A stretch of 64,000 bases of DNA, from assembly GCA_037783545.1 (NCBI GenBank), contig JBBELK010000620.1:124001-188000 (forward strand), read 5' to 3'. Numbering within the stretch: position 1 is the stretch's first letter; each line of letters begins with the position of its first letter. The position numbers and the translations under genes are program-made. This document shows, piece after piece, positions 1-64,000 of the stretch. The notes below the pieces were generated by a model that saw nothing but the letters and a program-made list of their open reading frames with translations, was not told where the DNA came from and searched no databases. This DNA comes from Henricia sp. BOLD:AAB3569 (Eukaryota > Echinodermata > Asteroidea > Spinulosida > Echinasteridae).

Positions 1-281
1 GTTCTCAGTCTTGCTTGATTCCGTGGGTTTCCCCACACGTTTGTGTGTTGGGTTTTTATCCCACCTCTAAAACGGAACATTTCGTCCTGTTCTCTCGCAC
101 TTTGTGGCCGTGCTGAAGAACCTCCTAGGTGGCTACAGGGCAACGACTTAAGTCGGCTAATCTCAGTAACCTGATTCCTTTAGGGGATCATACGAAAAAA
201 GACCTCCTTCATTTGTGCTCATAGTGCATTGGCTACAACCAGTGTTACATACTTTGTAGACGGCCCCTAAATGTTCACAAT

Positions 282-656
282 AGGGCAATTCCGGAAATTC
301 AAATTTAGACTTTAGAGACTTTGAGGGCTTGTAAGGCCTTACGTATTCAAGTTGATTTTAAACACATGTTTTTCAAGCATCATTGATGAAAGTGTAATTC
401 CTGATAAAGTGATTGCAATGCCATTCTCAATATGCGTGGTACATCCAAAAATATCCCGGTTTCGGGCGTACTAAGAAAAAAACGAGGGTTTTGGAGACCC
501 TACACACTTACTGAGAATGGCATTGCAATCACTTTTTCAGGAATTACCCTTCCATCAATGATGCTTGAAGAACATGTGTTTAAAATCAAACAACTTGAAT
601 ACGTGAAGCATTACAAGCCCTCAAAGTGTAAATTTGAATTTCCGGAATTGCCCAAT
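282..656. repeat. Large imperfect palindrome (fold-back MITE)
   Basis: Two arms of about 145 bases (about 284-430 and 510-655) are inverted copies: GCAATTCCGGAAATTCAAAT against its complement, and both flank CCATTCTCA/TGAGAATGG. An open frame through the centre has no protein-like features. Confidence 0.8.
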
Positions 657-689
657 ACTTGGTTCCTTATGTCTTCATGTGGAATATTT

Positions 690-911
690 CAGGGTTATAG
701 TCGAGTCCATCACAAGTCCTCACAAGCCTTCACAAGTCCGTGGGTCTTAATTCAAGTCACAAGCTATTCAAATGAACTCTAACAAAGGCATTCTTTTGTG
801 CGTGTTCATCCTTTGCTTCTTGTTACTGGACTTGTGACGGACTTGTGCGGGACTTGTCACGGACTTGTGATTTTGTCGGCTCTGGACTTGTGATGGACTC
901 GACTACAACCC
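690..911. repeat. ACTTGTGA-array MITE, copy 1
   Basis: Ends are AGGGTTATAGTCGAGTCC and its near complement. The inside is a series of short GGACTTGTGA-type units in both orientations around a unique centre (AAAGGCATTCTTTTGTGCG). Further copies lie at 11189-11386 and 63130-63363. Confidence 0.8.
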
Positions 912-1017
912 TGAAACATATGTTTTGTTTAATTGAAACTTGCAAATCATTCCGCAGATCTACATATATGAATCATTGAATGTTCACATGTTTGTTCCTA
1001 ACTCTTTCAAATAACAG

Positions 1018-1065
1018 ACTTTGAACATTGCTGACGTATACAAGGATTCAAAGTTTGACCCCAAG
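1018..1065 (+). CDS. PDE5: PDE5-like exon a (GAF-B)
   Basis: A 16-codon exon between a CAG acceptor and a GTAAGG donor, both in phase 0. It encodes [16 protein letters not shown], the strand/helix of GAF-B that reads LNIPDVSKDKRF in vertebrate PDE5. No earlier exon is recognisable in the first 1017 bases. Confidence 0.88.
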
Positions 1066-4000
1066 GTAAGGTTTGAGCGATTCTGCAATCATGTTCATGT
1101 TTGTTGATGGATTTGTGTTTCTTCTAGAAAATTGTGGTTCTCAGAAAGATTTACAGTGTGCATTCTGGTTTGTGGGGGAGGGTGGGGGGAGGGGGGGGGG
1201 AGGGAGGTAATCTGTAAACTCAGACAAATTCAATTGAATCAGAGAATTTGGGGGAAAATATCCCTATTCATGCAGAAGGTCTTGTCTCCTGAATCAGTTC
1301 TATAGAATTCAAACTGCCGAGTGAAAAAGTGCCAGACTACATAAGCATTCAAAATTTCATTGTTAAGATGAGAATTGGAACGCACAAATAGCCTGGCACC
1401 GTTCCAATTTTGCATTCTATAGAACTATTCAGGGAACACAATTGAACTATCCTGCGCGAACACTATGAGCAACTAACAATGGAAATTGGGCACACATCAT
1501 TGTTAATAACAACCCAATTTCCATTGTTAGTTGCTCATAGTGGAATAGGGTATATGGTACTTGAAAGAGATATTATAAATACATGTATTTTATATTTCTA
1601 AATTTGATGAAGCTAGTAAGAATTCTACATGTTACTCATCTTTCTGTAATTACCCTTTAATTGTCATCATTCTTTGAAGAAAAAATATCAAATTTAACCT
1701 TTCTTAAACATTGCCCGAAATGTTTTTTTAATCTGAGAATTATTACTTTGATTATTTTTTTAAATAAAAAAAAAAATTAAAGCAAATTTGATTGGCCAAA
1801 AGTTAAGACCAGGTCAAGCAACACAAATACTGACTCTTGAGAGTCATTTCTACATTCATTGTATGAATCTTCTCACCAAAAGATCATACTTTGCAACACT
1901 CCGATTCAACTGCCCCACTCCGAGTCAACATTGCAAGAACGTGTTAACACGTCCTCCGGCAAGTGGTTAAGCCATTAGCCACAATGGATGCAGACTAATA
2001 TTGAATAATGTGCTTCATAGGTTGATGAAGAGACAGGGTACAAGACCAGGCAGATGCTGAGCATGCCCATTAAGAACGCCTTTGGTTCCATACTGGGTAT
2101 CATCCTTCTGGTTAATAAGCAAGACGGGACGCCTTTCAATAGGAACGATGAAGACATGTTTGAGGTAGGTGCTTATAAGCCAAGGAAGTGTTTTGTTTTT
2201 GAAATATTTAATTTGAAATTAATTGCAAATTTCAAAACATTTAAATTGGTTCAGTTGTCTTAAAGTTTCTCAAGAATTAAAGTATACTGAAATGCAAAAG
2301 AAACTTACCACCTTTGAACCTTTAAATAGCAACAATAACACTGCGTGTAGTAATGTGTGAACTTATTTGTGGACAATAGTGTCCTCACTGTCAGACCAAA
2401 CGGTGTCTGAAGTTCACTTGATGGTCACTTCATGTCACAGCTGTTGAACAGCTGTTTTGACTGTCAGTGATTAGCCAAGGGGCATGGGATGATTGTAATG
2501 AGCTGCACGTGATGTCTTAATGTTGGCTTTAAAAAGGCCAGTGCAAAATGGGCATTTCAAGCAACATGCCACGATTGTCGGGGGATCAAAGACTGGTAGG
2601 CAGTATGCGCCGACGATGCACTGCCTGTATCCAAATCAAATGGGGGTACCGTGGCCGAGCGGTTTAAGTCATTGACTCGCAATCATAGGTGAAAACTTGG
2701 GGTTGCAGGTTCGAACCTCCCCACGGCTACGGTACCTGTGCCCTTGGGCAAGGCACTCAACCACACTTGCTCCATCCTTCGGAAGGGATGTAAAGCCGTT
2801 GGTCCAGTGTGTTAGGTAATCGAAACGCACTCTAAAGATCCCAGAGCATTCTTTCGTAAAGAGCAAGGGGGATCATCCCCGGTGTCTCTGGCCATGCATT
2901 TCTAATTCTAATTCTTCATGGGTCTCCTCACGCTTGCGAGTGACAGTGCAATGAGCACTATTGAGGAATCCTTGGTATGAATACCAGAATAATAAAAAAT
3001 AATAATAATAATAATGGTGGCTACACATGGTGTATCTTGGTAAAAAACTTGACATGTCATCAATAAAATGCCAATGTTTCAATTAGCAATTGTTGGTTTG
3101 TTTTATACAATTGAACTGATACAATTTCATTACATTTTAAACAAGTGGTAAGTTTCTTTTGCGTTTCAGTATATAAACAAAAGCATTTGAGAAGCTACCT
3201 AGATTTGCAAAGTACTGAACATGTCTGTTACTTAGCTTAGTTGTGCATCCATGCAACACCAAGAGAAAAATTGTTTTAAAGAACAATTGAGGGAGTATAC
3301 CACTTTATCTCATAGCTCCAAAACACTCAACCACGACACTCGACATGTTCCATGCTTGAGGATATGTAGATCTAACTTTCTGTATTTTGTTTTCTAAAAG
3401 TCGGTTTGAACCACCGATACGGACGTGTTGATAAAATTCAAATTGTTTCAACAGTCCTTAAAAGTTTCAGAATCATTCAATTTTGAAAATTGATGCCTGC
3501 GAAATGTTTCCACAAACAAGGTATTTCTGTGGAATCTAATTCAGAGTTTTCGAAGACTTAGACAAACACTTGCCATTTTTACCCAAACTGAAGCAACGCT
3601 CTGTATTCCCCTGAAGAAAAAAATAGTAAAACGGTTGATAAAACGCGATAAAATAGTAAAATAGTCCAACTATTTTATCAGGGACTTACACCCAGCCACT
3701 CCATGAGCCACTCATGAGGTGATCCAAAGTTCAAAAGAACTCTTGCTGGCTTCAAACTAGGTTGAAGAGTCGCTCAAGTAACTGGCGACTTCCTGATATT
3801 ATTATGATAATTAACCACTTCGGGCTGAAGCATTAACCCCCTTATAGACCCAATCACTCATAAATTGCCCATAAATTGGGTCAGCCGAAACCTAATGTTA
3901 CTACGTGTCAGTTTTTCGAGCCACAAGTGAAGCGTTCATACCCAGGTCACGTCCTACTCAACTCTGATTGTGGCCGAGTAGCTAGGCATGTTACGAGGGT

Positions 4001-7000
4001 CACAGAGCCAACAACCTTTAATCTGAGCTGAAGCCGCAAACATTTTTTTTTCAGATAATGAAGTTTGAATAAACATGAAGATTTTGATTGAGGTCGAGGC
4101 TATTGCTTGTGAATATAAAGTCGAATCTTGATATAAGTCTGTTTAAACCACGGAGGAAGGACAAGTACTAAAAAAAAATCATACTTTCAAGTTAGTGGCC
4201 TCATGTTTCATGTTTCTCAAAAGAAAAAAAAACAAAAAAAATGTATTTACTGAAAGTAAGAATTAAAGGAGTATGTTCAGATTTTTCCAGAAAATAATTT
4301 TTATTTTAACCTTAGAATCATATAAAATACATCCCCAAAATACTATCCATGGAAAGAAAACAGAAAATGCACAATCTGCAATTTGGATGTGGAAGCAGAA
4401 AGGTTGGTGTAATTACTGCACTGCTTTATGGAACAAGATAAATTAGTTTACAAAAAAATTGTAGTTTTTTTAACGATATCCTTGAAAACATACGGATTGA
4501 GAATGCGAAATTTCAGAATGGTAATGAGAAAAATATGCCAAACAATATGGTATAAAAATCTCAACACCCATGGGAAAAATCGGGGGATTAAAAAATGTGA
4601 TCTTGTCATGCTCCTTTAAAGGTGCATGTTCATATCGATAAAATCGACCCTCTCCCCACCGCATACCACTATGCTAAACTCAGAAATTCGGAATGAATTC
4701 AAAATTTAAGCTCATTGGATAACTTAATTTGTCTAGTCTTAACTTTTAGAAGTAATTTTGTAGCTGTTAACCTGTTGCTGTAAATTTTTTCAGTTATGCG
4801 AGCCGATAAACCAACATAAGATTGGCCTCATTATTCAGTACATGTATTGTTAAAATCCCGTGGCATGGCCAGTATTTTCTGTGGCAACTGATACGTGGCA
4901 AAAACAAATCAGAAAATTAAGACGGGTACCAGTGTAATTTTCTGAGTCGTAAAAATAGACATACCGTACGTGATCAGATATAAACACTTTGACGCAAATG
5001 CCCGAGGCTCTCGGAGTGGTACATGGATTGAAATGAGCATGATGTTTTGGACAGATTGCGAGAAATTTGGAAGGCTCGACGGACGCTAAATGAGGCATAA
5101 TGGAAGGTCAAGCATGTCTTTCCCAGGAGAGTTTTATAATGACCTTGCATGCTAACATCAAGGAATGACCAAACAAAATACGTAATAGCAGGACATGTGA
5201 AATAGGGTTTTTATTAAATATAATAATAGTAGAGGGTGTGTTTTACACATTTCGGTCAATTTCAGAAAATTTGATTGTTCCGTTTTGGTGTTATTGCAAG
5301 TTTTCTATTTTTATGCTAAGTGAATTTCCATATTCATGAGCAAATCTGTGATGTCATCTCAGGACAACAGAGGAAATCTCCATTGACTTGTGTACAAAAG
5401 TTTTTGTAATTTTCAGTGACTTCTTTGTGTTATGATCTGTAACAGTTTACTGAGTTTGTTTAGTATGTCATTTGTAACAATCCCAACAAGTTTGTTTGGG
5501 TCAGAAATGGATCAGTGGGCTACTGTTACTGTTTGAAATGTAATGTTCTTTCTTTGTTTTTCAACTGTGGGTTCCCTCCATGACTAGCAACAAACAACAC
5601 CCTCGTCTGAAGTAGAGAAAAGGTCACTTCTTTCTGAAATGAAAACAAATTTCAGTTTGCCCCTTTGTTTGCAACACTTTGATCTTCTGATTCGTGTATA
5701 AAAACAAATGGTTGATAATGTTCACTTCACTAAACCTTTAATAAAACCACAAACAGCCGAACTAGGCATTAATCCTGGAATTCTTCATAAATTGAGCTTC
5801 CTCAAAATGACCGTTTCGTAGAAGATATGTTTTGCTGTTAGTGGTTTTATTAATGAGATGCCAATTACGTATTTTGTTTGGTCATTTCCCGAGGACAACG
5901 CGTGCAGTCATTACAGATTTCTCCTGGGAAAGACATGTACAACTATTCATTATTTAGTGCTTGTTACAATACTATAGCAAGGTGATTATATGTACTTGTA
6001 TGGGGTTTGTCCGGATCTGTATTGGAAAAACAGACCCGCTTATGTTAAACACTGGACACCCTCATCAGTGCAATCACTGTGTACAGCTTGAAGTGCATTT
6101 ACGTTAATAACGTTCATTTAATATTAACTGACATCACCGGTGTTTGTTTATTAAAGGCATTCTCCATTTTTTGCGGCATGGGCATCAACAACACCCACAT
6201 GTACGAGAACGTCTGCAGGGCCGTGGCGAAGCAACGCGTTGCGTTAGAGGTAAGACCATAAAGTCAAATTGACGATGAGAGTTTGATGATGCGGGTTTCA
6301 CAGTTCATAACGCTCGGCAAATGTCAATTTACTTAACTTACTGTATGTATGGTACTTTGTTAAAGTTGGCTGTTGACCGCGGCCGGTGATGTGTAAAATG
6401 CAGTGGCGCAACTCGGAGGGGGTCAAGGCTTGGAAAATTTGTCACGCATCACTGCTTTCGTAATCTCTTTTCCGTTAGCATGTAATTTGCCAAATGTTGA
6501 ATGATCAATCTTGTTTTTCATTATGTTAATTAGATTTGTTTTGCCCTTTCCTAATGAAGCATTTTTAGCCCTGTTTTTAATTTTAAAAGGTTGTATTCCT
6601 CTCCCAATTTATTCTATATTGTTGTGTTAACTTTACCTAGAATAATCAGTAATTTGGTGCAAATACTTAAGAAATTTGTAATGAATATTTTTAAAGTTTT
6701 ACTTTGTTCCAAAGTGACTCGTGGGTAACTAAATTTTTTTAAATAAATTGAAGCTTTTACGGATACCGCATATTTCTGATACTGTGCAGTAGAGAGCCGC
6801 AATCGAATGTGAATCCAAACTGTGCATACGTATACGCACGCGTCATGCATTGTACGCGAAGATTGTTTTAAAACACTACATTGTACGGGTAAAACGTTTT
6901 TTTAAATGCATGCTTGTTGTAAACAACAAACTTGAGTTTTCAACACCAAATAAAGAGAAATCTTGTAGAAATCTTACAAAACAATGAAGGTATAAGCTTC

Positions 7001-10000
7001 ATTTATATAACAATAATAATATTGCATGTCTTTTTGGGTGATATAAGAATACACCGCATTCATCATGAAAATACCAAACTCGCTTTCAACTTGTTCAGTA
7101 TTTTCATAATTTGTGCAGTATATTCTTATATCACCCTCAAAGCCATCCAATATGATATACATGTAATTACACATATTATATTATTAATATACCACCTGCT
7201 ATATTAATTTGCCTGTCATAATATTGATTGATTATTCCTGCCAGACGCTATCTTATCACGCAACGGCCCCACGAGAAGATGCCCTCAGACTAAAAGTAAG
7301 AATTCCTTGTGTATCCAAAATTAATTTAGTTATTTCTGATAACCCGGGAAAGCGAACAAACTGTAAGTGCTTAAAACATTTTAAGTTTGCTGCAACAGTG
7401 AAAACACACAGAAACCAACTATAAAAGGGTTCTATGTTAAAGACAGTATACAACATGATTGGTAAACCGTTACAAATAGTTTTATCCCCCAGTGTGATTA
7501 AAACAAACCTGAGCAAAAATCAGCTCCGTACTTCGTCTAACTTTTGAGAAAACAGTCAAAAAAGAGTTTACAGTCATTTCGCCCTGAACCACTTCACCCT
7601 GAACCACTTCGCCCTAAACCACGGCCTGTGCACGTGGCTTTTGGGAGAAGTAGTGTTTGGACGAAGTTGTTTGGGGGCGAAATGGCACTTGGGCGAAGTG
7701 GTTCAGGACGAAGTGGTCCAGGGGGAAATGGTTTTGGGGCGATTTAAATTTACATCTCGCGAGACGAAAAATCATTGTTTTGCTCATTTCTCAGACTATA
7801 GCACTTCAGACAAAACCATTTCAGGGGAAGTAGTATTTCTGGGGGAAGGGAGGTGGTCTTGAAAAAATACTACGCTCTGTAGAACTGTGAAAATGTTGAC
7901 AACTTTGGACGACCCCTAAATAATTGTTTAATTACCATAATTTTTCCAGAAAATGGCGGTGCCAACCGTGTCAGAGATTGGGCTGGATGACTACTTCTTC
8001 AGCGACATGAAACTGAAAGAGGACGAAACGCTAACGGCGTCGCTGCGCATGTTCGTTGATTTGGATCTTATCAATAGATTCCGCATCAATTATGAGGTTG
8101 GTTTTAGAACAGAGATTCTGCAGATATGCATTTCGTATGCAGGCTTTTTTCGTAGGGACTATAGTTTGTAAATTTTTGTTCGTTTTCATGAAATGTGTAA
8201 AAAAAATTCTGCATAATGTCATGGCTAAACAGACGTCTCTGGGCAGACTTGGGGCGACCCGGGGAGGCTAAACAAATGCACCTTACAATTTAATAATCGG
8301 AAGCCATAATTATTTGTTCTGCTAAAAATATATGCTATATTTTTTTTCTGTCTCTGTTTTAACAGACTCTCTGCAGATGGTTGCTAAGCGTCAGGAACAA
8401 CTACCGCAAAGTGAGGTACCACAACTGGCGTCACGCGTTCACCGTTACCCAGACGATGTTTACGATAATTAGGGTGAGTCAGACTGGTGCCATCAGTGGA
8501 AACATGCTTTGCCTTGGCCGTCTGTCAAGGGTACCAGACCCTACCTTACAGTAATTTTTTTTTTAAATTTATTCATAAATACCTGAAAGAGTTTACCAAT
8601 TTCTATTGGTTGAGGAAATCACTCACACGAGTGGTCTTTAACAAACGGATGATTGGTCTTAAACACTTTTCGGAAAGTATTTATTTGAATGAAAGATAAT
8701 TGTTTTCCCTAAATGCAACGAGTTTTGAAGCTTAATAATTTTTTTTTTAAATAAACTGTAAATAAAACTTTAAATTATTAAACAAATAAGAGTAATCATT
8801 TTGACCAAGCCTAAAACAACATGTAGTCTGGTTACGGGTAGTTTGCATCATATTGCTATGTAAAGTGTGAGGCAGAAACTAGTTCACAGAGGCTCGCAAA
8901 CACAAACATAAACATGCTATGTTTGTTTTTTACCGTTGCAGAAAGGAGGCATGCGAAATATTCTGACAGAACTGGAAGTTCTAGCGCTCATGGTCGGTTG
9001 CTTGTCACATGACCTAGATCACCGGGGAACGACCAATAACTATCAAATCATGTGAGTAGATCAGATTTTGTCTATTCCACAAACTTTTTGATCTTCTGTC
9101 CATGTTATATTAGTTCTTTTATTGATTAGGTGATTATTTTTAGGGATTATGACCCGGGGTAATTGAATTCGATACAAATGTGGACAAACGTCCATATGAG
9201 TATGGGAAATCTGGATGCAGTGAAAAGCAACTTGGCTCCACCGGGATTCGAACCGCAGACCTTCTGCTTAACGTGCAGACGCCCTACCAATTGAGCTATG
9301 AAGCCAACTGGTGGTCTTGAATCACGGTAGTGCAGTTGTTCCTCACTGATTGGGATTGGCCATCATGGTGGAGCCAAGTTGCTTTTCACTGCATCCAGAT
9401 TTCCCATACTCATATGGACGTTTGTCCACATTTGTATCTAGTTCTTTTATTGAGGCATTTTACTGATAATTTTACAGGTCTGAGTCGCCCCTAGCCCAGC
9501 TGTACACCACATCGACCATGGAGCACCACCATTTTGACCAGTGCATTATGATTCTTAGCAGCAAGGTAGGATTTTTCTTAAATTAAACCGACCCTGAAAC
9601 ACGCTAGTACAAAACAATTGTTATATCCCTGATGTAAGTTTCAACATTTTTCAAATGCAGTATCTGGTATGGTGCCCAATCATCGTTGAATTGAAACAAC
9701 CAAACTTGGGAAGAGAGAAAAATTGTAAGGGCCTAATCGGGTTCGAACCCGATACCTGTCTCACCGGGCAGATGCTCTACCAGCTGAGCTATAAGGGACA
9801 GTGGTATACTCTCTCAAGTTTTCACAAGACCTCTGACTCACGAGGCAGAAGCTCTACCAGCTGAGCTATGAGGCACAGTGGTATACTCCCTCAAGTTTTC
9901 CCCAAGACCTCCGACTCACGAGGCAGATACTCTACCAGCTGAGCTATAATGCACAGTGGTATAGTTCCTCAGGTTTTCCCTACGAACCCAATTTTACTTC

Positions 10001-13000
10001 CTTTCAAAGGTTATGTAATTTTAGACCGAGCGTTCTTCAATTTTTATTCTTTAGGGCAATGAGATCTTCATGAACCTGAATGCGGAAGAGTACAGCCAGA
10101 CCATGCGGCTTCTAGAACACGCTATCCTAGCTACTGACTTGGCCCTCTACTTCAAGTAAGTGCTGATTTAGTCTTTGTATCATTTTTAAGCACGCTAACT
10201 CAGTCTTGACCAAAGTGCCACAATTTCTTAAGGGTATCAAAAAGTGGGTCTTCCTCGGATCTAGAGCTCAATTTTGCGATTGAGATATTTTTCGACAAAT
10301 GCTTGTATCTTATCTCAAAATATATGAATTAACTTGAACTCGTTCTAAGAAGATAACTTAAAGTTGCACTGTCCGATTTTAGGCCAATTTTTAACTTACA
10401 AATATGCCCCAAAAGTGTCTCTCCTTGTTACGTAAGTTAACAAGGAGGATTTGTACAGGGAGATTTGAGAAAGGTACATAAGTATGTTGTCATCTTTGCT
10501 TGATCTGTGTGTTTTGTATTGTTAAATGGAACAGCTAGCATCCAAGACGCGTGCAATGCGCCCGTTCAATAAACGCGCAAATAACCGACAGTGGCCCTAC
10601 ATAAAACATCGAAAAGATTTGACACATGCGCAAACCATGACACGGCCGTTTTAATGTTAAAGTCCTGGGGTGTTATGGCCGAGCGGTCTAGTGCGTCGAA
10701 CTTAAGTTCCTGTGCTAGTACTAGAATGTAGGTTCGATTCCGGGCCGCGACGGGTTGTGGCACCTGTGCCCTTGAGCAAGGCACTCGACCACACTTGCTC
10801 TCATTCCTGTAATTGGCGGTCTCTCCGCTGTTGGATGTGGTAAATAAATAAATAAATAAATAAATAAAACATATATGCACCACTATTTTTTTGTGCCGAA
10901 AAATCTCTTCAATTCTGCTAATGCTGTCTTTGGGCCTGCAGTAGTCGGAACCCAAAAAATTGCAAAGTTTGTTTGAAATATTTTTAGGTACCGAGGTGAG
11001 TTTTTCAGCCTCGTCGAAGAAGGTCACGATGATTGGGATAACGAGGACCATAAAGACCTGCTACGCGGTATGATGATGACGGCATCAGATGTATCCGCTA
11101 TTACCAAACCTTGGGAAGTACAGAAAGAGGTAATAGGCATGCTGCATGGGTGGCCATCTTAGTGTCTTTGTCTTCGTTTGGCAGGAGTCAGAGTTGTAGT
11201 CCTCACAAGCCTTCACAAGTCCACCACAAGTCTTAATTTAAGTCACAAGCTATTAAAATGAATTCCAACAAAGGCATTCTTTTGTGCGTGTTCATCCTTT
11301 GCTTCTTGTTACTGGACTTGTGCGGGACTTGTCACGGACTTGTGATTTTATCGGCTCTAGACTTGTGATAGACTTGAATACAATCCTGGCAGGAGTGCAC
11401 TTTGTGCGTCCATAAATTACTAAAATGAAAATATCACCCTTTGTACGCTGCCAAAGTTACTGGGTCTACACTAAAACCAGTGAACTGTTTCCCTGTGCTT
11501 TAGCAATGGATGTTTCTGAGTACCAGCAAATGTTGAGATCCAGTTTTAAACAAATGTTTCCTCTCCCTTTAGGTTCTGTTTGACAAGCTTGTCATGATTT
11601 ATTTTGAACGTTTTTTTTTCAAGGTGGCACAGCTAATTTTTGGCGAGTTCTTCGAACAAGGCGATCTAGAACGACAGCAGTTTAACAAAACACCAGAGGT
11701 CAGTAAACTAACACAGTGAGTCACGGATAGACCATTAAATCTGCAATAGACCGTATCGAATAGCTGCCATCTTGTAGGGCAGTTGCTTTGTTCCTTGAGG
11801 ACATGCATGGTTGCACGTTTGGAGCTTACACTGTCGACCAATTTGCAGTGACCCCAATTTTTTTTCACGAGTTGACAAAAAAAGCTTACTAAAAGTGTTA
11901 ATAACAATGGAACCAAACACCACAATTTTATACCGGTCCAAAATGGTATTTTGTGTGAAAAAATTAACAACTGAAGGTGGTTTTCTAAAAAAGTCTTTTG
12001 CAAAAGACTTTTACAATTCAACTCAACATAAAAACCATGAATGGATTTTTCAAGTTTTCAGAAGTATTACTGCACCTATGTGGCTGAAATTTCTACAGGG
12101 CAGTTTTATCAACATGGGCTTCTAATCACGAGTGGCAATAACGCCCCTTTTAACAGTTTACCAATCATGTGTTCTACCTTTAAATATCAAAAGTTGGCCT
12201 ACAAGATGGCAGCTATTGGATACGGTCTATATTAAACTCATAAATTTGTTATAAGAAAAGTCCAAAATGATGTATTAGACAGTATTTTTTTGTGTTTTTT
12301 TTTAAGGACATGATGAACCGAGAAAAGCTACATCTCCTGCCCAAAATGCAAGTTGGCTTCGTGGATTCTATATGCATGCCCGTGTATGAGGTATGTATTG
12401 ACCACTTCGTAGGATAAATGCTACTGCGTATTAAACGCCATCAAGTACGCGCACGCACACCCTAGGAAAATGTTCCAAATGCGCGCGCGTGTTGCTAAAC
12501 ATTTGTTCGAAATATGGCGCAGCCTATGCACGTCATAAAAATTTACAATCGAGATCCTGATGCACATGACAATTTGTAGGAAGTGACGTCATTTGAGAGT
12601 GATCAATTGAGAATATACAGTTGATTCCATGTTTGTTGACATTTCTGTGTGGTTCACAGAAAAAGTTGTCAACATTTTCACGGTTCTACAAAGTGTAGGA
12701 ATGGTGATGGGGGGTGCGTGTCGCAGACCCAAACGACTTTACATGCACTGTAAAATGTTGACATTTCATGGTAGTGACAACAAATGTTGATCAGTAGTAT
12801 TTCAGGGGAGGGCGAGAGTCTTGAAAAATGCTACTCTCTGTAGAACTGTGAAAATGTTGACAACTTTAGACAGCTCCGAAACAAGGACCCTATTCAATTG
12901 CTTTGTTCGATGAAGACTTGACAATGACACCAGGGAATTCCTTTTCTCTTGTGAACAAATGTGTGAGGTCATATGGGTACATTAGACAACACACTGGACC

Positions 13001-13714
13001 TACGGCTTTACATCCCATCCGAAGCTCTTTGCTCAAGAGAGTAAGAATCACAAGCGATCTCCGACCCACAATCTCAGGGTAGTTTTTGACCAGACGATGC
13101 GCCTTTGTAATATTTTGACGGCACATTAAAGGAGCGTGTCCAGATCACAGTTTTGAGCCTCCCATTTTTGTCATGGATGTTGAGATTTGGATACGATATC
13201 ATTTGTCATGTTTTTCTTATTACCATTCTGAAATTTCATGTCCTAAATCCGTATATTTTCAAGGATATTGTAAAAAAAAACACCAATGTTTTGTAAACTA
13301 ATTTATCCGTTCCATAAAGCAGTGCAGTGATTACACCAACATTTTTGCTTCCACATCCAAATTGGAGATTGCAAATTTCCTGTTTTCTTTCCATGGATAG
13401 TATTGTAGGGAGGTATTTTATATGATAATTAAGTTAGAACGAAATCCATTTTCCTCGGAAAATCTGGACAAGCTTTTCTAATCTTTGCAATGAACGCTTC
13501 CTAAATGCCTCATTATTATCAGGCGTTAGCTAAAACTTCAGAGAAACTCGCGCCACTACTCAACGGCTGCAAGGAGAATCGCGACCACTGGCAGACAATC
13601 GCAGAGGAGTGCAAACAGCCAATGGCGGAGAAGAAAGAACAAGCGTCGTCCGACGAGAAAGACATCGACGAATCGGAAGCCACGACCTCGACCCAACCAA
13701 GCAATAAAGATTGA
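1018..13714 (+). CDS. PDE5: cGMP-specific 3',5'-cyclic phosphodiesterase, PDE5-like (3' part of gene, 13 exons)
   Basis: Thirteen exons with matching splice phases join to a 460-residue open frame ending in TGA. It begins inside the GAF-B domain ([13 protein letters not shown], then a GAF NKx(n)D-type motif NKQDG...NRND), so GAF-A and the start lie before the window. The linker exons read [19 protein letters not shown] and TLSYHATA as in PDE5. The catalytic domain has YHNWRHA (proton-donor and first metal histidines), HDLDHRGT (metal-binding HD pair), [20 protein letters not shown] (third metal aspartate) and MQVGF (the nucleotide-selecting glutamine and clamp phenylalanine). By family knowledge the product hydrolyses cGMP to GMP in the cytosol and is allosterically controlled by cGMP at the GAF domains. 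Several segments are closer to PDE5 than to PDE11 (PFNRNDE, MQVGF, the C-terminal LLNGCKENR). The tail after the domain is short and acidic, with no CaaX box as in PDE6. Invertebrates often carry one PDE5/6-type gene, so this may be the pre-duplication form. Confidence 0.93.
1173..1207 (+). other. G-run tract (possible G-quadruplex)
   Basis: Uninterrupted purine tract with runs of 5, 3, 6 and 11 G separated by A or T, in a PDE5 intron about 108 bases after an exon. A similar C-rich tract lies at 43171-43194. Confidence 0.6.
1283..1440. repeat. TIR element with CTGAATCAGTTCTATAGAAT ends, copy 1
   Basis: Inverted ends CTGAATCAGTTCTATAGAA / TTCTATAGAACTATTCAGG around a 110-base centre containing AGCCTGGCACC. 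A second copy is at 51987-52090. Confidence 0.7.
1461..1542. repeat. Perfect hairpin, 30-bp arms
   Basis: CACTATGAGCAACTAACAAT...TTGGG (1461-1490) is exactly complementary to 1513-1542, with a 22-base loop. Confidence 0.9.
2021..2164 (+). CDS. PDE5: PDE5-like exon b (GAF-B core)
   Basis: A 48-codon exon with acceptor ATAG and donor GTAGGT, phase 0/0. It starts [13 protein letters not shown] and carries the GAF NKx(n)D-type motif ([12 protein letters not shown]) that closes the cyclic-nucleotide pocket. Confidence 0.92.
2281..3174. mobile_element. Terminal-inverted-repeat element with a nested SINE
   Basis: Ends AGTATACTGAAATGCAAAAG and its inverted near-copy at 3141-3174 (about 34 bases). 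No transposase frame. A tRNA-derived SINE fills the second half. Confidence 0.65.
2645..3016 (+). repeat. tRNA-derived SINE, family A
   Basis: Head with Pol III A box (GTGGCCGAGCGG) and B box (GGTTCGAACCTCC), body with TGCCCTTGGGCAAGGCACTC and GTAAAGCCGTTGGTCCAGTG, tail of AAT repeats. A second copy is at 18738-19070 and a reversed body fragment at about 12950-13125. Confidence 0.85.
4267..4615. mobile_element. TTAA-flanked MITE, family G, copy 1
   Basis: Ends AGGAGTATG... and ...CATGCTCCT lie between TTAA at 4263-4266 and 4616-4619. The centre has CTTCCACATCCAAATT (as complement) and CTTTATGGAACAAGATAAAT, shared with the copies at 13140, 38800 and 40431. Confidence 0.8.
5113..5939. mobile_element. 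Non-autonomous element with about 78-bp inverted ends
   Basis: Left end CATGTCTTTCCCAGGAGA...GACCAAACAAAATACGTAAT (5113-5190) matches the complement of 5862-5939 with scattered changes. The 670-base centre has no coding signal. Confidence 0.75.
6157..6249 (+). CDS. PDE5: PDE5-like exon c (end of GAF-B)
   Basis: A 31-codon exon encoding [19 protein letters not shown] followed by AKQRVALE, the GAF-B exit helix. A 4-kb intron full of repeats precedes it. Donor is GTAAGA. Confidence 0.92.
6940..7170. repeat. Imperfect hairpin in a PDE5-like intron
   Basis: GGGTGATATAAGAATACACCG and its inverse CAGTATATTCTTATATCACCC flank a centre with inverted GAAAATACCAAACTCG-type arms. Confidence 0.6.
7245..7295 (+). 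CDS. PDE5: PDE5-like exon d (linker)
   Basis: A 17-codon exon encoding [17 protein letters not shown], matching the LSYHA linker between GAF-B and the catalytic domain. Acceptor CCAG, donor GTAAGA. Confidence 0.88.
7453..7830. repeat. CGCCC-array element, copy 1
   Basis: Unique flanks (ATGATTGGTAAACCGTTACA; CTCCGTACTTCGTCTAACTT) enclose an array of 13-15-base units of the CATTTCGCCCTGAAC type. Three read one way and about seven the other way, meeting at GGCCTGTGCACGTGG. The inverted sister copy is at 55634-56004. Confidence 0.8.
7950..8096 (+). CDS. PDE5: PDE5-like exon e (start of catalytic domain)
   Basis: A 49-codon exon after TTTTTCCAG. It encodes the first catalytic-domain helices ([16 protein letters not shown], then [13 protein letters not shown]). 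Donor is GTTGGT. Confidence 0.92.
8366..8473 (+). CDS. PDE5: PDE5-like exon f (HNWRHA)
   Basis: A 36-codon exon encoding [15 protein letters not shown] and YHNWRHAF. It holds the catalytic proton-donor histidine and the first metal-ligand histidine. Donor is GTGAGT. Confidence 0.94.
8942..9051 (+). CDS. PDE5: PDE5-like exon g (HDLDHRG metal site)
   Basis: Encodes [19 protein letters not shown] and [11 protein letters not shown], the core HD metal-binding signature of class I phosphodiesterases. It ends in phase 2 before GTGAGT; the missing base comes from the next exon (ATG codon across the junction). Confidence 0.94.
9171..9438. mobile_element. Hairpin element with 72-bp perfect inverted ends and a tRNA-like unit
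   Basis: GATACAAATGTGGACAAACG...GGCTCCACC (9171-9242) is exactly complementary to 9367-9438. The centre holds a tRNA-like sequence whose acceptor end lies inside the left arm. A 15-base direct repeat TAGTTCTTTTATTGA (9111-9125 and 9439-9453) brackets the unit. Confidence 0.9.
9234..9305 (-). tRNA. tRNA-like sequence inside the hairpin element (probably not a functional gene)
   Basis: Read on the minus strand it is 72 bases with paired acceptor ends (GGCTTCA / TGGAGCC), A box TAGCTCAATTGGTAG, an anticodon arm with loop ACGTTAA (GTT, Asn-type, but C instead of T before the anticodon) and B box GGTTCGAATCC. The position in a mobile element and the changed U33 argue for a tRNA-derived repeat. 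Confidence 0.5.
9478..9565 (+). CDS. PDE5: PDE5-like exon h
   Basis: Encodes [20 protein letters not shown], then QCIMILSSK. The EHHHFDQC helix is a hallmark of PDE5/6/11. Acceptor TTTACAG, donor GTAGGA. Confidence 0.94.
9655..9985 (-). repeat. SINE family C with a run of three tRNA-like half units
   Basis: Minus strand: tail TTTCAATT...GATTGGGCACCATACC, a B box GGGTTCGAACCCGAT, and three successive A-box units (ATAGCTCAGCTGGTAGAGC) spaced about 80 bases, each followed by AAAACTTGAGG-GTATACCACTG. Relatives at 36583-36700 and short tails at 33450-33478 and 58966-59005. Confidence 0.75.
10055..10155 (+). CDS. PDE5: PDE5-like exon i
   Basis: Encodes [20 protein letters not shown] and [10 protein letters not shown], as in PDE5. 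Phase 2 donor GTAAGT. Confidence 0.94.
10668..10868 (+). repeat. tRNA-derived SINE, family D
   Basis: Head ATGGCCGAGCGGTCTAGTGC and GGTTCGATTCCGGG, short body (TAATTGGCGGTCTCTCCGCT) and an (AAAT)n tail; about 200 bases. Nearly identical copy at 32518-32697. Confidence 0.85.
10988..11129 (+). CDS. PDE5: PDE5-like exon j (third metal aspartate)
   Basis: Encodes [12 protein letters not shown], then [19 protein letters not shown]. The aspartate in TASD is the second essential acidic metal ligand of the domain. Phase 1 completion of the preceding codon fits. Confidence 0.94.
11189..11386. repeat. ACTTGTGA-array MITE, copy 2, with 10-bp target duplication
   Basis: Same arrays and centre as the copy at 690-911. 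It is flanked by the identical 10 bases TGGCAGGAGT (11179-11188 and 11387-11396). Confidence 0.8.
11624..11698 (+). CDS. PDE5: PDE5-like exon k
   Basis: A 25-codon exon encoding [20 protein letters not shown], the helix that reads VAELVATEFFDQGDRER in PDE5. Acceptor follows a T-tract; donor GTCAGT. Confidence 0.93.
11746..12230. mobile_element. ATAGACCGTATCGAATAGC MITE, long copy
   Basis: Ends ATAGACCGTATCGAATAGCT and ...AGCTATTGGATACGGTCTAT. Length 485; the centre contains open but non-coding stretches. A short copy lies at 42924-43073. Confidence 0.8.
12307..12390 (+). CDS. PDE5: PDE5-like exon l (MQVGF cGMP clamp)
   Basis: A 28-codon exon encoding [18 protein letters not shown] and [10 protein letters not shown]. 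The Gln and Phe of MQVGF hold the guanine ring in PDE5. Donor GTATGT. Confidence 0.94.
12950..13125 (-). repeat. SINE family A fragment, reversed
   Basis: Contains ACACTGGACCTACGGCTTTA and CATCCCATCCGAAGC, the complement of the family A body, without the tRNA head. Confidence 0.6.
13140..13480. mobile_element. TTAA-flanked MITE, family G, copy 2
   Basis: Left end TTAA + AGGAGCGTGTCCAGATC; internal CCGTATATTTTCAAGGATAT and GCTTCCACATCCAAATTGG. The right end is eroded. It ends about 40 bases before the last PDE5-like exon. Confidence 0.78.
13523..13714 (+). CDS. PDE5: PDE5-like last exon and stop
   Basis: Encodes [20 protein letters not shown] and a hydrophilic tail ending PSNKD, then TGA. 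The tail is rich in Glu, Asp, Ser and Thr and has no prenylation box. Confidence 0.92.
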   Translation, partial: ALAKTSEKLAPLLNGCKENRDHWQTIAEECKQPMAEKKEQASSDEKDIDESEATTSTQPSNKD

Positions 13715-14764
13715 TTACGTAGATCCACACTTAGTACTGTAACCTAGTCATTTTCAATTACAATTTTTCCAGCTTTCTATCTATTTAAAATTCTAAAGGT
13801 TGTCGTAGTGAATCACGTTTTCCCACAACTATTCTATTTCTCGTGTAAATTCAAGTACAGTATTTCTATTTTTCCATCTCTTCTCACCAAAATTTAATCC
13901 GGAACAAAAGCACCTACGATGGAAAATCGCTAAGTCTGCTATCGTACAGGGCTGCTAAGCAAGAAATTTTCTTACTTAGCAACATTCAGCAGAGATGTGT
14001 ACGTTGTATGTGGTTTCGTTAGTCTCTCACAAGCGCTAAGCAAATGTCTTTGCTTAGCAGTTTGAAGTTCAACCTTCCTCTTTCTGCCATGTATTCTACG
14101 TAAGCAGTTTTTACCGATTGAAACGTTATTGTCAAATGTTTGTATATAATTTAAATAGAGTTTTATGAATAATTTATGGGGTAAGTGCAAACGTTGTATG
14201 TCAACTTAGTCCATTGGATCCCACCACGGGGAGTCCAAGTTTGTTTAAGCTGCCTGCCAACCAAAGGTTGCTAAGACGTTTATGTCACCAAGCTAAGTAA
14301 GCCTTTAACACATTCTGGTGGTAGGTTTTATATTGCACAGTTAGCTTAAAATAAGCAAAGCAGAAACAGTGATTTTAACTCACAAAGTCACAATTTTATA
14401 TCAACTATCTCTATTGGTTCTCATCAAAATGTGATGAGAACCAGCCAAAAAAACATGGCAAATAGGTGACAAACTTGGTTGGTAACCTGCGGTTGCCAGG
14501 CAGCTGTACCGGTGCCAACATCTGGTCCCCTGTATCACTCTACAGTATTTTGACATGTAAGATAAAAAGGCAGGACCCTCAGGACAGCAAGTATATATTG
14601 CCTGCCAAACCTCAAACAAACTCAACCACTGTAACTTACGAACACAGTAACACAATGTAAATACTTTTTTCTTCTCAATCATGTGTGCTATAGTGTCATT
14701 GTAACTTTTCGTCCATTTTGAGAAGTTCTTCATGTCGTTTTAAAAGTTTAATTCATATGAACAC
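13715..14764 (+). other. 3' flank of the PDE5-like gene
   Basis: Probably 3' untranslated and intergenic DNA. Contains GCTAAGC/GCTTAGC pairs near 13955-14060, but no clear poly(A) signal could be chosen. Confidence 0.4.
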
Positions 14765-14808
14765 TACAGTGTAAGTACAAAAAAACACTATACACTTTTA
14801 AAATTACA

Positions 14809-15017
14809 GTTTCCCCGACGCAAGCTAAATCAATTTCTGATTAATTGCGATCCCCGGTGGTCGAGTGGTTAAGACGTCTGCCTTGTTTGCAGGAGGTCGT
14901 GGGTTCGAGTCCCACCCGAGCACGCTATGAAGTTTTTTCATAGTGTCTTGGGAAAGCACTGAGTATACAGTGTTAATAATTACGTCGGGTAAGGGCAAGA
15001 CAAACCTTAATTAACAA
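14809..15017 (+). repeat. SINE family B nested in the transposon arm, 17-bp target duplication
   Basis: tRNA-like head (GGTGGTCGAGTGGTTAAGAC, GGGTTCGAGTCCCACC) and tail CTATGAAGTTTTTTCATAGT. Flanked by identical ACACTTTTAAAATTACA (14792-14808 and 15018-15034), as expected of target-primed reverse transcription. Reversed relatives at 63838-63978 and 47185-47256. Confidence 0.87.
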
Positions 15018-15280
15018 ACACTTTTAAAATTACATGTACTTGTTGTGTTTTAGTGTACCAATATTTTTTGACATGTATTTTGGATAAGTTATCCTGTGTC
15101 TTTTGGTAGCAGTTTAATTAAATTATATTTCATGCATGACCGCACATGAGGCAAATAAGGGTGTCGGGTGGAACACGAAAAGGATTTGAACCAGTGACTT
15201 GGTGGTTGTCAAAAATCAACAGAGCCTTGTTGAACATACGTACAATGAAACATCTTGTGAGCTATTCTTCATCTTAAAAC

Positions 15281-15424
15281 ATGGCTCGTCCTCGGCTCAC
15301 ACCCCAGCAAAGGGCCTACTTGGTAAGCGAATTCCACCGCACACAAAGTGCCAAGGCTGTGTTTCAAAGCTTTCGCCAGCAATTTCCTAATGCAAGATGT
15401 TCAACTCCTGCCACCGTTTACTAA
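15281..15424 (+). pseudogene. Transposase N-terminal helix-turn-helix fragment
   Basis: MARPRLTPQQRAYLVSEF, then FRQQFPNARCSTPATVY before a TAA; after it the frame continues NVRKYQDTGTSHNL. The pattern resembles the HTH domain found at the start of mariner-related transposases and DUF4817 proteins. Stop codon and lack of a DDE region show it is a remnant. Confidence 0.6.
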
Positions 15425-16133
15425 AATGTTCGTAAATACCAAGACACAGGGACAAGCCACAACCTAAAAGGCAAGTTTTTTGGGGGTTTTGTTTTGGTCT
15501 CTTTTTTTCAATTCTGATCAGTTGGTGCAAGTCGTGTTCCACCTAACACCCTTATTTGCCTCATGTGCGGTCATGCATGAGACATAATTTAATTAAACTG
15601 CTACCAAAAGACACAGGAGGACTTATCCAAAATACATGTCAAAGCATCTCATATAAATATTGGTACACTAAATTACAACAGGTAATTTAAAAAGTGTATA
15701 GTTTTTTTGGACTTGCACTGTATATCTATGTGACTCTGTGGTCGCCTCATGCATTACATTCAAGCATTCTGTTTTCATAGCACTGTAAAAATGTAACATC
15801 AAACAACAATTTAATGGTATTTTTGTTTATGTATTCAGGTCTTGGCATTCATAGTTTAATTTACAATATTATTAACAGTTCTATGGGGTTTCCTTATTAT
15901 GATTAATATGCATTACTGACATATATATGGGGTTTCCTTCAGCTAAACTAAATATTTCTTTGTCTGCGCACCCTATTGCAGGACTATATGCACGTGTTAT
16001 AGTGCGCATTTTTTGCCAAAAAATTGTCATTATGGGGGTGCGATATGGTCTAGCAGTTCATACCCAAAAACTCTTGTATATAATAATAATATTATTGTCC
16101 TTATGAAATCACCAGGACCATTTCACGTCAACT

Positions 16134-16345
16134 AGGTGGCTGCCTGGCCAGCGATGCCGACCCCATCAGCACTTGGATTGTGGCATTCCCCTGACAGCTC
16201 CTCAATTATCGCTTGGGTCGACGAGGCAATTGGGATTAAGTGCCTTGCCCAGAGACACAGACACGTTGACCGTAGAGGGGCCTGAACCCACAACCTCCCG
16301 ATTGCGAGCCATGCTTCATACCCACTAGACCACACGCTAATATTC
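16134..16345 (-). repeat. tRNA-derived SINE, another family
   Basis: Minus strand head GTGTGGTCTAGTGGGTATGA and B box GGTTGTGGGTTCAGGCCCC, then CTCTGGGCAAGGCACTTAAT. A further tRNA-like piece (GGTTGTGGGTTCGAGTC) starts directly next to it at 16350 on the plus strand. Confidence 0.65.
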
Positions 16346-16464
16346 TAAAAGGTTGTGGGTTCGAGTCTGTGGTGCGTGTGCCCATGGGCAAGGCACTTTG
16401 CCATTAATTGCCTCTCTGCATTTTTTGTTCAACAAACCATTAACATTGATGTCTAGTTTTAAAA

Positions 16465-16588
16465 TCGATACAAATGTGGACAGATGTCCATGAGTGCAGA
16501 CGCCCTACCAATTGAGCTATAAAGCCAACTGGTGGTCTCGAATCACGGTAGTGCAGTTGTTCCTCACTGATTCGGATTGGCTATCACG
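16465..16588 (-). repeat. Deleted copy of the tRNA-hairpin element
   Basis: GATACAAATGTGGACAGATG, then a jump to GCAGACGCCCTACCAATTGA and the unique centre (AATCACGGTAGTGCAGTTG). About 70 internal bases and the right arm are missing. Confidence 0.75.
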
Positions 16589-17300
16589 TGAGCTTAGTAA
16601 GCCCTACAGAGGGATAAACCCTTCAATTTCAAAATCCTCAGAATTGCACTCAGTTTTTGTTTTTTAATTCAGATATAAATGTTGGCCGACCGAAGGTAGT
16701 AATGCGTTGGCTGGTTTAACTAGTGGGCTTGATTATTCAGCAACTTGTGGAACTCTAAATATTGTTAGTAATATCTATTAGACAATCAGCATTTTTGATG
16801 GAATTTTTTTGATGGAATATTTTTTAATTCTTGATTACTACTTGACTAGATTCGGTTGAAATGTTTCAGAATTGTAGCTGATGACAATTAATTAGGATTT
16901 AGATTTTATCATTAATGATTACACATTTTGAACAAAAAGCGTGATGTCAATTGATGTATATCTACTGCTTGGCAGTTAGTCAGATTTTATGAACTTTTGT
17001 CTTTTCTGCTTTTTCTTTTTGTGACTATACAAAATTGAAAGAAAAATATATATGGGTAAAATATATTAAGTGCAATAGTGCAAAGGGCTTGAACTGGCTG
17101 ACAGTAAACTGACATGTCACGTGATCTTTATCGGGTCTTTGGGTCCAATTTCATAAAACCCTTTACGCTTAGCAAAGTTTCGCGTTAAGCTTATCACGAA
17201 AATGTTCTTGACCACAAACTTATTTTACAACTACGCATGCTTAGTACGCGATTGGGTGCGCGCGCAACATTATCTTCAGCCGTAAACTTGCGCGTCGATC

Positions 17301-17550
17301 GATCAGGGGCCAATTTCATGGCGTTGCTTAGCACGAAAATTTGCTAAGCACAGGATTTATTTGCTTTATAAAATGGATTACAAGCCAAAATTATACACCA
17401 ACTTGTGTTCTTCGCAAGAGTAGGAGAATACCTTTCAATACACGTCACTTACGATTTTGGCTGGCAATCCATTTTTGCAAAATAAAGCAAACAAATCCTG
17501 TGCTAAGCAAATTTGTGTGCTAAGCAACGCCATGAAATTGGCCCCTGATC
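17301..17550. mobile_element. Hairpin MITE with GATCAGGGGCCAATTTCATG ends
   Basis: 250 bases. Inverted ends continue as GCGTTGCTTAGCAC and CACAGGATTTATTTGC; a long stem with a 60-base centre. Confidence 0.85.
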
Positions 17551-17814
17551 GTCTGCCTCAACCAATTCTCCGTCAAATTTTTTCGGAAATCATAACCGGT
17601 AATGTACCTATTTTGGCTTAATTATAACTGCCACAGAAAAGTTTTGTCTACTGCTGATTGGGTTATTAATTTCACCCCTAAAATGTGGATTCTTTTGGAG
17701 AATTTATCCACAAATTTCTCAAAATGTGGCGACTACAAAATTAAAGATTGCGTCGATTTTGCTCGCTGTGTTCTACGATTTGGCAGGGATTTTATGAAAT
17801 AAAAGCTCATTTAA

Positions 17815-18029
17815 AGGCATAGGTGTAGTGAATACCTCCCTTTCTGGTGCAGGGTGAATATATAATTCTCCTTTAAAATGCCATACGTGGCAAATAAAAG
17901 AAAGCATGCAAGATACGCATGCCAGGGCAGGTGGCCCAGGCTAAATACGCAGCTCCATGCCTTTGCTATGGAGCTGCGTAATTCCTGGCACGAATTTAGC
18001 GCGCGCGCATTGCTGACGAGCCTGTGCCT
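17815..18029. mobile_element. TTAA-flanked GGCACAGGCTCGTCAGC MITE, copy 1
   Basis: TTAA at 17811-17814 and 18030-18033. Right arm GCGCGCGCATTGCTGACGAG; centre CAGCTCCATGCCTTTGCTAT. Left arm diverged. Confidence 0.65.
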
Positions 18030-18737
18030 TTAAAGCTCCGCTAAAACAGAAATTGCGTAAGTTGCGGGTTTTATGAAAATGGCCCATGGACTTTTCATTA
18101 GTCTCTTAATTTTTTTCACCCTGAAATTTGCGGGAAAGCAGCAATTATAGTCATTTAGAAGAAGTCGCCCGCTAAATTTGTTTTTCTTTCTCCAGCAGAT
18201 ATATCCATGTACCTCTGTGTATGTCAAGCATTCTTACAAAGTGTATAATAGTGATTGTAAATGCTAAAAGCAATAAACTTGAGTTTTAATGTACACAATG
18301 ATTTCACAGAATATCCAAACTATGCACTTAAACTTAGTCGCGTTTTACTAAGTTCTATGTAACTGGTTAAAACGTGTGTAACCAGTCGGGTTTGGTGTGT
18401 AGCACCGTGGCGAAAAAAAACACAAGCTGTTAACAGTGATTTTTGCAGCAGTCTTTTTATACAAAACTCTCTTGAGATGTTGCACAAGTATAGAAACGAT
18501 GAGTATATTTTGTGTGCAGTATTATATAGGCGGAGACATTTTCAGGTAATGTGTTGGAGCGCCATGTTATGTCGTCGTTTCGTTTTTTTGGCCAAGTTCT
18601 TTGAGAAACATTAATTTATTGTCTTTCTTTTCAGGACTACGTGCCACAAAAAAAAATTTGTGGAATTGTTTGTTGAAAAAAAAAAGCTAACCTTCGTGTC
18701 CTGTCCTGACGGTGCCAAAAACACATCACATGTGTGG

Positions 18738-19070
18738 TACTGTGGCCGAGCGGTTTAGGTCACTGACTAGACTCACAACACTCGGGTGTAAACTTGGGGT
18801 TGCGGGTTCGATACCCGGCTGGGGTACCTGTGCCCTTGAGCAAGGCACTTAAACACACTTGCTCCATCCTTCGGAAGGGGTGTAAAGCCGTTGGTCCAGT
18901 GTGTTGTGTATCGCACTTAAAAGATCTCGGGGCATTCTTTCGTGAAGAGTTAGGGGATTCCCCGTTGTCTCTGGCCGTTGGCTGCCAATGGTGCCACCCA
19001 CTGAGTCGATGTTTAGGTGGAAGACACTTGTTAGCTTCATGCAGTTCAGCCTACGGGCTGCGAATTGAAG
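18738..19070 (+). repeat. tRNA-derived SINE, family A
   Basis: Same head (CTGTGGCCGAGCGGTTTA, GGGTTCGATACCC) and body as the copy at 2645-3016; the end is degenerate. Confidence 0.83.
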
Positions 19071-20160
19071 TTCATTAATTTTTTTAATTAAACCCATTAA
19101 ATAAAAAATTATCTTGTCATTTATTTAGCCAAAATTTATTTAAACTTATCAAAACTTACGTAACCATTTTATTTTATATTTGCGAGCAAAAAATATTAAC
19201 CGGTGGATTTTTAGAGAGAGCGGGCTAACCTATCGCCAGATATTCAAGTACTATGTATTTCACTATTGCATGATAATCATTTTGTTCAAAATTCAATTAT
19301 TAAAAACTATTCTAGCATTGGTATATCGTTTTTATGTTTATTCACTTTGATGATAAAATATATTAGCAACTTTTTGGCACGTTTTGGGAAAACAATAACC
19401 GTCATTTTATGACTACAGAGGACAGTTACGAAAACATTATTTCTATCTTTTCTTCTCTGTTTTACGTTTGTTGAAAACTGTCTTCTAAAGAACTTGCACT
19501 GCAAATCAGTTTATTTTGGCGAAAGCTAAATGTTCCATTTTTCGTACAAATTTTAGAAAATTCACTTTAAAAATCTTGTATAAGTCGTTGCATATTTTCT
19601 GGTTCAGTGTTGAGTGAACGCATGCATGATTGATATGTGAGTGTGCTTCGAATGTGTAGCTATATACAGTATGTAGTTCTACAGTGATGGCGTTTATGAA
19701 ATCGCGATATTGGTAAAAAACAATCACTTTTTTAATAAGATCCATTTGAAAATGTATCTACCAATATATTTCTTGTTGCCAAATGCTTGTCTTTTGAAAG
19801 AAGAAATAGAACTCGACGTATAGATATGGTAACATAACTTTAGCTAAATTAGATATGAATATTCTTGACTTTAATATTTCGCATTTTTTCACTTTTGTTT
19901 CCTTGTGTCTGTTTTCATGGACATTAAAAAGTAATTTTTGACATTAGCAAATTCTCTTTGAAATAATTGTGCACGGTAATGCTTGCGGTATACTTGAATA
20001 TTGTTAAAGGCACTATTTAGTGATTTAATCTCAAGACAGTTTAAATGATAAAAATTATAATCTTTGAGTAACGGTTTTCACATTTTACTCTGCATTTTAA
20101 GATTGAGGCTTTCTAGTACAATTTGACTTCAAGATATATTCGCGTGTAATTTGTTTCCGT

Positions 20161-20530
20161 GTTACAGTAGCCTAAATGCCTCTGGCCGCACGCATCTTAT
20201 GTGTGACGGCCACAGCGGTAGACCTTCCCAATTACAACACGGCTCAGAAGGCCGCGACCATTTTTGATATTTCTGGAACTTGCAGAATGATCGTCTCCTC
20301 TTGGCCAGATGGATAAAGATTTCCAGATAAGGGAACGTGTTTTGGAAAAGGTATGAATTCCCCCTTTGTGTAGGTACCCTAACTTTGGAAATCTCTGTCC
20401 GTGGTGAAAGGAAAACCTCGCTCAAAGTATGTAGCAAATTTGCTACAAAAAGTCCGGCCGCTGGGGAAGGTATACCGCTCTGGCCGTCACATAAGGTGTG
20501 TGCGGCCAGAGGCATTCGGGCTAGTGTTAC
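20161..20530. mobile_element. Fold-back element with GCCTCTGGCCGCAC ends
   Basis: About 60-base inverted ends (GTTAC-GTAGCC, AATGCCTCTGGCCGCAC, CTTATGTG, GACGGCCA). Both strands are open over the ends but without protein-like content. Confidence 0.8.
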
Positions 20531-21537
20531 AGTTACAAAACCGGTTTCCCCTAAGCAGTGAACCATTATTTTGTTTATAGTATGGGTTACACATTACACT
20601 ATAGTATTAAGTAATCCTTCACGTGTTCAATTGTTCAGTATTATACCTCGACTCTTTTGTGGACACCAAACATTTATAATTTAATTCATAAGCCATTTTA
20701 CACCGTACCGACGTCTTTAATGGGTCACTCGCACGGTTGTGTTCAGAACGAGGCTCTACGTGCACACGTAGAGCAAGCGACATAGTAACGAAACAAGAGA
20801 GTCATTGTTCTTGCATATACAGCCTCGTTATTTAGCCAATATGAACGACAATATGTTAACTAGATGTGCTTTTACTTGGGCTACTGTAGTTCATCTTGAT
20901 AAAATATCGCCTACATTTTGTCAAAAATACTCTTTTTTTTCTTTGAAGTAAACGATTTCGTAATGTACGCCAAACTTGCTACTCCGGCTACTTTTCTTGA
21001 TTAAAAAATATTTGATTTTTGACCTTATTTACGATACTACTTTGTACAAACTTTGTATTGTTAACCAATACAGTACTAGATTATTTTAACCAAGGTTTTT
21101 TGGTACAGTGTAATATGGCTTTTCCACCATATTATTATGTTATCCTAATCTGCTTATATCTTGTTTACTCCGAGCACAATTTGAATGCAAGTATGTACCC
21201 AACATAACCCGTCATCCCATTTTCTGAAATGCTACGAAGACTGTGAGGAGAAAATCTCAAATATTTGGTTGTCGGTTTGTTTTTTCTTGCAAAACGAGTA
21301 CCACACAGGAAGAGTAGGTCGACGTGTGAGTTTGCATTCGTTGCTACTACATACAACTTGTAGAGTATTTTGTACATATTTATTTATTTGAGTACTAAGA
21401 CTGCCCTTTCGCCCAATTATTAAATTGAATTTATCTGCTCGATTGCTGTTTTGTTTGTGTGTCATTTCTCAGCACGTTGTCCCTTTTCTAGTAACAAACC
21501 AATGGCACTTTTTCGTACATACTCTAGCGTTTTCGAA

Positions 21538-21622
21538 TTATGTGGCTACGTCTTGAAATCACACGCGACTCTATAGCCGACTACCGTTGATTTGTATGTA
21601 ATTTCAAGTCGTAGCCATATAA
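21538..21622. repeat. Short hairpin element
   Basis: TATGTGGCTACGTCTTGAAAT and its inverted near-copy ATTTCAAGTCGTAGCCATAT. Confidence 0.65.
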
Positions 21623-22206
21623 ATCGGACATGGCTTTTGTACACCTGTTTCAAAGTCACGTGTCTGTCGTAAAAAAGGACACGTCCACTTAAACGCGGGG
21701 GTGAGTTAGATGTATTTTAATATTAATCTGTACCTCAATAACCTGAATATATTTTTCTTTTTAAAGTGTAATCACTTTCTTACAAATATACTTGAAATAG
21801 GAACCTTTTGCAAGGATGGTGTGTTTCCTCCATTATCCCATCCTCAAAAGAAAAATATCCCTCCGTGTAAACAGCTCAGCCCACCCCTCGCAGAATGGAC
21901 GCGCCGAGGTTCTCATTTTGCAACAAATAACAACGCTTCTGATTGGCTGTTCGTTTTGATGTAAAGTTTCAACCAATCAGAAAACGTGCACCCGCAGTTC
22001 GGCTGCTGCTGGCTTCGTACGTAATATATACGTGTACGAGATTTTTTTGTAGTGCAGCAGTACTGCAACGGTGGCCGACGACTGCAGTGTTTGGTGAGAA
22101 AGTGCAATGTTTTTCTAGCTTTTTTCAGCATTATTCATCTGGAAATTCAACCGGTTTTCCACCTGGGAGTGCAACAGGCCGGGTGTAAATCCCAGCCTCT
22201 ACCAGA

Positions 22207-22299
22207 ATGGACAGCAGCTGCAAGACACCTGAGCAAAATTCGAAGCGTTTTCGTACAAACGTGGCCTACGTCCGAGTTGTCGAACCCGTGGAACTCTGA
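22207..22299 (+). CDS. Short open frame after promoter-like sequence (doubtful)
   Basis: MDSSCKTPEQNSKRFRTNVA...VVEPVEL, 30 codons with gene-like codon use, then TGA; a GTCAGT donor-like site lies 26 bases on. Two inverted CCAAT boxes (GATTGGCTG at 21941, CCAATCAG at 21973) precede it by about 240 bases. No family recognised; possibly a first exon or chance. Confidence 0.2.
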   Translation: MDSSCKTPEQNSKRFRTNVAYVRVVEPVEL

Positions 22300-22555
22300 A
22301 CCGGAAAGTTATGGATTGAAGGTCAGTACACTGCCGTGTTACATGTATTGTCTTTGCGCAACATATACCAACCAAGATGTGTTTTCGGGGCAGACTTTGC
22401 CCCGTTTTCCTTCCCACAATACAGTTTTGCTTTTGTTCAAACGTACCCAAACTAAAGCGGTGTTTGCGATAAGATCTATACGAGCCTTCTCTTAAAAACC
22501 TGAAAATTTCCTCAAAATTCCTTGAATGAATGTGTAAGACAAAATGGAAAGAATT

Positions 22556-22746
22556 GGGAAGTTGATCATGGCTTCAGACCTTGTGTGCAAAACATAAGAC
22601 AGGCTGAACAATTTCTAAGTGTTTCCTCGCAAAATCTTAAATTGTTCTCACTCGAAATTTTAGGATTTTCCATCAAATCTGCACATTCCAATGCTAGATG
22701 AGTCATTTAAAAAAAAAACATCTGATCAACTTCCGAACTCTTACCA
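22556..22746 (+). repeat. Dispersed repeat E, copy 1
   Basis: Shares TCATGGCTTCAGACCTTGTG, GGCTGAACAATTTCTAAGTG and TCAACTTC-GAACTCTTACC with 60710-60904, same strand. No inverted ends seen. Confidence 0.75.
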
Positions 22747-23087
22747 AATACCCTCTGCCACATAACCTTTTGTATGTACGTAACATTTGCACTGTCTGGT
22801 GCCCCAAATTCTTCACAAGTTCACCTTCAAATGGAGGTCCACACACTATGCTGCTGTTGCCAACAGTCTGGTTGCTTTTTGCCATTCTCTCCTACAGTGA
22901 ACGTAGTATGGATTCTGTACTTAACACCTGCCGTATATACCTGATCACTTTGCATAGTAACAAGAATTTAGTCTGGTGATCTGTATACTAAGTCAGTGTG
23001 CATGTGGAAGGAAATAGTACATCAGTAGCTACATGTACATATATTCACGTGAAACATGTAAAATGAACAGATTAGGATTTTTAGTGT

Positions 23088-23506
23088 ACAAGAGCGGTAT
23101 TTTTTCCGTAGACATTGAACAAAGATTTGAAGGAAATTACCTCCTGGAATCAACAGATAATCTAATTTTAAGATATACTTTCTACTTGCACTTTTGTCGC
23201 AAATGTTGCTTTTCTGTAGAAAAATCATATTTTCTCCTCAAATTGCATTCAGTTAGTGCACAAGATAACCATTGACGTGTGCGCGCAGCGCCCTCTGTTA
23301 TCGCGCTTACACACGGACCGCTCACGCCGTAATTTTGTGCATTACTTTATGCAGTAATTTTATCATTTATTTATCTCAGAACTGCAACATTTCCGAAAGA
23401 AGTGCAAATGGGAAGTATATCTTAAAATTGGATAATCTGTTGATTCCAGGACGTAATTTCATTCAAATCTTTGTTCAATGTATACGGAAAAAATACCAAA
23501 AGAGCT
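23088..23506. repeat. Inverted-repeat element
   Basis: Arms of about 120 bases: TTTTTTCCGTAGACATTGAA... and its complement at 23380-23506 share CTGGAATCAACAGAT and AATTTTAAGATATACTT. Confidence 0.8.
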
Positions 23507-24008
23507 AATGTTGAGCTGTAACCTTAAGCATTTATAAATCACCGATTTAAATACTGCACAGGATAGGAAAACAAGACAAGTTTCAAACACGCGTCCCATT
23601 TTAAATGCTTGCCATTTAATGCAATACAAAATATATACTCAATCATGAAGCTAAAAATAACACAGTAATAATTACTGTTACAAAAGTGCATTTCATTTCT
23701 AAAAACCTTAAATATATACAAAAACTAATTCATTTTTAGTGCAATTGACAATGTACAGCACACACATTTATCTAAACTGGCAGGCATATGTTTGTATGTC
23801 ATCGAGCTATATGTACATGTCCAATACCATAGGAATTTAAACAAGGGAGTGCTGGGGTGTGACCTCACCAACACTCCCACTCCTACCCCTACCCGGCCCA
23901 CCCCCACAAAAAATATTCGGACTGAAGTTTTGTCCAAACTTTTTAATTGTATAGACAAATTGGCACGTCTGTGACTACTCATGAACACCAACTAAAGACT
24001 ATGCATTT

Positions 24009-24444
24009 GGGTCTGTCCACAGTAATGGGGTACATTTCTGTAACATTCAAGATCTTGGGTCCCAGTTCACTTCAAATGTCTTAATTTTATCTTTAAATTA
24101 TCAAGCTAAACTGAGGAAATAACTTTTTCACCAAGGAGTAAGAAAAATAGTCCTACAACATACATTTCTGAAAACCCCGTGCACAAATTTTCCTATTTTG
24201 CGTGTAACAAAGACGGAAAAAAATGTCACAAAATGGTCTGTCCACGTTACCTACGTAATAGGAAAATTTGTACACAAGCTTTTCAAAAATGTATGTTGTG
24301 GCAGAATTTTTTTACCTTTTTGGGCAAAAGTTATCTCCTGAGAACAAAACAAGGACATTTCTTTAATTCTGAGATAAACTAAAGACATCTGAAAGGAATT
24401 ATTGACTTATTTTTCAAATGTACCCCATTACTGTGGACAGACCC
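24009..24444. mobile_element. ATTT-flanked MITE (GGGTCTGTCCACAG ends), copy 1
   Basis: 436 bases. Ends GGGTCTGTCCACAGTAATGG / complement, flanked by ATTT at 24005-24008 and 24445-24448. Inside are inverted ACAACATACATTT and AATTTTCCTATT arms. Confidence 0.9.
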
Positions 24445-25228
24445 ATTTGCATTACAAAAATAAATCCATTTTAACCATACAGTGTGTAATTATTGTAATG
24501 AGCAAAACCCACATTATATTTTTAAAATAGGAGATGACTTTTAAAAATTAAATGAATTTAAAAATAAGCAGTGAAAAGTAGATTTGGCACATTAACCACA
24601 TGACATAAACACCGAGAATGTGTCGGCAATGTTTGACAAATGTATCATGGCTCGATGTATAAAAAGAAGCAAACTGTCCTACTTAGCCTTTATGTATTTG
24701 ACCATCTACATGTATATACAAAATTTACTTTTTTAAAAAGCAAGTTAATGTAATGCCCACACTTTATTTCACCTTTTTCTCTCAAAACTTTATACCTAAT
24801 GCTACCTAATATTTTTCTCAGCCCAGACCCTCGAATGTTTAATATTCATTTGTGTTTACTATTCAGTATAAATTAATTTTTACAAAGTGGTAAAAAAGCC
24901 ATTGGTAAAAATACAACGGCTTTGAAGATTTTTCTGTCAACATAAACCATGATGTAACAGGCCGACAAACTTTGGAAAATGTTCGCCCATTCGCTGTAAT
25001 TTTACATCTAGACGAAATTACTCCTATGGAAATGCCCTAAATTAAACAATGGTTTTTCTCAGGATTTAAAACAAAGTCATGGTAGCTTTCTGCACGACTA
25101 TAAAAAACTTTAAAAAGTCTACTTATAAATACAAAATGCACTAAAAAATTATGCACAAGAATAGACGAATCCCAAATTAACCAATTTGAGACCGGTCTGC
25201 GCACTTACGTTGTGTTCTGCCTTTAAAT

Positions 25229-25437
25229 CTAATAATACGGTTTATACGGAATCGCTGCAACACCTTGGGGCATCTCATTACAGAGTGACTTCTGACCACC
25301 TCCTAATACCATAGCACTGTTGGCCTGGTATACATGTAGATGTGGATTTGGAGCAATATTTCCTTGCACTGGGAATATGTTGGAAACAGGAGGACCAGTT
25401 GGTGTCATGTGATTTAGTGGACGTTGGTAATTTGTGT
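25229..25437 (-). pseudogene. USP54: Displaced C-terminal coding end of the USP54-like gene
   Basis: On the far side of the MITE the host frame continues as YTNYQRPLNHMTPTGPP and runs to a TAA after IPYKPYY. It repeats the PLN-type motif of the exon before the insertion. If the MITE and one ATTT are ignored, the two halves are in the same frame, so this is the former C-terminus, about 70 residues, now untranslated unless another haplotype lacks the insertion. Confidence 0.75.
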
Positions 25438-25441
25438 AAAT

Positions 25442-25875
25442 GGGTCTGTCCACAGTAATGGGGTACATTTGAAAAATAAGTCAATAATTCCTTTCAGATG
25501 TCTTTAGTTTATCTCAGAATTAAACAAATTTCCTTGTTTTGTTCTCAGGAGATAACTTTTGCCCAAAAAGGCAAGAAATTGCTGCCACAACATACATTTT
25601 TGAAAAGCAAGTGTACAAATTTTCCTATTACGTAGGTAACGTGGACAGACAATTTTGTGACATTTTTTTCCGTCTTTGTTACACGCGTAATAGGAAATTG
25701 TGCACGAGGTTTTCACAAATGTATGTTGTAGGACTATTTTTTATATTCCTTGGTGAAAAAGTTATTTCCTCAGTTTAGCTTGATAATTTAAAGATAAAAT
25801 TAAGACATTTGAAGTGAACTGGGACCTAAGATCTTGAATGTTACAGAAATGTACCCCATTACTGTGGACAGACCC
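25442..25875. mobile_element. ATTT-flanked MITE, copy 2, inside the USP54-like last exon
   Basis: 434 bases with the same ends and centre as 24009-24444, in the opposite orientation. Flanked by AAAT (25438-25441, 25876-25879), i.e. ATTT on the gene strand. Together with the duplicated ATTT it adds 438 bases, a multiple of three, but its end supplies a TAA stop. Confidence 0.92.
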
Positions 25876-26410
25876 AAATAGGAATGGGCATTACGGCCCC
25901 AGTTGGTTGATATGGTTGATTTTTATACGGTGTGGATACTGTCGTCCTATTTAGTGGATGAGATTGTTGACTGGAATAAACATGGCCAGCGGATGCTGTT
26001 GTCATATTTAGTGGATGTTGTGTGGATTCTACCATCCCATATTTAGGATTTGGTTGATTTGTGGATACTGTAATCCTATTTAGTGGATAAGATCGTTGAC
26101 TGGAATAAAGATTGCCAGAGGCGGGTGTCATATTTAGTGGATGTTGTGTTGATTCTGCCATCTCATTTTGTGGATGTGGTTGATTTCCACAATCAGTTGT
26201 ACATGTATATGCTGCCATCTGAGTTAGTGGAAGATGATGTTGACTTGAATAAAGATGGCCAGAGGATGCCGTCACATTTAGTGGATGTTGTGCAGATTCT
26301 GCCATCCCATTTTGTGGACGTTGTGGAGTAGATGTGGATGTCATTGGTCCTTTCTCAGCCAATGCTACCACTGAACTTGGGACAGTCATCGCTTCTGGTT
26401 GTGAGAAATC
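25859..26410 (-). CDS. USP54: USP54-like last exon, ending in a MITE-supplied stop
   Basis: Begins after CTACAG with [11 protein letters not shown]. It contains three to four imperfect repeats of about 35-45 residues built on [11 protein letters not shown], a Gly-x-(L/V)-Tyr-Ser-Ser-Gln block and a (P)LNR(T/I)TVST block. The last host codons read MPIPI; the next (W, V, C, P, Q, stop) come from the terminal repeat of the MITE at 25442-25875. Confidence 0.8.
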   Translation of the reverse strand, partial: DFSQPEAMTVPSSVVALAEKGPMTSTSTPQRPQNGMAESAQHPLNVTASSGHLYSSQHHLPLTQMAAYTCTTDCGNQPHPQNEMAESTQHPLNMTPASGNLYSSQRSYPLNRITVSTNQPNPKYGMVESTQHPLNMTTASAGHVYSSQQSHPLNRTTVSTPYKNQPYQPTGAVMPIPIWVCPQ

Positions 26411-29400
26411 CTGTAGTAACCAAATAATGGCTTCTGTTAGCACTGTTTGACACTTTTAATGTAACACAAGTGTCCGTCCTAGTTACGAGTGTATATTGGA
26501 AATTTTTACACGGGTTTTTTAGAAAGGCATATCGTCACACTATTTGTAACCCTTTTTGGGCCCAAGTTATCTCTTCAGAACAAATGAAACTTATTTCTTT
26601 TATTTTGAGACCAGACAAAGGTGTTGCCTATATCTTCTTTGTTTTGTAAGATTTCGGCAAGGCTTTTGTTACTGTTGTACAGTATTTTTTTGTTACTGTA
26701 CTCTGGCGCGCGTTGCACACACGTGCAATCCATTCCTCAATGCATGACGCGCGCGTACGTGTGTGTGTTCAAGGTGCGCCCAGCGTGCACGCACATTGAA
26801 TCGGGGCTCTGTACTGCACAGTATCAGAAATGCACGGTATCCGCAAAAGCTTCATTTTATATAATAATACATTATTCTGTGCATACTCCACATGTACTCT
26901 ATAACTAGGAAAATTTGCATGTATATTTATGTGCAATTTACTTATCTCATGGTGTATGTTAAAATCTAATGCAACTTACCTTAGACATGTGTGCTGTGAA
27001 TTCCCGGTTGGGCGTTTCCACTTTAGCAGACGAGAGGAAAAAATAAAAACGAATTTTAGACCTGTATACTTATTACTTACTTAAATAGCTCTAGAGGAAG
27101 CCATGACTCGTGTGATCAACTGTAAAAAGTGCCGTAATACCATGCAAGTGGAAAGTTGAACACTATTTACTGCACTCCTTGTCCACTGTTTTGCACAAAA
27201 CTAAACTTCTGCCTATTATTATCAAATCAATGAATTATGACATGAGGTAAAACACACTCGATAAAAAAGGAACAGTAATAACATAGTCACACATCTACTT
27301 GCTTCATCCGAAACAGACCACATGAAATCAACCACTGATAAAAACCAATGATGCATAGCGAAGTGTCTTAATGGACTAGCTAGAAATAAAATAATGACAC
27401 TCCATTAAATAAAAAAGGTAATTACATTTGACCTTGATGAATGAACTTAAAACCTTGTCTGCAATTTACCAGTTAAAGATGCAGGCTCGTCAATGCACGC
27501 TCGAGGAACACATTTATCCCACGAAATTCACAGCTCCATAGAAAGGCATGGAATGGTGAATTTCCTGGGGCGAATTTGTTCCTCATGCTCGCATTGACAA
27601 GCCTGCATCTTTAACTTTCTTTTCCCCCCAGAATATGAATGCATGTTTATGTTGTAAAAAAGACGAGAAAAATTTGATCCAAGATTGAATGAATCTGTTG
27701 CAGAAAATGATCACAGGGAAAATGATGAGCAGGGAAAGCTCACACCATTCACTTTACCTCATTAGATCTGCCAATAGAGAAATCCATGTGTAATGATCAT
27801 CACCAGCAGGCAGGCAGGCAGGCATGGAAGTAATGCAGAAAATGGCAAGCAATGACATGAATTAATGAGAAACATCAGGGAAAAAAACCACATGATATAT
27901 TGTACACGCAAATACATGTATCCTCTTCGTTCATATGTGTACATTTGGTGAAAGGGACTTTCAACAAATGCGCTATATAAGATGCCATTATTATCTGTGT
28001 GTTGATTCAGAGGTCTCAGGTTTGAATCCCCATATGATTTTTCATACATCCCAGGTTTGGCCCTTTACTAACAGTACATGTACACGTAAGTCACAACGAT
28101 GTGCATTTGACTCTGTGCTGTCATTTGGGATGTGATTTGTTATGGTACTTGTGATTTAGTGAACACACTTATATCATGAGTTAGAAAATAAAGTGACAGT
28201 ATTTACCATTCGTGTACCGTGACTCTGTCTTTGCACCCATTAAACTGGCATTCGTATCGTCATGCACATAACGCTGCATTCTGTCCCCATGCAAGCCATC
28301 CTCAAGTCTGTCTGCTCTGACTGGTTCCTTCCCAACTTGCCAAGGACTTGACTGCACATGTGAGTCAGGGAACCAGCCAGTGCCTGTGTATGACTCCTTG
28401 CAAGCATTCTGGTTCCTGTTAATGCCTTGCCATCCCAAATTCCCTTTTGAATCTTCTTGGTGAGTTTTTGACATCACTGGAACTGGAGAATTGAGACAAG
28501 TTGGTGACTTGGTCCGGCTCGAAGTCGGAGTGCGACTACCCTCACGTCTGTTATGTAGCGAATTGATATCCCTTGCATTCGGAGACCTGTTCTGGCCTTG
28601 CCACCCTGAATTAAAGTCACCTGTGTGACTGTTGGACATCTGCAGATCTGCAGAGCCATACATAATGGGCGATTTATTTGGAGAGGTCAGTGTAGGACTG
28701 CTATTCGGTTTGGCAAGCAACAAGTTTGTATCCTTGTCATTTGGAGACCTCCTATTCATATCTTGCCATTTAAATGTCTCCTTCAAGTCTCCTGGTGGAG
28801 TAATCGTCGTCCGTGGGATTGCTGTTGAAGGTCTGTAATCCTGTCTGGTGCGGATTATGTTGGTCTGTTTGGTGTCGGGTTTCTTTAGGTAGAGCTCTTG
28901 AAGCTGTTGTTTGAGTCTGTCGACACGATTTCCTGCAATGGAACTTCCATGAAAGCTGATGAGACCTGAATCTTGTGCTGGTTGGTATGGCGGACTGTTG
29001 CTGCATTGAAAACAAATATTGTACATGTAGTACTGTACTGAGGAAGTCTATTATTAGGTTTCTTTCAAAACATTTTACAACCATAAAACACATCTAATAC
29101 TTCCAGCAAACCTGGGCCGTTTCATAGCGCTGCTTAACAGCCTAATTTCTGTTAACGAAGCATCAGGATATTTCATGTATGTAAACATTTTTAACAATTG
29201 AAAATGTGCCTAAACTGCACAGCCAAACTTTAAGATAGTGATGCAACAATAGACGTCTCCGAGCATCTGCACACTTAAGCACACTATAACCACAAAATAC
29301 GAAAGCACAACTCGTAAGCACACCTTTTTCAGCTTATGCTTAACCAGCACTAAGAAATTGGTCTCTGAAAGCCAGGGAACCAGACTAAATAAGACCGAGG

Positions 29401-32400
29401 ACAATTTCTGGAAAGCATGGACACATTTTTTCTTTGTTTTTTCGGAATGTAGATGAGGTACTGAGCTGACTTATACACAGCTTGGTTTAATCGTAATAGT
29501 CCTCAATCACACATGTGGTTAACACCATTTGTAACAGTTTTGCAATTCTGAAATCCATTTCCTACCTTTCATGTTGACTCTGAATATCAAACGTGACACT
29601 GTCTTGATCGAAGAACGAATCTTGTCTACGCAGAAGAGTCAGCCGTCGATGCAGATTTCTGGACTGAAGAACAGCATCATTGTACTGGCTGTGAAGCACC
29701 TTACATCGCTGTGCACTCACACCCTTTAGTTTCAGGCATTTCTTCAACTTTGCTGAAATTAAATATGAGGAATTGTTGACGTCACTTGGTAGACAGTTGC
29801 ATTGTAGGTGTGTAAAAAGTTATCGTGAGCCATTAAGATTCCGTCGTGGTAATTCTATTTGTGTGTGTGCATTTGGATTTTACTTTAACCCTGTGAAATG
29901 ACCTTCACCATGTAAAACCATAGTATTTAAAACTAACTGTAATGTGTTTCCTCATATTCAGGTCCACATGGAAATCATAACTACAGTAAACTTTCATTAG
30001 AGCATCCCCTGATTTAAAGCACCTACCAATACAAAGCTGTTTTCCCCAATTCCCGACATATGTACTGCACATAATGTGGTTGTTTGGTTATTCCACTCTC
30101 CAAATATCCGGTTTGTACCGGTAAGTGATTGTGTCACACGCGCACGCGCTGCCATTATTTTGTACATTACTTCCGGTTCCAGTTGGAACCAGAACTAATG
30201 TACAAACTAATGGCAGCGCATGCGTGTGTAACGTAGCACTTACTAACCGTATAGCTCACATTAACGTGTGAATGGGTTTACGGTAGCACCATGTGAATCT
30301 GTTTTGTATATGTGTGGTTCTGAAGAGAACCGGTGAGTGTGAACTCAACGTTTCAAACAGCGTGCTCTGTTCGTCTTCAGGAGTAATGCCGGACTCGTGA
30401 TCATCACGAGTCTGGCATGACTCCTGAAGAACCACACATATACAAAAGAGATTTACATGGTGCTACCATAAACCCATACACACGTTGATTTCCACCATGC
30501 ATAGCCTTAAGTCTTACCTAGCTCACATTAGTTCAATCTTGTCAAGAGCACTCTGGAAAAAGGTAGTATAAGTCGTGCAGGCTAGGTCGAGTTTTCGCGA
30601 CCATAAGTAGAAATCTGTGGCGGATCCATGCTCATTAAAATACAAAAAAACACAATGGAAATTCCAGGCGGAGCACGGACATTCCAGGCGGTATCTGGGC
30701 ACTGCCAGAAATTTCCATTGTGTTTTTGTATTTTAATTTGCGTGGATCTGCCACAGATTTATGGAACAAAATTTATGTGTAGACTTACTGACTGCTGCAG
30801 TGCACAAAGCCAAAGCTGTAGCCAAGTCACCAGCCTCCCCTTTCACTTTAGACTTAGCTTGAAGATTGGCACATTCTGAACAGACTTGCTCACAGAAAGC
30901 TTCTATGTCCGCTGCCGAGGGCTCTGGTTTGTTGTTTGACTGAGAATCCCGATTTGAGGTCGACTGAATTTCTACTGGATTATGATGTCCTCCGTCTGGC
31001 CGAGTTTCAAATGAATGCACACTTCCTGAGCTGGCACTAGATCGGTCTCTACTTCTGTACCCAGAGTCCCTGCTTGCTACAGAGTATCTCGCGTTCTTGC
31101 CCGACTGAGTATGAGGACCCAATTGGGAATCGCTGTTAGGACTCCAGCTGTGTGTGCGCTTTTGTGATGGCATGTCCCTGGTAGTTTTATGGTCGACAGA
31201 CTGATAACCGTCAACGTTTCTGCCACTGTTGGAATGTGTGGTTTGGTTTGATTCCTGATTGAATTTATTGAGTGATTCTCGGCCAGTTGGGTTAGGGAGA
31301 GACGTAAAATCATTTATACAGCTACTTCTTCCGTCTGTTGAACTGCTAGTACTTGCTCTCTTTACCTGTATTTGATTTTTTATCGCAGTGGCCAGGATTC
31401 CTTCCTCGGCCATGGCAATGTTCTGCATGGAAGCAGATTTGCCGGACTTGTACTCGAAGCCCCGGCTCAGATTTGGTACGCTGCCGAACTGTAAGCCAGT
31501 GTCCTGCTTCGGCGTGTATTCTACCATTGAAGAAGACTTGCGCATTCTCTGATATGGTGACCTGTAACTTGGGCTTTGACTGTATTCTCTCTCTGGATTC
31601 TGGACAGTGTTGTGTACGCTTTGTGGCTGTAGACTGGAGAACTCTCCTTGGGAGAATGAATTGTGACGATGAACTGTTGACCTATCAACGTTATGTTTTA
31701 ACGGTATAGCCCTAACTTCATTGGGTCTTTCACTCCAGGATTCATGCCGTTCTAATCTTCGTGAAACAGTCGCTCGGTCGAGGTCTGCATTTACATGGCT
31801 ATGAGAATACTCCCTGTTCTGTCGAGAGCCCGGTTGAGAAGCAGCGACCCCAGGTAATTGTCGATTTCTGGGAGCAGGAGGCGGCATATTGCCTCTCGTT
31901 TTATCACGTTCTTCAGACAATGAGTGATCATTTCTAAAATCTTCAGCAAAGGTGCTCCCCTTAATGCTGTATCTGTCTTCATTTGTGTCAGCAGATGCAA
32001 CATCGAGGCTCCTTAGCTGTAGTGGTGTAGTGTTCACTGCAGTTGAGTGGTTGGAATGTTGGCCTGGGGGTCTTAACCTATCTGCTAATTGGTTCTTATC
32101 CAAACCACCTGTTGTTGAACACCTGTTGTAGTCCTTACTGGGAGATGAGTTACGTACTCTTGGCCTGTCCTGGATGCCACTTTGGCCACCTCTTTGTCTG
32201 ACTCCGACCATCTGTAGAGCATCATGTCCGATTTCCACCACGTGCCTCTCTTGAGCTTTCCTACTCGAGCCTGACCTGATTGAACCGTCGGGCTCTGGCT
32301 CATACTCCACGACTGGTTGCAAGGATTTGGACTGGATGGAGTTTGGAATGCTTGAACGATCATCACGGTATCGCAATGTTTCACGAGGCTTGGCAGCTGT

Positions 32401-35400
32401 TCAAGGAAACAATGAAACATGGGAAGAAGATGGAACAAGATGAGATGAACGATGACCAAGCAGATCTAGTGTGCATCAGGACACATTAATGTAGATACAT
32501 GTAATAACAAAGAATGTGGGGTGTTTTGGCCGAGCGGTCTAGTGCGTCGAACTTAAGTTCCTGTGCTAGTATTAGAATGTAGGTTCGATTCCGGGCCGTG
32601 GCACCTGTGCCCTTGAGCAAGGCACTCAACCACACTTGCTCCCATTCCTGTAATTGGCGGTCCCTCCGCTGTTGGATGTGGTGAATAAATAAATAAATAT
32701 GGCAATTTCATCTTATGAGTACCACAAAATAACTAAAAATGAATCAAAATCTTCTCGTGCCAATGTTTCAACATTTTGACAAAGAGCATTTTGCATTGTA
32801 CCTGTTGGACTCTTGAGCTCTTCGTAACCAGGCAACAAGGTTGTTTCTGTTGGAGCCGTTTCTGTGGATACAGGGGTACCATTAGGATTTGCAAACAGCA
32901 GCAGCAATGGCTGGGAATGGCCCCGCATGCACCTGTTGACGACATCTCTCCAGTTTGGTCCAACCTTTAAGGAGAAAACAAACAAGTTTCTGTTACTCTG
33001 ACAATCCCTTTATGGGTGCAAATGACCAGTGAATTCAGGGTTATAGCCGCGACCTTGCTCTTGAACTTGACTATAGAATACGGTGTGTTGGACCAATTTC
33101 CGGCAAGATTAACCCATCCGCAAGGGGTTGACCAGACTTGCTGACTTCCGATTCCTAATTTGGAATCGATTCTGTATCTAGATTTCGCCCAAGCATACTT
33201 GGGAAAAATTACTTGTGACGTGAATGCAAATGACTTGAGATGAAACTTGACTAAAATTTAATTCGGACTTGAACTGGCTTGAGAAAATTAACCGTTAACC
33301 CCTTTGCGAAGGCTAGGCATTTTCCAATTTATTCCCCTGGAGCGGGAGACTGCACTTGCAGTTTTGGTTATACAGTATACATGTATGTTACATTAGCCTT
33401 CTCAACACGTTAGCATAATCTGAGGTAGTCAACCTATCAAGTTGCTTGTTTCATTTCAATGGTGATTAGGCACCATACCATATTTTGCATTCATGAGCAT
33501 GACTGTGTTAGACTGTACCTTGAGTTAACTTACATTCTGAAAACTGTATGCTAAAAGTACATACTTGTTTAACAGTGGCATCATCAAAGTACACCCAGAG
33601 GCGAAGAGTTGTGTTGTAGAAGAACGTTGAGTAGTGTTTACCGTAGTAGGTCACAACGCCAACCAATTGAAGAGCAGCTTGTTTGGCCTTATCATCCACC
33701 ACAGAATCAAACAACTACGATACAAAGAAAAGTGTAACCAAGTAGATAAAATAACTTCTCATTGACCCCGTTCTCACTAGAGAAATCGCTTCGTTCGACG
33801 ATGATTAGTTGATCATCATTAGTTAATGAAGCGTGCGTTCACATATCACTTAACGAAGATCGAACGAAGATCGAATGAAGAGCAGACCGTATACATTATA
33901 AGCGACAACTAATGAAGATCGAATGAAGCTGTGGGAGGTCGTACATGCGCGTCGCGCGTCTAGACGCGGTGTGGTTTTTCAGTGGCGCGTCAAAAACAAC
34001 GCTTGCTGGGCGCTTGACACACAACGCGCTTGTGCAACCAGGCCTGCCAAATTGCTTCGTCGAACGAAGGGAGCGTTCTCATTACAAATTTGCTTCATCG
34101 AATGAAGCGATTTCTTCATCGAATGAAGCGATGTCTTTATCGAATGAAGCTATCGTCGAATGAAAAGACGTGCATTCACATCAGGAAAACTCTTGGTCGA
34201 ATCATCGTCAAATCATCGTCAAACGAAGTGATTTCTCTAGTGAAAACAGGATCTTAGACTGTCAGATAAATCACCACTTTGAGTAAGGTTTTTCTTGTGA
34301 ACTCATGAAATACAACTTTGGGTTAAAGGCTCATAGATGATCTGTTTTTGAGCGATTCTGGGAATAAAACCATTATAAATCAAAGGAAAGACACCAACAA
34401 ACTCATCCGAAGAAATTTCAGCTCTGTTAAATGTACCACGTCTTCTAAAAACATGAAAATCCATATGCATTTTACCGGCTCGTGTCATGCACTCTGTGGC
34501 GCGCGTCATACTGCGCATGTGCGCGATCCACACAGTACACAGCACCCATTTCGGACTGCCCAGATGAGAAGTAAATCGTTTGCAAACGATCTAAATAATG
34601 TCATCTTCATGGACTATTTTCTGGTTAAATTATATCATCTCGGGCGGAAACATTTCATTGGATAGTTGCTACCAATTCAATCTTTACTTTCAGGAAGGTT
34701 TTCCCTGTCAACTCGTTAATTAACTGTTGGGGTCATTGCGAATGATACAGTGGGTCTTTAAGCAAAGGATAAACCAATTGAAACAATGCATTCCTTGTTA
34801 TAATTCTGTCGATCAAACAATTTTGTTTCCGGACAGTAACTTACATCAGGCATCCTCAGCGATGTTCCCAGGCACTGAATGACATCTATGATGTGATCCT
34901 TATCAGGACGATCACTATCCCACACCAAACCAATAGCAACTGTAAACAAGTGCGTTATCATGTTAGTCAAACTTAATAAATATGGACTTACATGTATACA
35001 TGTACCTTAAACTTATCTGGGAAAACCCTGATCAAGATGCAAACGTCATCATTACCCATGATCACAGGGCTCCATTAAAACATTATATAAACCATCTCAG
35101 CTCCCTGGGGAGTGTACAATTGACCTTTATCCTCGACTTTGGAATTCATTGCCACTTGACCTCAGATCATGCCACTGTACAACTAGGTTCAAATCACTTC
35201 TAAAAACTTACTTGATGTCGCAAATTTTCGAGAATTAATTACTTGTTGTTGTTAACAGCGCCTTGAGCACCCTGCAGGGTGGATATGTGCGCTTTACAAA
35301 TCTCATTATTATTATTATTATTATTATTATCCATCTTTGTCTTGTTTTCCATAGTACGCGTAGGGCATGATCAGTGCATCTACGCGACCGCGCGATAGCG

Positions 35401-38400
35401 CGTGTAATCTCGCTGCGTGCTCTCTTGATCGCGCAACGCAGGTGCCATTGTGATGCACGCAATGAATAACTTCAAAACGGGGCCAAACTATTTTTTTCTG
35501 CAAGCCTCGCTTTGGTTACGTTCATTTTAATAGGAGAAAAAGAAAGAGGGCCGCACCGTGATAAAGATCTATACTGAATAGTGGTAATAAACTCCACTTA
35601 CCAACGTCTGGGCAATTCATGAGAACTCTTCTGATGCTGATCTTCTTGCCACAATCACTCTGTTAGAAAATAGACACAAAAACTAAAACCCACTGCCTCA
35701 GTTTTGCACCCGTTATCTACTTGATTTCAATCAACATCTTAAAGAGCTGATAAAAAAATGTCTTAAACCGAGTACAATTTGCTTTATTATTTGCAGAAAA
35801 AAAGTAAACCTTTCTCATTAAAAGGCACAGGCTCGTCAGCAATGCGCGCGCGCCAAATTCATGCCACGAAATACGCCGCTCCATAGCAAAGGCACAGGGC
35901 TGCGCATTTCGCGCAACGAATTTGGCGCGCGCGCATTGCTGACGAGCCTGTGCCTTTAAAGCTTGTAGAGTTTTTTTTATTGTTTTGTACTCTAAAAAAA
36001 AACCAAGAGTGTCATTTCTTTTGAGTTTTGGGTTACAAAGAGCCTGAAAGCTCGGGCCAGGCTAGGCTTTTGATAGGCTGGGTCTTGACATTTTTTGGAT
36101 TCTTACCGGGCAATCTCGAATGTCACCTATTGCGCCAGCATTCCTTAGAACTTGTCCAAAATACACCGAGTTACTGTATCTGTACTTCTCCTTCAACTTA
36201 GCGGCTTCATTGCTGTCAACAAAACACACAAAATATCAACATGTGTCTGTAATTTTCACATTGAAAGGGCTGAAATCTTCATGTATGAAACACAATGATG
36301 GGCCTAAAAGTAATAATCATTCCAACTTACCACAGCGCTGTGCATGAGACGTAATGTACCATTTGTGTGAATGGGAATGGTTCTGAAGTAGCTCCACATG
36401 TACAAACACTCTGTAATGTAAAAACAATGACATCGCGCCTTTTATCATTCAGAACATGAAGAGGCAGTTTTCCCAAAACTATAAAAAGAATCTATGGAGC
36501 CTGTTTCTATTGTTGACAATAATATCTGCTTGCACTTTGGCAATTTATGAACAGCCTTTCCAGTTAACACATGTACTGGATGCAACATCTGGCATGGCGT
36601 CCAATCACCATTAAAATGACACAACCAAACTTTGGATAAGAGAAAAATCGTATTAGGGTCCTATCGGGATTCATACCCGAGACCTCGGACTCAAATGTAC
36701 TGGAAATAATTTTAACTTCAAACGTCTAGGACCAGTGCACTTTTAAACATTCTGGGCATGTAATTGATCTTTAATTAATTAGCAATCAAACAGGTGTCAA
36801 TCACTGCACATGTACTTACATGCTCAATGAGCGTCATTGCAAACTTTTGATGTGAGATGCAGTGCTTGGCATCGCACATATCCTCCTTGATGTCATGGGC
36901 TAGATGGAAGTGGATACGCGTCAGGATGTTCTCCTGGATAGAGTCAAACAAGAAACGTTATAGACCGCAATGTGCCTACTCATGCATGACGCACACTGAC
37001 AATGTGATTGCCTCCTAACATGGCCGTTGTGCATAGGGTCTACAACAAATAAATCACGAACAGCACAGTTTGATGATGTAAATTTACTTTAACACAGAAT
37101 ACTCTATTGAATTTCTGCATATCCCTTTTTTGACAGTGTTCAAGTTGGCTCAATGGAGTCATCAACAAATCGACACAACATTTGTCCAGAATCAAGGGAT
37201 AATGTACCATAGACAAGTTCACGTACAACAAATTCCACAACCAGTCAGCATGTCAACACTAGAAGGGATAATGTGAGTATTAGTAATAATAAAAGTAACA
37301 ATTAGTAGTAATGAAAGGTATCAGAATTATCGTGTGTTATACAAAATAAGGCTACCAGAAGAGGGACAAAAAGTTACACTTACAAAGCATTCAGCTGCAT
37401 CATCCATACACCTTAGCTGAAAGCGATGCTCATCTGCAAAGGCTACTGCTAAAGCCTTCCTGAGAGCATCCGGTGGGAGGGACTGCCGCTCACTGTACCT
37501 CAGTTCGGTGAACAACACCTGGGACAAAATGTAATCATGGAAATGTTCAGATACAGTGCTACGAAGACCGAAAAAAGAACACGATTGCAGATAGCCTGCA
37601 AATCCTGATACGAGTTGCATTCGGTAGACTTCGTATCTTCAGGGGATAGTTTTTGTAAAGGGAAGTACGGTCCAAGAATCAGTCTAGATATGAAGAATGA
37701 AGTATGCGCACTAAGGTCATTTTTTAGTTTTGAGGTATTCTACAATTGCTCCGAAAAAAAGTCTAACATTCTGTGGTCACTGTGGGGGGCTTTTCCCATC
37801 TGCAAAATGGAGCATTTAGGCATCACCGAGTGAGACTAAAAACAGTTTATTTCAAGTTGCGGAGCTGCATTCTAACTTCTGCTAATTTACACAATTAACG
37901 CGTATGCCAACATGTTATGTGTAGTCACACGGTTTTTCCGCAACTTCCTAGGGTGTATGGAAAATCATACTGATTTGGGAGAATTGAAGTGTTAGGGTTA
38001 TGTTTAGATTTCTCCGTAGATTATTTTGTTGACCGAACAGCGATTCTTACCTTTAGTGCACAGAAGATACAAGCTTTTCCCATGCAGGCGTGCTTTCCCA
38101 TTTCTCGGAAACTTCTGCGAAATACATCCATATGCCACAAAACCTGCAAAGTACATGTATACATGTTAAATTTTCTGAAAAAAATTCCTGTCGTATATAT
38201 ACCTTCAAAACAATTTCTGTTAAATTGTCTTTTTCCCCCCTTGCTTCAACACTGGCCCAATCTGACTAGATCTTACACCAAACCCTAAATTCCCAATTGT
38301 GTCTATTAATTTTGGAGGATTGAGGAGTGTTTTCTTCTTGTTGGGTTCTGTTAGAATTTAATCTGTGACTCGATTTCGTTAGATCAGTCTCTTTTGCTAC

Positions 38401-38629
38401 CTCCATTGTTTAACCCTCGGGAAGTTATAGTCTATTTGTGTTTCCACCCATGCCCCTTTAAGCTTGCCAAGGAACCCACCTGCACTGCGCTGTTGAGAAA
38501 GCAATTATTTTCCCCCGGCGCGTTTAGCAATCCCTTGGAAAAAATGATGGAACTTGTGTTCCGCGGTTGCCAGACGTGGGCCCCAGTTTGCCTGCTGTGG
38601 CTTGATAGGCTCTGATACCAGCTGGTCAT
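25859..38629 (-). CDS. USP54: USP53/USP54-type ubiquitin-specific protease (15 coding exons, truncated by a MITE)
   Basis: Fifteen exons on the minus strand join in phase to 1441 codons plus stop. Start ATG is at 38629-38627 ([10 protein letters not shown]). Residues about 31-380 form the USP fold: Cys box [20 protein letters not shown] (Cys43), [30 protein letters not shown], paired cysteines in [10 protein letters not shown] and CPSDCGKK that may bind zinc, AIGLVWDSD, and His box [11 protein letters not shown] with YFDDATVK (His304, Asp321/322). A long Ser/Arg-rich disordered region follows. A helical segment resembling the C-terminal MIT-like helix region of USP54 is split between exons 11 and 12 ([12 protein letters not shown]... 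LATALALC ... [15 protein letters not shown]). The end carries imperfect repeats around QHPLNMT. USP53/54 were long called inactive but have been reported as K63-directed deubiquitinases; the triad residues are present here. Similarity is closer to USP54 ([21 protein letters not shown]) than to USP53. The C-terminus is cut by a transposon. Confidence 0.92.
26459..26615. repeat. Repeat F, half copy
   Basis: Shares GTTACGAG-GTATATTGGA, TTTTTAGAAAGGCAT and ACACTATTTGTAACCCTTTT with the palindrome at 61298-61509. In USP54-like intron 14. Confidence 0.7.
26980..27020 (-). CDS. USP54: USP54-like exon 14 (41 bp)
   Basis: A very short exon, V+[13 protein letters not shown], needed to bring the phase-1 end of exon 13 into the frame of the last exon. 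Acceptor CTAAAG, donor GTAAGT. Supported only by splice sites and phase. Confidence 0.72.
27477..27610. mobile_element. TTAA-flanked GGCACAGGCTCGTCAGC MITE, copy 2
   Basis: TTAA at 27473-27476 and 27611-27614; GATGCAGGCTCGTCAATGC and inverted GCATTGACAAGCCTGCATC. Lies in USP54-like intron 13. Confidence 0.85.
28207..29000 (-). CDS. USP54: USP54-like exon 13
   Basis: A 794-base open exon encoding a low-complexity stretch ([15 protein letters not shown], then [16 protein letters not shown], a short predicted helix) rich in Ser, Asn, Asp and Pro. Phases agree with exons 12 and 14. No domain recognised. Confidence 0.82.
29566..29752 (-). CDS. USP54: USP54-like exon 12 (MIT-like helices)
   Basis: Encodes [20 protein letters not shown], then [20 protein letters not shown]. 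It corresponds to the USP54 segment of serially basic helices after ALALCNEAISKL. Acceptor TTTCAG, donor GTAGGA. Confidence 0.86.
30119..30250. repeat. Hairpin element in USP54-like intron 11
   Basis: CGGTAAGTG...GCGCACGCGCTGCCATTA and the inverted TAATGGCAGCGCATGCGTGT...CACTTAC...CCG; the centre TTCCGGTTCCAGTTGGAACC is itself palindromic. Confidence 0.75.
30263..30487. repeat. Hairpin element adjoining the previous one
   Basis: Arms AACGTGTGAATGGGTTTA-GGTAGCACCATGTG and TATATGTGTGGTTCT with complements; centre palindrome GACTCGTGATCATCACGAGT. Confidence 0.8.
30611..30760. repeat. Hairpin element 29 bases from an exon
   Basis: AAATCTGTGGCGGATCCATG, ATTAAAATACAAAAA-CACAATGGAAAT and complements; the centre has a doubled CATTCCAGGCGG. 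It lies in intron 11 just after the exon-11 donor. Confidence 0.8.
30789..32396 (-). CDS. USP54: USP54-like exon 11 (large disordered exon)
   Basis: A 1.6-kb exon, open throughout and in phase with both neighbours. It is rich in Ser, Arg, Asn and Gln (for example [23 protein letters not shown]) with no folded domain visible until its end, where [18 protein letters not shown] and ATALALC begin a helical MIT-like region. Confidence 0.88.
32518..32697 (+). repeat. tRNA-derived SINE, family D
   Basis: Second family D copy, in a USP54-like intron, sharing head, body and (AAAT)n tail; it lacks a 13-base stretch after the B box. Confidence 0.85.
32802..32964 (-). CDS. USP54: USP54-like exon 10 (end of catalytic fold)
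   Basis: Encodes [34 protein letters not shown] and a linker to SPT. It matches the last strand of the catalytic fold. Phase 1 donor GTACAA. Confidence 0.93.
33565..33714 (-). CDS. USP54: USP54-like exon 9 (His box)
   Basis: Fifty codons including [16 protein letters not shown] and [12 protein letters not shown]. The histidine of GKHYS and the aspartates of FDDA are at the positions of a USP triad. Confidence 0.94.
33769..34249. mobile_element. MITE with CACTAGAGAAATCGCTTCG ends
   Basis: Ends TCACTAGAGAAATCGCTTCG and CGAAGTGATTTCTCTAGTGA. Inside are at least ten short TCATCGAATGAAGC / GAAGATCGAA sub-repeats. In USP54-like intron 8. Confidence 0.78.
34845..34939 (-). CDS. USP54: USP54-like exon 8
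   Basis: Encodes [20 protein letters not shown] and [17 protein letters not shown] is a USP53/54 hallmark. Donor GTAAGT. Confidence 0.93.
35108..35331 (+). mobile_element. 3' end of a non-LTR retrotransposon
   Basis: A frame ending at 35236-35238 reads [15 protein letters not shown], then [12 protein letters not shown], the typical C-terminus of CR1/L2/Rex-type reverse transcriptases. It is followed by TTGAGCACCCTGCAGGGTGG, TGTGCGCTTTACAAAT and an (ATT)n tail. The 5' truncation fits target-primed insertion. Confidence 0.72.
35602..35659 (-). CDS. USP54: USP54-like exon 7
   Basis: Encodes [19 protein letters not shown]. It completes the second cysteine pair (CPSDCG across the junction). Phase 1 donor GTAAGT. 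Confidence 0.91.
35822..35955. mobile_element. TTAA-flanked GGCACAGGCTCGTCAGC MITE, copy 3
   Basis: TTAA at 35818-35821 and 35956-35959; near-perfect arms AGGCACAGGCTCGTCAGCAA and complement. In USP54-like intron 6. Confidence 0.88.
36107..36212 (-). CDS. USP54: USP54-like exon 6
   Basis: Encodes [20 protein letters not shown] and ends GDIRDCP, aligned to the CNQA...MGDLRNCP segment of USP54. Donor GTAAGA. Confidence 0.9.
36331..36410 (-). CDS. USP54: USP54-like exon 5
   Basis: Encodes [20 protein letters not shown]. The cysteines form half of the likely zinc site. Phase 2 donor GTAAGT; the TGC codon is completed in exon 6. Confidence 0.9.
36583..36700 (-). repeat. SINE family C fragment
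   Basis: Shares CATCTGGCATGGCGTCCAAT and ACAACCAAACTTTGG with the element at 9655 and ends after the eroded B box (GGGATTCATACCCGAG). Confidence 0.7.
36820..36933 (-). CDS. USP54: USP54-like exon 4
   Basis: Thirty-eight codons, [20 protein letters not shown] then [15 protein letters not shown], matching the fingers entry of USP53/54. Confidence 0.92.
37384..37518 (-). CDS. USP54: USP54-like exon 3
   Basis: Forty-five codons ending [15 protein letters not shown], the USP53/54 signature that replaces the usual USP QQDA(H/Q)EF box. Donor GTAAGT. Confidence 0.93.
38051..38143 (-). CDS. USP54: USP54-like exon 2
   Basis: Thirty-one codons, [20 protein letters not shown] then FCALK, nearly collinear with human USP54. 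Phase 0 on both sides; donor GTAAGA. Confidence 0.93.
38480..38629 (-). CDS. USP54: USP54-like exon 1 (start, Cys box)
   Basis: Fifty codons from ATG to a CAG/GTGGGT donor. It encodes [20 protein letters not shown], with the nucleophile-position cysteine. An upstream in-frame ATG lies 30 bases earlier at 38659, but MTSWYQ lines up with the vertebrate N-terminus and is preferred. Confidence 0.92.
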
Positions 38630-38799
38630 TTTGCTAAAACCAAACAAACAAACAAACAAACAATAAATACATGTTCAATAAAAATTATGGCAACTATACA
38701 TAGGCCTACTATATTTTGTAAAGCAGGTACTCGCGTGTATTTTAAATCTAGTCGTAAATGTACGACTATGGGTCATGAGATTTTTATATCATAACATCC

Positions 38800-39073
38800 G
38801 TTATATTTTTCTGATTACGAAACTGAAACTCCTGCGCTTCTAGGCCGCATATTTCCGAGGATATCGTCGAAAATCCACCGATTATTTGTAAACTAATTTT
38901 CCAGTATCAACGTTTATCCGCTGAAAGCCGACTCGATAGTTTTGTTCAATTTTTTACTGGAAATTGCGAATGTTTTCGGGTTTTTGGGACATGGGAGGTG
39001 TGTATAGGAGTTACTTGATAATATTGGTAAGTTACATCGAAAACTATTTTCCAGAAACTCTGGTCACGCTCCT
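38800..39073. mobile_element. TTAA-flanked MITE, family G, copy 3 (diverged)
   Basis: Right end CTGGTCACGCTCCT before TTAA (39074-39077), internal TTGTAAACTAATTTTCC; the left end is not clear. Confidence 0.6.
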
Positions 39074-39134
39074 TTAAGTTTGATAAATGTAAGATATTTA
39101 ATACATCAAATTAGCAAGGAGTAACCTTGTGCGG

Positions 39135-39283
39135 TATAGACCTTATGCATGGCGGCCATGACAGAGGGCAGGTTTTCATATTCAAAAGATGTGACAATAG
39201 ACCCACGAAGTGCCTACTCATGCATGACGCACTGTGACAATGTGACTGCCCTCTATCATGGCCGCCGTGCATATAAGGTCTAT
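39135..39283. mobile_element. Hairpin MITE with TATAGACCTTATGCATGGCG ends
   Basis: 149 bases, arms about 35 bases. A relative with CCTACTCATGCATGACGCAC lies at about 36960-37042. Confidence 0.8.
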
Positions 39284-40430
39284 TGGGTTTTGGGTTTCTC
39301 TGCAAAAGTTTGAATCAGTTCTAATCTTGTGAACTATTAACAGATTCCCTGTAAAAGTGTAGACCTACCAAGTTGAAGAAAAACATTAAAAGATTTAGGA
39401 AACCAGGTCATTATCAAATAAACATTTATGAGCAAATGGGGATGACGCCTTGAAAAGATACAACTTTAAATTCAATTTCCCATCAAGCAAGGCAATGTAA
39501 TTAATTTATATTTCAAAACAATGAAAAATACATGTTAAACTAGGCCTACCACATTCACATTGTCATTGGTCCTAGTTTTAGGTTTTGTTTTAGTTTAATC
39601 ATAGCTCCATGGTTTAATACTAGGATAGCACGTCCGCTAAAACTCAAAACTGACAATTCTGGGAAATCACATCTCAAATCGCGCAGGCTTTTATTCACAT
39701 ACCCACAATGTCAGCATGATCTTGTACACTATAAATGATCATGTATGATGTAGGCTATGCAGTAAATGATCATGTTGGTGTCATGACCATGACACTTTTT
39801 GACAGTCCTCTCTCGAGTCGAGAACTCAGACAGTCTCAGTTCGAAGGTCGTCTGGCCTAAACATGCTAAACTCAATTTCTTCCAGAATAAGAGTAATTTC
39901 GCCATTTTTTGTCGGCTGTAACTTACCCAGACGGTGATGATGTGACATACAGTTGTTGCGATTACTTTAATATTCGGTAATTAACTACTAAATAACGAAA
40001 ACAAATCCCAAACATTCTTGACCCATTTGTCATTGCCAGACATATACGCAGTGCATAATGCAGTGCACAGTGACAGTGTACACAGTTACACCAATTGGTC
40101 GCTATTCTGAATTCGGTATTGGTATTAGGCAGTATAGGTCAACTCGGTCCTTGTGGATTCTACGCCCTGTGAGTACACTGACGCGTAAATCCCAACTGAA
40201 GATGACCCGAATTCGTAACCAATGTATATACCTGCCGTTGGGGGCGCCGTATACAGATTACGCTCGGAGGGAGTGTGTACATTCCTTGTACTCACTGAAC
40301 TTTATGACTAATTATTGTCTGACATTGACGTCAGAAATGCGGATGACAAAAGTCTAAAATTATAAGGGCATTATTTCTGCTTTGAGGATTGATGATTTTG
40401 AGTCTCAAAGCTTCAGACCACTGGTCCTAA

Positions 40431-40710
40431 AGGAGCGTGACCAGATCACATTTTCAATTGCCATATTTCGCGTTCTCAATCCGTATATTTTCAAGGATGT
40501 CGTCGAAAAACCGCCAATGTTTTGTAAAGTAATTTATCTGGTTCCATAGAACAGTGCAGTAATTATATTAATCTTTTTGCTTCCACATCCAAATTAGGGA
40601 CAATGTAATTTTCTTGTTTTCTTCCCATATAGATAGTATTTGGGCGAAGTATTTTACATGATTGTTAGGTTACAACGAAATCCAATTTTGGAAAAATCTA
40701 GAACGCTCCT
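40431..40710. mobile_element. TTAA-flanked MITE, family G, copy 4
   Basis: AGGAGCGTGACCAGATCACA to GAACGCTCCT, right flank TTAA, left flank CTAA. Same centre as copy 2. Confidence 0.78.
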
Positions 40711-41576
40711 TTAACCAAAACCCGAAACCTTACTCGAATGGAAGATTATCAGAAAATGATGATTGGAATTTGGAGCAAAAAAACCAATAAGTTCGCCCCG
40801 TTTCGAAAATAATGTCAACCTCTTTTCGTTCACGGTCGTTTTCCTCATTTTGAAGTATAAGATACCAATGAATTAAATACTAACCTGCCACGTTCCCGCC
40901 CCCCTCCCGCCCCTCCCGCCCCTCCTTTCTTTTCATTACCCTTGGAAAAAAAGCTCTGCAATATACTTAGTGAACAATTAAACATAACACACCTCTTGCA
41001 GAGTTTATAAAAACGAGCCCAGCCCAGACAAAACAAACAAAAATCCATTGCTTTTAGTTTGTGAGATATGCGTTTAATCAGTCGAAACATGGTAACGTTT
41101 AAAAACTGGAGCTAAATTGTTAGCATTTTATCAGAGACACGTACGCTTTGTTGAATATTATTTACATTAATATAAATAGTTCTGTCAAATACGGACATAA
41201 ACCAAGGTATAGTATACATTGTAAAAATACGTTTTATAAACAACTGAATTTAAAGTACACGTAACTTTAAAAATATACAGTCCGTGGTTCTCAACAAATT
41301 CGATATTGTTTTTTCTTTTAAAGCATTTACTTTATTTTAACGAAAAAACATCATACTTTGAACTTTAGACATCAGCAACCCTGTGAAAAACGTCGTTTTG
41401 CACGGCCGTCTTTGCGCCGTGTCTATGGACTTGCCCAAGTCCGACTTGGTATTTGGTCTGTAATCCGCGGCGTGTAACGCGCCCTCTGGAATATATGGCC
41501 TGTCAAATCTCGTTTCTTCTGTCTCGGAAGCATTATATACACTGGATGTAGCAGTTGGCTATACGAGAATTTAACG

Positions 41577-41579
41577 TCG

Positions 41580-41616
<37 letters not shown>

Positions 41617-41624
41617 ATATCGAT
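41577..41624. repeat. (TA)n microsatellite palindrome
   Basis: TCGA(TA)n...(TA)nCGA, 48 bases, a perfectly self-complementary AT tract; a likely length-polymorphic site. Confidence 0.85.
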
Positions 41625-42505
41625 GGTTTATTCTGTCTCCGAAGACTTTCTGAGACAGAAGGAACAATATTGGACAGTCCACCGGTAGGAGGGCGTGCTG
41701 TGCGCCGGGCGCTGCAGACCAAACACAGGGCAGACTTAGGCAAATCTAAATAATTCAAAATATTGACAGTAATTGTTCGATAACTAAACGTCGGTCGATT
41801 TTTTTAGTTGATGTCTCATTTGAAAGCGAATAACTTTTATGCTTCTAGAAAGTTATCAATTCAAAAAAAGTTTTTATTTTTCGCGGTGCCACACCCAAAA
41901 CGCACGGACTGTATATCTTTAAAGAAGATAGCAGAAAAAAATGAACAATTTCTGAATATTAGTATCATCAAAAGTTCAAGAGACGCTTTTGTTGTTGTTT
42001 CTTCATCGTTTGCTTTTTGCGTCAGTGAAAACGTCAGAAGCAAAGTTTAAACATTAAAACCATACATGTATTTTACAGCATGTCTCTGCATTTCGTGTCA
42101 TGAAAAACAACTTGCATTTTAAACATAAAACATACAAAAAATAAATAACTTTATAATAACATTTCAATTTGAAATACGTCTAAATTAGGCCGCTTTCAAA
42201 CACGCGTCTGGATAACAAATATTCTTCTTTACATTACAAAATATTATTATCATATTGTACAATCAAACATGATCCAGTCGTTAGATTAATACTATGCTGT
42301 AATTGCCACTATTTACAATGTATGTTGTATTATACAAGAATATCAAGAACTAACGCGTTTGTATAACTTAAAGCAAACGTTTAACCATGTCACTTGCAAA
42401 GTTGCAAGTAAAATGTAATACCTTTGTAACTGTCAACCACCCGGTAAAGCTGTTGTGCGCCCTCTCTTGAAACGACCCCGGGTATGACAGTTGCCCGACA
42501 GCTTG

Positions 42506-42807
42506 GAGCAAGTTCGGGTGGGCGATAGTTAACTAGACTAACCTACCCCCGGTGCTTGGTTCCTCTAGTCAGACTAGCTAGTAAAACCACGCAGCGTTCG
42601 GGTGACATAGAGCAAGTTCGGGCGGGCGAATATAGTTAACTAGACTATTAAACCATATTCGATCTAGATGTCACTCGAACGCTGCGTCGTTTGACTAGCT
42701 AGTCTGACTAGAGGAACTAAGCCCCGGGGGTAGGTTAGTCTAGTTAACTATAGTCGCCCGCACTGCCCAAACTATGGTTAAGTCTAGTCGCCCACCCGAA
42801 CTTGCTC
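42506..42807. mobile_element. Long fold-back with GAGCAAGTTCGGGTGGGCGA ends
   Basis: Arms of about 145 bases include TAGTTAACTAGACTAACCTA, TCTAGTCAGACTAGCTAG and GCAGCGTTCGGGTGACAT with complements. A further GAGCAAGTTCGGGCGGGCGA at 42611 suggests one copy inserted in another. Confidence 0.82.
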
Positions 42808-42923
42808 ACGTACTTTAATGTAATATGCCGCCCTCAACATAAAACCCCAGCAGTAAAACATGAGATGGGAGTAGTATGGCGGTGCACCTTGTGGCTTCAC
42901 GTGTCTTCATAAGGCTGGATGAA

Positions 42924-43073
42924 ATAGACCGTATCGAATAGCCGCCATTTCATGGTGCAGTTTCTTTGTTCCTTGCGGACGGACATGCATGGTTGCACAT
43001 AATGCTTCCATTGTTGAACGGTTTAAGTAACAAAAGGTGCCCCGCGAAATGGCGGCTATTCGATACGGTCTAT
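42924..43073. mobile_element. ATAGACCGTATCGAATAGC MITE, short copy
   Basis: 150 bases with the same inverted ends (ATAGACCGTATCGAATAGCC / GGCTATTCGATACGGTCTAT) and shared GTTTCTTTGTTCCTTG...CATGCATGGTTGCAC. Confidence 0.85.
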
Positions 43074-43681
43074 AAGGTTGTCCAGTTGTTAAGAGATCAG
43101 TGACCATTAGTAACTTTTATTGCTTGAAATACGTCATGATTTTAAGTTACCTACGCTAACACTTGAAATGAACCCCCACCCCCCACCCCCCTCACTTGTG
43201 TTCCCGATGTTTTTTGTTGATTTATAGCCATGTTGAATAGTATTTATTATGTCCATGAATACCACATTTTAAAAATAAATTCCGTAAACAAAAGAGCAGA
43301 TATGGTTTCTTTTTCAAAGTGGCTCTCGCGGCTTCTTGCGCGGCTGTATTGATAACGAGGCTGAACACGCAAACGCCATGTTTACAAACCAGCCTACAAA
43401 CAACCAAAATAAGGACGACGGCGGGCGGTTTGTCCTTGCACGCGCAGCCTCGCCGGTTCGAGTGTCGGCCAAATCACGATAGGCCTGTACATTTTCAAAT
43501 ATTTTACTATTCAATTGTTCGGTCTCATTTTCGGTCGAATATTCGAATATTCGTTTGACACAGGCCTACACCTCACTTTCGTTTCAAGGAACCCGTATCG
43601 TACCACTGCATAATTATATACTGTAACATGTACAATCGTAATAGTTCAGCTCAGTTTAGTTCAGTCGAGCCTGTGCACAGG

Positions 43682-44262
43682 TCATAACGCAGCGATGACT
43701 TCCGTTACTGGCTGCTCGCCAACTCGCGACGATGACCGAGCTTCTGAGTATCCCTCCGATCTCTGTGCGCCGTCATCTTCACCTTTGACCTCATTGTCTC
43801 TCCACGGCATCTCAGATGCAGACTGGTCTTGGCTCTCGTAATCCGAGCCCTCAGCCTCCTTCTCGGCCCCAACCGTCTTGTCCGTTTCTTGGTCGTCCCA
43901 TGACCCATGTTTGCTCGGGTCGTCTGCGAGCTGAACCTCCAGCTGCAAGACGTGTCCTTCTTCCTCATGGTTCACGGTTAGAATTACGCCGTCTTCAGGG
44001 TTGACCTCCTTAACAGGTGTCCTCCTGCTTTCTTTCATGACCTGGCAGGTGTGGTAGCGTATATCGGACGAAGGATGCCTCTTGCAGGCCAGCGACGGGC
44101 CGCATTGACACCGCTGGAAGAAGTCCGTGTGGCGATCTCGTTTCTTGGTGCACAGGTCTCCTTCAACCAAGATGGGTTTGCAGACGCGAGTCCAGAAATG
44201 CTGGGCGCAGCACAAACCATGGCCACACTGGTCGGACGTCTCGCAAACCTCGTCCTCTCGAA
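43682..44262 (-). CDS. DKK: Dickkopf exon 3 (second Cys-rich domain and acidic tail)
   Basis: Acceptor TTTTACAG, phase completed by one base of exon 2. The first 70 residues carry ten cysteines with CCAQHFWTRVCKP. The remainder (HEEEGHVLQLEVQLADDP..., GEDDGAQRSEG, ending VTEVIAAL) is acidic, without cysteine or membrane segment, and ends in TGA. Confidence 0.92.
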
Positions 44263-47200
44263 CTGTAAAAGACACAAAAACAAACCTTTAATAGAGAAAT
44301 GTTTGAAAAATACTGACTTGGCCGAGAATCAAGATCCTTGGTAAAGACTCAACTTGGCGAGGTCTTGGATGGTTATGCAGTCACTGTGGTATATTGGAAA
44401 CTTACAGAATATGATGTTCACAGAATTGTTCAATAAATTTCACAAAAACGTCTCCAGAAAACAGTGCCTCTGGTCTTGGCCTTGGTGTCCTTTTGTAGTC
44501 GTCCTATAGAATTATTGGTTTTGTAATGGAAGTGCCCTCTGAACACATCACAAGTGTCCTTTTTATGCAGGTGCATGACAGTGTTCTTTCAGAGGTGAAA
44601 TTTGATTTTGTTGGATCCGAAGGTCTTTGCATTTCGAGCCTTTATTCGGCCAAGTAAAATAATTTCTTTTTGAAATGTTGAATGCTTCCAGCTTACGTCT
44701 TCTCATGTTGTCTCTCGTGTGTTGCGAGATACTCTCCTCCTCCTCCGCGTCAAACGGTGACGTCTTAGCATAAGACGCATCGTAGCGCAGCTCCTTGGAG
44801 ACGCAGCGGCCCTGGCGGCACACGTTACCATGACAGCACATCCCGTTTCTCTGGCAGCGTCTCCTAGACCGTCGGCAGGGCAGGCAGGATTTGTGGCCCT
44901 CTCCGCCGTGGCAGAAATACTTGCGATCGCACTCGTCGTCGTGGTTACATAACACCTGTGAATTCACGATTAAGAAGTATCTGTCAAGAACAGTACCATC
45001 GCACGTTCCATCACATCCTTCCTAAAAATAAATGTTGCAGTGGATGAAATATTTTATTCTGCATCGGCAAACCAGAAAATAAAGATGTCATCTTGAGAAC
45101 AATTATATTGACCAAAGAAAAAGTGTTCAAACTGTCATCAAAGTTGTGTCTGACCCAAACAGAATCAAGATACATGAGACTACCGTCCAAAGATCACCTG
45201 TCAATCACGTGATTGCGCGCGAACGCGCAAGGGACGACACGTCGAAACGGAACGCAGGGTTCATAGAGAGCGCCCTGGCCTTTTGTTTTGTTGTTTAACG
45301 ACCTGTTTGTTTTGACATTTGTCAGTGGTTGTTTTAAGCGGTTTCTATCAGTTCCGAGGAGGCTTTTAAAACGTCCAACGCCGTGGCACATTCCCCGCGA
45401 AACTCAACCCGTCTGCCGGTGGCCGAGCCGACATACGAAGCCCCTGACTGACCGCACTTCAAAACCTCTGTCGTTGTTTATATCGTATCCACCCAGAAAT
45501 AATGAATGTGTGAAAGTTTGCTGCAGGCAAAATGTGCGTGTGTAAACAGTCGGTTACTTCAGAAGATGGCTCGCTTGACTTTGGTATTTAGTTAGTTAAC
45601 CCGCTTTGGGATATTTCCTCCCAGACCGTATGCTCACTTCTTAGGAAACGAGATGGGAATCCCGGGGACAGAACTGGTTTATAAGGTCCTAAAATAAACA
45701 AAAACAGGATTGTTTTTAGGCCCTGACATAAATAAACAAAAGCGACACCAGCAAGCTTCCGCCTGGATTTATAAAGTACATGTACACTATATAGGGGAAC
45801 TTCGGAGTTCCGAAGATTTCCACCATGACACGCAGCCTTGCACTAGTCCTTTCTTTGCAGAAGTTACGTCCGAATGTTCGTTATTAGGCACGTTTAGATG
45901 CACGTAAAACGCAAACGCGAACGCGAAATGGCTTGAGCACTGGTGATATCTTTAGAAGGTGTAAGAACCAAGGTTCGAATTTTGGACAGGGCAAAAGAGT
46001 TCTCTTGCCACGAAAGTCACCCTTGTAGATTTTTTGTTCGTTTCCACAAAGTAACGAACAAGCTGCCAAAGTATTTCGTGTTCACGTTCGAACGATGCAT
46101 CTAAACTTCCCTATTGTGTTGTGACTGCATGTCCTCTTAATATCATGTACATGTACGAATACAAAACGACCACAAACTCGCCTTTACAACTATCCTTTCC
46201 CCTTCCTTACATGTGTACTTTGCGGTACACGTTTGACAACATCAAGATGGCGCCATTGGTAATCAATGCCGTTACAATCCACCCCTCAATTCCCCCTTTA
46301 TTCGACCAGATGAGACGAGATATGATATGTTCACTAATTACTCCTGTGCAAAGACGTCTCCCTCTGCCGCCAATTCAATAAAGGCTCGTTGTCTTCTTAA
46401 TATCTTACCTCAGGGTCCCAGGGTCAAATTATATATTGGTTCGAGTTGCTTATTAATGATCTTCGTTTTTCTTATTTCGTGACATCTTTAAAATGCCTTG
46501 GGGGAATTCCAATTGCACCGGAGACCCAGTTATACATAAAATAGATGTTTCAGTTTCAATATCTAAACTAGATTTTATAGTTATACCCGTAGACAGTCCA
46601 GCACGTCATGTTCGGGGTGATGGGGTTACGCCCAATATTATCTGTGCGATTCATGCTCAAGTATAAGAATGTTGCGCCCCAACTACAGCACTTAATGTTG
46701 TGACTTCTCAAAAATAATTTAGGAACAGAAATTATGGTACCAAATATTGCTTAGACAGTCATAACTTCTTGAGAATTAATGTTAATTAGGGTTTGTTTTG
46801 CCCTAACCGACATAACTTGGTTAGCACTTTATTCTTGGGTTTCACTTGGCTTGACAACGGTTGCTATCCGCCATTACTGTGTCCATACTATGGCACGCCA
46901 AAGCGAAAAATAATTCAACACTGATCATTTAATGTTGACACATATTTTTGCAAATATTGCGCAAGAAAACAAGTTGGCATGACTTTTAAATGTTGATAGA
47001 CTGTTTGAAACTGGCATACCGTGCTTTTGTTGGCAAGTTTTTAAAAATGTTGAGACTTGTTTTTCGGGGTTGATGGCAAAATTATCAGTGTTGAATATTG
47101 GCGCGCCATACGCGTGACGTTAACAACTATCATATCCGCCATTACTGTGTCCATACTATGGCACGCCAAAGCAAACATAATTAAAGTGTTTCCCCGAGAC

Positions 47201-50200
47201 ACTATGAGAACAACTTCATAGCGTGCTCAGGTGGGATTCGAACCCACGACCTCCTGTATAAGTGTATACGTTTCATGTAAACTTGTCACGCTTATTACAA
47301 AACCAATGCTATGAACGTTTTGTTACCCTTGTCTTTTGTTTTTGTGTACACGTATTAATCATATGTAGCGATTCTTGGATTGGCATGCACAATGTCCCTT
47401 CAGGAGTAACCCAACAACGAAGGGTTGCGACAAGGGGAAACTCAAGGGGTGAGAAGTGTGAATTATGGTGCACAACTGTCCAACAGATGGTCTCTTGTTC
47501 TGAGAAGTCTTGAATGAATAAGGAACCAAAACTTGCCTTGTTTTGCGATCGACATTATAGAACATAATATACGGCAGGAAAGACGGCGTCATGTGACGTC
47601 ATGTTATAGTAACTGTTGGCATTGAAATTCATCACTGTCGCCAGGAATATTGTCGTATAATCGGTTATTGTTTTAAAGATGTGCGTGTCCGATTTTAACT
47701 TCAAAAACACATTTCACTAAAAAATGATTATTTTGTCGATTTGCCAAACATGTTATCGTTGAATGAGATGCCGGATCTCTAAAACACATGATCGAGAAGG
47801 TACAGCAAAAGTTTGTTATATATTTTCAAAGAACAATTGATTTGTTCATGTGAAATCATAAATGACTGGAAAACAGTTAGAAACAGGAGACATTAATAAC
47901 CCGTTGTAACATTTACAATAATTAAAATGTTACTGCAAGAGTTGGCAAGAGAATCCTTACTCAAAGAGTGGATTGCAATGGTAAAAACTCCACATTTTCT
48001 TTCGGGTCTAATAAAGTAGTATTTTTCTGTAGGAAATTGTAAATGTTCTGCAGGAAGTTGTTAATTTTGAAATCGTTTAGGCCTATCTGCAATAAATTGT
48101 CTTAAATTCAGGACAGGATAACACACATTGACTGGACACTCTAACAAAATTTCCAGAATTGTTATGTCCAAAAAAAGCCACGTCGAAAGTAAACAATTTG
48201 TTCACGAGCACGTGGGAAAATGGCGAGCAGAGAAAACACTGGTGAGTGTAATCTAATCCTGGTGTAATTCCCCGGCATTGCAAGGGCGCCGTGCGCTCTC
48301 CGTGGCGGCATTCTCAAAGACGTCTTTTTAAAGCTACACTCTGGCCTGAAGATGGTGAAATCCCAAGCGGATTCACAGGTACACGCGGATGGCTTCAGAT
48401 CTGACCGGGGAATTTCTGTCACACACCTGGGGAGTTTTTCCATTTCTCGGTTTCACGCTCAGAACTCGCAATCCTAGAGCCGCAGCTGATTTATTAATTT
48501 ATTTCAAGATTAGCCGCGGCAGGTGTTTGGCCCGTGCCATCGAAAGCTGTACTCAAAATGCCTCGTTTAGAAACGCGAAAATTTTCTTCAAAGAAGCACA
48601 TTCGATAAACGGCATTGGAATTCAAGATAAGTCTCTTGTGGTATTATATAAGTATTTTTGAAAATACGAACGGGACACGAATGAGCCAATCAAATGCGCC
48701 TCTTTTTCAATTGACCAAAATAAAAATCAAAGTGACCAAAGTCATCCGCAGTTCAAGTAGGCTAATTTGTCTTTCTAAACTTTCGTAACTTTCGTATGGT
48801 CAAGCTTGGACGATGTGAAATACCAGTTTATGAAAATTTGTTTTAATTCGTTCGTCATCCATGGAACATATTTTTGTTAAATATTATTGACTTTTCTGCT
48901 ATTAAATTGGCTTTAGAAAAATCCCTAAGTTTTCGGCTGTATCAAATGCAAGGCCAAAAAGCTATAAGAAAAAGTTGTCCCAAGACAATCTTGAAACGCG
49001 TCCTGAAAGGCATAAACCGTGCGTCCACACTATATACAATCCAGCAGTTAATGTCGGTTTGGTCAAGTTTTTTCGAGTTATAACGTGAAACCGACTCATA
49101 CTACTGCATGGTTAATGCTCGGGATTCGTCGAGAGCAGAAGCTGAAGAAAAAAAGCGTCCCTGCCGCGCGAGGCAATTACGGCAATTTGAAATTAATAAC
49201 TGCTAAACGAGGACCAACTGTGACCCACCCTGTCGGGGACCGTCCACGGGTGATCAGCCAGCAATTGGCAGTAATTACGGGGCCACTATGCCCCCGTGCC
49301 GACAAGGAGGAAAAGAATCTGCCCAACCCCTCCTAGATCCTGACACTAACATTCCGATGGTTAGACGGCGCGCTGTCAGCGGTGCCCCCGCGGGCGAAGC
49401 TAGCTCCGGCTTCCCCTATGATCACAGAGCATTGGTCTACGGTGTTGGAGAGAATGTTGACCCGATCCAGAGGGCAGGATGAAACGCACCAATTGAGGTG
49501 ATCCGCCGGTAAAAAGCCAAGACAATAACACCTACTGATGGGAGATGACAGTCTCCAACGGCTCCTTGAGAAAGCTCTTCACGCTATCCCCACGCGGACA
49601 GCCGCAGAATAACATCTCACAGTTCAAATACCGGAAGGAAATACCGACACGCCTCATTAAAATCGACAAAAGTATCAAGGAATGCGCTCTCGTATTGCGA
49701 TTCTCGGAAAATTATTCCACCACTTAGGAATTCCTCCCAAACGCACCTATCAACCCAAATCCTCATCTGGCAACTAAAAGTCTGGGGGATTTGAAGACTA
49801 ATAAACAAACCAAGCTTGTTGGCGGCCCGATTACCAGCCCAACCCGTCCGTTGTTAAGCCCGTTTAAAGTGGATTGACTGTATTTCTGATTGGTATACTC
49901 TTAAGCCAAAAGGGTCAGTGTTCTCCGTTTCCAAGGATGGCATTTCCCTTGTGAAATTCCGAGACACATCCTCCTCTGCTCAACTGTCATGGTAATCTCT
50001 ACTGGATAAACTGTCCTTGTGAACACTCGGCATCCTTTGACTTTACTTCGTGAAATTACATCACGGGGTAGAGTTTCCACCATTTCCGCAAGGGAATGAC
50101 AATCCTAACATGCCCTCGATCGAGGTCTTACTATCCTAGTCCACAAGATATTACGGTCCACAGCTCTAACACCTCCCGCATGACCCTCAATCGCCCCGCT

Positions 50201-53200
50201 GCCAATATTCTCTCCAGGCTCGATTATTTACCACAACCCCGGCGCACTTTGTACTTGTAACAGGTGGGAAACTGTCCTTGTATCTGGGGAAACCATTCTC
50301 GATCGGAGTCTCCAAGGATTCAAGTACACGTGGTTAGTGCACCTGGGTCGGCAGCCTTTGCCAATAACCAAAATAATATACCATCAAATCCCACAAGTGT
50401 TCTGGATGCAAATTCACCCAAACACGGCGAGAATCCGCTCAAGGTATAGGGGCATTAAAGTACAAAATATTATAAAAATGAAAAAAAGCACTCAGTGGAG
50501 ATGAACGTTTAAAGAAGGCGAGAAAGGAATTAAACAGACACACACAACGTCGAATTGTGGAAATTTCAAAGGTCTTTGTGTCATTTTGCAAAGACCTGAA
50601 GCTTTTTTTCGTGATTTGACATAAACATTCCTACAATAAATATAATTTTTTTTCTGTCCACAAATTGTCCTTTTCTGCAGGAAATTAACTGTATAAGTGG
50701 TTTTAAAAATAAACGCATAGCCTATACTCACTCGCATTTTAGCACCACCAGAATAATGTTTGTGATGCAAGCAATGATTCGGCCAATGCATGGCAAGCAT
50801 GTCAATGCTGACGTCACAAACATGTTTCTACACATGGTCGCGAAAACTTTACCCGATTTGGCATCCAATCGACGCAACACGAACAATGCTGCATTGTATT
50901 GAATTGAATTCCATTGGCTCAGCAGTTTACAGAACATATGCCGTACGGGTGACGAGTTGGCACCGAATGTCTGTCGTGTTGATTTAGCACACTGACTACA
51001 ATTTATGACGTGTCCTTACCGTTTTATGGCTGGCTTTGCATAGTTTGTGCTTCGCGTTTACTTTGGGATTTTGATGATATAGGTCATTCTATATACATTT
51101 TTGGTCCAAATTTTGGGTTGCCCCTGTTACATCTAATGCAAGATTTTGTAAGTTTTTATTTAGAAATTTGCTAAAGATTTAGTACAGGATTTTCTACATG
51201 AATCTGCATTGTTATGCAAGATTTTGTTCATGATCATGACCATCAACAATCTTGACCATTTCATAGAGAACTTCTGTTTAAATTTAAGCACAACTATTTC
51301 ATGTTGAAACTCTTCGTACACCTTTTAAGTCGCACAGTTCTAACCGCCAACACTTTCAGTCACATTTTGTGCGTGAAATCCCTCTTGTTACCGAATTCCA
51401 ATTAAAAACAAAAACTAAACATTGACTTTTGAATATGTATACGGTTTTATACCGTTGTGGTTTGCCAAGAAAAAAAAGAGAAAAAAAAGTTTGAAGGAGA
51501 GAGGAAACTGTGCCTTGCTGTGAATTGTGGACCTCTCACTGCCATACGGTAATAGCGAGCAGGTGCAGCAAGCTACCCCGTAGAGCACGGCACTAGGACC
51601 CATAACACAACCCCTGGGTCAGTGCGCAGAGACTCAGACCTCAATATTTATTCAGCTATGTTGTTTCTTTTCCTCCACCTTGCATGTATATTTGTTAATT
51701 TTCGATTCTAATCGGTGCCCTAGACGAATTATCTTTGAGAAATGATTAGAATTGTCAGGCTTTGAAAACATACTGTGCAAGCTTCATTCACAGATCACCC
51801 AACTTCGAAGCTAATAATACCCTTAAAGTGAAGTTGCAATCGGTTGTCTTGAAAAATTGGCAATGTTGTTCGATGTCAAACGTATATAAGGACAGATAAT
51901 GAACTTCGTTCCATGAAAGCAAAACGAAAATGTCTTAAAGCCAAACCCATAGACGCTATATATTAACGCGTTTGAATGGTTTATTAACCCTGAATCAGAT
52001 CTAAAGACGAGGCTTGACACGCATAAGTAGTCTGGCACCTTTTCAATTAGCAGTTTGTATTCTATAGAACTGATTCAGGGGACACGATTGAACCTTAAAC
52101 GCGTGGATATAATACATTTTCAATTTCCAGTGACCATGAAGAGGAACTAAAAAGTACAAATTTACTATAACTTAAGCTAAAACCAAGTTTGCCTGTTGAT
52201 AACTTAAATGTTTCGATTTTTTATTTATTTATTTTCTTTTATTTATTTATTTACCAACCAAATCGAACAGCGATCGAGTCGCCAATTACAGGACGGCATA
52301 AATCAATGCTAAAGGTATTCTTATGTACAAGGCTGCATGCATGGTTTCCCCTTTCGTGGAATATTTAACGCTTTTGTTATGTTATATTGAGATACGATTT
52401 CAAAGAGGCATTATTTTAAGAAATCCATGCATTTGCGGCAGCCATAACCACAACGTTGTAATGTTCAAAGGTTTGCATCCATGGATGCGGGGGCGTTTCC
52501 TGGAAAAGCAAGGAAAATGCCAGTCCTTGTTGTCTGGTGCTCCGATCCGGCTTCATATGAAACCACTTAGTACCCAGAAAACTGAAAGGTATGGAATGAT
52601 ATGTGCAGTTTTCGTAACCAAGGTAGTACTTGATAAAAAAACAATGGATTCCTGGAGAATTTATATACCTCACTTGTACATTATTATCAATTTCAGCCGG
52701 TTGCCATTTTGTATCAATTTTAATGTTTAAGTGTCCAAAAACAGTGTTCTTGAAGAATATTGTAACACATCTGAATAGAAAGGGTAGTGCACGGCTGGTT
52801 GCTAAAGAGTATTTTTAAAGGGTAAGCCTATATCAAAATGTGCCCCATAACTTGCTCGTTTTGCTGTAACAGTTATTTGACAAAAATCTTACAAACAGTG
52901 CATGTCTACCACTGTGTACGATGTACACGCTGATATCTATCTTACTGTATTACCATATACTGTTTGTATTTAAGCTCATGATTATACGAAAAGGATGCCG
53001 ACAGAGGTGTCAAGACGTCTAGCGGCTTAATGAATAAACATTTATCAATGTTTGTCTATTGTTTTTATTATAAACAAGTCGTGTTATAAGACAGCTGTTG
53101 GTGAACCAGCAAGTTAGACTTATCTTGCTGAATTAACGAAACCTCGACAGTGAATCAAACTCAAACTGTTTGCGTAATAAGTAAAATTTTGTCGGGAAGG

Positions 53201-54244
53201 CCTAGTCGTTTGGAATAGGTATCGAATTGCGGATCTTTTACGATTGAAAAAGGTCCCTGTGGAAATGTGGATATGCTGTAGTTTAAGTAATATGCCATGA
53301 ATTTATGTGGTAACTGTTATAAAGAAATTTACAACTTTCAACAAGCATTCACAGCCCACGTTCGTTTACAAGTTCAATCATTGATTTCTGAAATACGAAT
53401 TCGTTCTTGGTTAAAAATTAAAATGTTCTTAGATCTGAGAATCAGATGCCATGACAGCATCTCCTGTATAATAAATCCACATTTATTTCATACATAATTT
53501 AATAAATAGCGGCTATGGTGACAAAAACACAGCGAGGAATTATTGTTACAACCAGCGTATATAAACATTGCAAATAGAACCAAATCATTGAATATCTGGA
53601 CGTAAAACGATTTACAATCATTAATATCCAGATTTTAATATCCAGATAATCCCAGGTGCAGTACAGATACAACTTTAATGGGAACCAAACAGAATCTCGA
53701 CACGAGAGGTTAAATTACTAATTAGACATATGGCGTACTCATGTTCCTGAATTGTTTTGCACAGGCCAAAGTACAAGGCTCCGGGGACGTTTATTTGAAC
53801 TGAACGGTTCACCTCCGAGACGCACTATTGGGCCCAAGTCAAGACCGACCCATGCCTTACGGGACTTCAGTTGTCGACTCGTGTTTATTTATCAGGTTTG
53901 GGACACACAGGAAGGGAAATACACTGCAAGGGATTTCGACAGATCTGACAGGTTGGTGTAGTTGTAGAATTTGGCGTTAATTTACTTACCAATATTCGTT
54001 GAAATGGATCCCTTCTGGAGGTTCCGGGAGCTCCGGAATCAGCGGAACTGTCCCCATCTTGCGGCCGGCCTTCGCCCCTTGAGCCCCGCCTGTCGCCCCC
54101 TTGTTCACCCGCTTCACGTAGGAGCTCGCGTCTCCGTTCGCGGACGTACACACCGTGGGTTGGCAAGCATACCAACAGCATGAGAAAAGACGCCACCAAA
54201 ATACCCATCTTGCAGAACAAAGTCAATGACAGTTGCGTGAACAT
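43682..54244 (-). CDS. DKK: Dickkopf Wnt antagonist, DKK1/2/4 class (three coding exons)
   Basis: Three in-phase exons give a secreted protein of about 364 residues (386 with the alternative exon-2 acceptor). Exon 1 encodes a signal peptide (GILVASFLMLLVCLPTHG) and a basic Gly/Arg-rich spacer. Exon 2 encodes the first ten-cysteine domain (LCNHDDECDRKYFCHGG... CLPCRRSRRRC, GMCCHGNVC). Exon 3 encodes the second (VCETSDQCGHGLCCAQHFW, VCKPILVEGDLC, FFQRCQCGPSLACKR, TCQ). GLCCA-HFW-CKP-EG-C is the colipase-fold signature by which DKK1/2/4 bind LRP5/6 and block Wnt/beta-catenin signalling. The inter-domain linker is about 40 residues, unlike DKK3. An acidic C-terminal tail of about 115 residues follows the second domain; vertebrate DKK1/2/4 stop there. 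Confidence 0.92.
44697..44955 (-). CDS. DKK: Dickkopf exon 2 (first Cys-rich domain)
   Basis: Ten cysteines in DKK spacing. The start is uncertain: acceptor CACAG before GTGTTATG (44955) or the better pyrimidine-backed TTTTTAG at 45023-45022 (exon from 45021). Both are phase 0. The end is a phase-1 GTAAGC donor that fits exon 3. Confidence 0.85.
45885..46113. mobile_element. MITE with GTTTAGATGCA ends
   Basis: TAGGCACGTTTAGATGCACG and the inverse end CGATGCATCTAAACTTCCCT; subterminal CGCAAACGCGAACGCGAAA. In the first Dickkopf intron. Confidence 0.65.
46865..47172 (+). repeat. Two identical 40-bp direct repeats 268 bases apart
   Basis: TATCCGCCATTACTGTGTCC...CCAAAGC occurs at 46865-46904 and 47133-47172 without a mismatch. 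The space between contains ATTCAACACTGAT and inverted ATCAGTGTTGAAT. Confidence 0.85.
47185..47256 (-). repeat. SINE family B fragment, reversed
   Basis: CTCAGGTGGGATTCGAACCCACGACCTCC with the hairpin CACTATGAG...CTTCATAG; truncated before the A box. Confidence 0.7.
47257..53989. other. First Dickkopf intron, repeat-poor part
   Basis: From about 48.2 to 50.5 kb few repeats and a higher GC content than the surroundings, with no sustained reading frame; a reasonable place for cis-regulatory sequence. Contains a CACGTGGGAA motif (48209-48218: E-box overlapping a Su(H)-type CGTGGGAA) and an ATCAAAG TCF-type core at 48726-48732. Confidence 0.35.
51987..52090. repeat. TIR element with CTGAATCAG ends, copy 2
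   Basis: Shares the ends and TAGTCTGGCACCTTTTCAAT with the element at 1283-1440. Confidence 0.7.
53990..54244 (-). CDS. DKK: Dickkopf exon 1 (signal peptide)
   Basis: ATG at 54244-54242 is in frame with a second ATG at 54208-54206. The second has the stronger context (AAG before ATG, G after) and starts directly at the hydrophobic signal sequence GILVASFLMLLVCL. The rest is Arg/Gly/Glu-rich. Donor GTAAGT after ...RILV-frame, phase 0. Confidence 0.85.
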
Positions 54245-54426
54245 TGTCCAAGGTTCAAAAAGTCCTTGTTTTGCCGAGGATTCACCGCTAGCTGCGAAAT
54301 CCCTTCCGAATCCAGCAAAATGTTTGCGTCCGAACTCAAAGAAATCGCAAGAACTTTGGGCCAGTAACTCCGCAAACTGAAGCTGTCACTGATCGAGGTT
54401 CCCTCCGAAACAGTCGCGTGCTTCAA
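54223..54426 (-). other. Upstream open reading frame overlapping the Dickkopf start
   Basis: A 67-codon frame (MKHATVSEGTSISD...) starts in the putative leader and ends 22 bases past the first Dickkopf ATG in another frame. If it lies in the mRNA it would reduce initiation at the first ATG and favour the second. Confidence 0.35.
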
Positions 54427-54598
54427 CCATAGATCACTGAACAGATGCGTTGACCGTTTTATCTCATCTCGTCAAATACCACCACTGAGTATGTGCAGTA
54501 TAAATGCCTTTGACCTTTTCTAAATTCGCCAAATCACTTTCCAAAACCTCGTACCAATACAAACGCTCTTAACCGATATGATACGTCCTGTACCTCCT

Positions 54599-54605
54599 CT
54601 ATATA
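54599..54605 (-). promoter_or_regulatory. Candidate TATA box of the Dickkopf gene
   Basis: On the minus strand the sequence reads GGGTATATAGAGG, about 355 bases before the first ATG. A start site about 30 bases downstream would give a 5' leader of roughly 330 bases. Position and sequence only; no transcript evidence. Confidence 0.4.
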
Positions 54606-55223
54606 CCCTTCAGGCTGCATAGGCCGCGCCTCTCCGATTCCCTAAGGATTAATTGTATAGCTCAATCATAGCTCACTACCCACCGAAACATTACAAAGGT
54701 GCCGACAAAGGCTCGCCGATAAATGGCTGTTAATTGGCCCGAGCTGGCCGCTCGTCATCCCACGCGTGGTCGGTTCGACAGTACATGCAGTATGGCTATA
54801 GCTAGCTACACATTACGCGCATGCGGCTTGGGGAGTATTGGGGCAGTTACTGTTAGGGTATGCCTTATGTAAACTGTCCCGAACTTAGGGGGCCTTGTCA
54901 CCTACAAAAGACGTTGGAACTTGTTCATCCGTGTTGGAATGTTTGGAGTTCAGTCGAGGATTAAGAAAAAGTCTACATCTGTAAAAGGGGATTACTGTCA
55001 AAGATCCAAGATTATACGGACGATGTCGGTCGTTGCCATGTAATTACAAATTAATCTATTGCATCCATCTTTGGTAGTTGTATTCTGATATTCCATCATG
55101 TTTTGGTCGGCAACGATTTACCATTAAGCTAAAAAAAGAATGATGGGGCGACGAAAGATAAATGGTATTTGTTCGAGGCCCAATTCCATGGAAGTTTTGC
55201 AGAAATATTTGGCAAAATGTGGC

Positions 55224-55300
55224 TATAATAATAATAATAATAGCCAGTTCTTATATAGCGCATTTCAGATCCGACGGATCTCTCAATGCGCTTTTTGCAT
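55224..55300 (-). repeat. Non-LTR retrotransposon or SINE 3' tail, reversed
   Basis: Minus strand GCGCATTGAGAG...GAAATGCGCTATATAAGAAC followed by (ATT)n. A similar AATGCGCTATATAAGATGCC lies at 27968-27988. Confidence 0.6.
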
Positions 55301-55633
55301 TTAATCACCTCAGTAATATCATTCCTTAATCCTTATCACGGTGACCTACCTAGCTAAATAATCAAATCAAAGGCAATGCAAATGATATTTGAGATGGTAT
55401 CATGGTAGCATTTCTTGCTTTGCGTGGAGTAAGATTTTCTGCTCAACAGCTTTATGAAATTGTACCATGTTTTCAAATTAGGCTATAAATTCATGGTTCT
55501 CGGGATAGAATTTTAAACATTGTAATTGATGCGTTTCTTAAAGGCAGTATACATCATTGATAATCTCGAAAATCAGAAATGTTCACAGATTTACGCCTAA
55601 CTTACACAATATAAACATGATGACCGTAGAAAA

Positions 55634-56004
55634 CTTCCCCTGAAATGGTTTTGTCTGAAGTGCTATAGTCTTTGAGACGAAAATTCAATTGAAAACCATT
55701 TCGCCCAAGTGCCATTTCGCCCCAAACCACTTCGCCCGAGTGCCATTTCGCCCCAAATTACTTCGTCCAAACACTACATCGCCCAAATGCCACTTCGCTC
55801 CCAAACCACTTCGTGCACAGGCCGTGGTTCAGGGCGAAATGGTTTAGGGCGAAGTGGTTTTGGGGCGAAATGACTGCAAACCCTTTTTTGACTGTTTTCT
55901 CAAAAGTTAGACGAAGTACGGAGCTGGTTTTTGCTCAGGTTGGTTTTAATCATGCATATCTTCAAGAGATAAAACTATTTGTAACAGTTTACCAATCATG
56001 TAGC
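55634..56004. repeat. CGCCC-array element, copy 2 (inverted)
   Basis: Complement of the element at 7453-7830, with the same flanks and centre (GTGCACAGGCCGTGG) but different numbers and order of CACTTCGCCC/CATTTCGCCC units. Confidence 0.8.
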
Positions 56005-56009
56005 ATTGT

Positions 56010-59000
56010 AGGCCTATACTATCTTTAAGTTACCAATGAAAACGGAAGCTACCGTAACGATGAATAAATCAACTGATCATGTGCTTATTGTAAGCTAATG
56101 AGGTTTATGGCCATAAACACTAACGGGTGATATTTCTTTCTCTACCGGCGTTGTATACTAAATCATTAATGGAGGGACTCGCAATGTACATAAAACAAGG
56201 AGGCACAACATGTAAACACTCGACACAGCCCACCCAAATCACTTAACTGTCACAGTGCGTGGGTTTGGTCTAGTAATAGGCGAGCGCCCATTAATGGTCA
56301 CTAAATGCTACTGGCGAATTGCCACTTGATGTTTCTGGCGTGATGAACGGTTTGCGGCGTTTAAATGTCACCGTGCGGCGAACGCCAAAGATTGAGGGAA
56401 AAACTAAGGCCAAGTCCGTATGTGGTGCATAGAGTGATCATGCAGTGAATTTGTGGGAACATTTTGGACACGAAATATTCAGATTGGACGCCAATTTGTC
56501 CAATTGCAGAGTGTCCTATTAGGTTTCCCTGTGTTATCTAACAAACGTCTACTGTCCATGGTTGAAGCCCACCGATCTATACAATGGACCGGATAAACGA
56601 CTCCCTCAATGAAGCCACTGTCCGCCATATTGCTCCTATATCAGGCAAGACAATATCTTGCCTATAGGGTTATGCTACTAGAATAGAAGTGGAAAGTGGG
56701 AAACAAGCGATTGTATGGACACCTATGGTGTTAAATGTTAACACCAGGCTTGGTATCTATATAATACAACACCACGGGTGTTAAATTTAACACTACAGTT
56801 TTTGCAGTGTATCATGAGCTTCAACTTCGAGATGACGAAGAAGGAGATGCAGTTTTAGAAGTGGGAGGAAAACCCCCAGGGAAATCCTTTTGGAGAAACC
56901 CACTCCACACCAATCTACTGTGTACTACACTCGTCCATATGTAGTTCAGTGTTCGAACCCCGTATAGTGTGCAAAAGCTATCTTCCCAGTGGTTGCCTCA
57001 GTTTTATAAACACTCTTGGGTCTTTTGGCTTCATGTCGCCAGCCAAATTAAAGTAAAATCACCGGTATCCTTATCACCCCTATCATATCCAAGCTAATCC
57101 GTCCCAGAATTTGTCCGTTTCCACTCGGCAGCCCCATTCGTCAACTTCAACATCGATAGCCCGGTCTCATCTTTACTCGCCTCAATGAACAACACGGAGT
57201 CGGTGCGCGATCCGCCCGACAAAGGGACGCCATGATTGATTTCTTCAAAGATTTTCCCTCCAATAACAAACTTCGTCAGTATAATCTCACCACAGAAATT
57301 AAATAACCAAATACGGGATACGGGAGAAAAATCAAACAGCTATCTCAAATTCATCCAATTATTTTTTTTAAATAAAGAACAAAGGTACACCTTTAGTGAT
57401 TTGGCTTATAATTGAAAACAATTTTAGGCATAGTTAAAGCAAAGTTCCCCATGCCTTCGCGCTGCGGCAGTTGGCCCTCAGTGGTGCCAACCTCGCAAGT
57501 TGTATGGTGGAATTTAGACCAGAACTTCCCTATTATATGAATATGGGTCCATTTTTTTCAAGGTGGAAGTTAGTTTGGAGCGATTCTCAAATATTCGCAA
57601 TGTTTACATAGCCACCCGAGCCCGGCTTGCCCCTGGAGATGGTTCTCTATACACGGCACCGCGCTGAAAACTCGCCCCAGGCAACTCTATTGACACGGCA
57701 GTTGGGTGTCGATTTCTGCCAACATACCCAAGGTTAAAAGGTCCACGCTAAAAAAAGACGCATTACTTTTTTCCCCATAGTAATAAAGTCGAAAAGTTTT
57801 GGGTATTATAATCTTCAAATTTGATAACATTTGACATTTGGGGGATTGAGTTCTGATTTGGACGGGGAGAACTTGATCGTTTATTGAGGGAAAATTGGTT
57901 CAACCTTGATGCAACGGAGTCAACTTGTTAGAAGGTCGTGTGAAATTACACAAGGTGCATCGAAGAACTAGTTGTTCACATTGCCGTAAATGTTATCCGT
58001 TTTCACGACAGCTTTGCAATGTAAAGCACCCTTTTGTCATCCTTTGGGGTAATTTTACTTCGTAATCGATCATTTATACTGCTGGGTGACATCCTGATCA
58101 ATTTAAGAAGATTGAATAAGTATCAAAAACACAGTGCGTCACCCGGGGTGTCAGTCTGTATAAACCCCTCGCGATACCATAGTTTTGGTACGCTAAATCT
58201 CCCCCAACAAACGGCTCCAAACATTCACCACTAACTCGGCTCATTATAAGCTAAAGAGGATCAAGACGATTTAGAACAATCTTTGAAGTCGCCGATGACG
58301 GATTCACTCGAGTTCACTCCCCTCTGAGACCTCAATGAAAACTTTAACACGCTTTGAAAGCTTTATCAGGACGGACATTTACCAAAAAAGCCTCGATCTG
58401 TCTTGTCATACCAAACAAAACAGTGGTCACAGCTTCCCGTGGAGAGAGCAATGAAGCGAACTGTAGGGCGAGGTCCCTTGAATCGTCATTTCCACAAAAC
58501 ACAGAAGATGCATCTACTCCCCGCTGACTAAGTTCCAATTCACACAACTCCACAACTATCCTCTATTTTGAAATGTTGCGATCAACATCATATACCACGC
58601 TCCGTTTAGGACAGAGGGGGTCTCTCGCGATCCATATTGTCAGAAGATACAGCCTTCGAGCTCCTAAATTCCTAAAATTCTTCTTACACAATGGCGCACC
58701 ACGGGAGGTGGATGTTTTCGCGTAACGCCACAGCAAAATGCTAACAAAAACTCATCTCAATCTCAACAAAACAATAACTGACACTCTGCGTTTATACTTT
58801 TTGCTTCGCTTGACACAAAATGCTTCTTTCTTGGGTTAAAGTCGGGATGAATTAAGTGACAGTTTCATTTATAATTTCCTTTATGAAAGCATGACAACAG
58901 AGAACAACTCTCTGAAGATGTTCGATGACCGACGGTAAATGACCTTATATAATCCCAACGCAACATCAGGTATGGTGCCTAATCACCATTGAAATGAAAC

Positions 59001-60700
59001 GCCCCTATATACCTCAACACACCTTTTGTTTTATTTTACTATTTCTGGTATTTTTGTAGGACAGGACCATTGAGCCCGGATAGGTGTGTCAGACCATGCA
59101 CCGTTAAGTGAATTATAACTAAAGGTTTTTCTCGTAACATTCAGTATGTGGGAGTTAACATTTTCCGGACACCAACATTAAACATTCCAGACGCACTATC
59201 AACCTAGTTTTCCGTGCCACGTGTTCAGTTCCAGTGCGCGCGCCGGAAAACGGTAGCTATATGCGTTTCCACTTGAAAACGCCAACGCACTCTAACTACA
59301 CGAAGAATTAATTTACAGTCAGCACGACATCTGCAATTATCTGAATAATACCAAATAATTAGGAATTATTGTGACAAAAAATTATTGTGTTGCGCTGTAA
59401 TTAGGCACTAATCGTCAGCGTGCGTTTTCCTTGAAATGTTTCATCTGCGGCAATCGTGTCTCATTGTGTGAGATTCACTGGCTGGCTGGGAAAAGTAGAG
59501 ATAGGACGCCCTCTTGCGCTACCTCTTGACTCACATCATATACGTCTACTCGAAAACAAAAGTCGAAAACAAAACGGCCAATACTTTTTATACAATCGTA
59601 CATGTATTTTTCACAACAAGCATACACAATGTATTTTTAATTAATTTGATTTGGCCTTCCATTGCATTGGACACAAAAGGTGGCTGTTTGTAAACATAGA
59701 GGGCGCTAGTGTTCTTCATCCAGCAGATTTCGTGCCTGGGCGCGGCGTGCACGTACGTAAAATTATCATTCACGGTATCAGGAAATCGAAAAAGTAACTG
59801 CAGTTTAGGCCTATACATTTTAGTATTTTAGATGTTCAGTTACGTTGTGGGCTTTTAACATAATGTATTACTTGTGTCCGTGCAGTTCTTGCCTCTGTAT
59901 TAATTATCCGTGTAGTTAAAGAAGTAGGAATTTTTTTTTTGCTCTTTCAATCAAAGTTTCATGTCTTTGTAATCTCGTACTCGTAGTCGTAATGCACCTA
60001 TCAATTGTTTCCCCCACCCCTCCCTGCCCCCGCGCTGCCCCACCCCATGGTCACGTTTTTCATGCCCCAGGGTGGGGCATTTGACCCATTTTCTGTGCAT
60101 TTTTTGCGCATGTTTTGCACCCGAGGGTGGGGATTTTTGTCACCTAAACATGTTGCCCCAGGGGTGGGGATTTTGTCACGCAAAAAGTGACAATCCCCAA
60201 GTCTTTAGTCTTAGCCTAGCCTAGGACTAGCTAAGATAATCTCAGCTCTTTTTTTATCATTTTTCATTGGGATGTGGTCTTTTAGCAGTAGAGCTGAGAG
60301 AAGTTAAGAACATGAACCCGCCATCGCAAAACAAATGTCATTTTCTCACCGTGACACTCTAATTCCCCCTAAAACTCACCCAAACCTTGCCAGGCATAAC
60401 CACTACGCAGGTCCTTGAGGGAAATAACCAGCCACGATGATTATTTTGCCAACAATTCTAGCGAAACAAACCGGTATGCTCACAGCCTAGCCGTTTTTGT
60501 CTTGTTCAAAAACAACCAAGTGTCTAGTCTGTGTACAAAGGAATACCAATGCGCATTGGTTACCAGACTTGACCTTAACGTCTGGTTTTTGTGAAAATGA
60601 GTGAACAATTTGCCGTGTTGCTCTGATCTCCGCCTCATAGGTTTGCATTTCGCTGGCAATATTTGTCATTCAGTCCCATGATGCATTGAGAATGTCAAAA
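56010..60700. other. Intergenic between Dickkopf and annexin-like genes
   Basis: Mostly unique DNA. 60005-60180 has direct and inverted GGGTGGGG(A/C)TTT(T)GTCAC-type blocks. No gene recognised. Confidence 0.45.
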
Positions 60701-60709
60701 AAGTTTATT

Positions 60710-60904
60710 GAGAAGTTTTATCATGGCTTCAGACCTTGTGTACAAAACACATGTCATGAGACTGGCTGAACAATTTCTAAGTGTTTTCTCACAAAATCTG
60801 AAAATTTTCTCACTCTCAAATTTGGGTTTTTTCATCAAATGATGCTTTTTTATAATGAGTCATTTTAAGAAAACAAATTCTCATCAACTTCTCAACTCTT
60901 ACCG
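60710..60904 (+). repeat. Dispersed repeat E, copy 2, next to the annexin-like start
   Basis: Second copy, ending 82 bases before the annexin-like ATG, so part of it may lie in the promoter or leader. Confidence 0.75.
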
Positions 60905-60986
60905 AATTCAATATATTTCCAAACTTTTTTTAATAATTTGTTCAACAGGTGTTCTGACTCGGTGAAATCACTTGAATTCTGCAAAC

Positions 60987-61208
60987 ATGAGCTATCCAGG
61001 TTATCCACCCGCAGGGCCGGGGTACCCACCCCAGGGTGCGGGGTACCCACCACAGGGTGCAGGGTACCCACCCCCAGGGGCGGGAGGCTACCCACCTACG
61101 GGTGCCGGCTACCCACCGCCAGCTGAGGGATCATACCCACCCCAACCTGGGTCGTACCCGCCTCCAGGGGGAGCACCAGGGGGATATCCTAGTACATACC
61201 CACCACAG
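60987..61208 (+). CDS. ANXA7: Annexin-like exon 1
   Basis: ATG in the context AAACATGAG, then 74 codons of GYPPxGA-type repeats to a CAG/GTAGGA donor, phase 0. The DNA is a degenerate 21-base tandem repeat that includes GGGTACCCACC units. Confidence 0.75.
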
Positions 61209-63107
61209 GTAGGATCATCAAATCATACCGATTGTTGTCTTAAAATGTTTATTTGTGAATTGGAACTTGAATCAACTTGAATCACAAATTTTACTAACTT
61301 AGGCCCAAAAAGGGTTACAAATAGTGTGACAACATGCCTTTCTAAAAACCCTGTGTACAAATTTCCAATATACGCTTGTAACCGGGACGGACATTTGTGT
61401 TACATTTTAGGCCGTCCCGGTTACGAGCGTATATATATTGGACATTTGTACACGGGGTTTTTAGAAAGGCATGTTTTTACACTATTTGTAACCCTTTTTG
61501 GGCCTAAGTTATCTCTTTAGAACAACTGTAACTTATTTCTTTTATTTTGAGACCAATTTTGGAAAATATGGTCTGTGTTGCCAAAATGCCCCCATTTACC
61601 GTGGAAAAACTCATTTCAAGAACAAGCCTAAACTTAGTTTAAACACGCAAGTTCCAGCATTTTCAAACTAATTTTGAAATAAGCTTGAACAAAATTACTC
61701 CCATATTGGTACATTTACTCTATTTAATTTTCAGGGTGGTTATCCTGCTCCTGGAGGAGCCCAGCCTTACCCAAGTAAGTACTTAAAGAACAAATGTTCA
61801 AATTTTGTTGACATAAGTGTTAATATTAAATATTGCTCCCTGATAGACTTGGCTGAATTGTGATGGATTACAGACTACAGACTGACAAATTTAAAATAAT
61901 GGTCAAATTTAGTGAAAATGCAATTTTTTTTGTATAACTGCATAATTATTTATACAGTGCATTTTCATTGTATTGTAGCCAACTGCTTTTTATGCAGACA
62001 GATTTGTACATATTTTTACACTATGTAGAAAAAGTTGCATTGGTTTTAAATATAATTCATAAATACCTTTTTTTATGCATCCCTATTGGTTGAGAGCACG
62101 TCACGTGGCCAGTTTTAAACGGATGATAAAGCCAGTTCTAAACACTTTCTTGCCTGGCCCGCATTTGTGCCCGCGCCCTAGTCAGCGTGTATGGAACACG
62201 CACATGCACACAGAAACTGCACACGCCCGAAAGCAAAATGTGCAAAGTACCCCATAGTGCGCAGGCGTATACAACACGCCTGCATTACACGTAAAGCGCT
62301 CGATCGAACAAAAACAACTCGATGCACAGCTTGCAGTTTGAACGAACTTGCGATGCATATAAAAATAAAATGCAGAATATGGCAAAACGGCAAGCGAATT
62401 TGATGAGTTTTACTGATTTACACAAAAAGGTATTTATGAATGGGTTGCGGCTCGGGCCATTATCACTCGTTGGGTTTTAAACGTATAAGACTGGCCAAAC
62501 CCACTTTTATTCCCTAAATGTACCTGAAAAAGCCAAGTTTTAAAAAGTGTATTTTTGTATTGTTTGCTGCTTTGTGTTATCACATATCTTGTATGAGAGA
62601 CAAGGGAGCTTTTCCAAATCTCGGCTTCGTCTCCGTCTCCGGCTCTGTCTCCATGTGGTTTACATGGAGTCGGAGCCTGAGCCTGAGCCCAAGTCGAGAT
62701 TTGGCCCAGGTTATCATGGTAACTGATGAATTGAAATCCGTGTATGATCCAATCTGTAGCTGGCATCCAGGCCCCACCACCTGGTGCCCCCTACGGCCAG
62801 CCACCCCCTGGGGCACCCTACGGTCAACCCCCATCTAGCACACCCTACGGTCAACCCGCATATGGTCAACCCCCATACGGTCAACCCCCAGCAGGCGCAC
62901 CGTATGGTCAGCCCCCAGCAGGCGCACCGTATGGTCAGCCCCCAGCAGTCGCACCGTATGGTCAGCCCCCAGCGGGCGCACCGTACGGTCAACCGCCGGC
63001 TGGAGGGGCACCGTACGGTCAACCGCCACCGGCTGGGGCACCTTACGGCGGGCAACCCCCTGCAGGTTATCCGCAGCAATCGCAGCCGCAACAGCAACAA
63101 TATGGAG
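60987..63107 (+). CDS. ANXA7: Annexin A7/A11-like protein, N-terminal repeat region (5' part of gene)
   Basis: Three in-phase exons encode a protein that begins [20 protein letters not shown], closely like the start of annexins A7 and A11 (MSYPGYPP). It continues with GYPPQGA repeats, a short [13 protein letters not shown] exon and about ten APYGQPPAG repeats, then QPQQQQYGG. Such Gly/Tyr/Pro/Gln tails bind ALG-2-type partners and phase-separate in ANXA7/11, and precede four Ca2+/phospholipid-binding annexin repeats. Those repeats are not in the window. Exon 3 ends at a phase-1 GTAAAA donor at 63108; if it is not spliced the frame stops at 63119-63121 (GKNK). Alternatives: another XYPPX protein such as peflin, or a short stand-alone repeat protein. 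Confidence 0.65.
61298..61509. repeat. Repeat F, palindromic copy
   Basis: CTTAGGCCCAAAAAGGGTTA...TTTCTAAAAACCC mirrors its complement around GGACATTTGTGTTACATTTT, an almost complete 212-base palindrome in the first annexin-like intron. Confidence 0.8.
61735..61774 (+). CDS. ANXA7: Annexin-like exon 2 (40 bp)
   Basis: Short exon [13 protein letters not shown] after TTTTCAG, phase-1 donor GTAAGT. The composition matches both neighbours. Confidence 0.72.
62057..62443. mobile_element. TIR element with ATTCATAAATACC ends
   Basis: ATTCATAAATACCTTTTTTT and AAAAAGGTATTTATGAAT enclose 350 bases in the second annexin-like intron. A related stretch with ATTCATAAATACCTGAAAG lies at about 8565-8700. 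Confidence 0.7.
62613..62705. repeat. Hairpin before annexin-like exon 3
   Basis: CCAAATCTCGGCTTCGTCTC...CTCCATGTGG pairs with ACATGGAGTCGGAGCC...GTCGAGATTTGG. Built of GTCTCC/GAGCCT hexamer-like units; it ends 55 bases before the exon. Confidence 0.8.
62760..63107 (+). CDS. ANXA7: Annexin-like exon 3 (APYGQPPAG repeats)
   Basis: After CTGTAG, 116 codons of APYGQPP repeats; the DNA unit is about 27 bases (for example around 62885-63060). A frame also stays open on the opposite strand because of the GC-rich repeat, but it has no other support. Confidence 0.75.
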
Positions 63108-63129
63108 GTAAAAATAAATGACATTCACC

Positions 63130-63363
63130 AGTGTTGTAGTCGAGTCCATCACAATTCTCTCAAAAGTCCAGAGCCGATAAAATCACAAGTCCGTGACAAG
63201 TCCCGCACAAGTCCAGTAACAAGAAGCAAAGGATGAACACGCGAAAAATAATGCCTTTTTTGGAGTTCATAGCTTTATAGCTTGTGACTTGAATTAAGAC
63301 CCGGGGACTTGTGAAGGCTTGTGAGGACTTGTGATCATTGTGATGGACTCGACTACAACCCTG
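63130..63363. repeat. ACTTGTGA-array MITE, copy 3
   Basis: Third copy of the family, with TTGTAGTCGAGTCCATCACA and the inverted end GACTACAACCCTG. It lies directly after annexin-like exon 3. Confidence 0.8.
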
Positions 63364-63436
63364 CTAGGCTAGGCAGATGTCTTAACCACTGAGCTGGCCA
63401 GTGTTGAATGGCCGTTTCATTTAGCAGCGGGAATCG

Positions 63437-63787
63437 CAACTGATGAGGCCAAACAAAATAAATAGTGCGTTTACAGTAACGGCCTAAACAATCCAGGTAG
63501 GTAGGTAGGAAAATAATTTTATTTTGTCATTTTTTTTACATTTTAGTTCATGCATTTACGTGTTGTTTTACAATGTTTGAAACTCACTATTAACACTATT
63601 AAACATGTTCATGTACAAGTGTAGAAATTGTTATGTTCGTTGGAAATTATTGCAAGTAGTGCTCATTTAAAATGATCAACTTGAAAATTAGCAATAAAAA
63701 GTTTGAGGTCGGCAATTTGGCCTCAAAAATTCCAGGTAGGTCGGTTTACCGTAAACACACCATTTATTTTGTTTGGCCTGAGGCAGG
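63437..63787. mobile_element. TIR element with GAGGCCAAACAAAATAAATA ends
   Basis: GAGGCCAAACAAAATAAAT-GTG-GTTTAC and its complement at the right end; 351 bases, no coding signal. Confidence 0.75.
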
Positions 63788-63837
63788 TGTCTAAGCTTGC
63801 ATCGGGGAGAATTTATATTTTGTCCTTTTCCCAGCAT

Positions 63838-63978
63838 AACTTCTATTAGAAAGTGTTGTATACTCGGTGTTTCCCACCGAAAAACTTCATAGAGTCCTCG
63901 GGTGGGACTTGAACCCACGACCTCCTGCATACGAGGCTGACATCTCAACCACTCGACCACCGAGCTGTCCGGTGTTGA
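63838..63978 (-). repeat. SINE family B, reversed
   Basis: Complement of the family B head (GGGTGGGACTTGAACCCACG, TCTCAACCACTCGACCACCG) with the CACTGAGTATACAA-type tail at its left end. Confidence 0.8.
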
Positions 63979-64000
63979 TTTCAAGACGATGTCAAATAAT

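Follow-up and report, generated by a model that had tools for sequence, protein, structure and literature searches.

The question raised by this locus of the sea star Henricia is whether four neighbouring genes are a remnant of an ancestral linkage group or owe their closeness to chance. The window, that is, the whole stretch of DNA analysed (64 kb, contig C620:124001-188000), carries four genes in this order: a PDE5-type phosphodiesterase (3' part, +), USP53/54 (-), Dickkopf-1/2/4 (-) and annexin A7/11 (5' part, +). The original prediction had placed PDE5-like, USP54-like, DKK1/2/4-like and annexin A7/11-like genes within 62 kb; splice-site models, Pfam and a PDB search confirmed this, and the names and strands were upheld. 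The four genes are thus linked on one contig. Their features are as follows; positions are those of the window unless a contig position is given.

C620:94355-114594, upstream of the window: GAF-A and N-terminus of the phosphodiesterase (tblastn with approximate guide sequences)
1015..13714, + strand: PDE5-type phosphodiesterase, 3' part (tblastn with approximate guide sequences, splice-site model, Pfam PDEase_I, PDB search)
1015-1068 (approximate), 2021-2164, 6157-6249, 7245-7295, 7950-8096, + strand: phosphodiesterase exons 1-5 in the window
8366-8473, 8942-9051, 9478-9565, 10055-10155, + strand: phosphodiesterase exons 6-9 in the window
10988-11129, 11624-11698, 12307-12390, 13523-13714, + strand: phosphodiesterase exons 10-13 in the window
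25859..29819, - strand: possible extra coding exons at the 3' end of the USP53/54 gene (open stretches, judged by eye)
38629 down to 30789, - strand: USP53/54 gene, 11 exons modelled (tblastn guides, splice-site model, PDB search)
54208 to 43682, - strand: Dickkopf-1/2/4 gene, 3 exons, 352 aa (Pfam, splice-site model, PDB search)
54208-53990, - strand: Dickkopf exon, signal-peptide-like start
44955-44697, - strand: Dickkopf exon, Cys-rich 1
44262-43682, - strand: Dickkopf exon, Cys-rich 2 and 117-residue tail
60987..63107, + strand: annexin A7/11 gene, 5' part (exons 60987-61208, 61735-61774, about 62760-63107)
C620:189478-195850 (window-equivalent 65478-71850), + strand: annexin repeats, 1.5-8 kb beyond the window end

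The window part of the phosphodiesterase codes for the end of GAF-B, the catalytic domain and a stop codon at 13714; tblastn places its start near C620:94355, some 30 kb before the window. Two GAF domains precede the class I catalytic domain, as the GAF-A and GAF-B parts of an approximate PDE5A sequence match C620:94355-114594 and the window up to 6249; the match of the exon at about 1015 is weak (23 bits). Pfam found PDEase_I with 106.7 bits in one frame; its scan of 1-14999, which covered two of the three frames, reported no GAF domain. The closest solved relative is PDE5 (447.6 bits versus 281 for PDE6). Alternatively, the gene could be PDE11 or a lineage-specific PDE5/11 paralog; the phosphodiesterase leg of the synteny would then be wrong and the remainder would stand. 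With approximate human sequences, the catalytic part is nearly tied between PDE5A (384 bits) and PDE11A (383 bits), and the genome contains at least two additional PDE5/11-type loci, with one PDE5/11-like gene on contig C772. However, the N-terminus prefers PDE5A (138 against 98 for PDE11A, approximate human sequences), and a tree of five sequences and 144 sites, likewise including approximate human sequences, separates (window, PDE5A) from (C772,(C162, PDE11A)) with supports of 0.85 and 0.84. The locus on contig C162 is moreover the better PDE11 candidate (228 versus 190 summed bits, approximate human sequences). An assignment to PDE11 or to a separate paralog is therefore unlikely, and the comparison modestly favours a gene closer to PDE5 than to PDE11.

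The model of the USP53/54 gene consists of the catalytic domain and one long exon, the last stretch of which is similar to the MIT-like part of USP54. For the catalytic domain, the sole solved relative at E<=0.001 was USP54 (8c61, 504.7 bits). Pfam gave no match over single frames from 29400 to 39000, because the exons are too short. The Dickkopf gene combines a signal-peptide-like start, judged by eye only, with Dickkopf_N (45.5 bits) and a DKK1/2/4 C-terminal Cys domain, whose C-subdomain-1 scored 44 bits; both scores are above the cut-off. C-subdomain-2 reached 24 bits, below its cut-off of 27, and on the same stretch Prokineticin scored 24.4 bits, above its cut-off of 21.6. DKK1 and DKK2 are the closest solved relatives.

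In the window, the annexin exons code for a Gly/Pro/Tyr-rich N-terminus (YPPQG/PYGQPP-type), from which the annexin call had been made; a Pfam scan of 60.9-64 kb detected no annexin repeats. The call was borne out beyond the window end, where four annexin repeats follow on the same contig and strand (first repeat at C620:189478, PF00191 repeats at C620:190481-195844). These repeats rule out peflin or another PYGQPP-rich protein. A hand-joined annexin core scored highest with ANXA7 (385 bits), followed by ANXA11 (346) and ANXA5 (318), all approximate human sequences. The linkage group, which had been called "unduplicated", may not be so: besides the further PDE5/11-type loci, the genome has three additional Dickkopf_N loci, and annexin repeats occur on seven contigs, among them apparent pairs of haplotypes.

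Human 10q carries, among others, ANXA11, DKK1, ATOH7 and GDF10. The genes listed for human 4q13.3-q28.3 include ANXA3, ANXA5, DKK2, PDE5A and USP53 (PMC2837036), and on chromosome 10 ANXA7 and USP54 share a region of about 0.56 Mb (PMC3397127); the predicted positions of USP53, PDE5A, DKK2 and ANXA5 on 4q and of USP54 with ANXA7 on chromosome 10 thus agree with published data. PDE6C, which had been added to the chromosome 10 set, does lie there, but need not be an ohnolog of PDE5A, because PDE6, not found in amphioxus but present in tunicates, is treated as a family of its own (PMC4906994). Each of the four families of the window is represented in 4q13.3-q28.3, for which chance is about 1e-5; these families themselves suggested the idea, and the 4q members of the annexins are ANXA3 and ANXA5, not A7/A11. 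The chance model used 239 listed 4q genes, with assumed family sizes and an assumed total of 20,000 genes.

The flanking genes on C620 are a fairer test, because they were located by their coding potential instead of by name; the search was later extended by 20 kb. Outside the window, the contig has genes for a BMP3/GDF10-type ligand and for an atonal-like bHLH protein, as well as TNIP-like genes, one RSAD1-like gene and one hnRNP H/F-like gene. For the ligand the closest solved relative is BMP3 (128.9 bits versus 118.4 for BMP2). The coiled coil of the TNIP-like gene is closest to TNIP1, a weak match (E 0.0015), and its CC2-LZ stayed below the cut-off (26 versus 35.3 bits). Pfam gave no fitting family for three other TNIP-like stretches or for one of the two hnRNP-like stretches; the atonal, TNIP and hnRNP H/F subfamily calls are tentative, based on motifs or weak scores. 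Unnamed coding-like stretches, e.g. at C620:198923, 211838, 236418 and 279028, were left out of the family counts. Three of the five named flanking families (BMP3/GDF10, atonal, TNIP) are in the 4q list, with a chance of 2.9e-4, or 0.018 with families widened to superfamilies. RSAD1 does not fit the block, and hnRNP H/F is outside the 4q list; both count against it.

These numbers bear on the possibility of a lineage-specific accident, in which the four genes were joined by chance or by a recent rearrangement and their human co-location is a coincidence. Gene order and orientation seem to match the human arrangement only in part, and other human 4q/10q families are missing from the stretch searched: 22 guide queries, of which two represent one kinase, yielded nothing credible. 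Among 18 tblastn guides over 264 kb (SEC24, CAMK2, PPP3C, NDST, FABP2, MAD2L1, PAPSS, TCF/LEF, UBE2D, VCL, ADK, VDAC, P4HA, JNK, PITX, NEUROG, CISD, CCNA2) no match was credible, the best being TCF with E 0.006 and internal stops; PRKG1, RASGEF1, MAPK8 and PTPN13 PDZ guides over 284 kb gave none at E<=0.1. The missing matches weigh weakly against the block, as the expectation of finding them was low. In contrast, of the nine named families, which span about 248 kb, seven are represented within a single 56-Mb human region (4q13.3-q28.3), for which the simple model gives a chance of about 7e-9, and the flanks alone are improbable even on the generous count. An accident is thus very unlikely.

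Most of these families presumably have a member on a second chromosome as well. Published data place USP and annexin genes together on chromosome 10 (PMC3397127) and TNIP and annexin genes on chromosome 5 (PMC4289690), so that several linked families have members on at least two of human chromosomes 4, 5, 8 and 10, as expected of the source segment of a paralogon. The original prediction of one ancestral block was largely right; its two ohnolog regions have to be replaced by the published quartet 4/5/8/10, the neuropeptide Y receptor regions, which include annexins and are attributed to two early vertebrate tetraploidizations (PMC2453138). Chromosomes and annexins are common to that paralogon and the present block. 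PMC2453138 compares vertebrates, whereas the Henricia segment, with four families in 62 kb, looks pre-duplication; the main text of that study mentions none of the terms DKK, Dickkopf, USP and PDE5. The paralogon of the PDE6 catalytic genes, on human 5, 4 and 10, has been tied to the same regions and likewise contains PDE relatives, but covers PDE6A/B/C, whereas the window gene is PDE5-like (PMC4906994). In the linkage groups of chordates (PMC7269912) and on the chromosomes of hemichordates (PMC11175523; terms annexin and dkk absent from its main text), genes retained their chromosome membership while gene order was rearranged, which is the expected background for the block, but at chromosome scale.

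We consider it probable that the four genes represent a compact remnant of the ancestral linkage group behind the human 4/5/8/10 paralogon. The linkage would then be older than the vertebrate duplications, and shared descent on one chromosome would suffice as explanation. In Henricia, the genes would have remained on one chromosome while their local order was shuffled. In vertebrates, two early genome duplications would have copied the whole segment, and each copy would have retained a different subset: USP53, PDE5A, DKK2, ANXA5, TNIP3, ATOH1 and BMP3 on 4q; USP54 and ANXA7 on chromosome 10, with ANXA11, DKK1, ATOH7 and GDF10 on 10q; TNIP1 and ANXA6 on 5q. The principle of a duplicated ancestral segment is already known; the tight packing makes the locus a useful new example. 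With seven families in about 222 kb of a single contig, it anchors the ancestor of an already described vertebrate paralogon, and would add DKK, TNIP, USP53/54 and BMP3/GDF10 to its annexins.

Beyond such chromosomal descent, true microsynteny may have persisted: the tail-to-tail pair PDE5-USP53/54, and possibly annexin near TNIP, would have been retained since before the duplications by regulatory elements in or beside the neighbouring gene. Human USP53 and PDE5A, which we take to be tail to tail, would fit. A mouse chromosome 3 candidate list naming 30 of the 55 region genes runs Pde5a, Fabp2, Usp53 (PMC4204525). TNIP1 adjoins ANXA6 on human 5q33.1 (PMC4289690), which resembles the TNIP-like genes past the Henricia annexin; the human pair is inside a 25-kb block, whereas the Henricia genes are 81-101 kb apart and the annexin is of the A7/11 type, not A6. 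With only two pairs in one invertebrate genome, and about 12-17 kb between the PDE and USP coding ends, we regard this retention as possible but doubtful. It is a rather speculative idea that a compact micro-block PDE5-USP53/54-DKK1/2/4-ANXA7/11, with TNIP and BMP3/GDF10 near, was already present in the ancestor of chordates or of deuterostomes, that the PDE5/USP53 and annexin/TNIP pairs were kept for >500 Myr under regulatory constraint, and that the Wnt-antagonist and BMP genes once shared a regulatory neighbourhood, until the vertebrate duplications parted them. In the open-licence literature we found no publication joining PDE5A, USP53 and synteny, or describing the present linkage; the block gives a simple test of whether the PDE5-USP53 adjacency is ancestral. 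Against the ancestral block, the annexin lies on the 5' side of the USP gene in the window, apparently opposite to the human arrangement, in which the strands presumably put ANXA7 on the 3' side of USP54.

The assembly comprises 740.7 Mb in 2104 contigs; the window DNA, which is animal and contains intron-rich genes, spans positions 124001-188000 of the 2.83 Mb contig JBBELK010000620.1 (C620). Exon limits obey the splice consensus and keep the frame; annexin exon 3 was adjusted by hand.

Up to the stop at 13714, + strand: PDE5-type gene, 3' part (Pfam; sequence match to solved structures)
38629 to at least 30789, - strand: USP53/54 gene (sequence search of solved structures)
54208 to 43682, - strand: Dickkopf-1/2/4 gene, three exons (Pfam, sequence search of solved structures)
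From 60987, + strand: annexin gene, first three exons (splice model; exon 3 set by hand)

The four identities and strands of the original prediction agree with Pfam and solved-structure matches and, for the annexin, with repeats beyond the window. For the USP, USP54 (504.7 bits) was the sole solved-structure match at E ≤ 0.001. The annexin part inside the window is the Gly/Pro/Tyr-rich N-terminus alone; between 60.9 and 64 kb, Pfam did not detect any annexin repeat. A whole-genome search located PF00191 repeats at C620:190481-195844, the first repeat of the gene beginning at C620:189478. Because these follow on the strand of the N-terminal exons, the annexin identity is settled. Among three model-supplied human sequences, ANXA7 is closest to the joined core, followed by ANXA11 and ANXA5. 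Peflin or a similar protein, considered for the Gly/Pro/Tyr-rich N-terminus, is ruled out by the downstream same-strand repeats.

In the search of solved structures, the window PDE scored 447.6 bits with PDE5 vs. 281 with PDE6. A PDE11 had to be considered as well: compared with model-supplied human sequences, the catalytic part does not discriminate (PDE5A 384, PDE11A 383 bits), and the exon for the N-terminus, located 30 kb upstream, is closer to PDE5 (138 vs. 98 bits). This exon reads TPVRKVSASEFE at C620:94562-94597 (562-597 of the flanking piece L012), which we take to be close to the phosphorylation-site region of human PDE5A. Other PDE5/PDE11-type loci are located on contigs C772 and C162; by scores against model-supplied human sequences, the latter is nearer to PDE11A and the former reaches 401 with PDE11A and 383 with PDE5A. 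In a small tree (five sequences, the human ones model-supplied; 144 sites; supports 0.85 and 0.84), the window PDE joined PDE5A and C162 joined PDE11A, C772 falling with the PDE11 group. Judged from these sequence comparisons, the window phosphodiesterase is probably a PDE5.

The second Cys domain of the Dickkopf protein matched solved structures of DKK1 (69 bits) and DKK2 (64 bits), the first that of DKK4 (30.5 bits). DKK1/2/4 C-subdomain 2 stayed below its Pfam cut-off (24 v 27 bits); the Prokineticin model was also over cut-off in this stretch (24.4 v 21.6 bits). C-terminal to the second Cys-rich domain follows an acidic tail of 117 residues (43682-44035), for which we know of no counterpart in human DKK1/2/4.

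Open frames of C620:64001-328000 were scored for coding potential after training on the window PDE, USP and DKK exons; 109 stretches exceeded the threshold, 77 of them outside the window. Among ten flank stretches, Pfam found families over cut-off in four (Radical_SAM, HLH, and TGF_beta twice), CC2-LZ at 26 bits, under its 35.3 cut-off, in two, and no family over cut-off in four. The genes named are listed below; L009 to L033 are pieces of C620 flanking the window.

Downstream flank: RSAD1-like radical-SAM gene (Pfam Radical_SAM; subfamily from motif)
Downstream flank: atonal-like bHLH (HLH 66.3 bits; atonal from motif)
L023:9210 to L024:3285 and L025:2381-8966, - strand: two runs of TNIP-like coiled-coil exons, UBAN type
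L027:6357-8016, - strand: TGF-beta-family ligand, BMP3-like (BMP3 closest)
L033:694-2421, + strand, in a further 20 kb: second TGF-beta-type ligand (TGF_beta 104.9 bits)
Further 20 kb of flank: hnRNP H/F-like gene (two stretches, one with RRM_1 at 26.1 bits; H/F assigned from motif)

For the bHLH, NeuroD1 was best in the PDB, no atonal chain being among its 22 PDB matches. The TNIP-like runs matched TNIP1 best in the PDB (E 0.0015), and a model-supplied TNIP1 guide sequence also matched (E 1.5e-4). The runs adjoin, the TNIP match covers part of their exons, and they are possibly tandem duplicates. The two ligand genes occupy opposite strands, separated by ~13 kb. The coding-like stretches upstream of the PDE gene, back to C620:64001, yielded no further named gene; long open frames at C620:73707-75171 (L009:9707 to L010:1171) resemble, by eye, the protein of a mobile element.

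ANXA11, DKK1, ATOH7 and GDF10 lie on human 10q. The human map of the original prediction is borne out for ANXA5, DKK2, PDE5A and USP53, which are listed for 4q13.3-q28.3 (75.1-131.4 Mb) together with ANXA3, ATOH1, BMP3 and TNIP3 (PMC2837036), and for chromosome 10, where USP54 and ANXA7 share a region of ~0.56 Mb with PPP3CB (PMC3397127) and PDE6C is located (PMC4906994). Candidates listed for mouse chromosome 3 (30 of 55 genes) run Pde5a, Fabp2, Usp53, Myoz2 (PMC4204525). Chromosome 5 joins the picture because a TNIP1/ANXA6 pair is reported at 5q33.1 (PMC4289690). A paralogon of human chromosomes 4/5/8/10 has been described for NPY-receptor regions, with annexins among its families (PMC2453138), and extended for PDE6 (PMC4906994). 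The proposed ancestral block with vertebrate copies is likely, but the copies should number four instead of two. The window would be a dense piece of the source segment of this paralogon.

Seven of nine named families, the annexin being counted via ANXA3 and ANXA5, not A7 or A11, have a member in the human 4q list vs. ~0.4 expected (0.38 for the first eight); this count omits the second TGF-beta-type ligand and unnamed coding-like stretches. For the flank families alone the fraction is 3/5, with a chance of 2.9e-4 that rises to 0.018 when families are drawn more widely, all chance figures assuming family sizes and 20,000 genes in total. Against the paralogon reading stand several results. No credible match was obtained in C620 with 22 guide queries (two of the same kinase; 18 run over 264 kb and 4 over 284 kb) for further human 4q/10q families; few were to be expected, as even 284 kb covers little of a chromosome. 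The RSAD1-like gene is a misfit to the 4/5/8/10 families, and the hnRNP H/F-like gene fits only via chromosomes 10 and 5, where members of its family lie. In the window, the annexin lies past the USP on its 5' side, whereas human ANXA7 is at the 3' side of USP54; local gene order thus seems to differ from human. The linkage is best explained by common descent of the genes on a single chromosome, their order having been shuffled locally, and the block is claimed as linkage alone, without further function or mechanism. That constraint has kept PDE5 and USP adjacent is rather doubtful.

The term "unduplicated" finds no support: whole-genome searches, C620 included, placed annexin repeats on seven contigs (some being apparent haplotype pairs), Dickkopf_N on four and PDE matches, distant families among them, on ten. 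These searches revealed no haplotype partner for C620. Contig sets with the same families at equal or near-equal scores (C993/C406, C3/C141, C3/C754, C355/C406, C368/C705/C746) look as if parts of the assembly keep both haplotypes. Within the window, one repeat (translation ..VLNPYIFKD..) is present at 13111-13293 and 40358-40546, and another family, judged by eye, recurs near 24.1, 25.5 and 61.3 kb.
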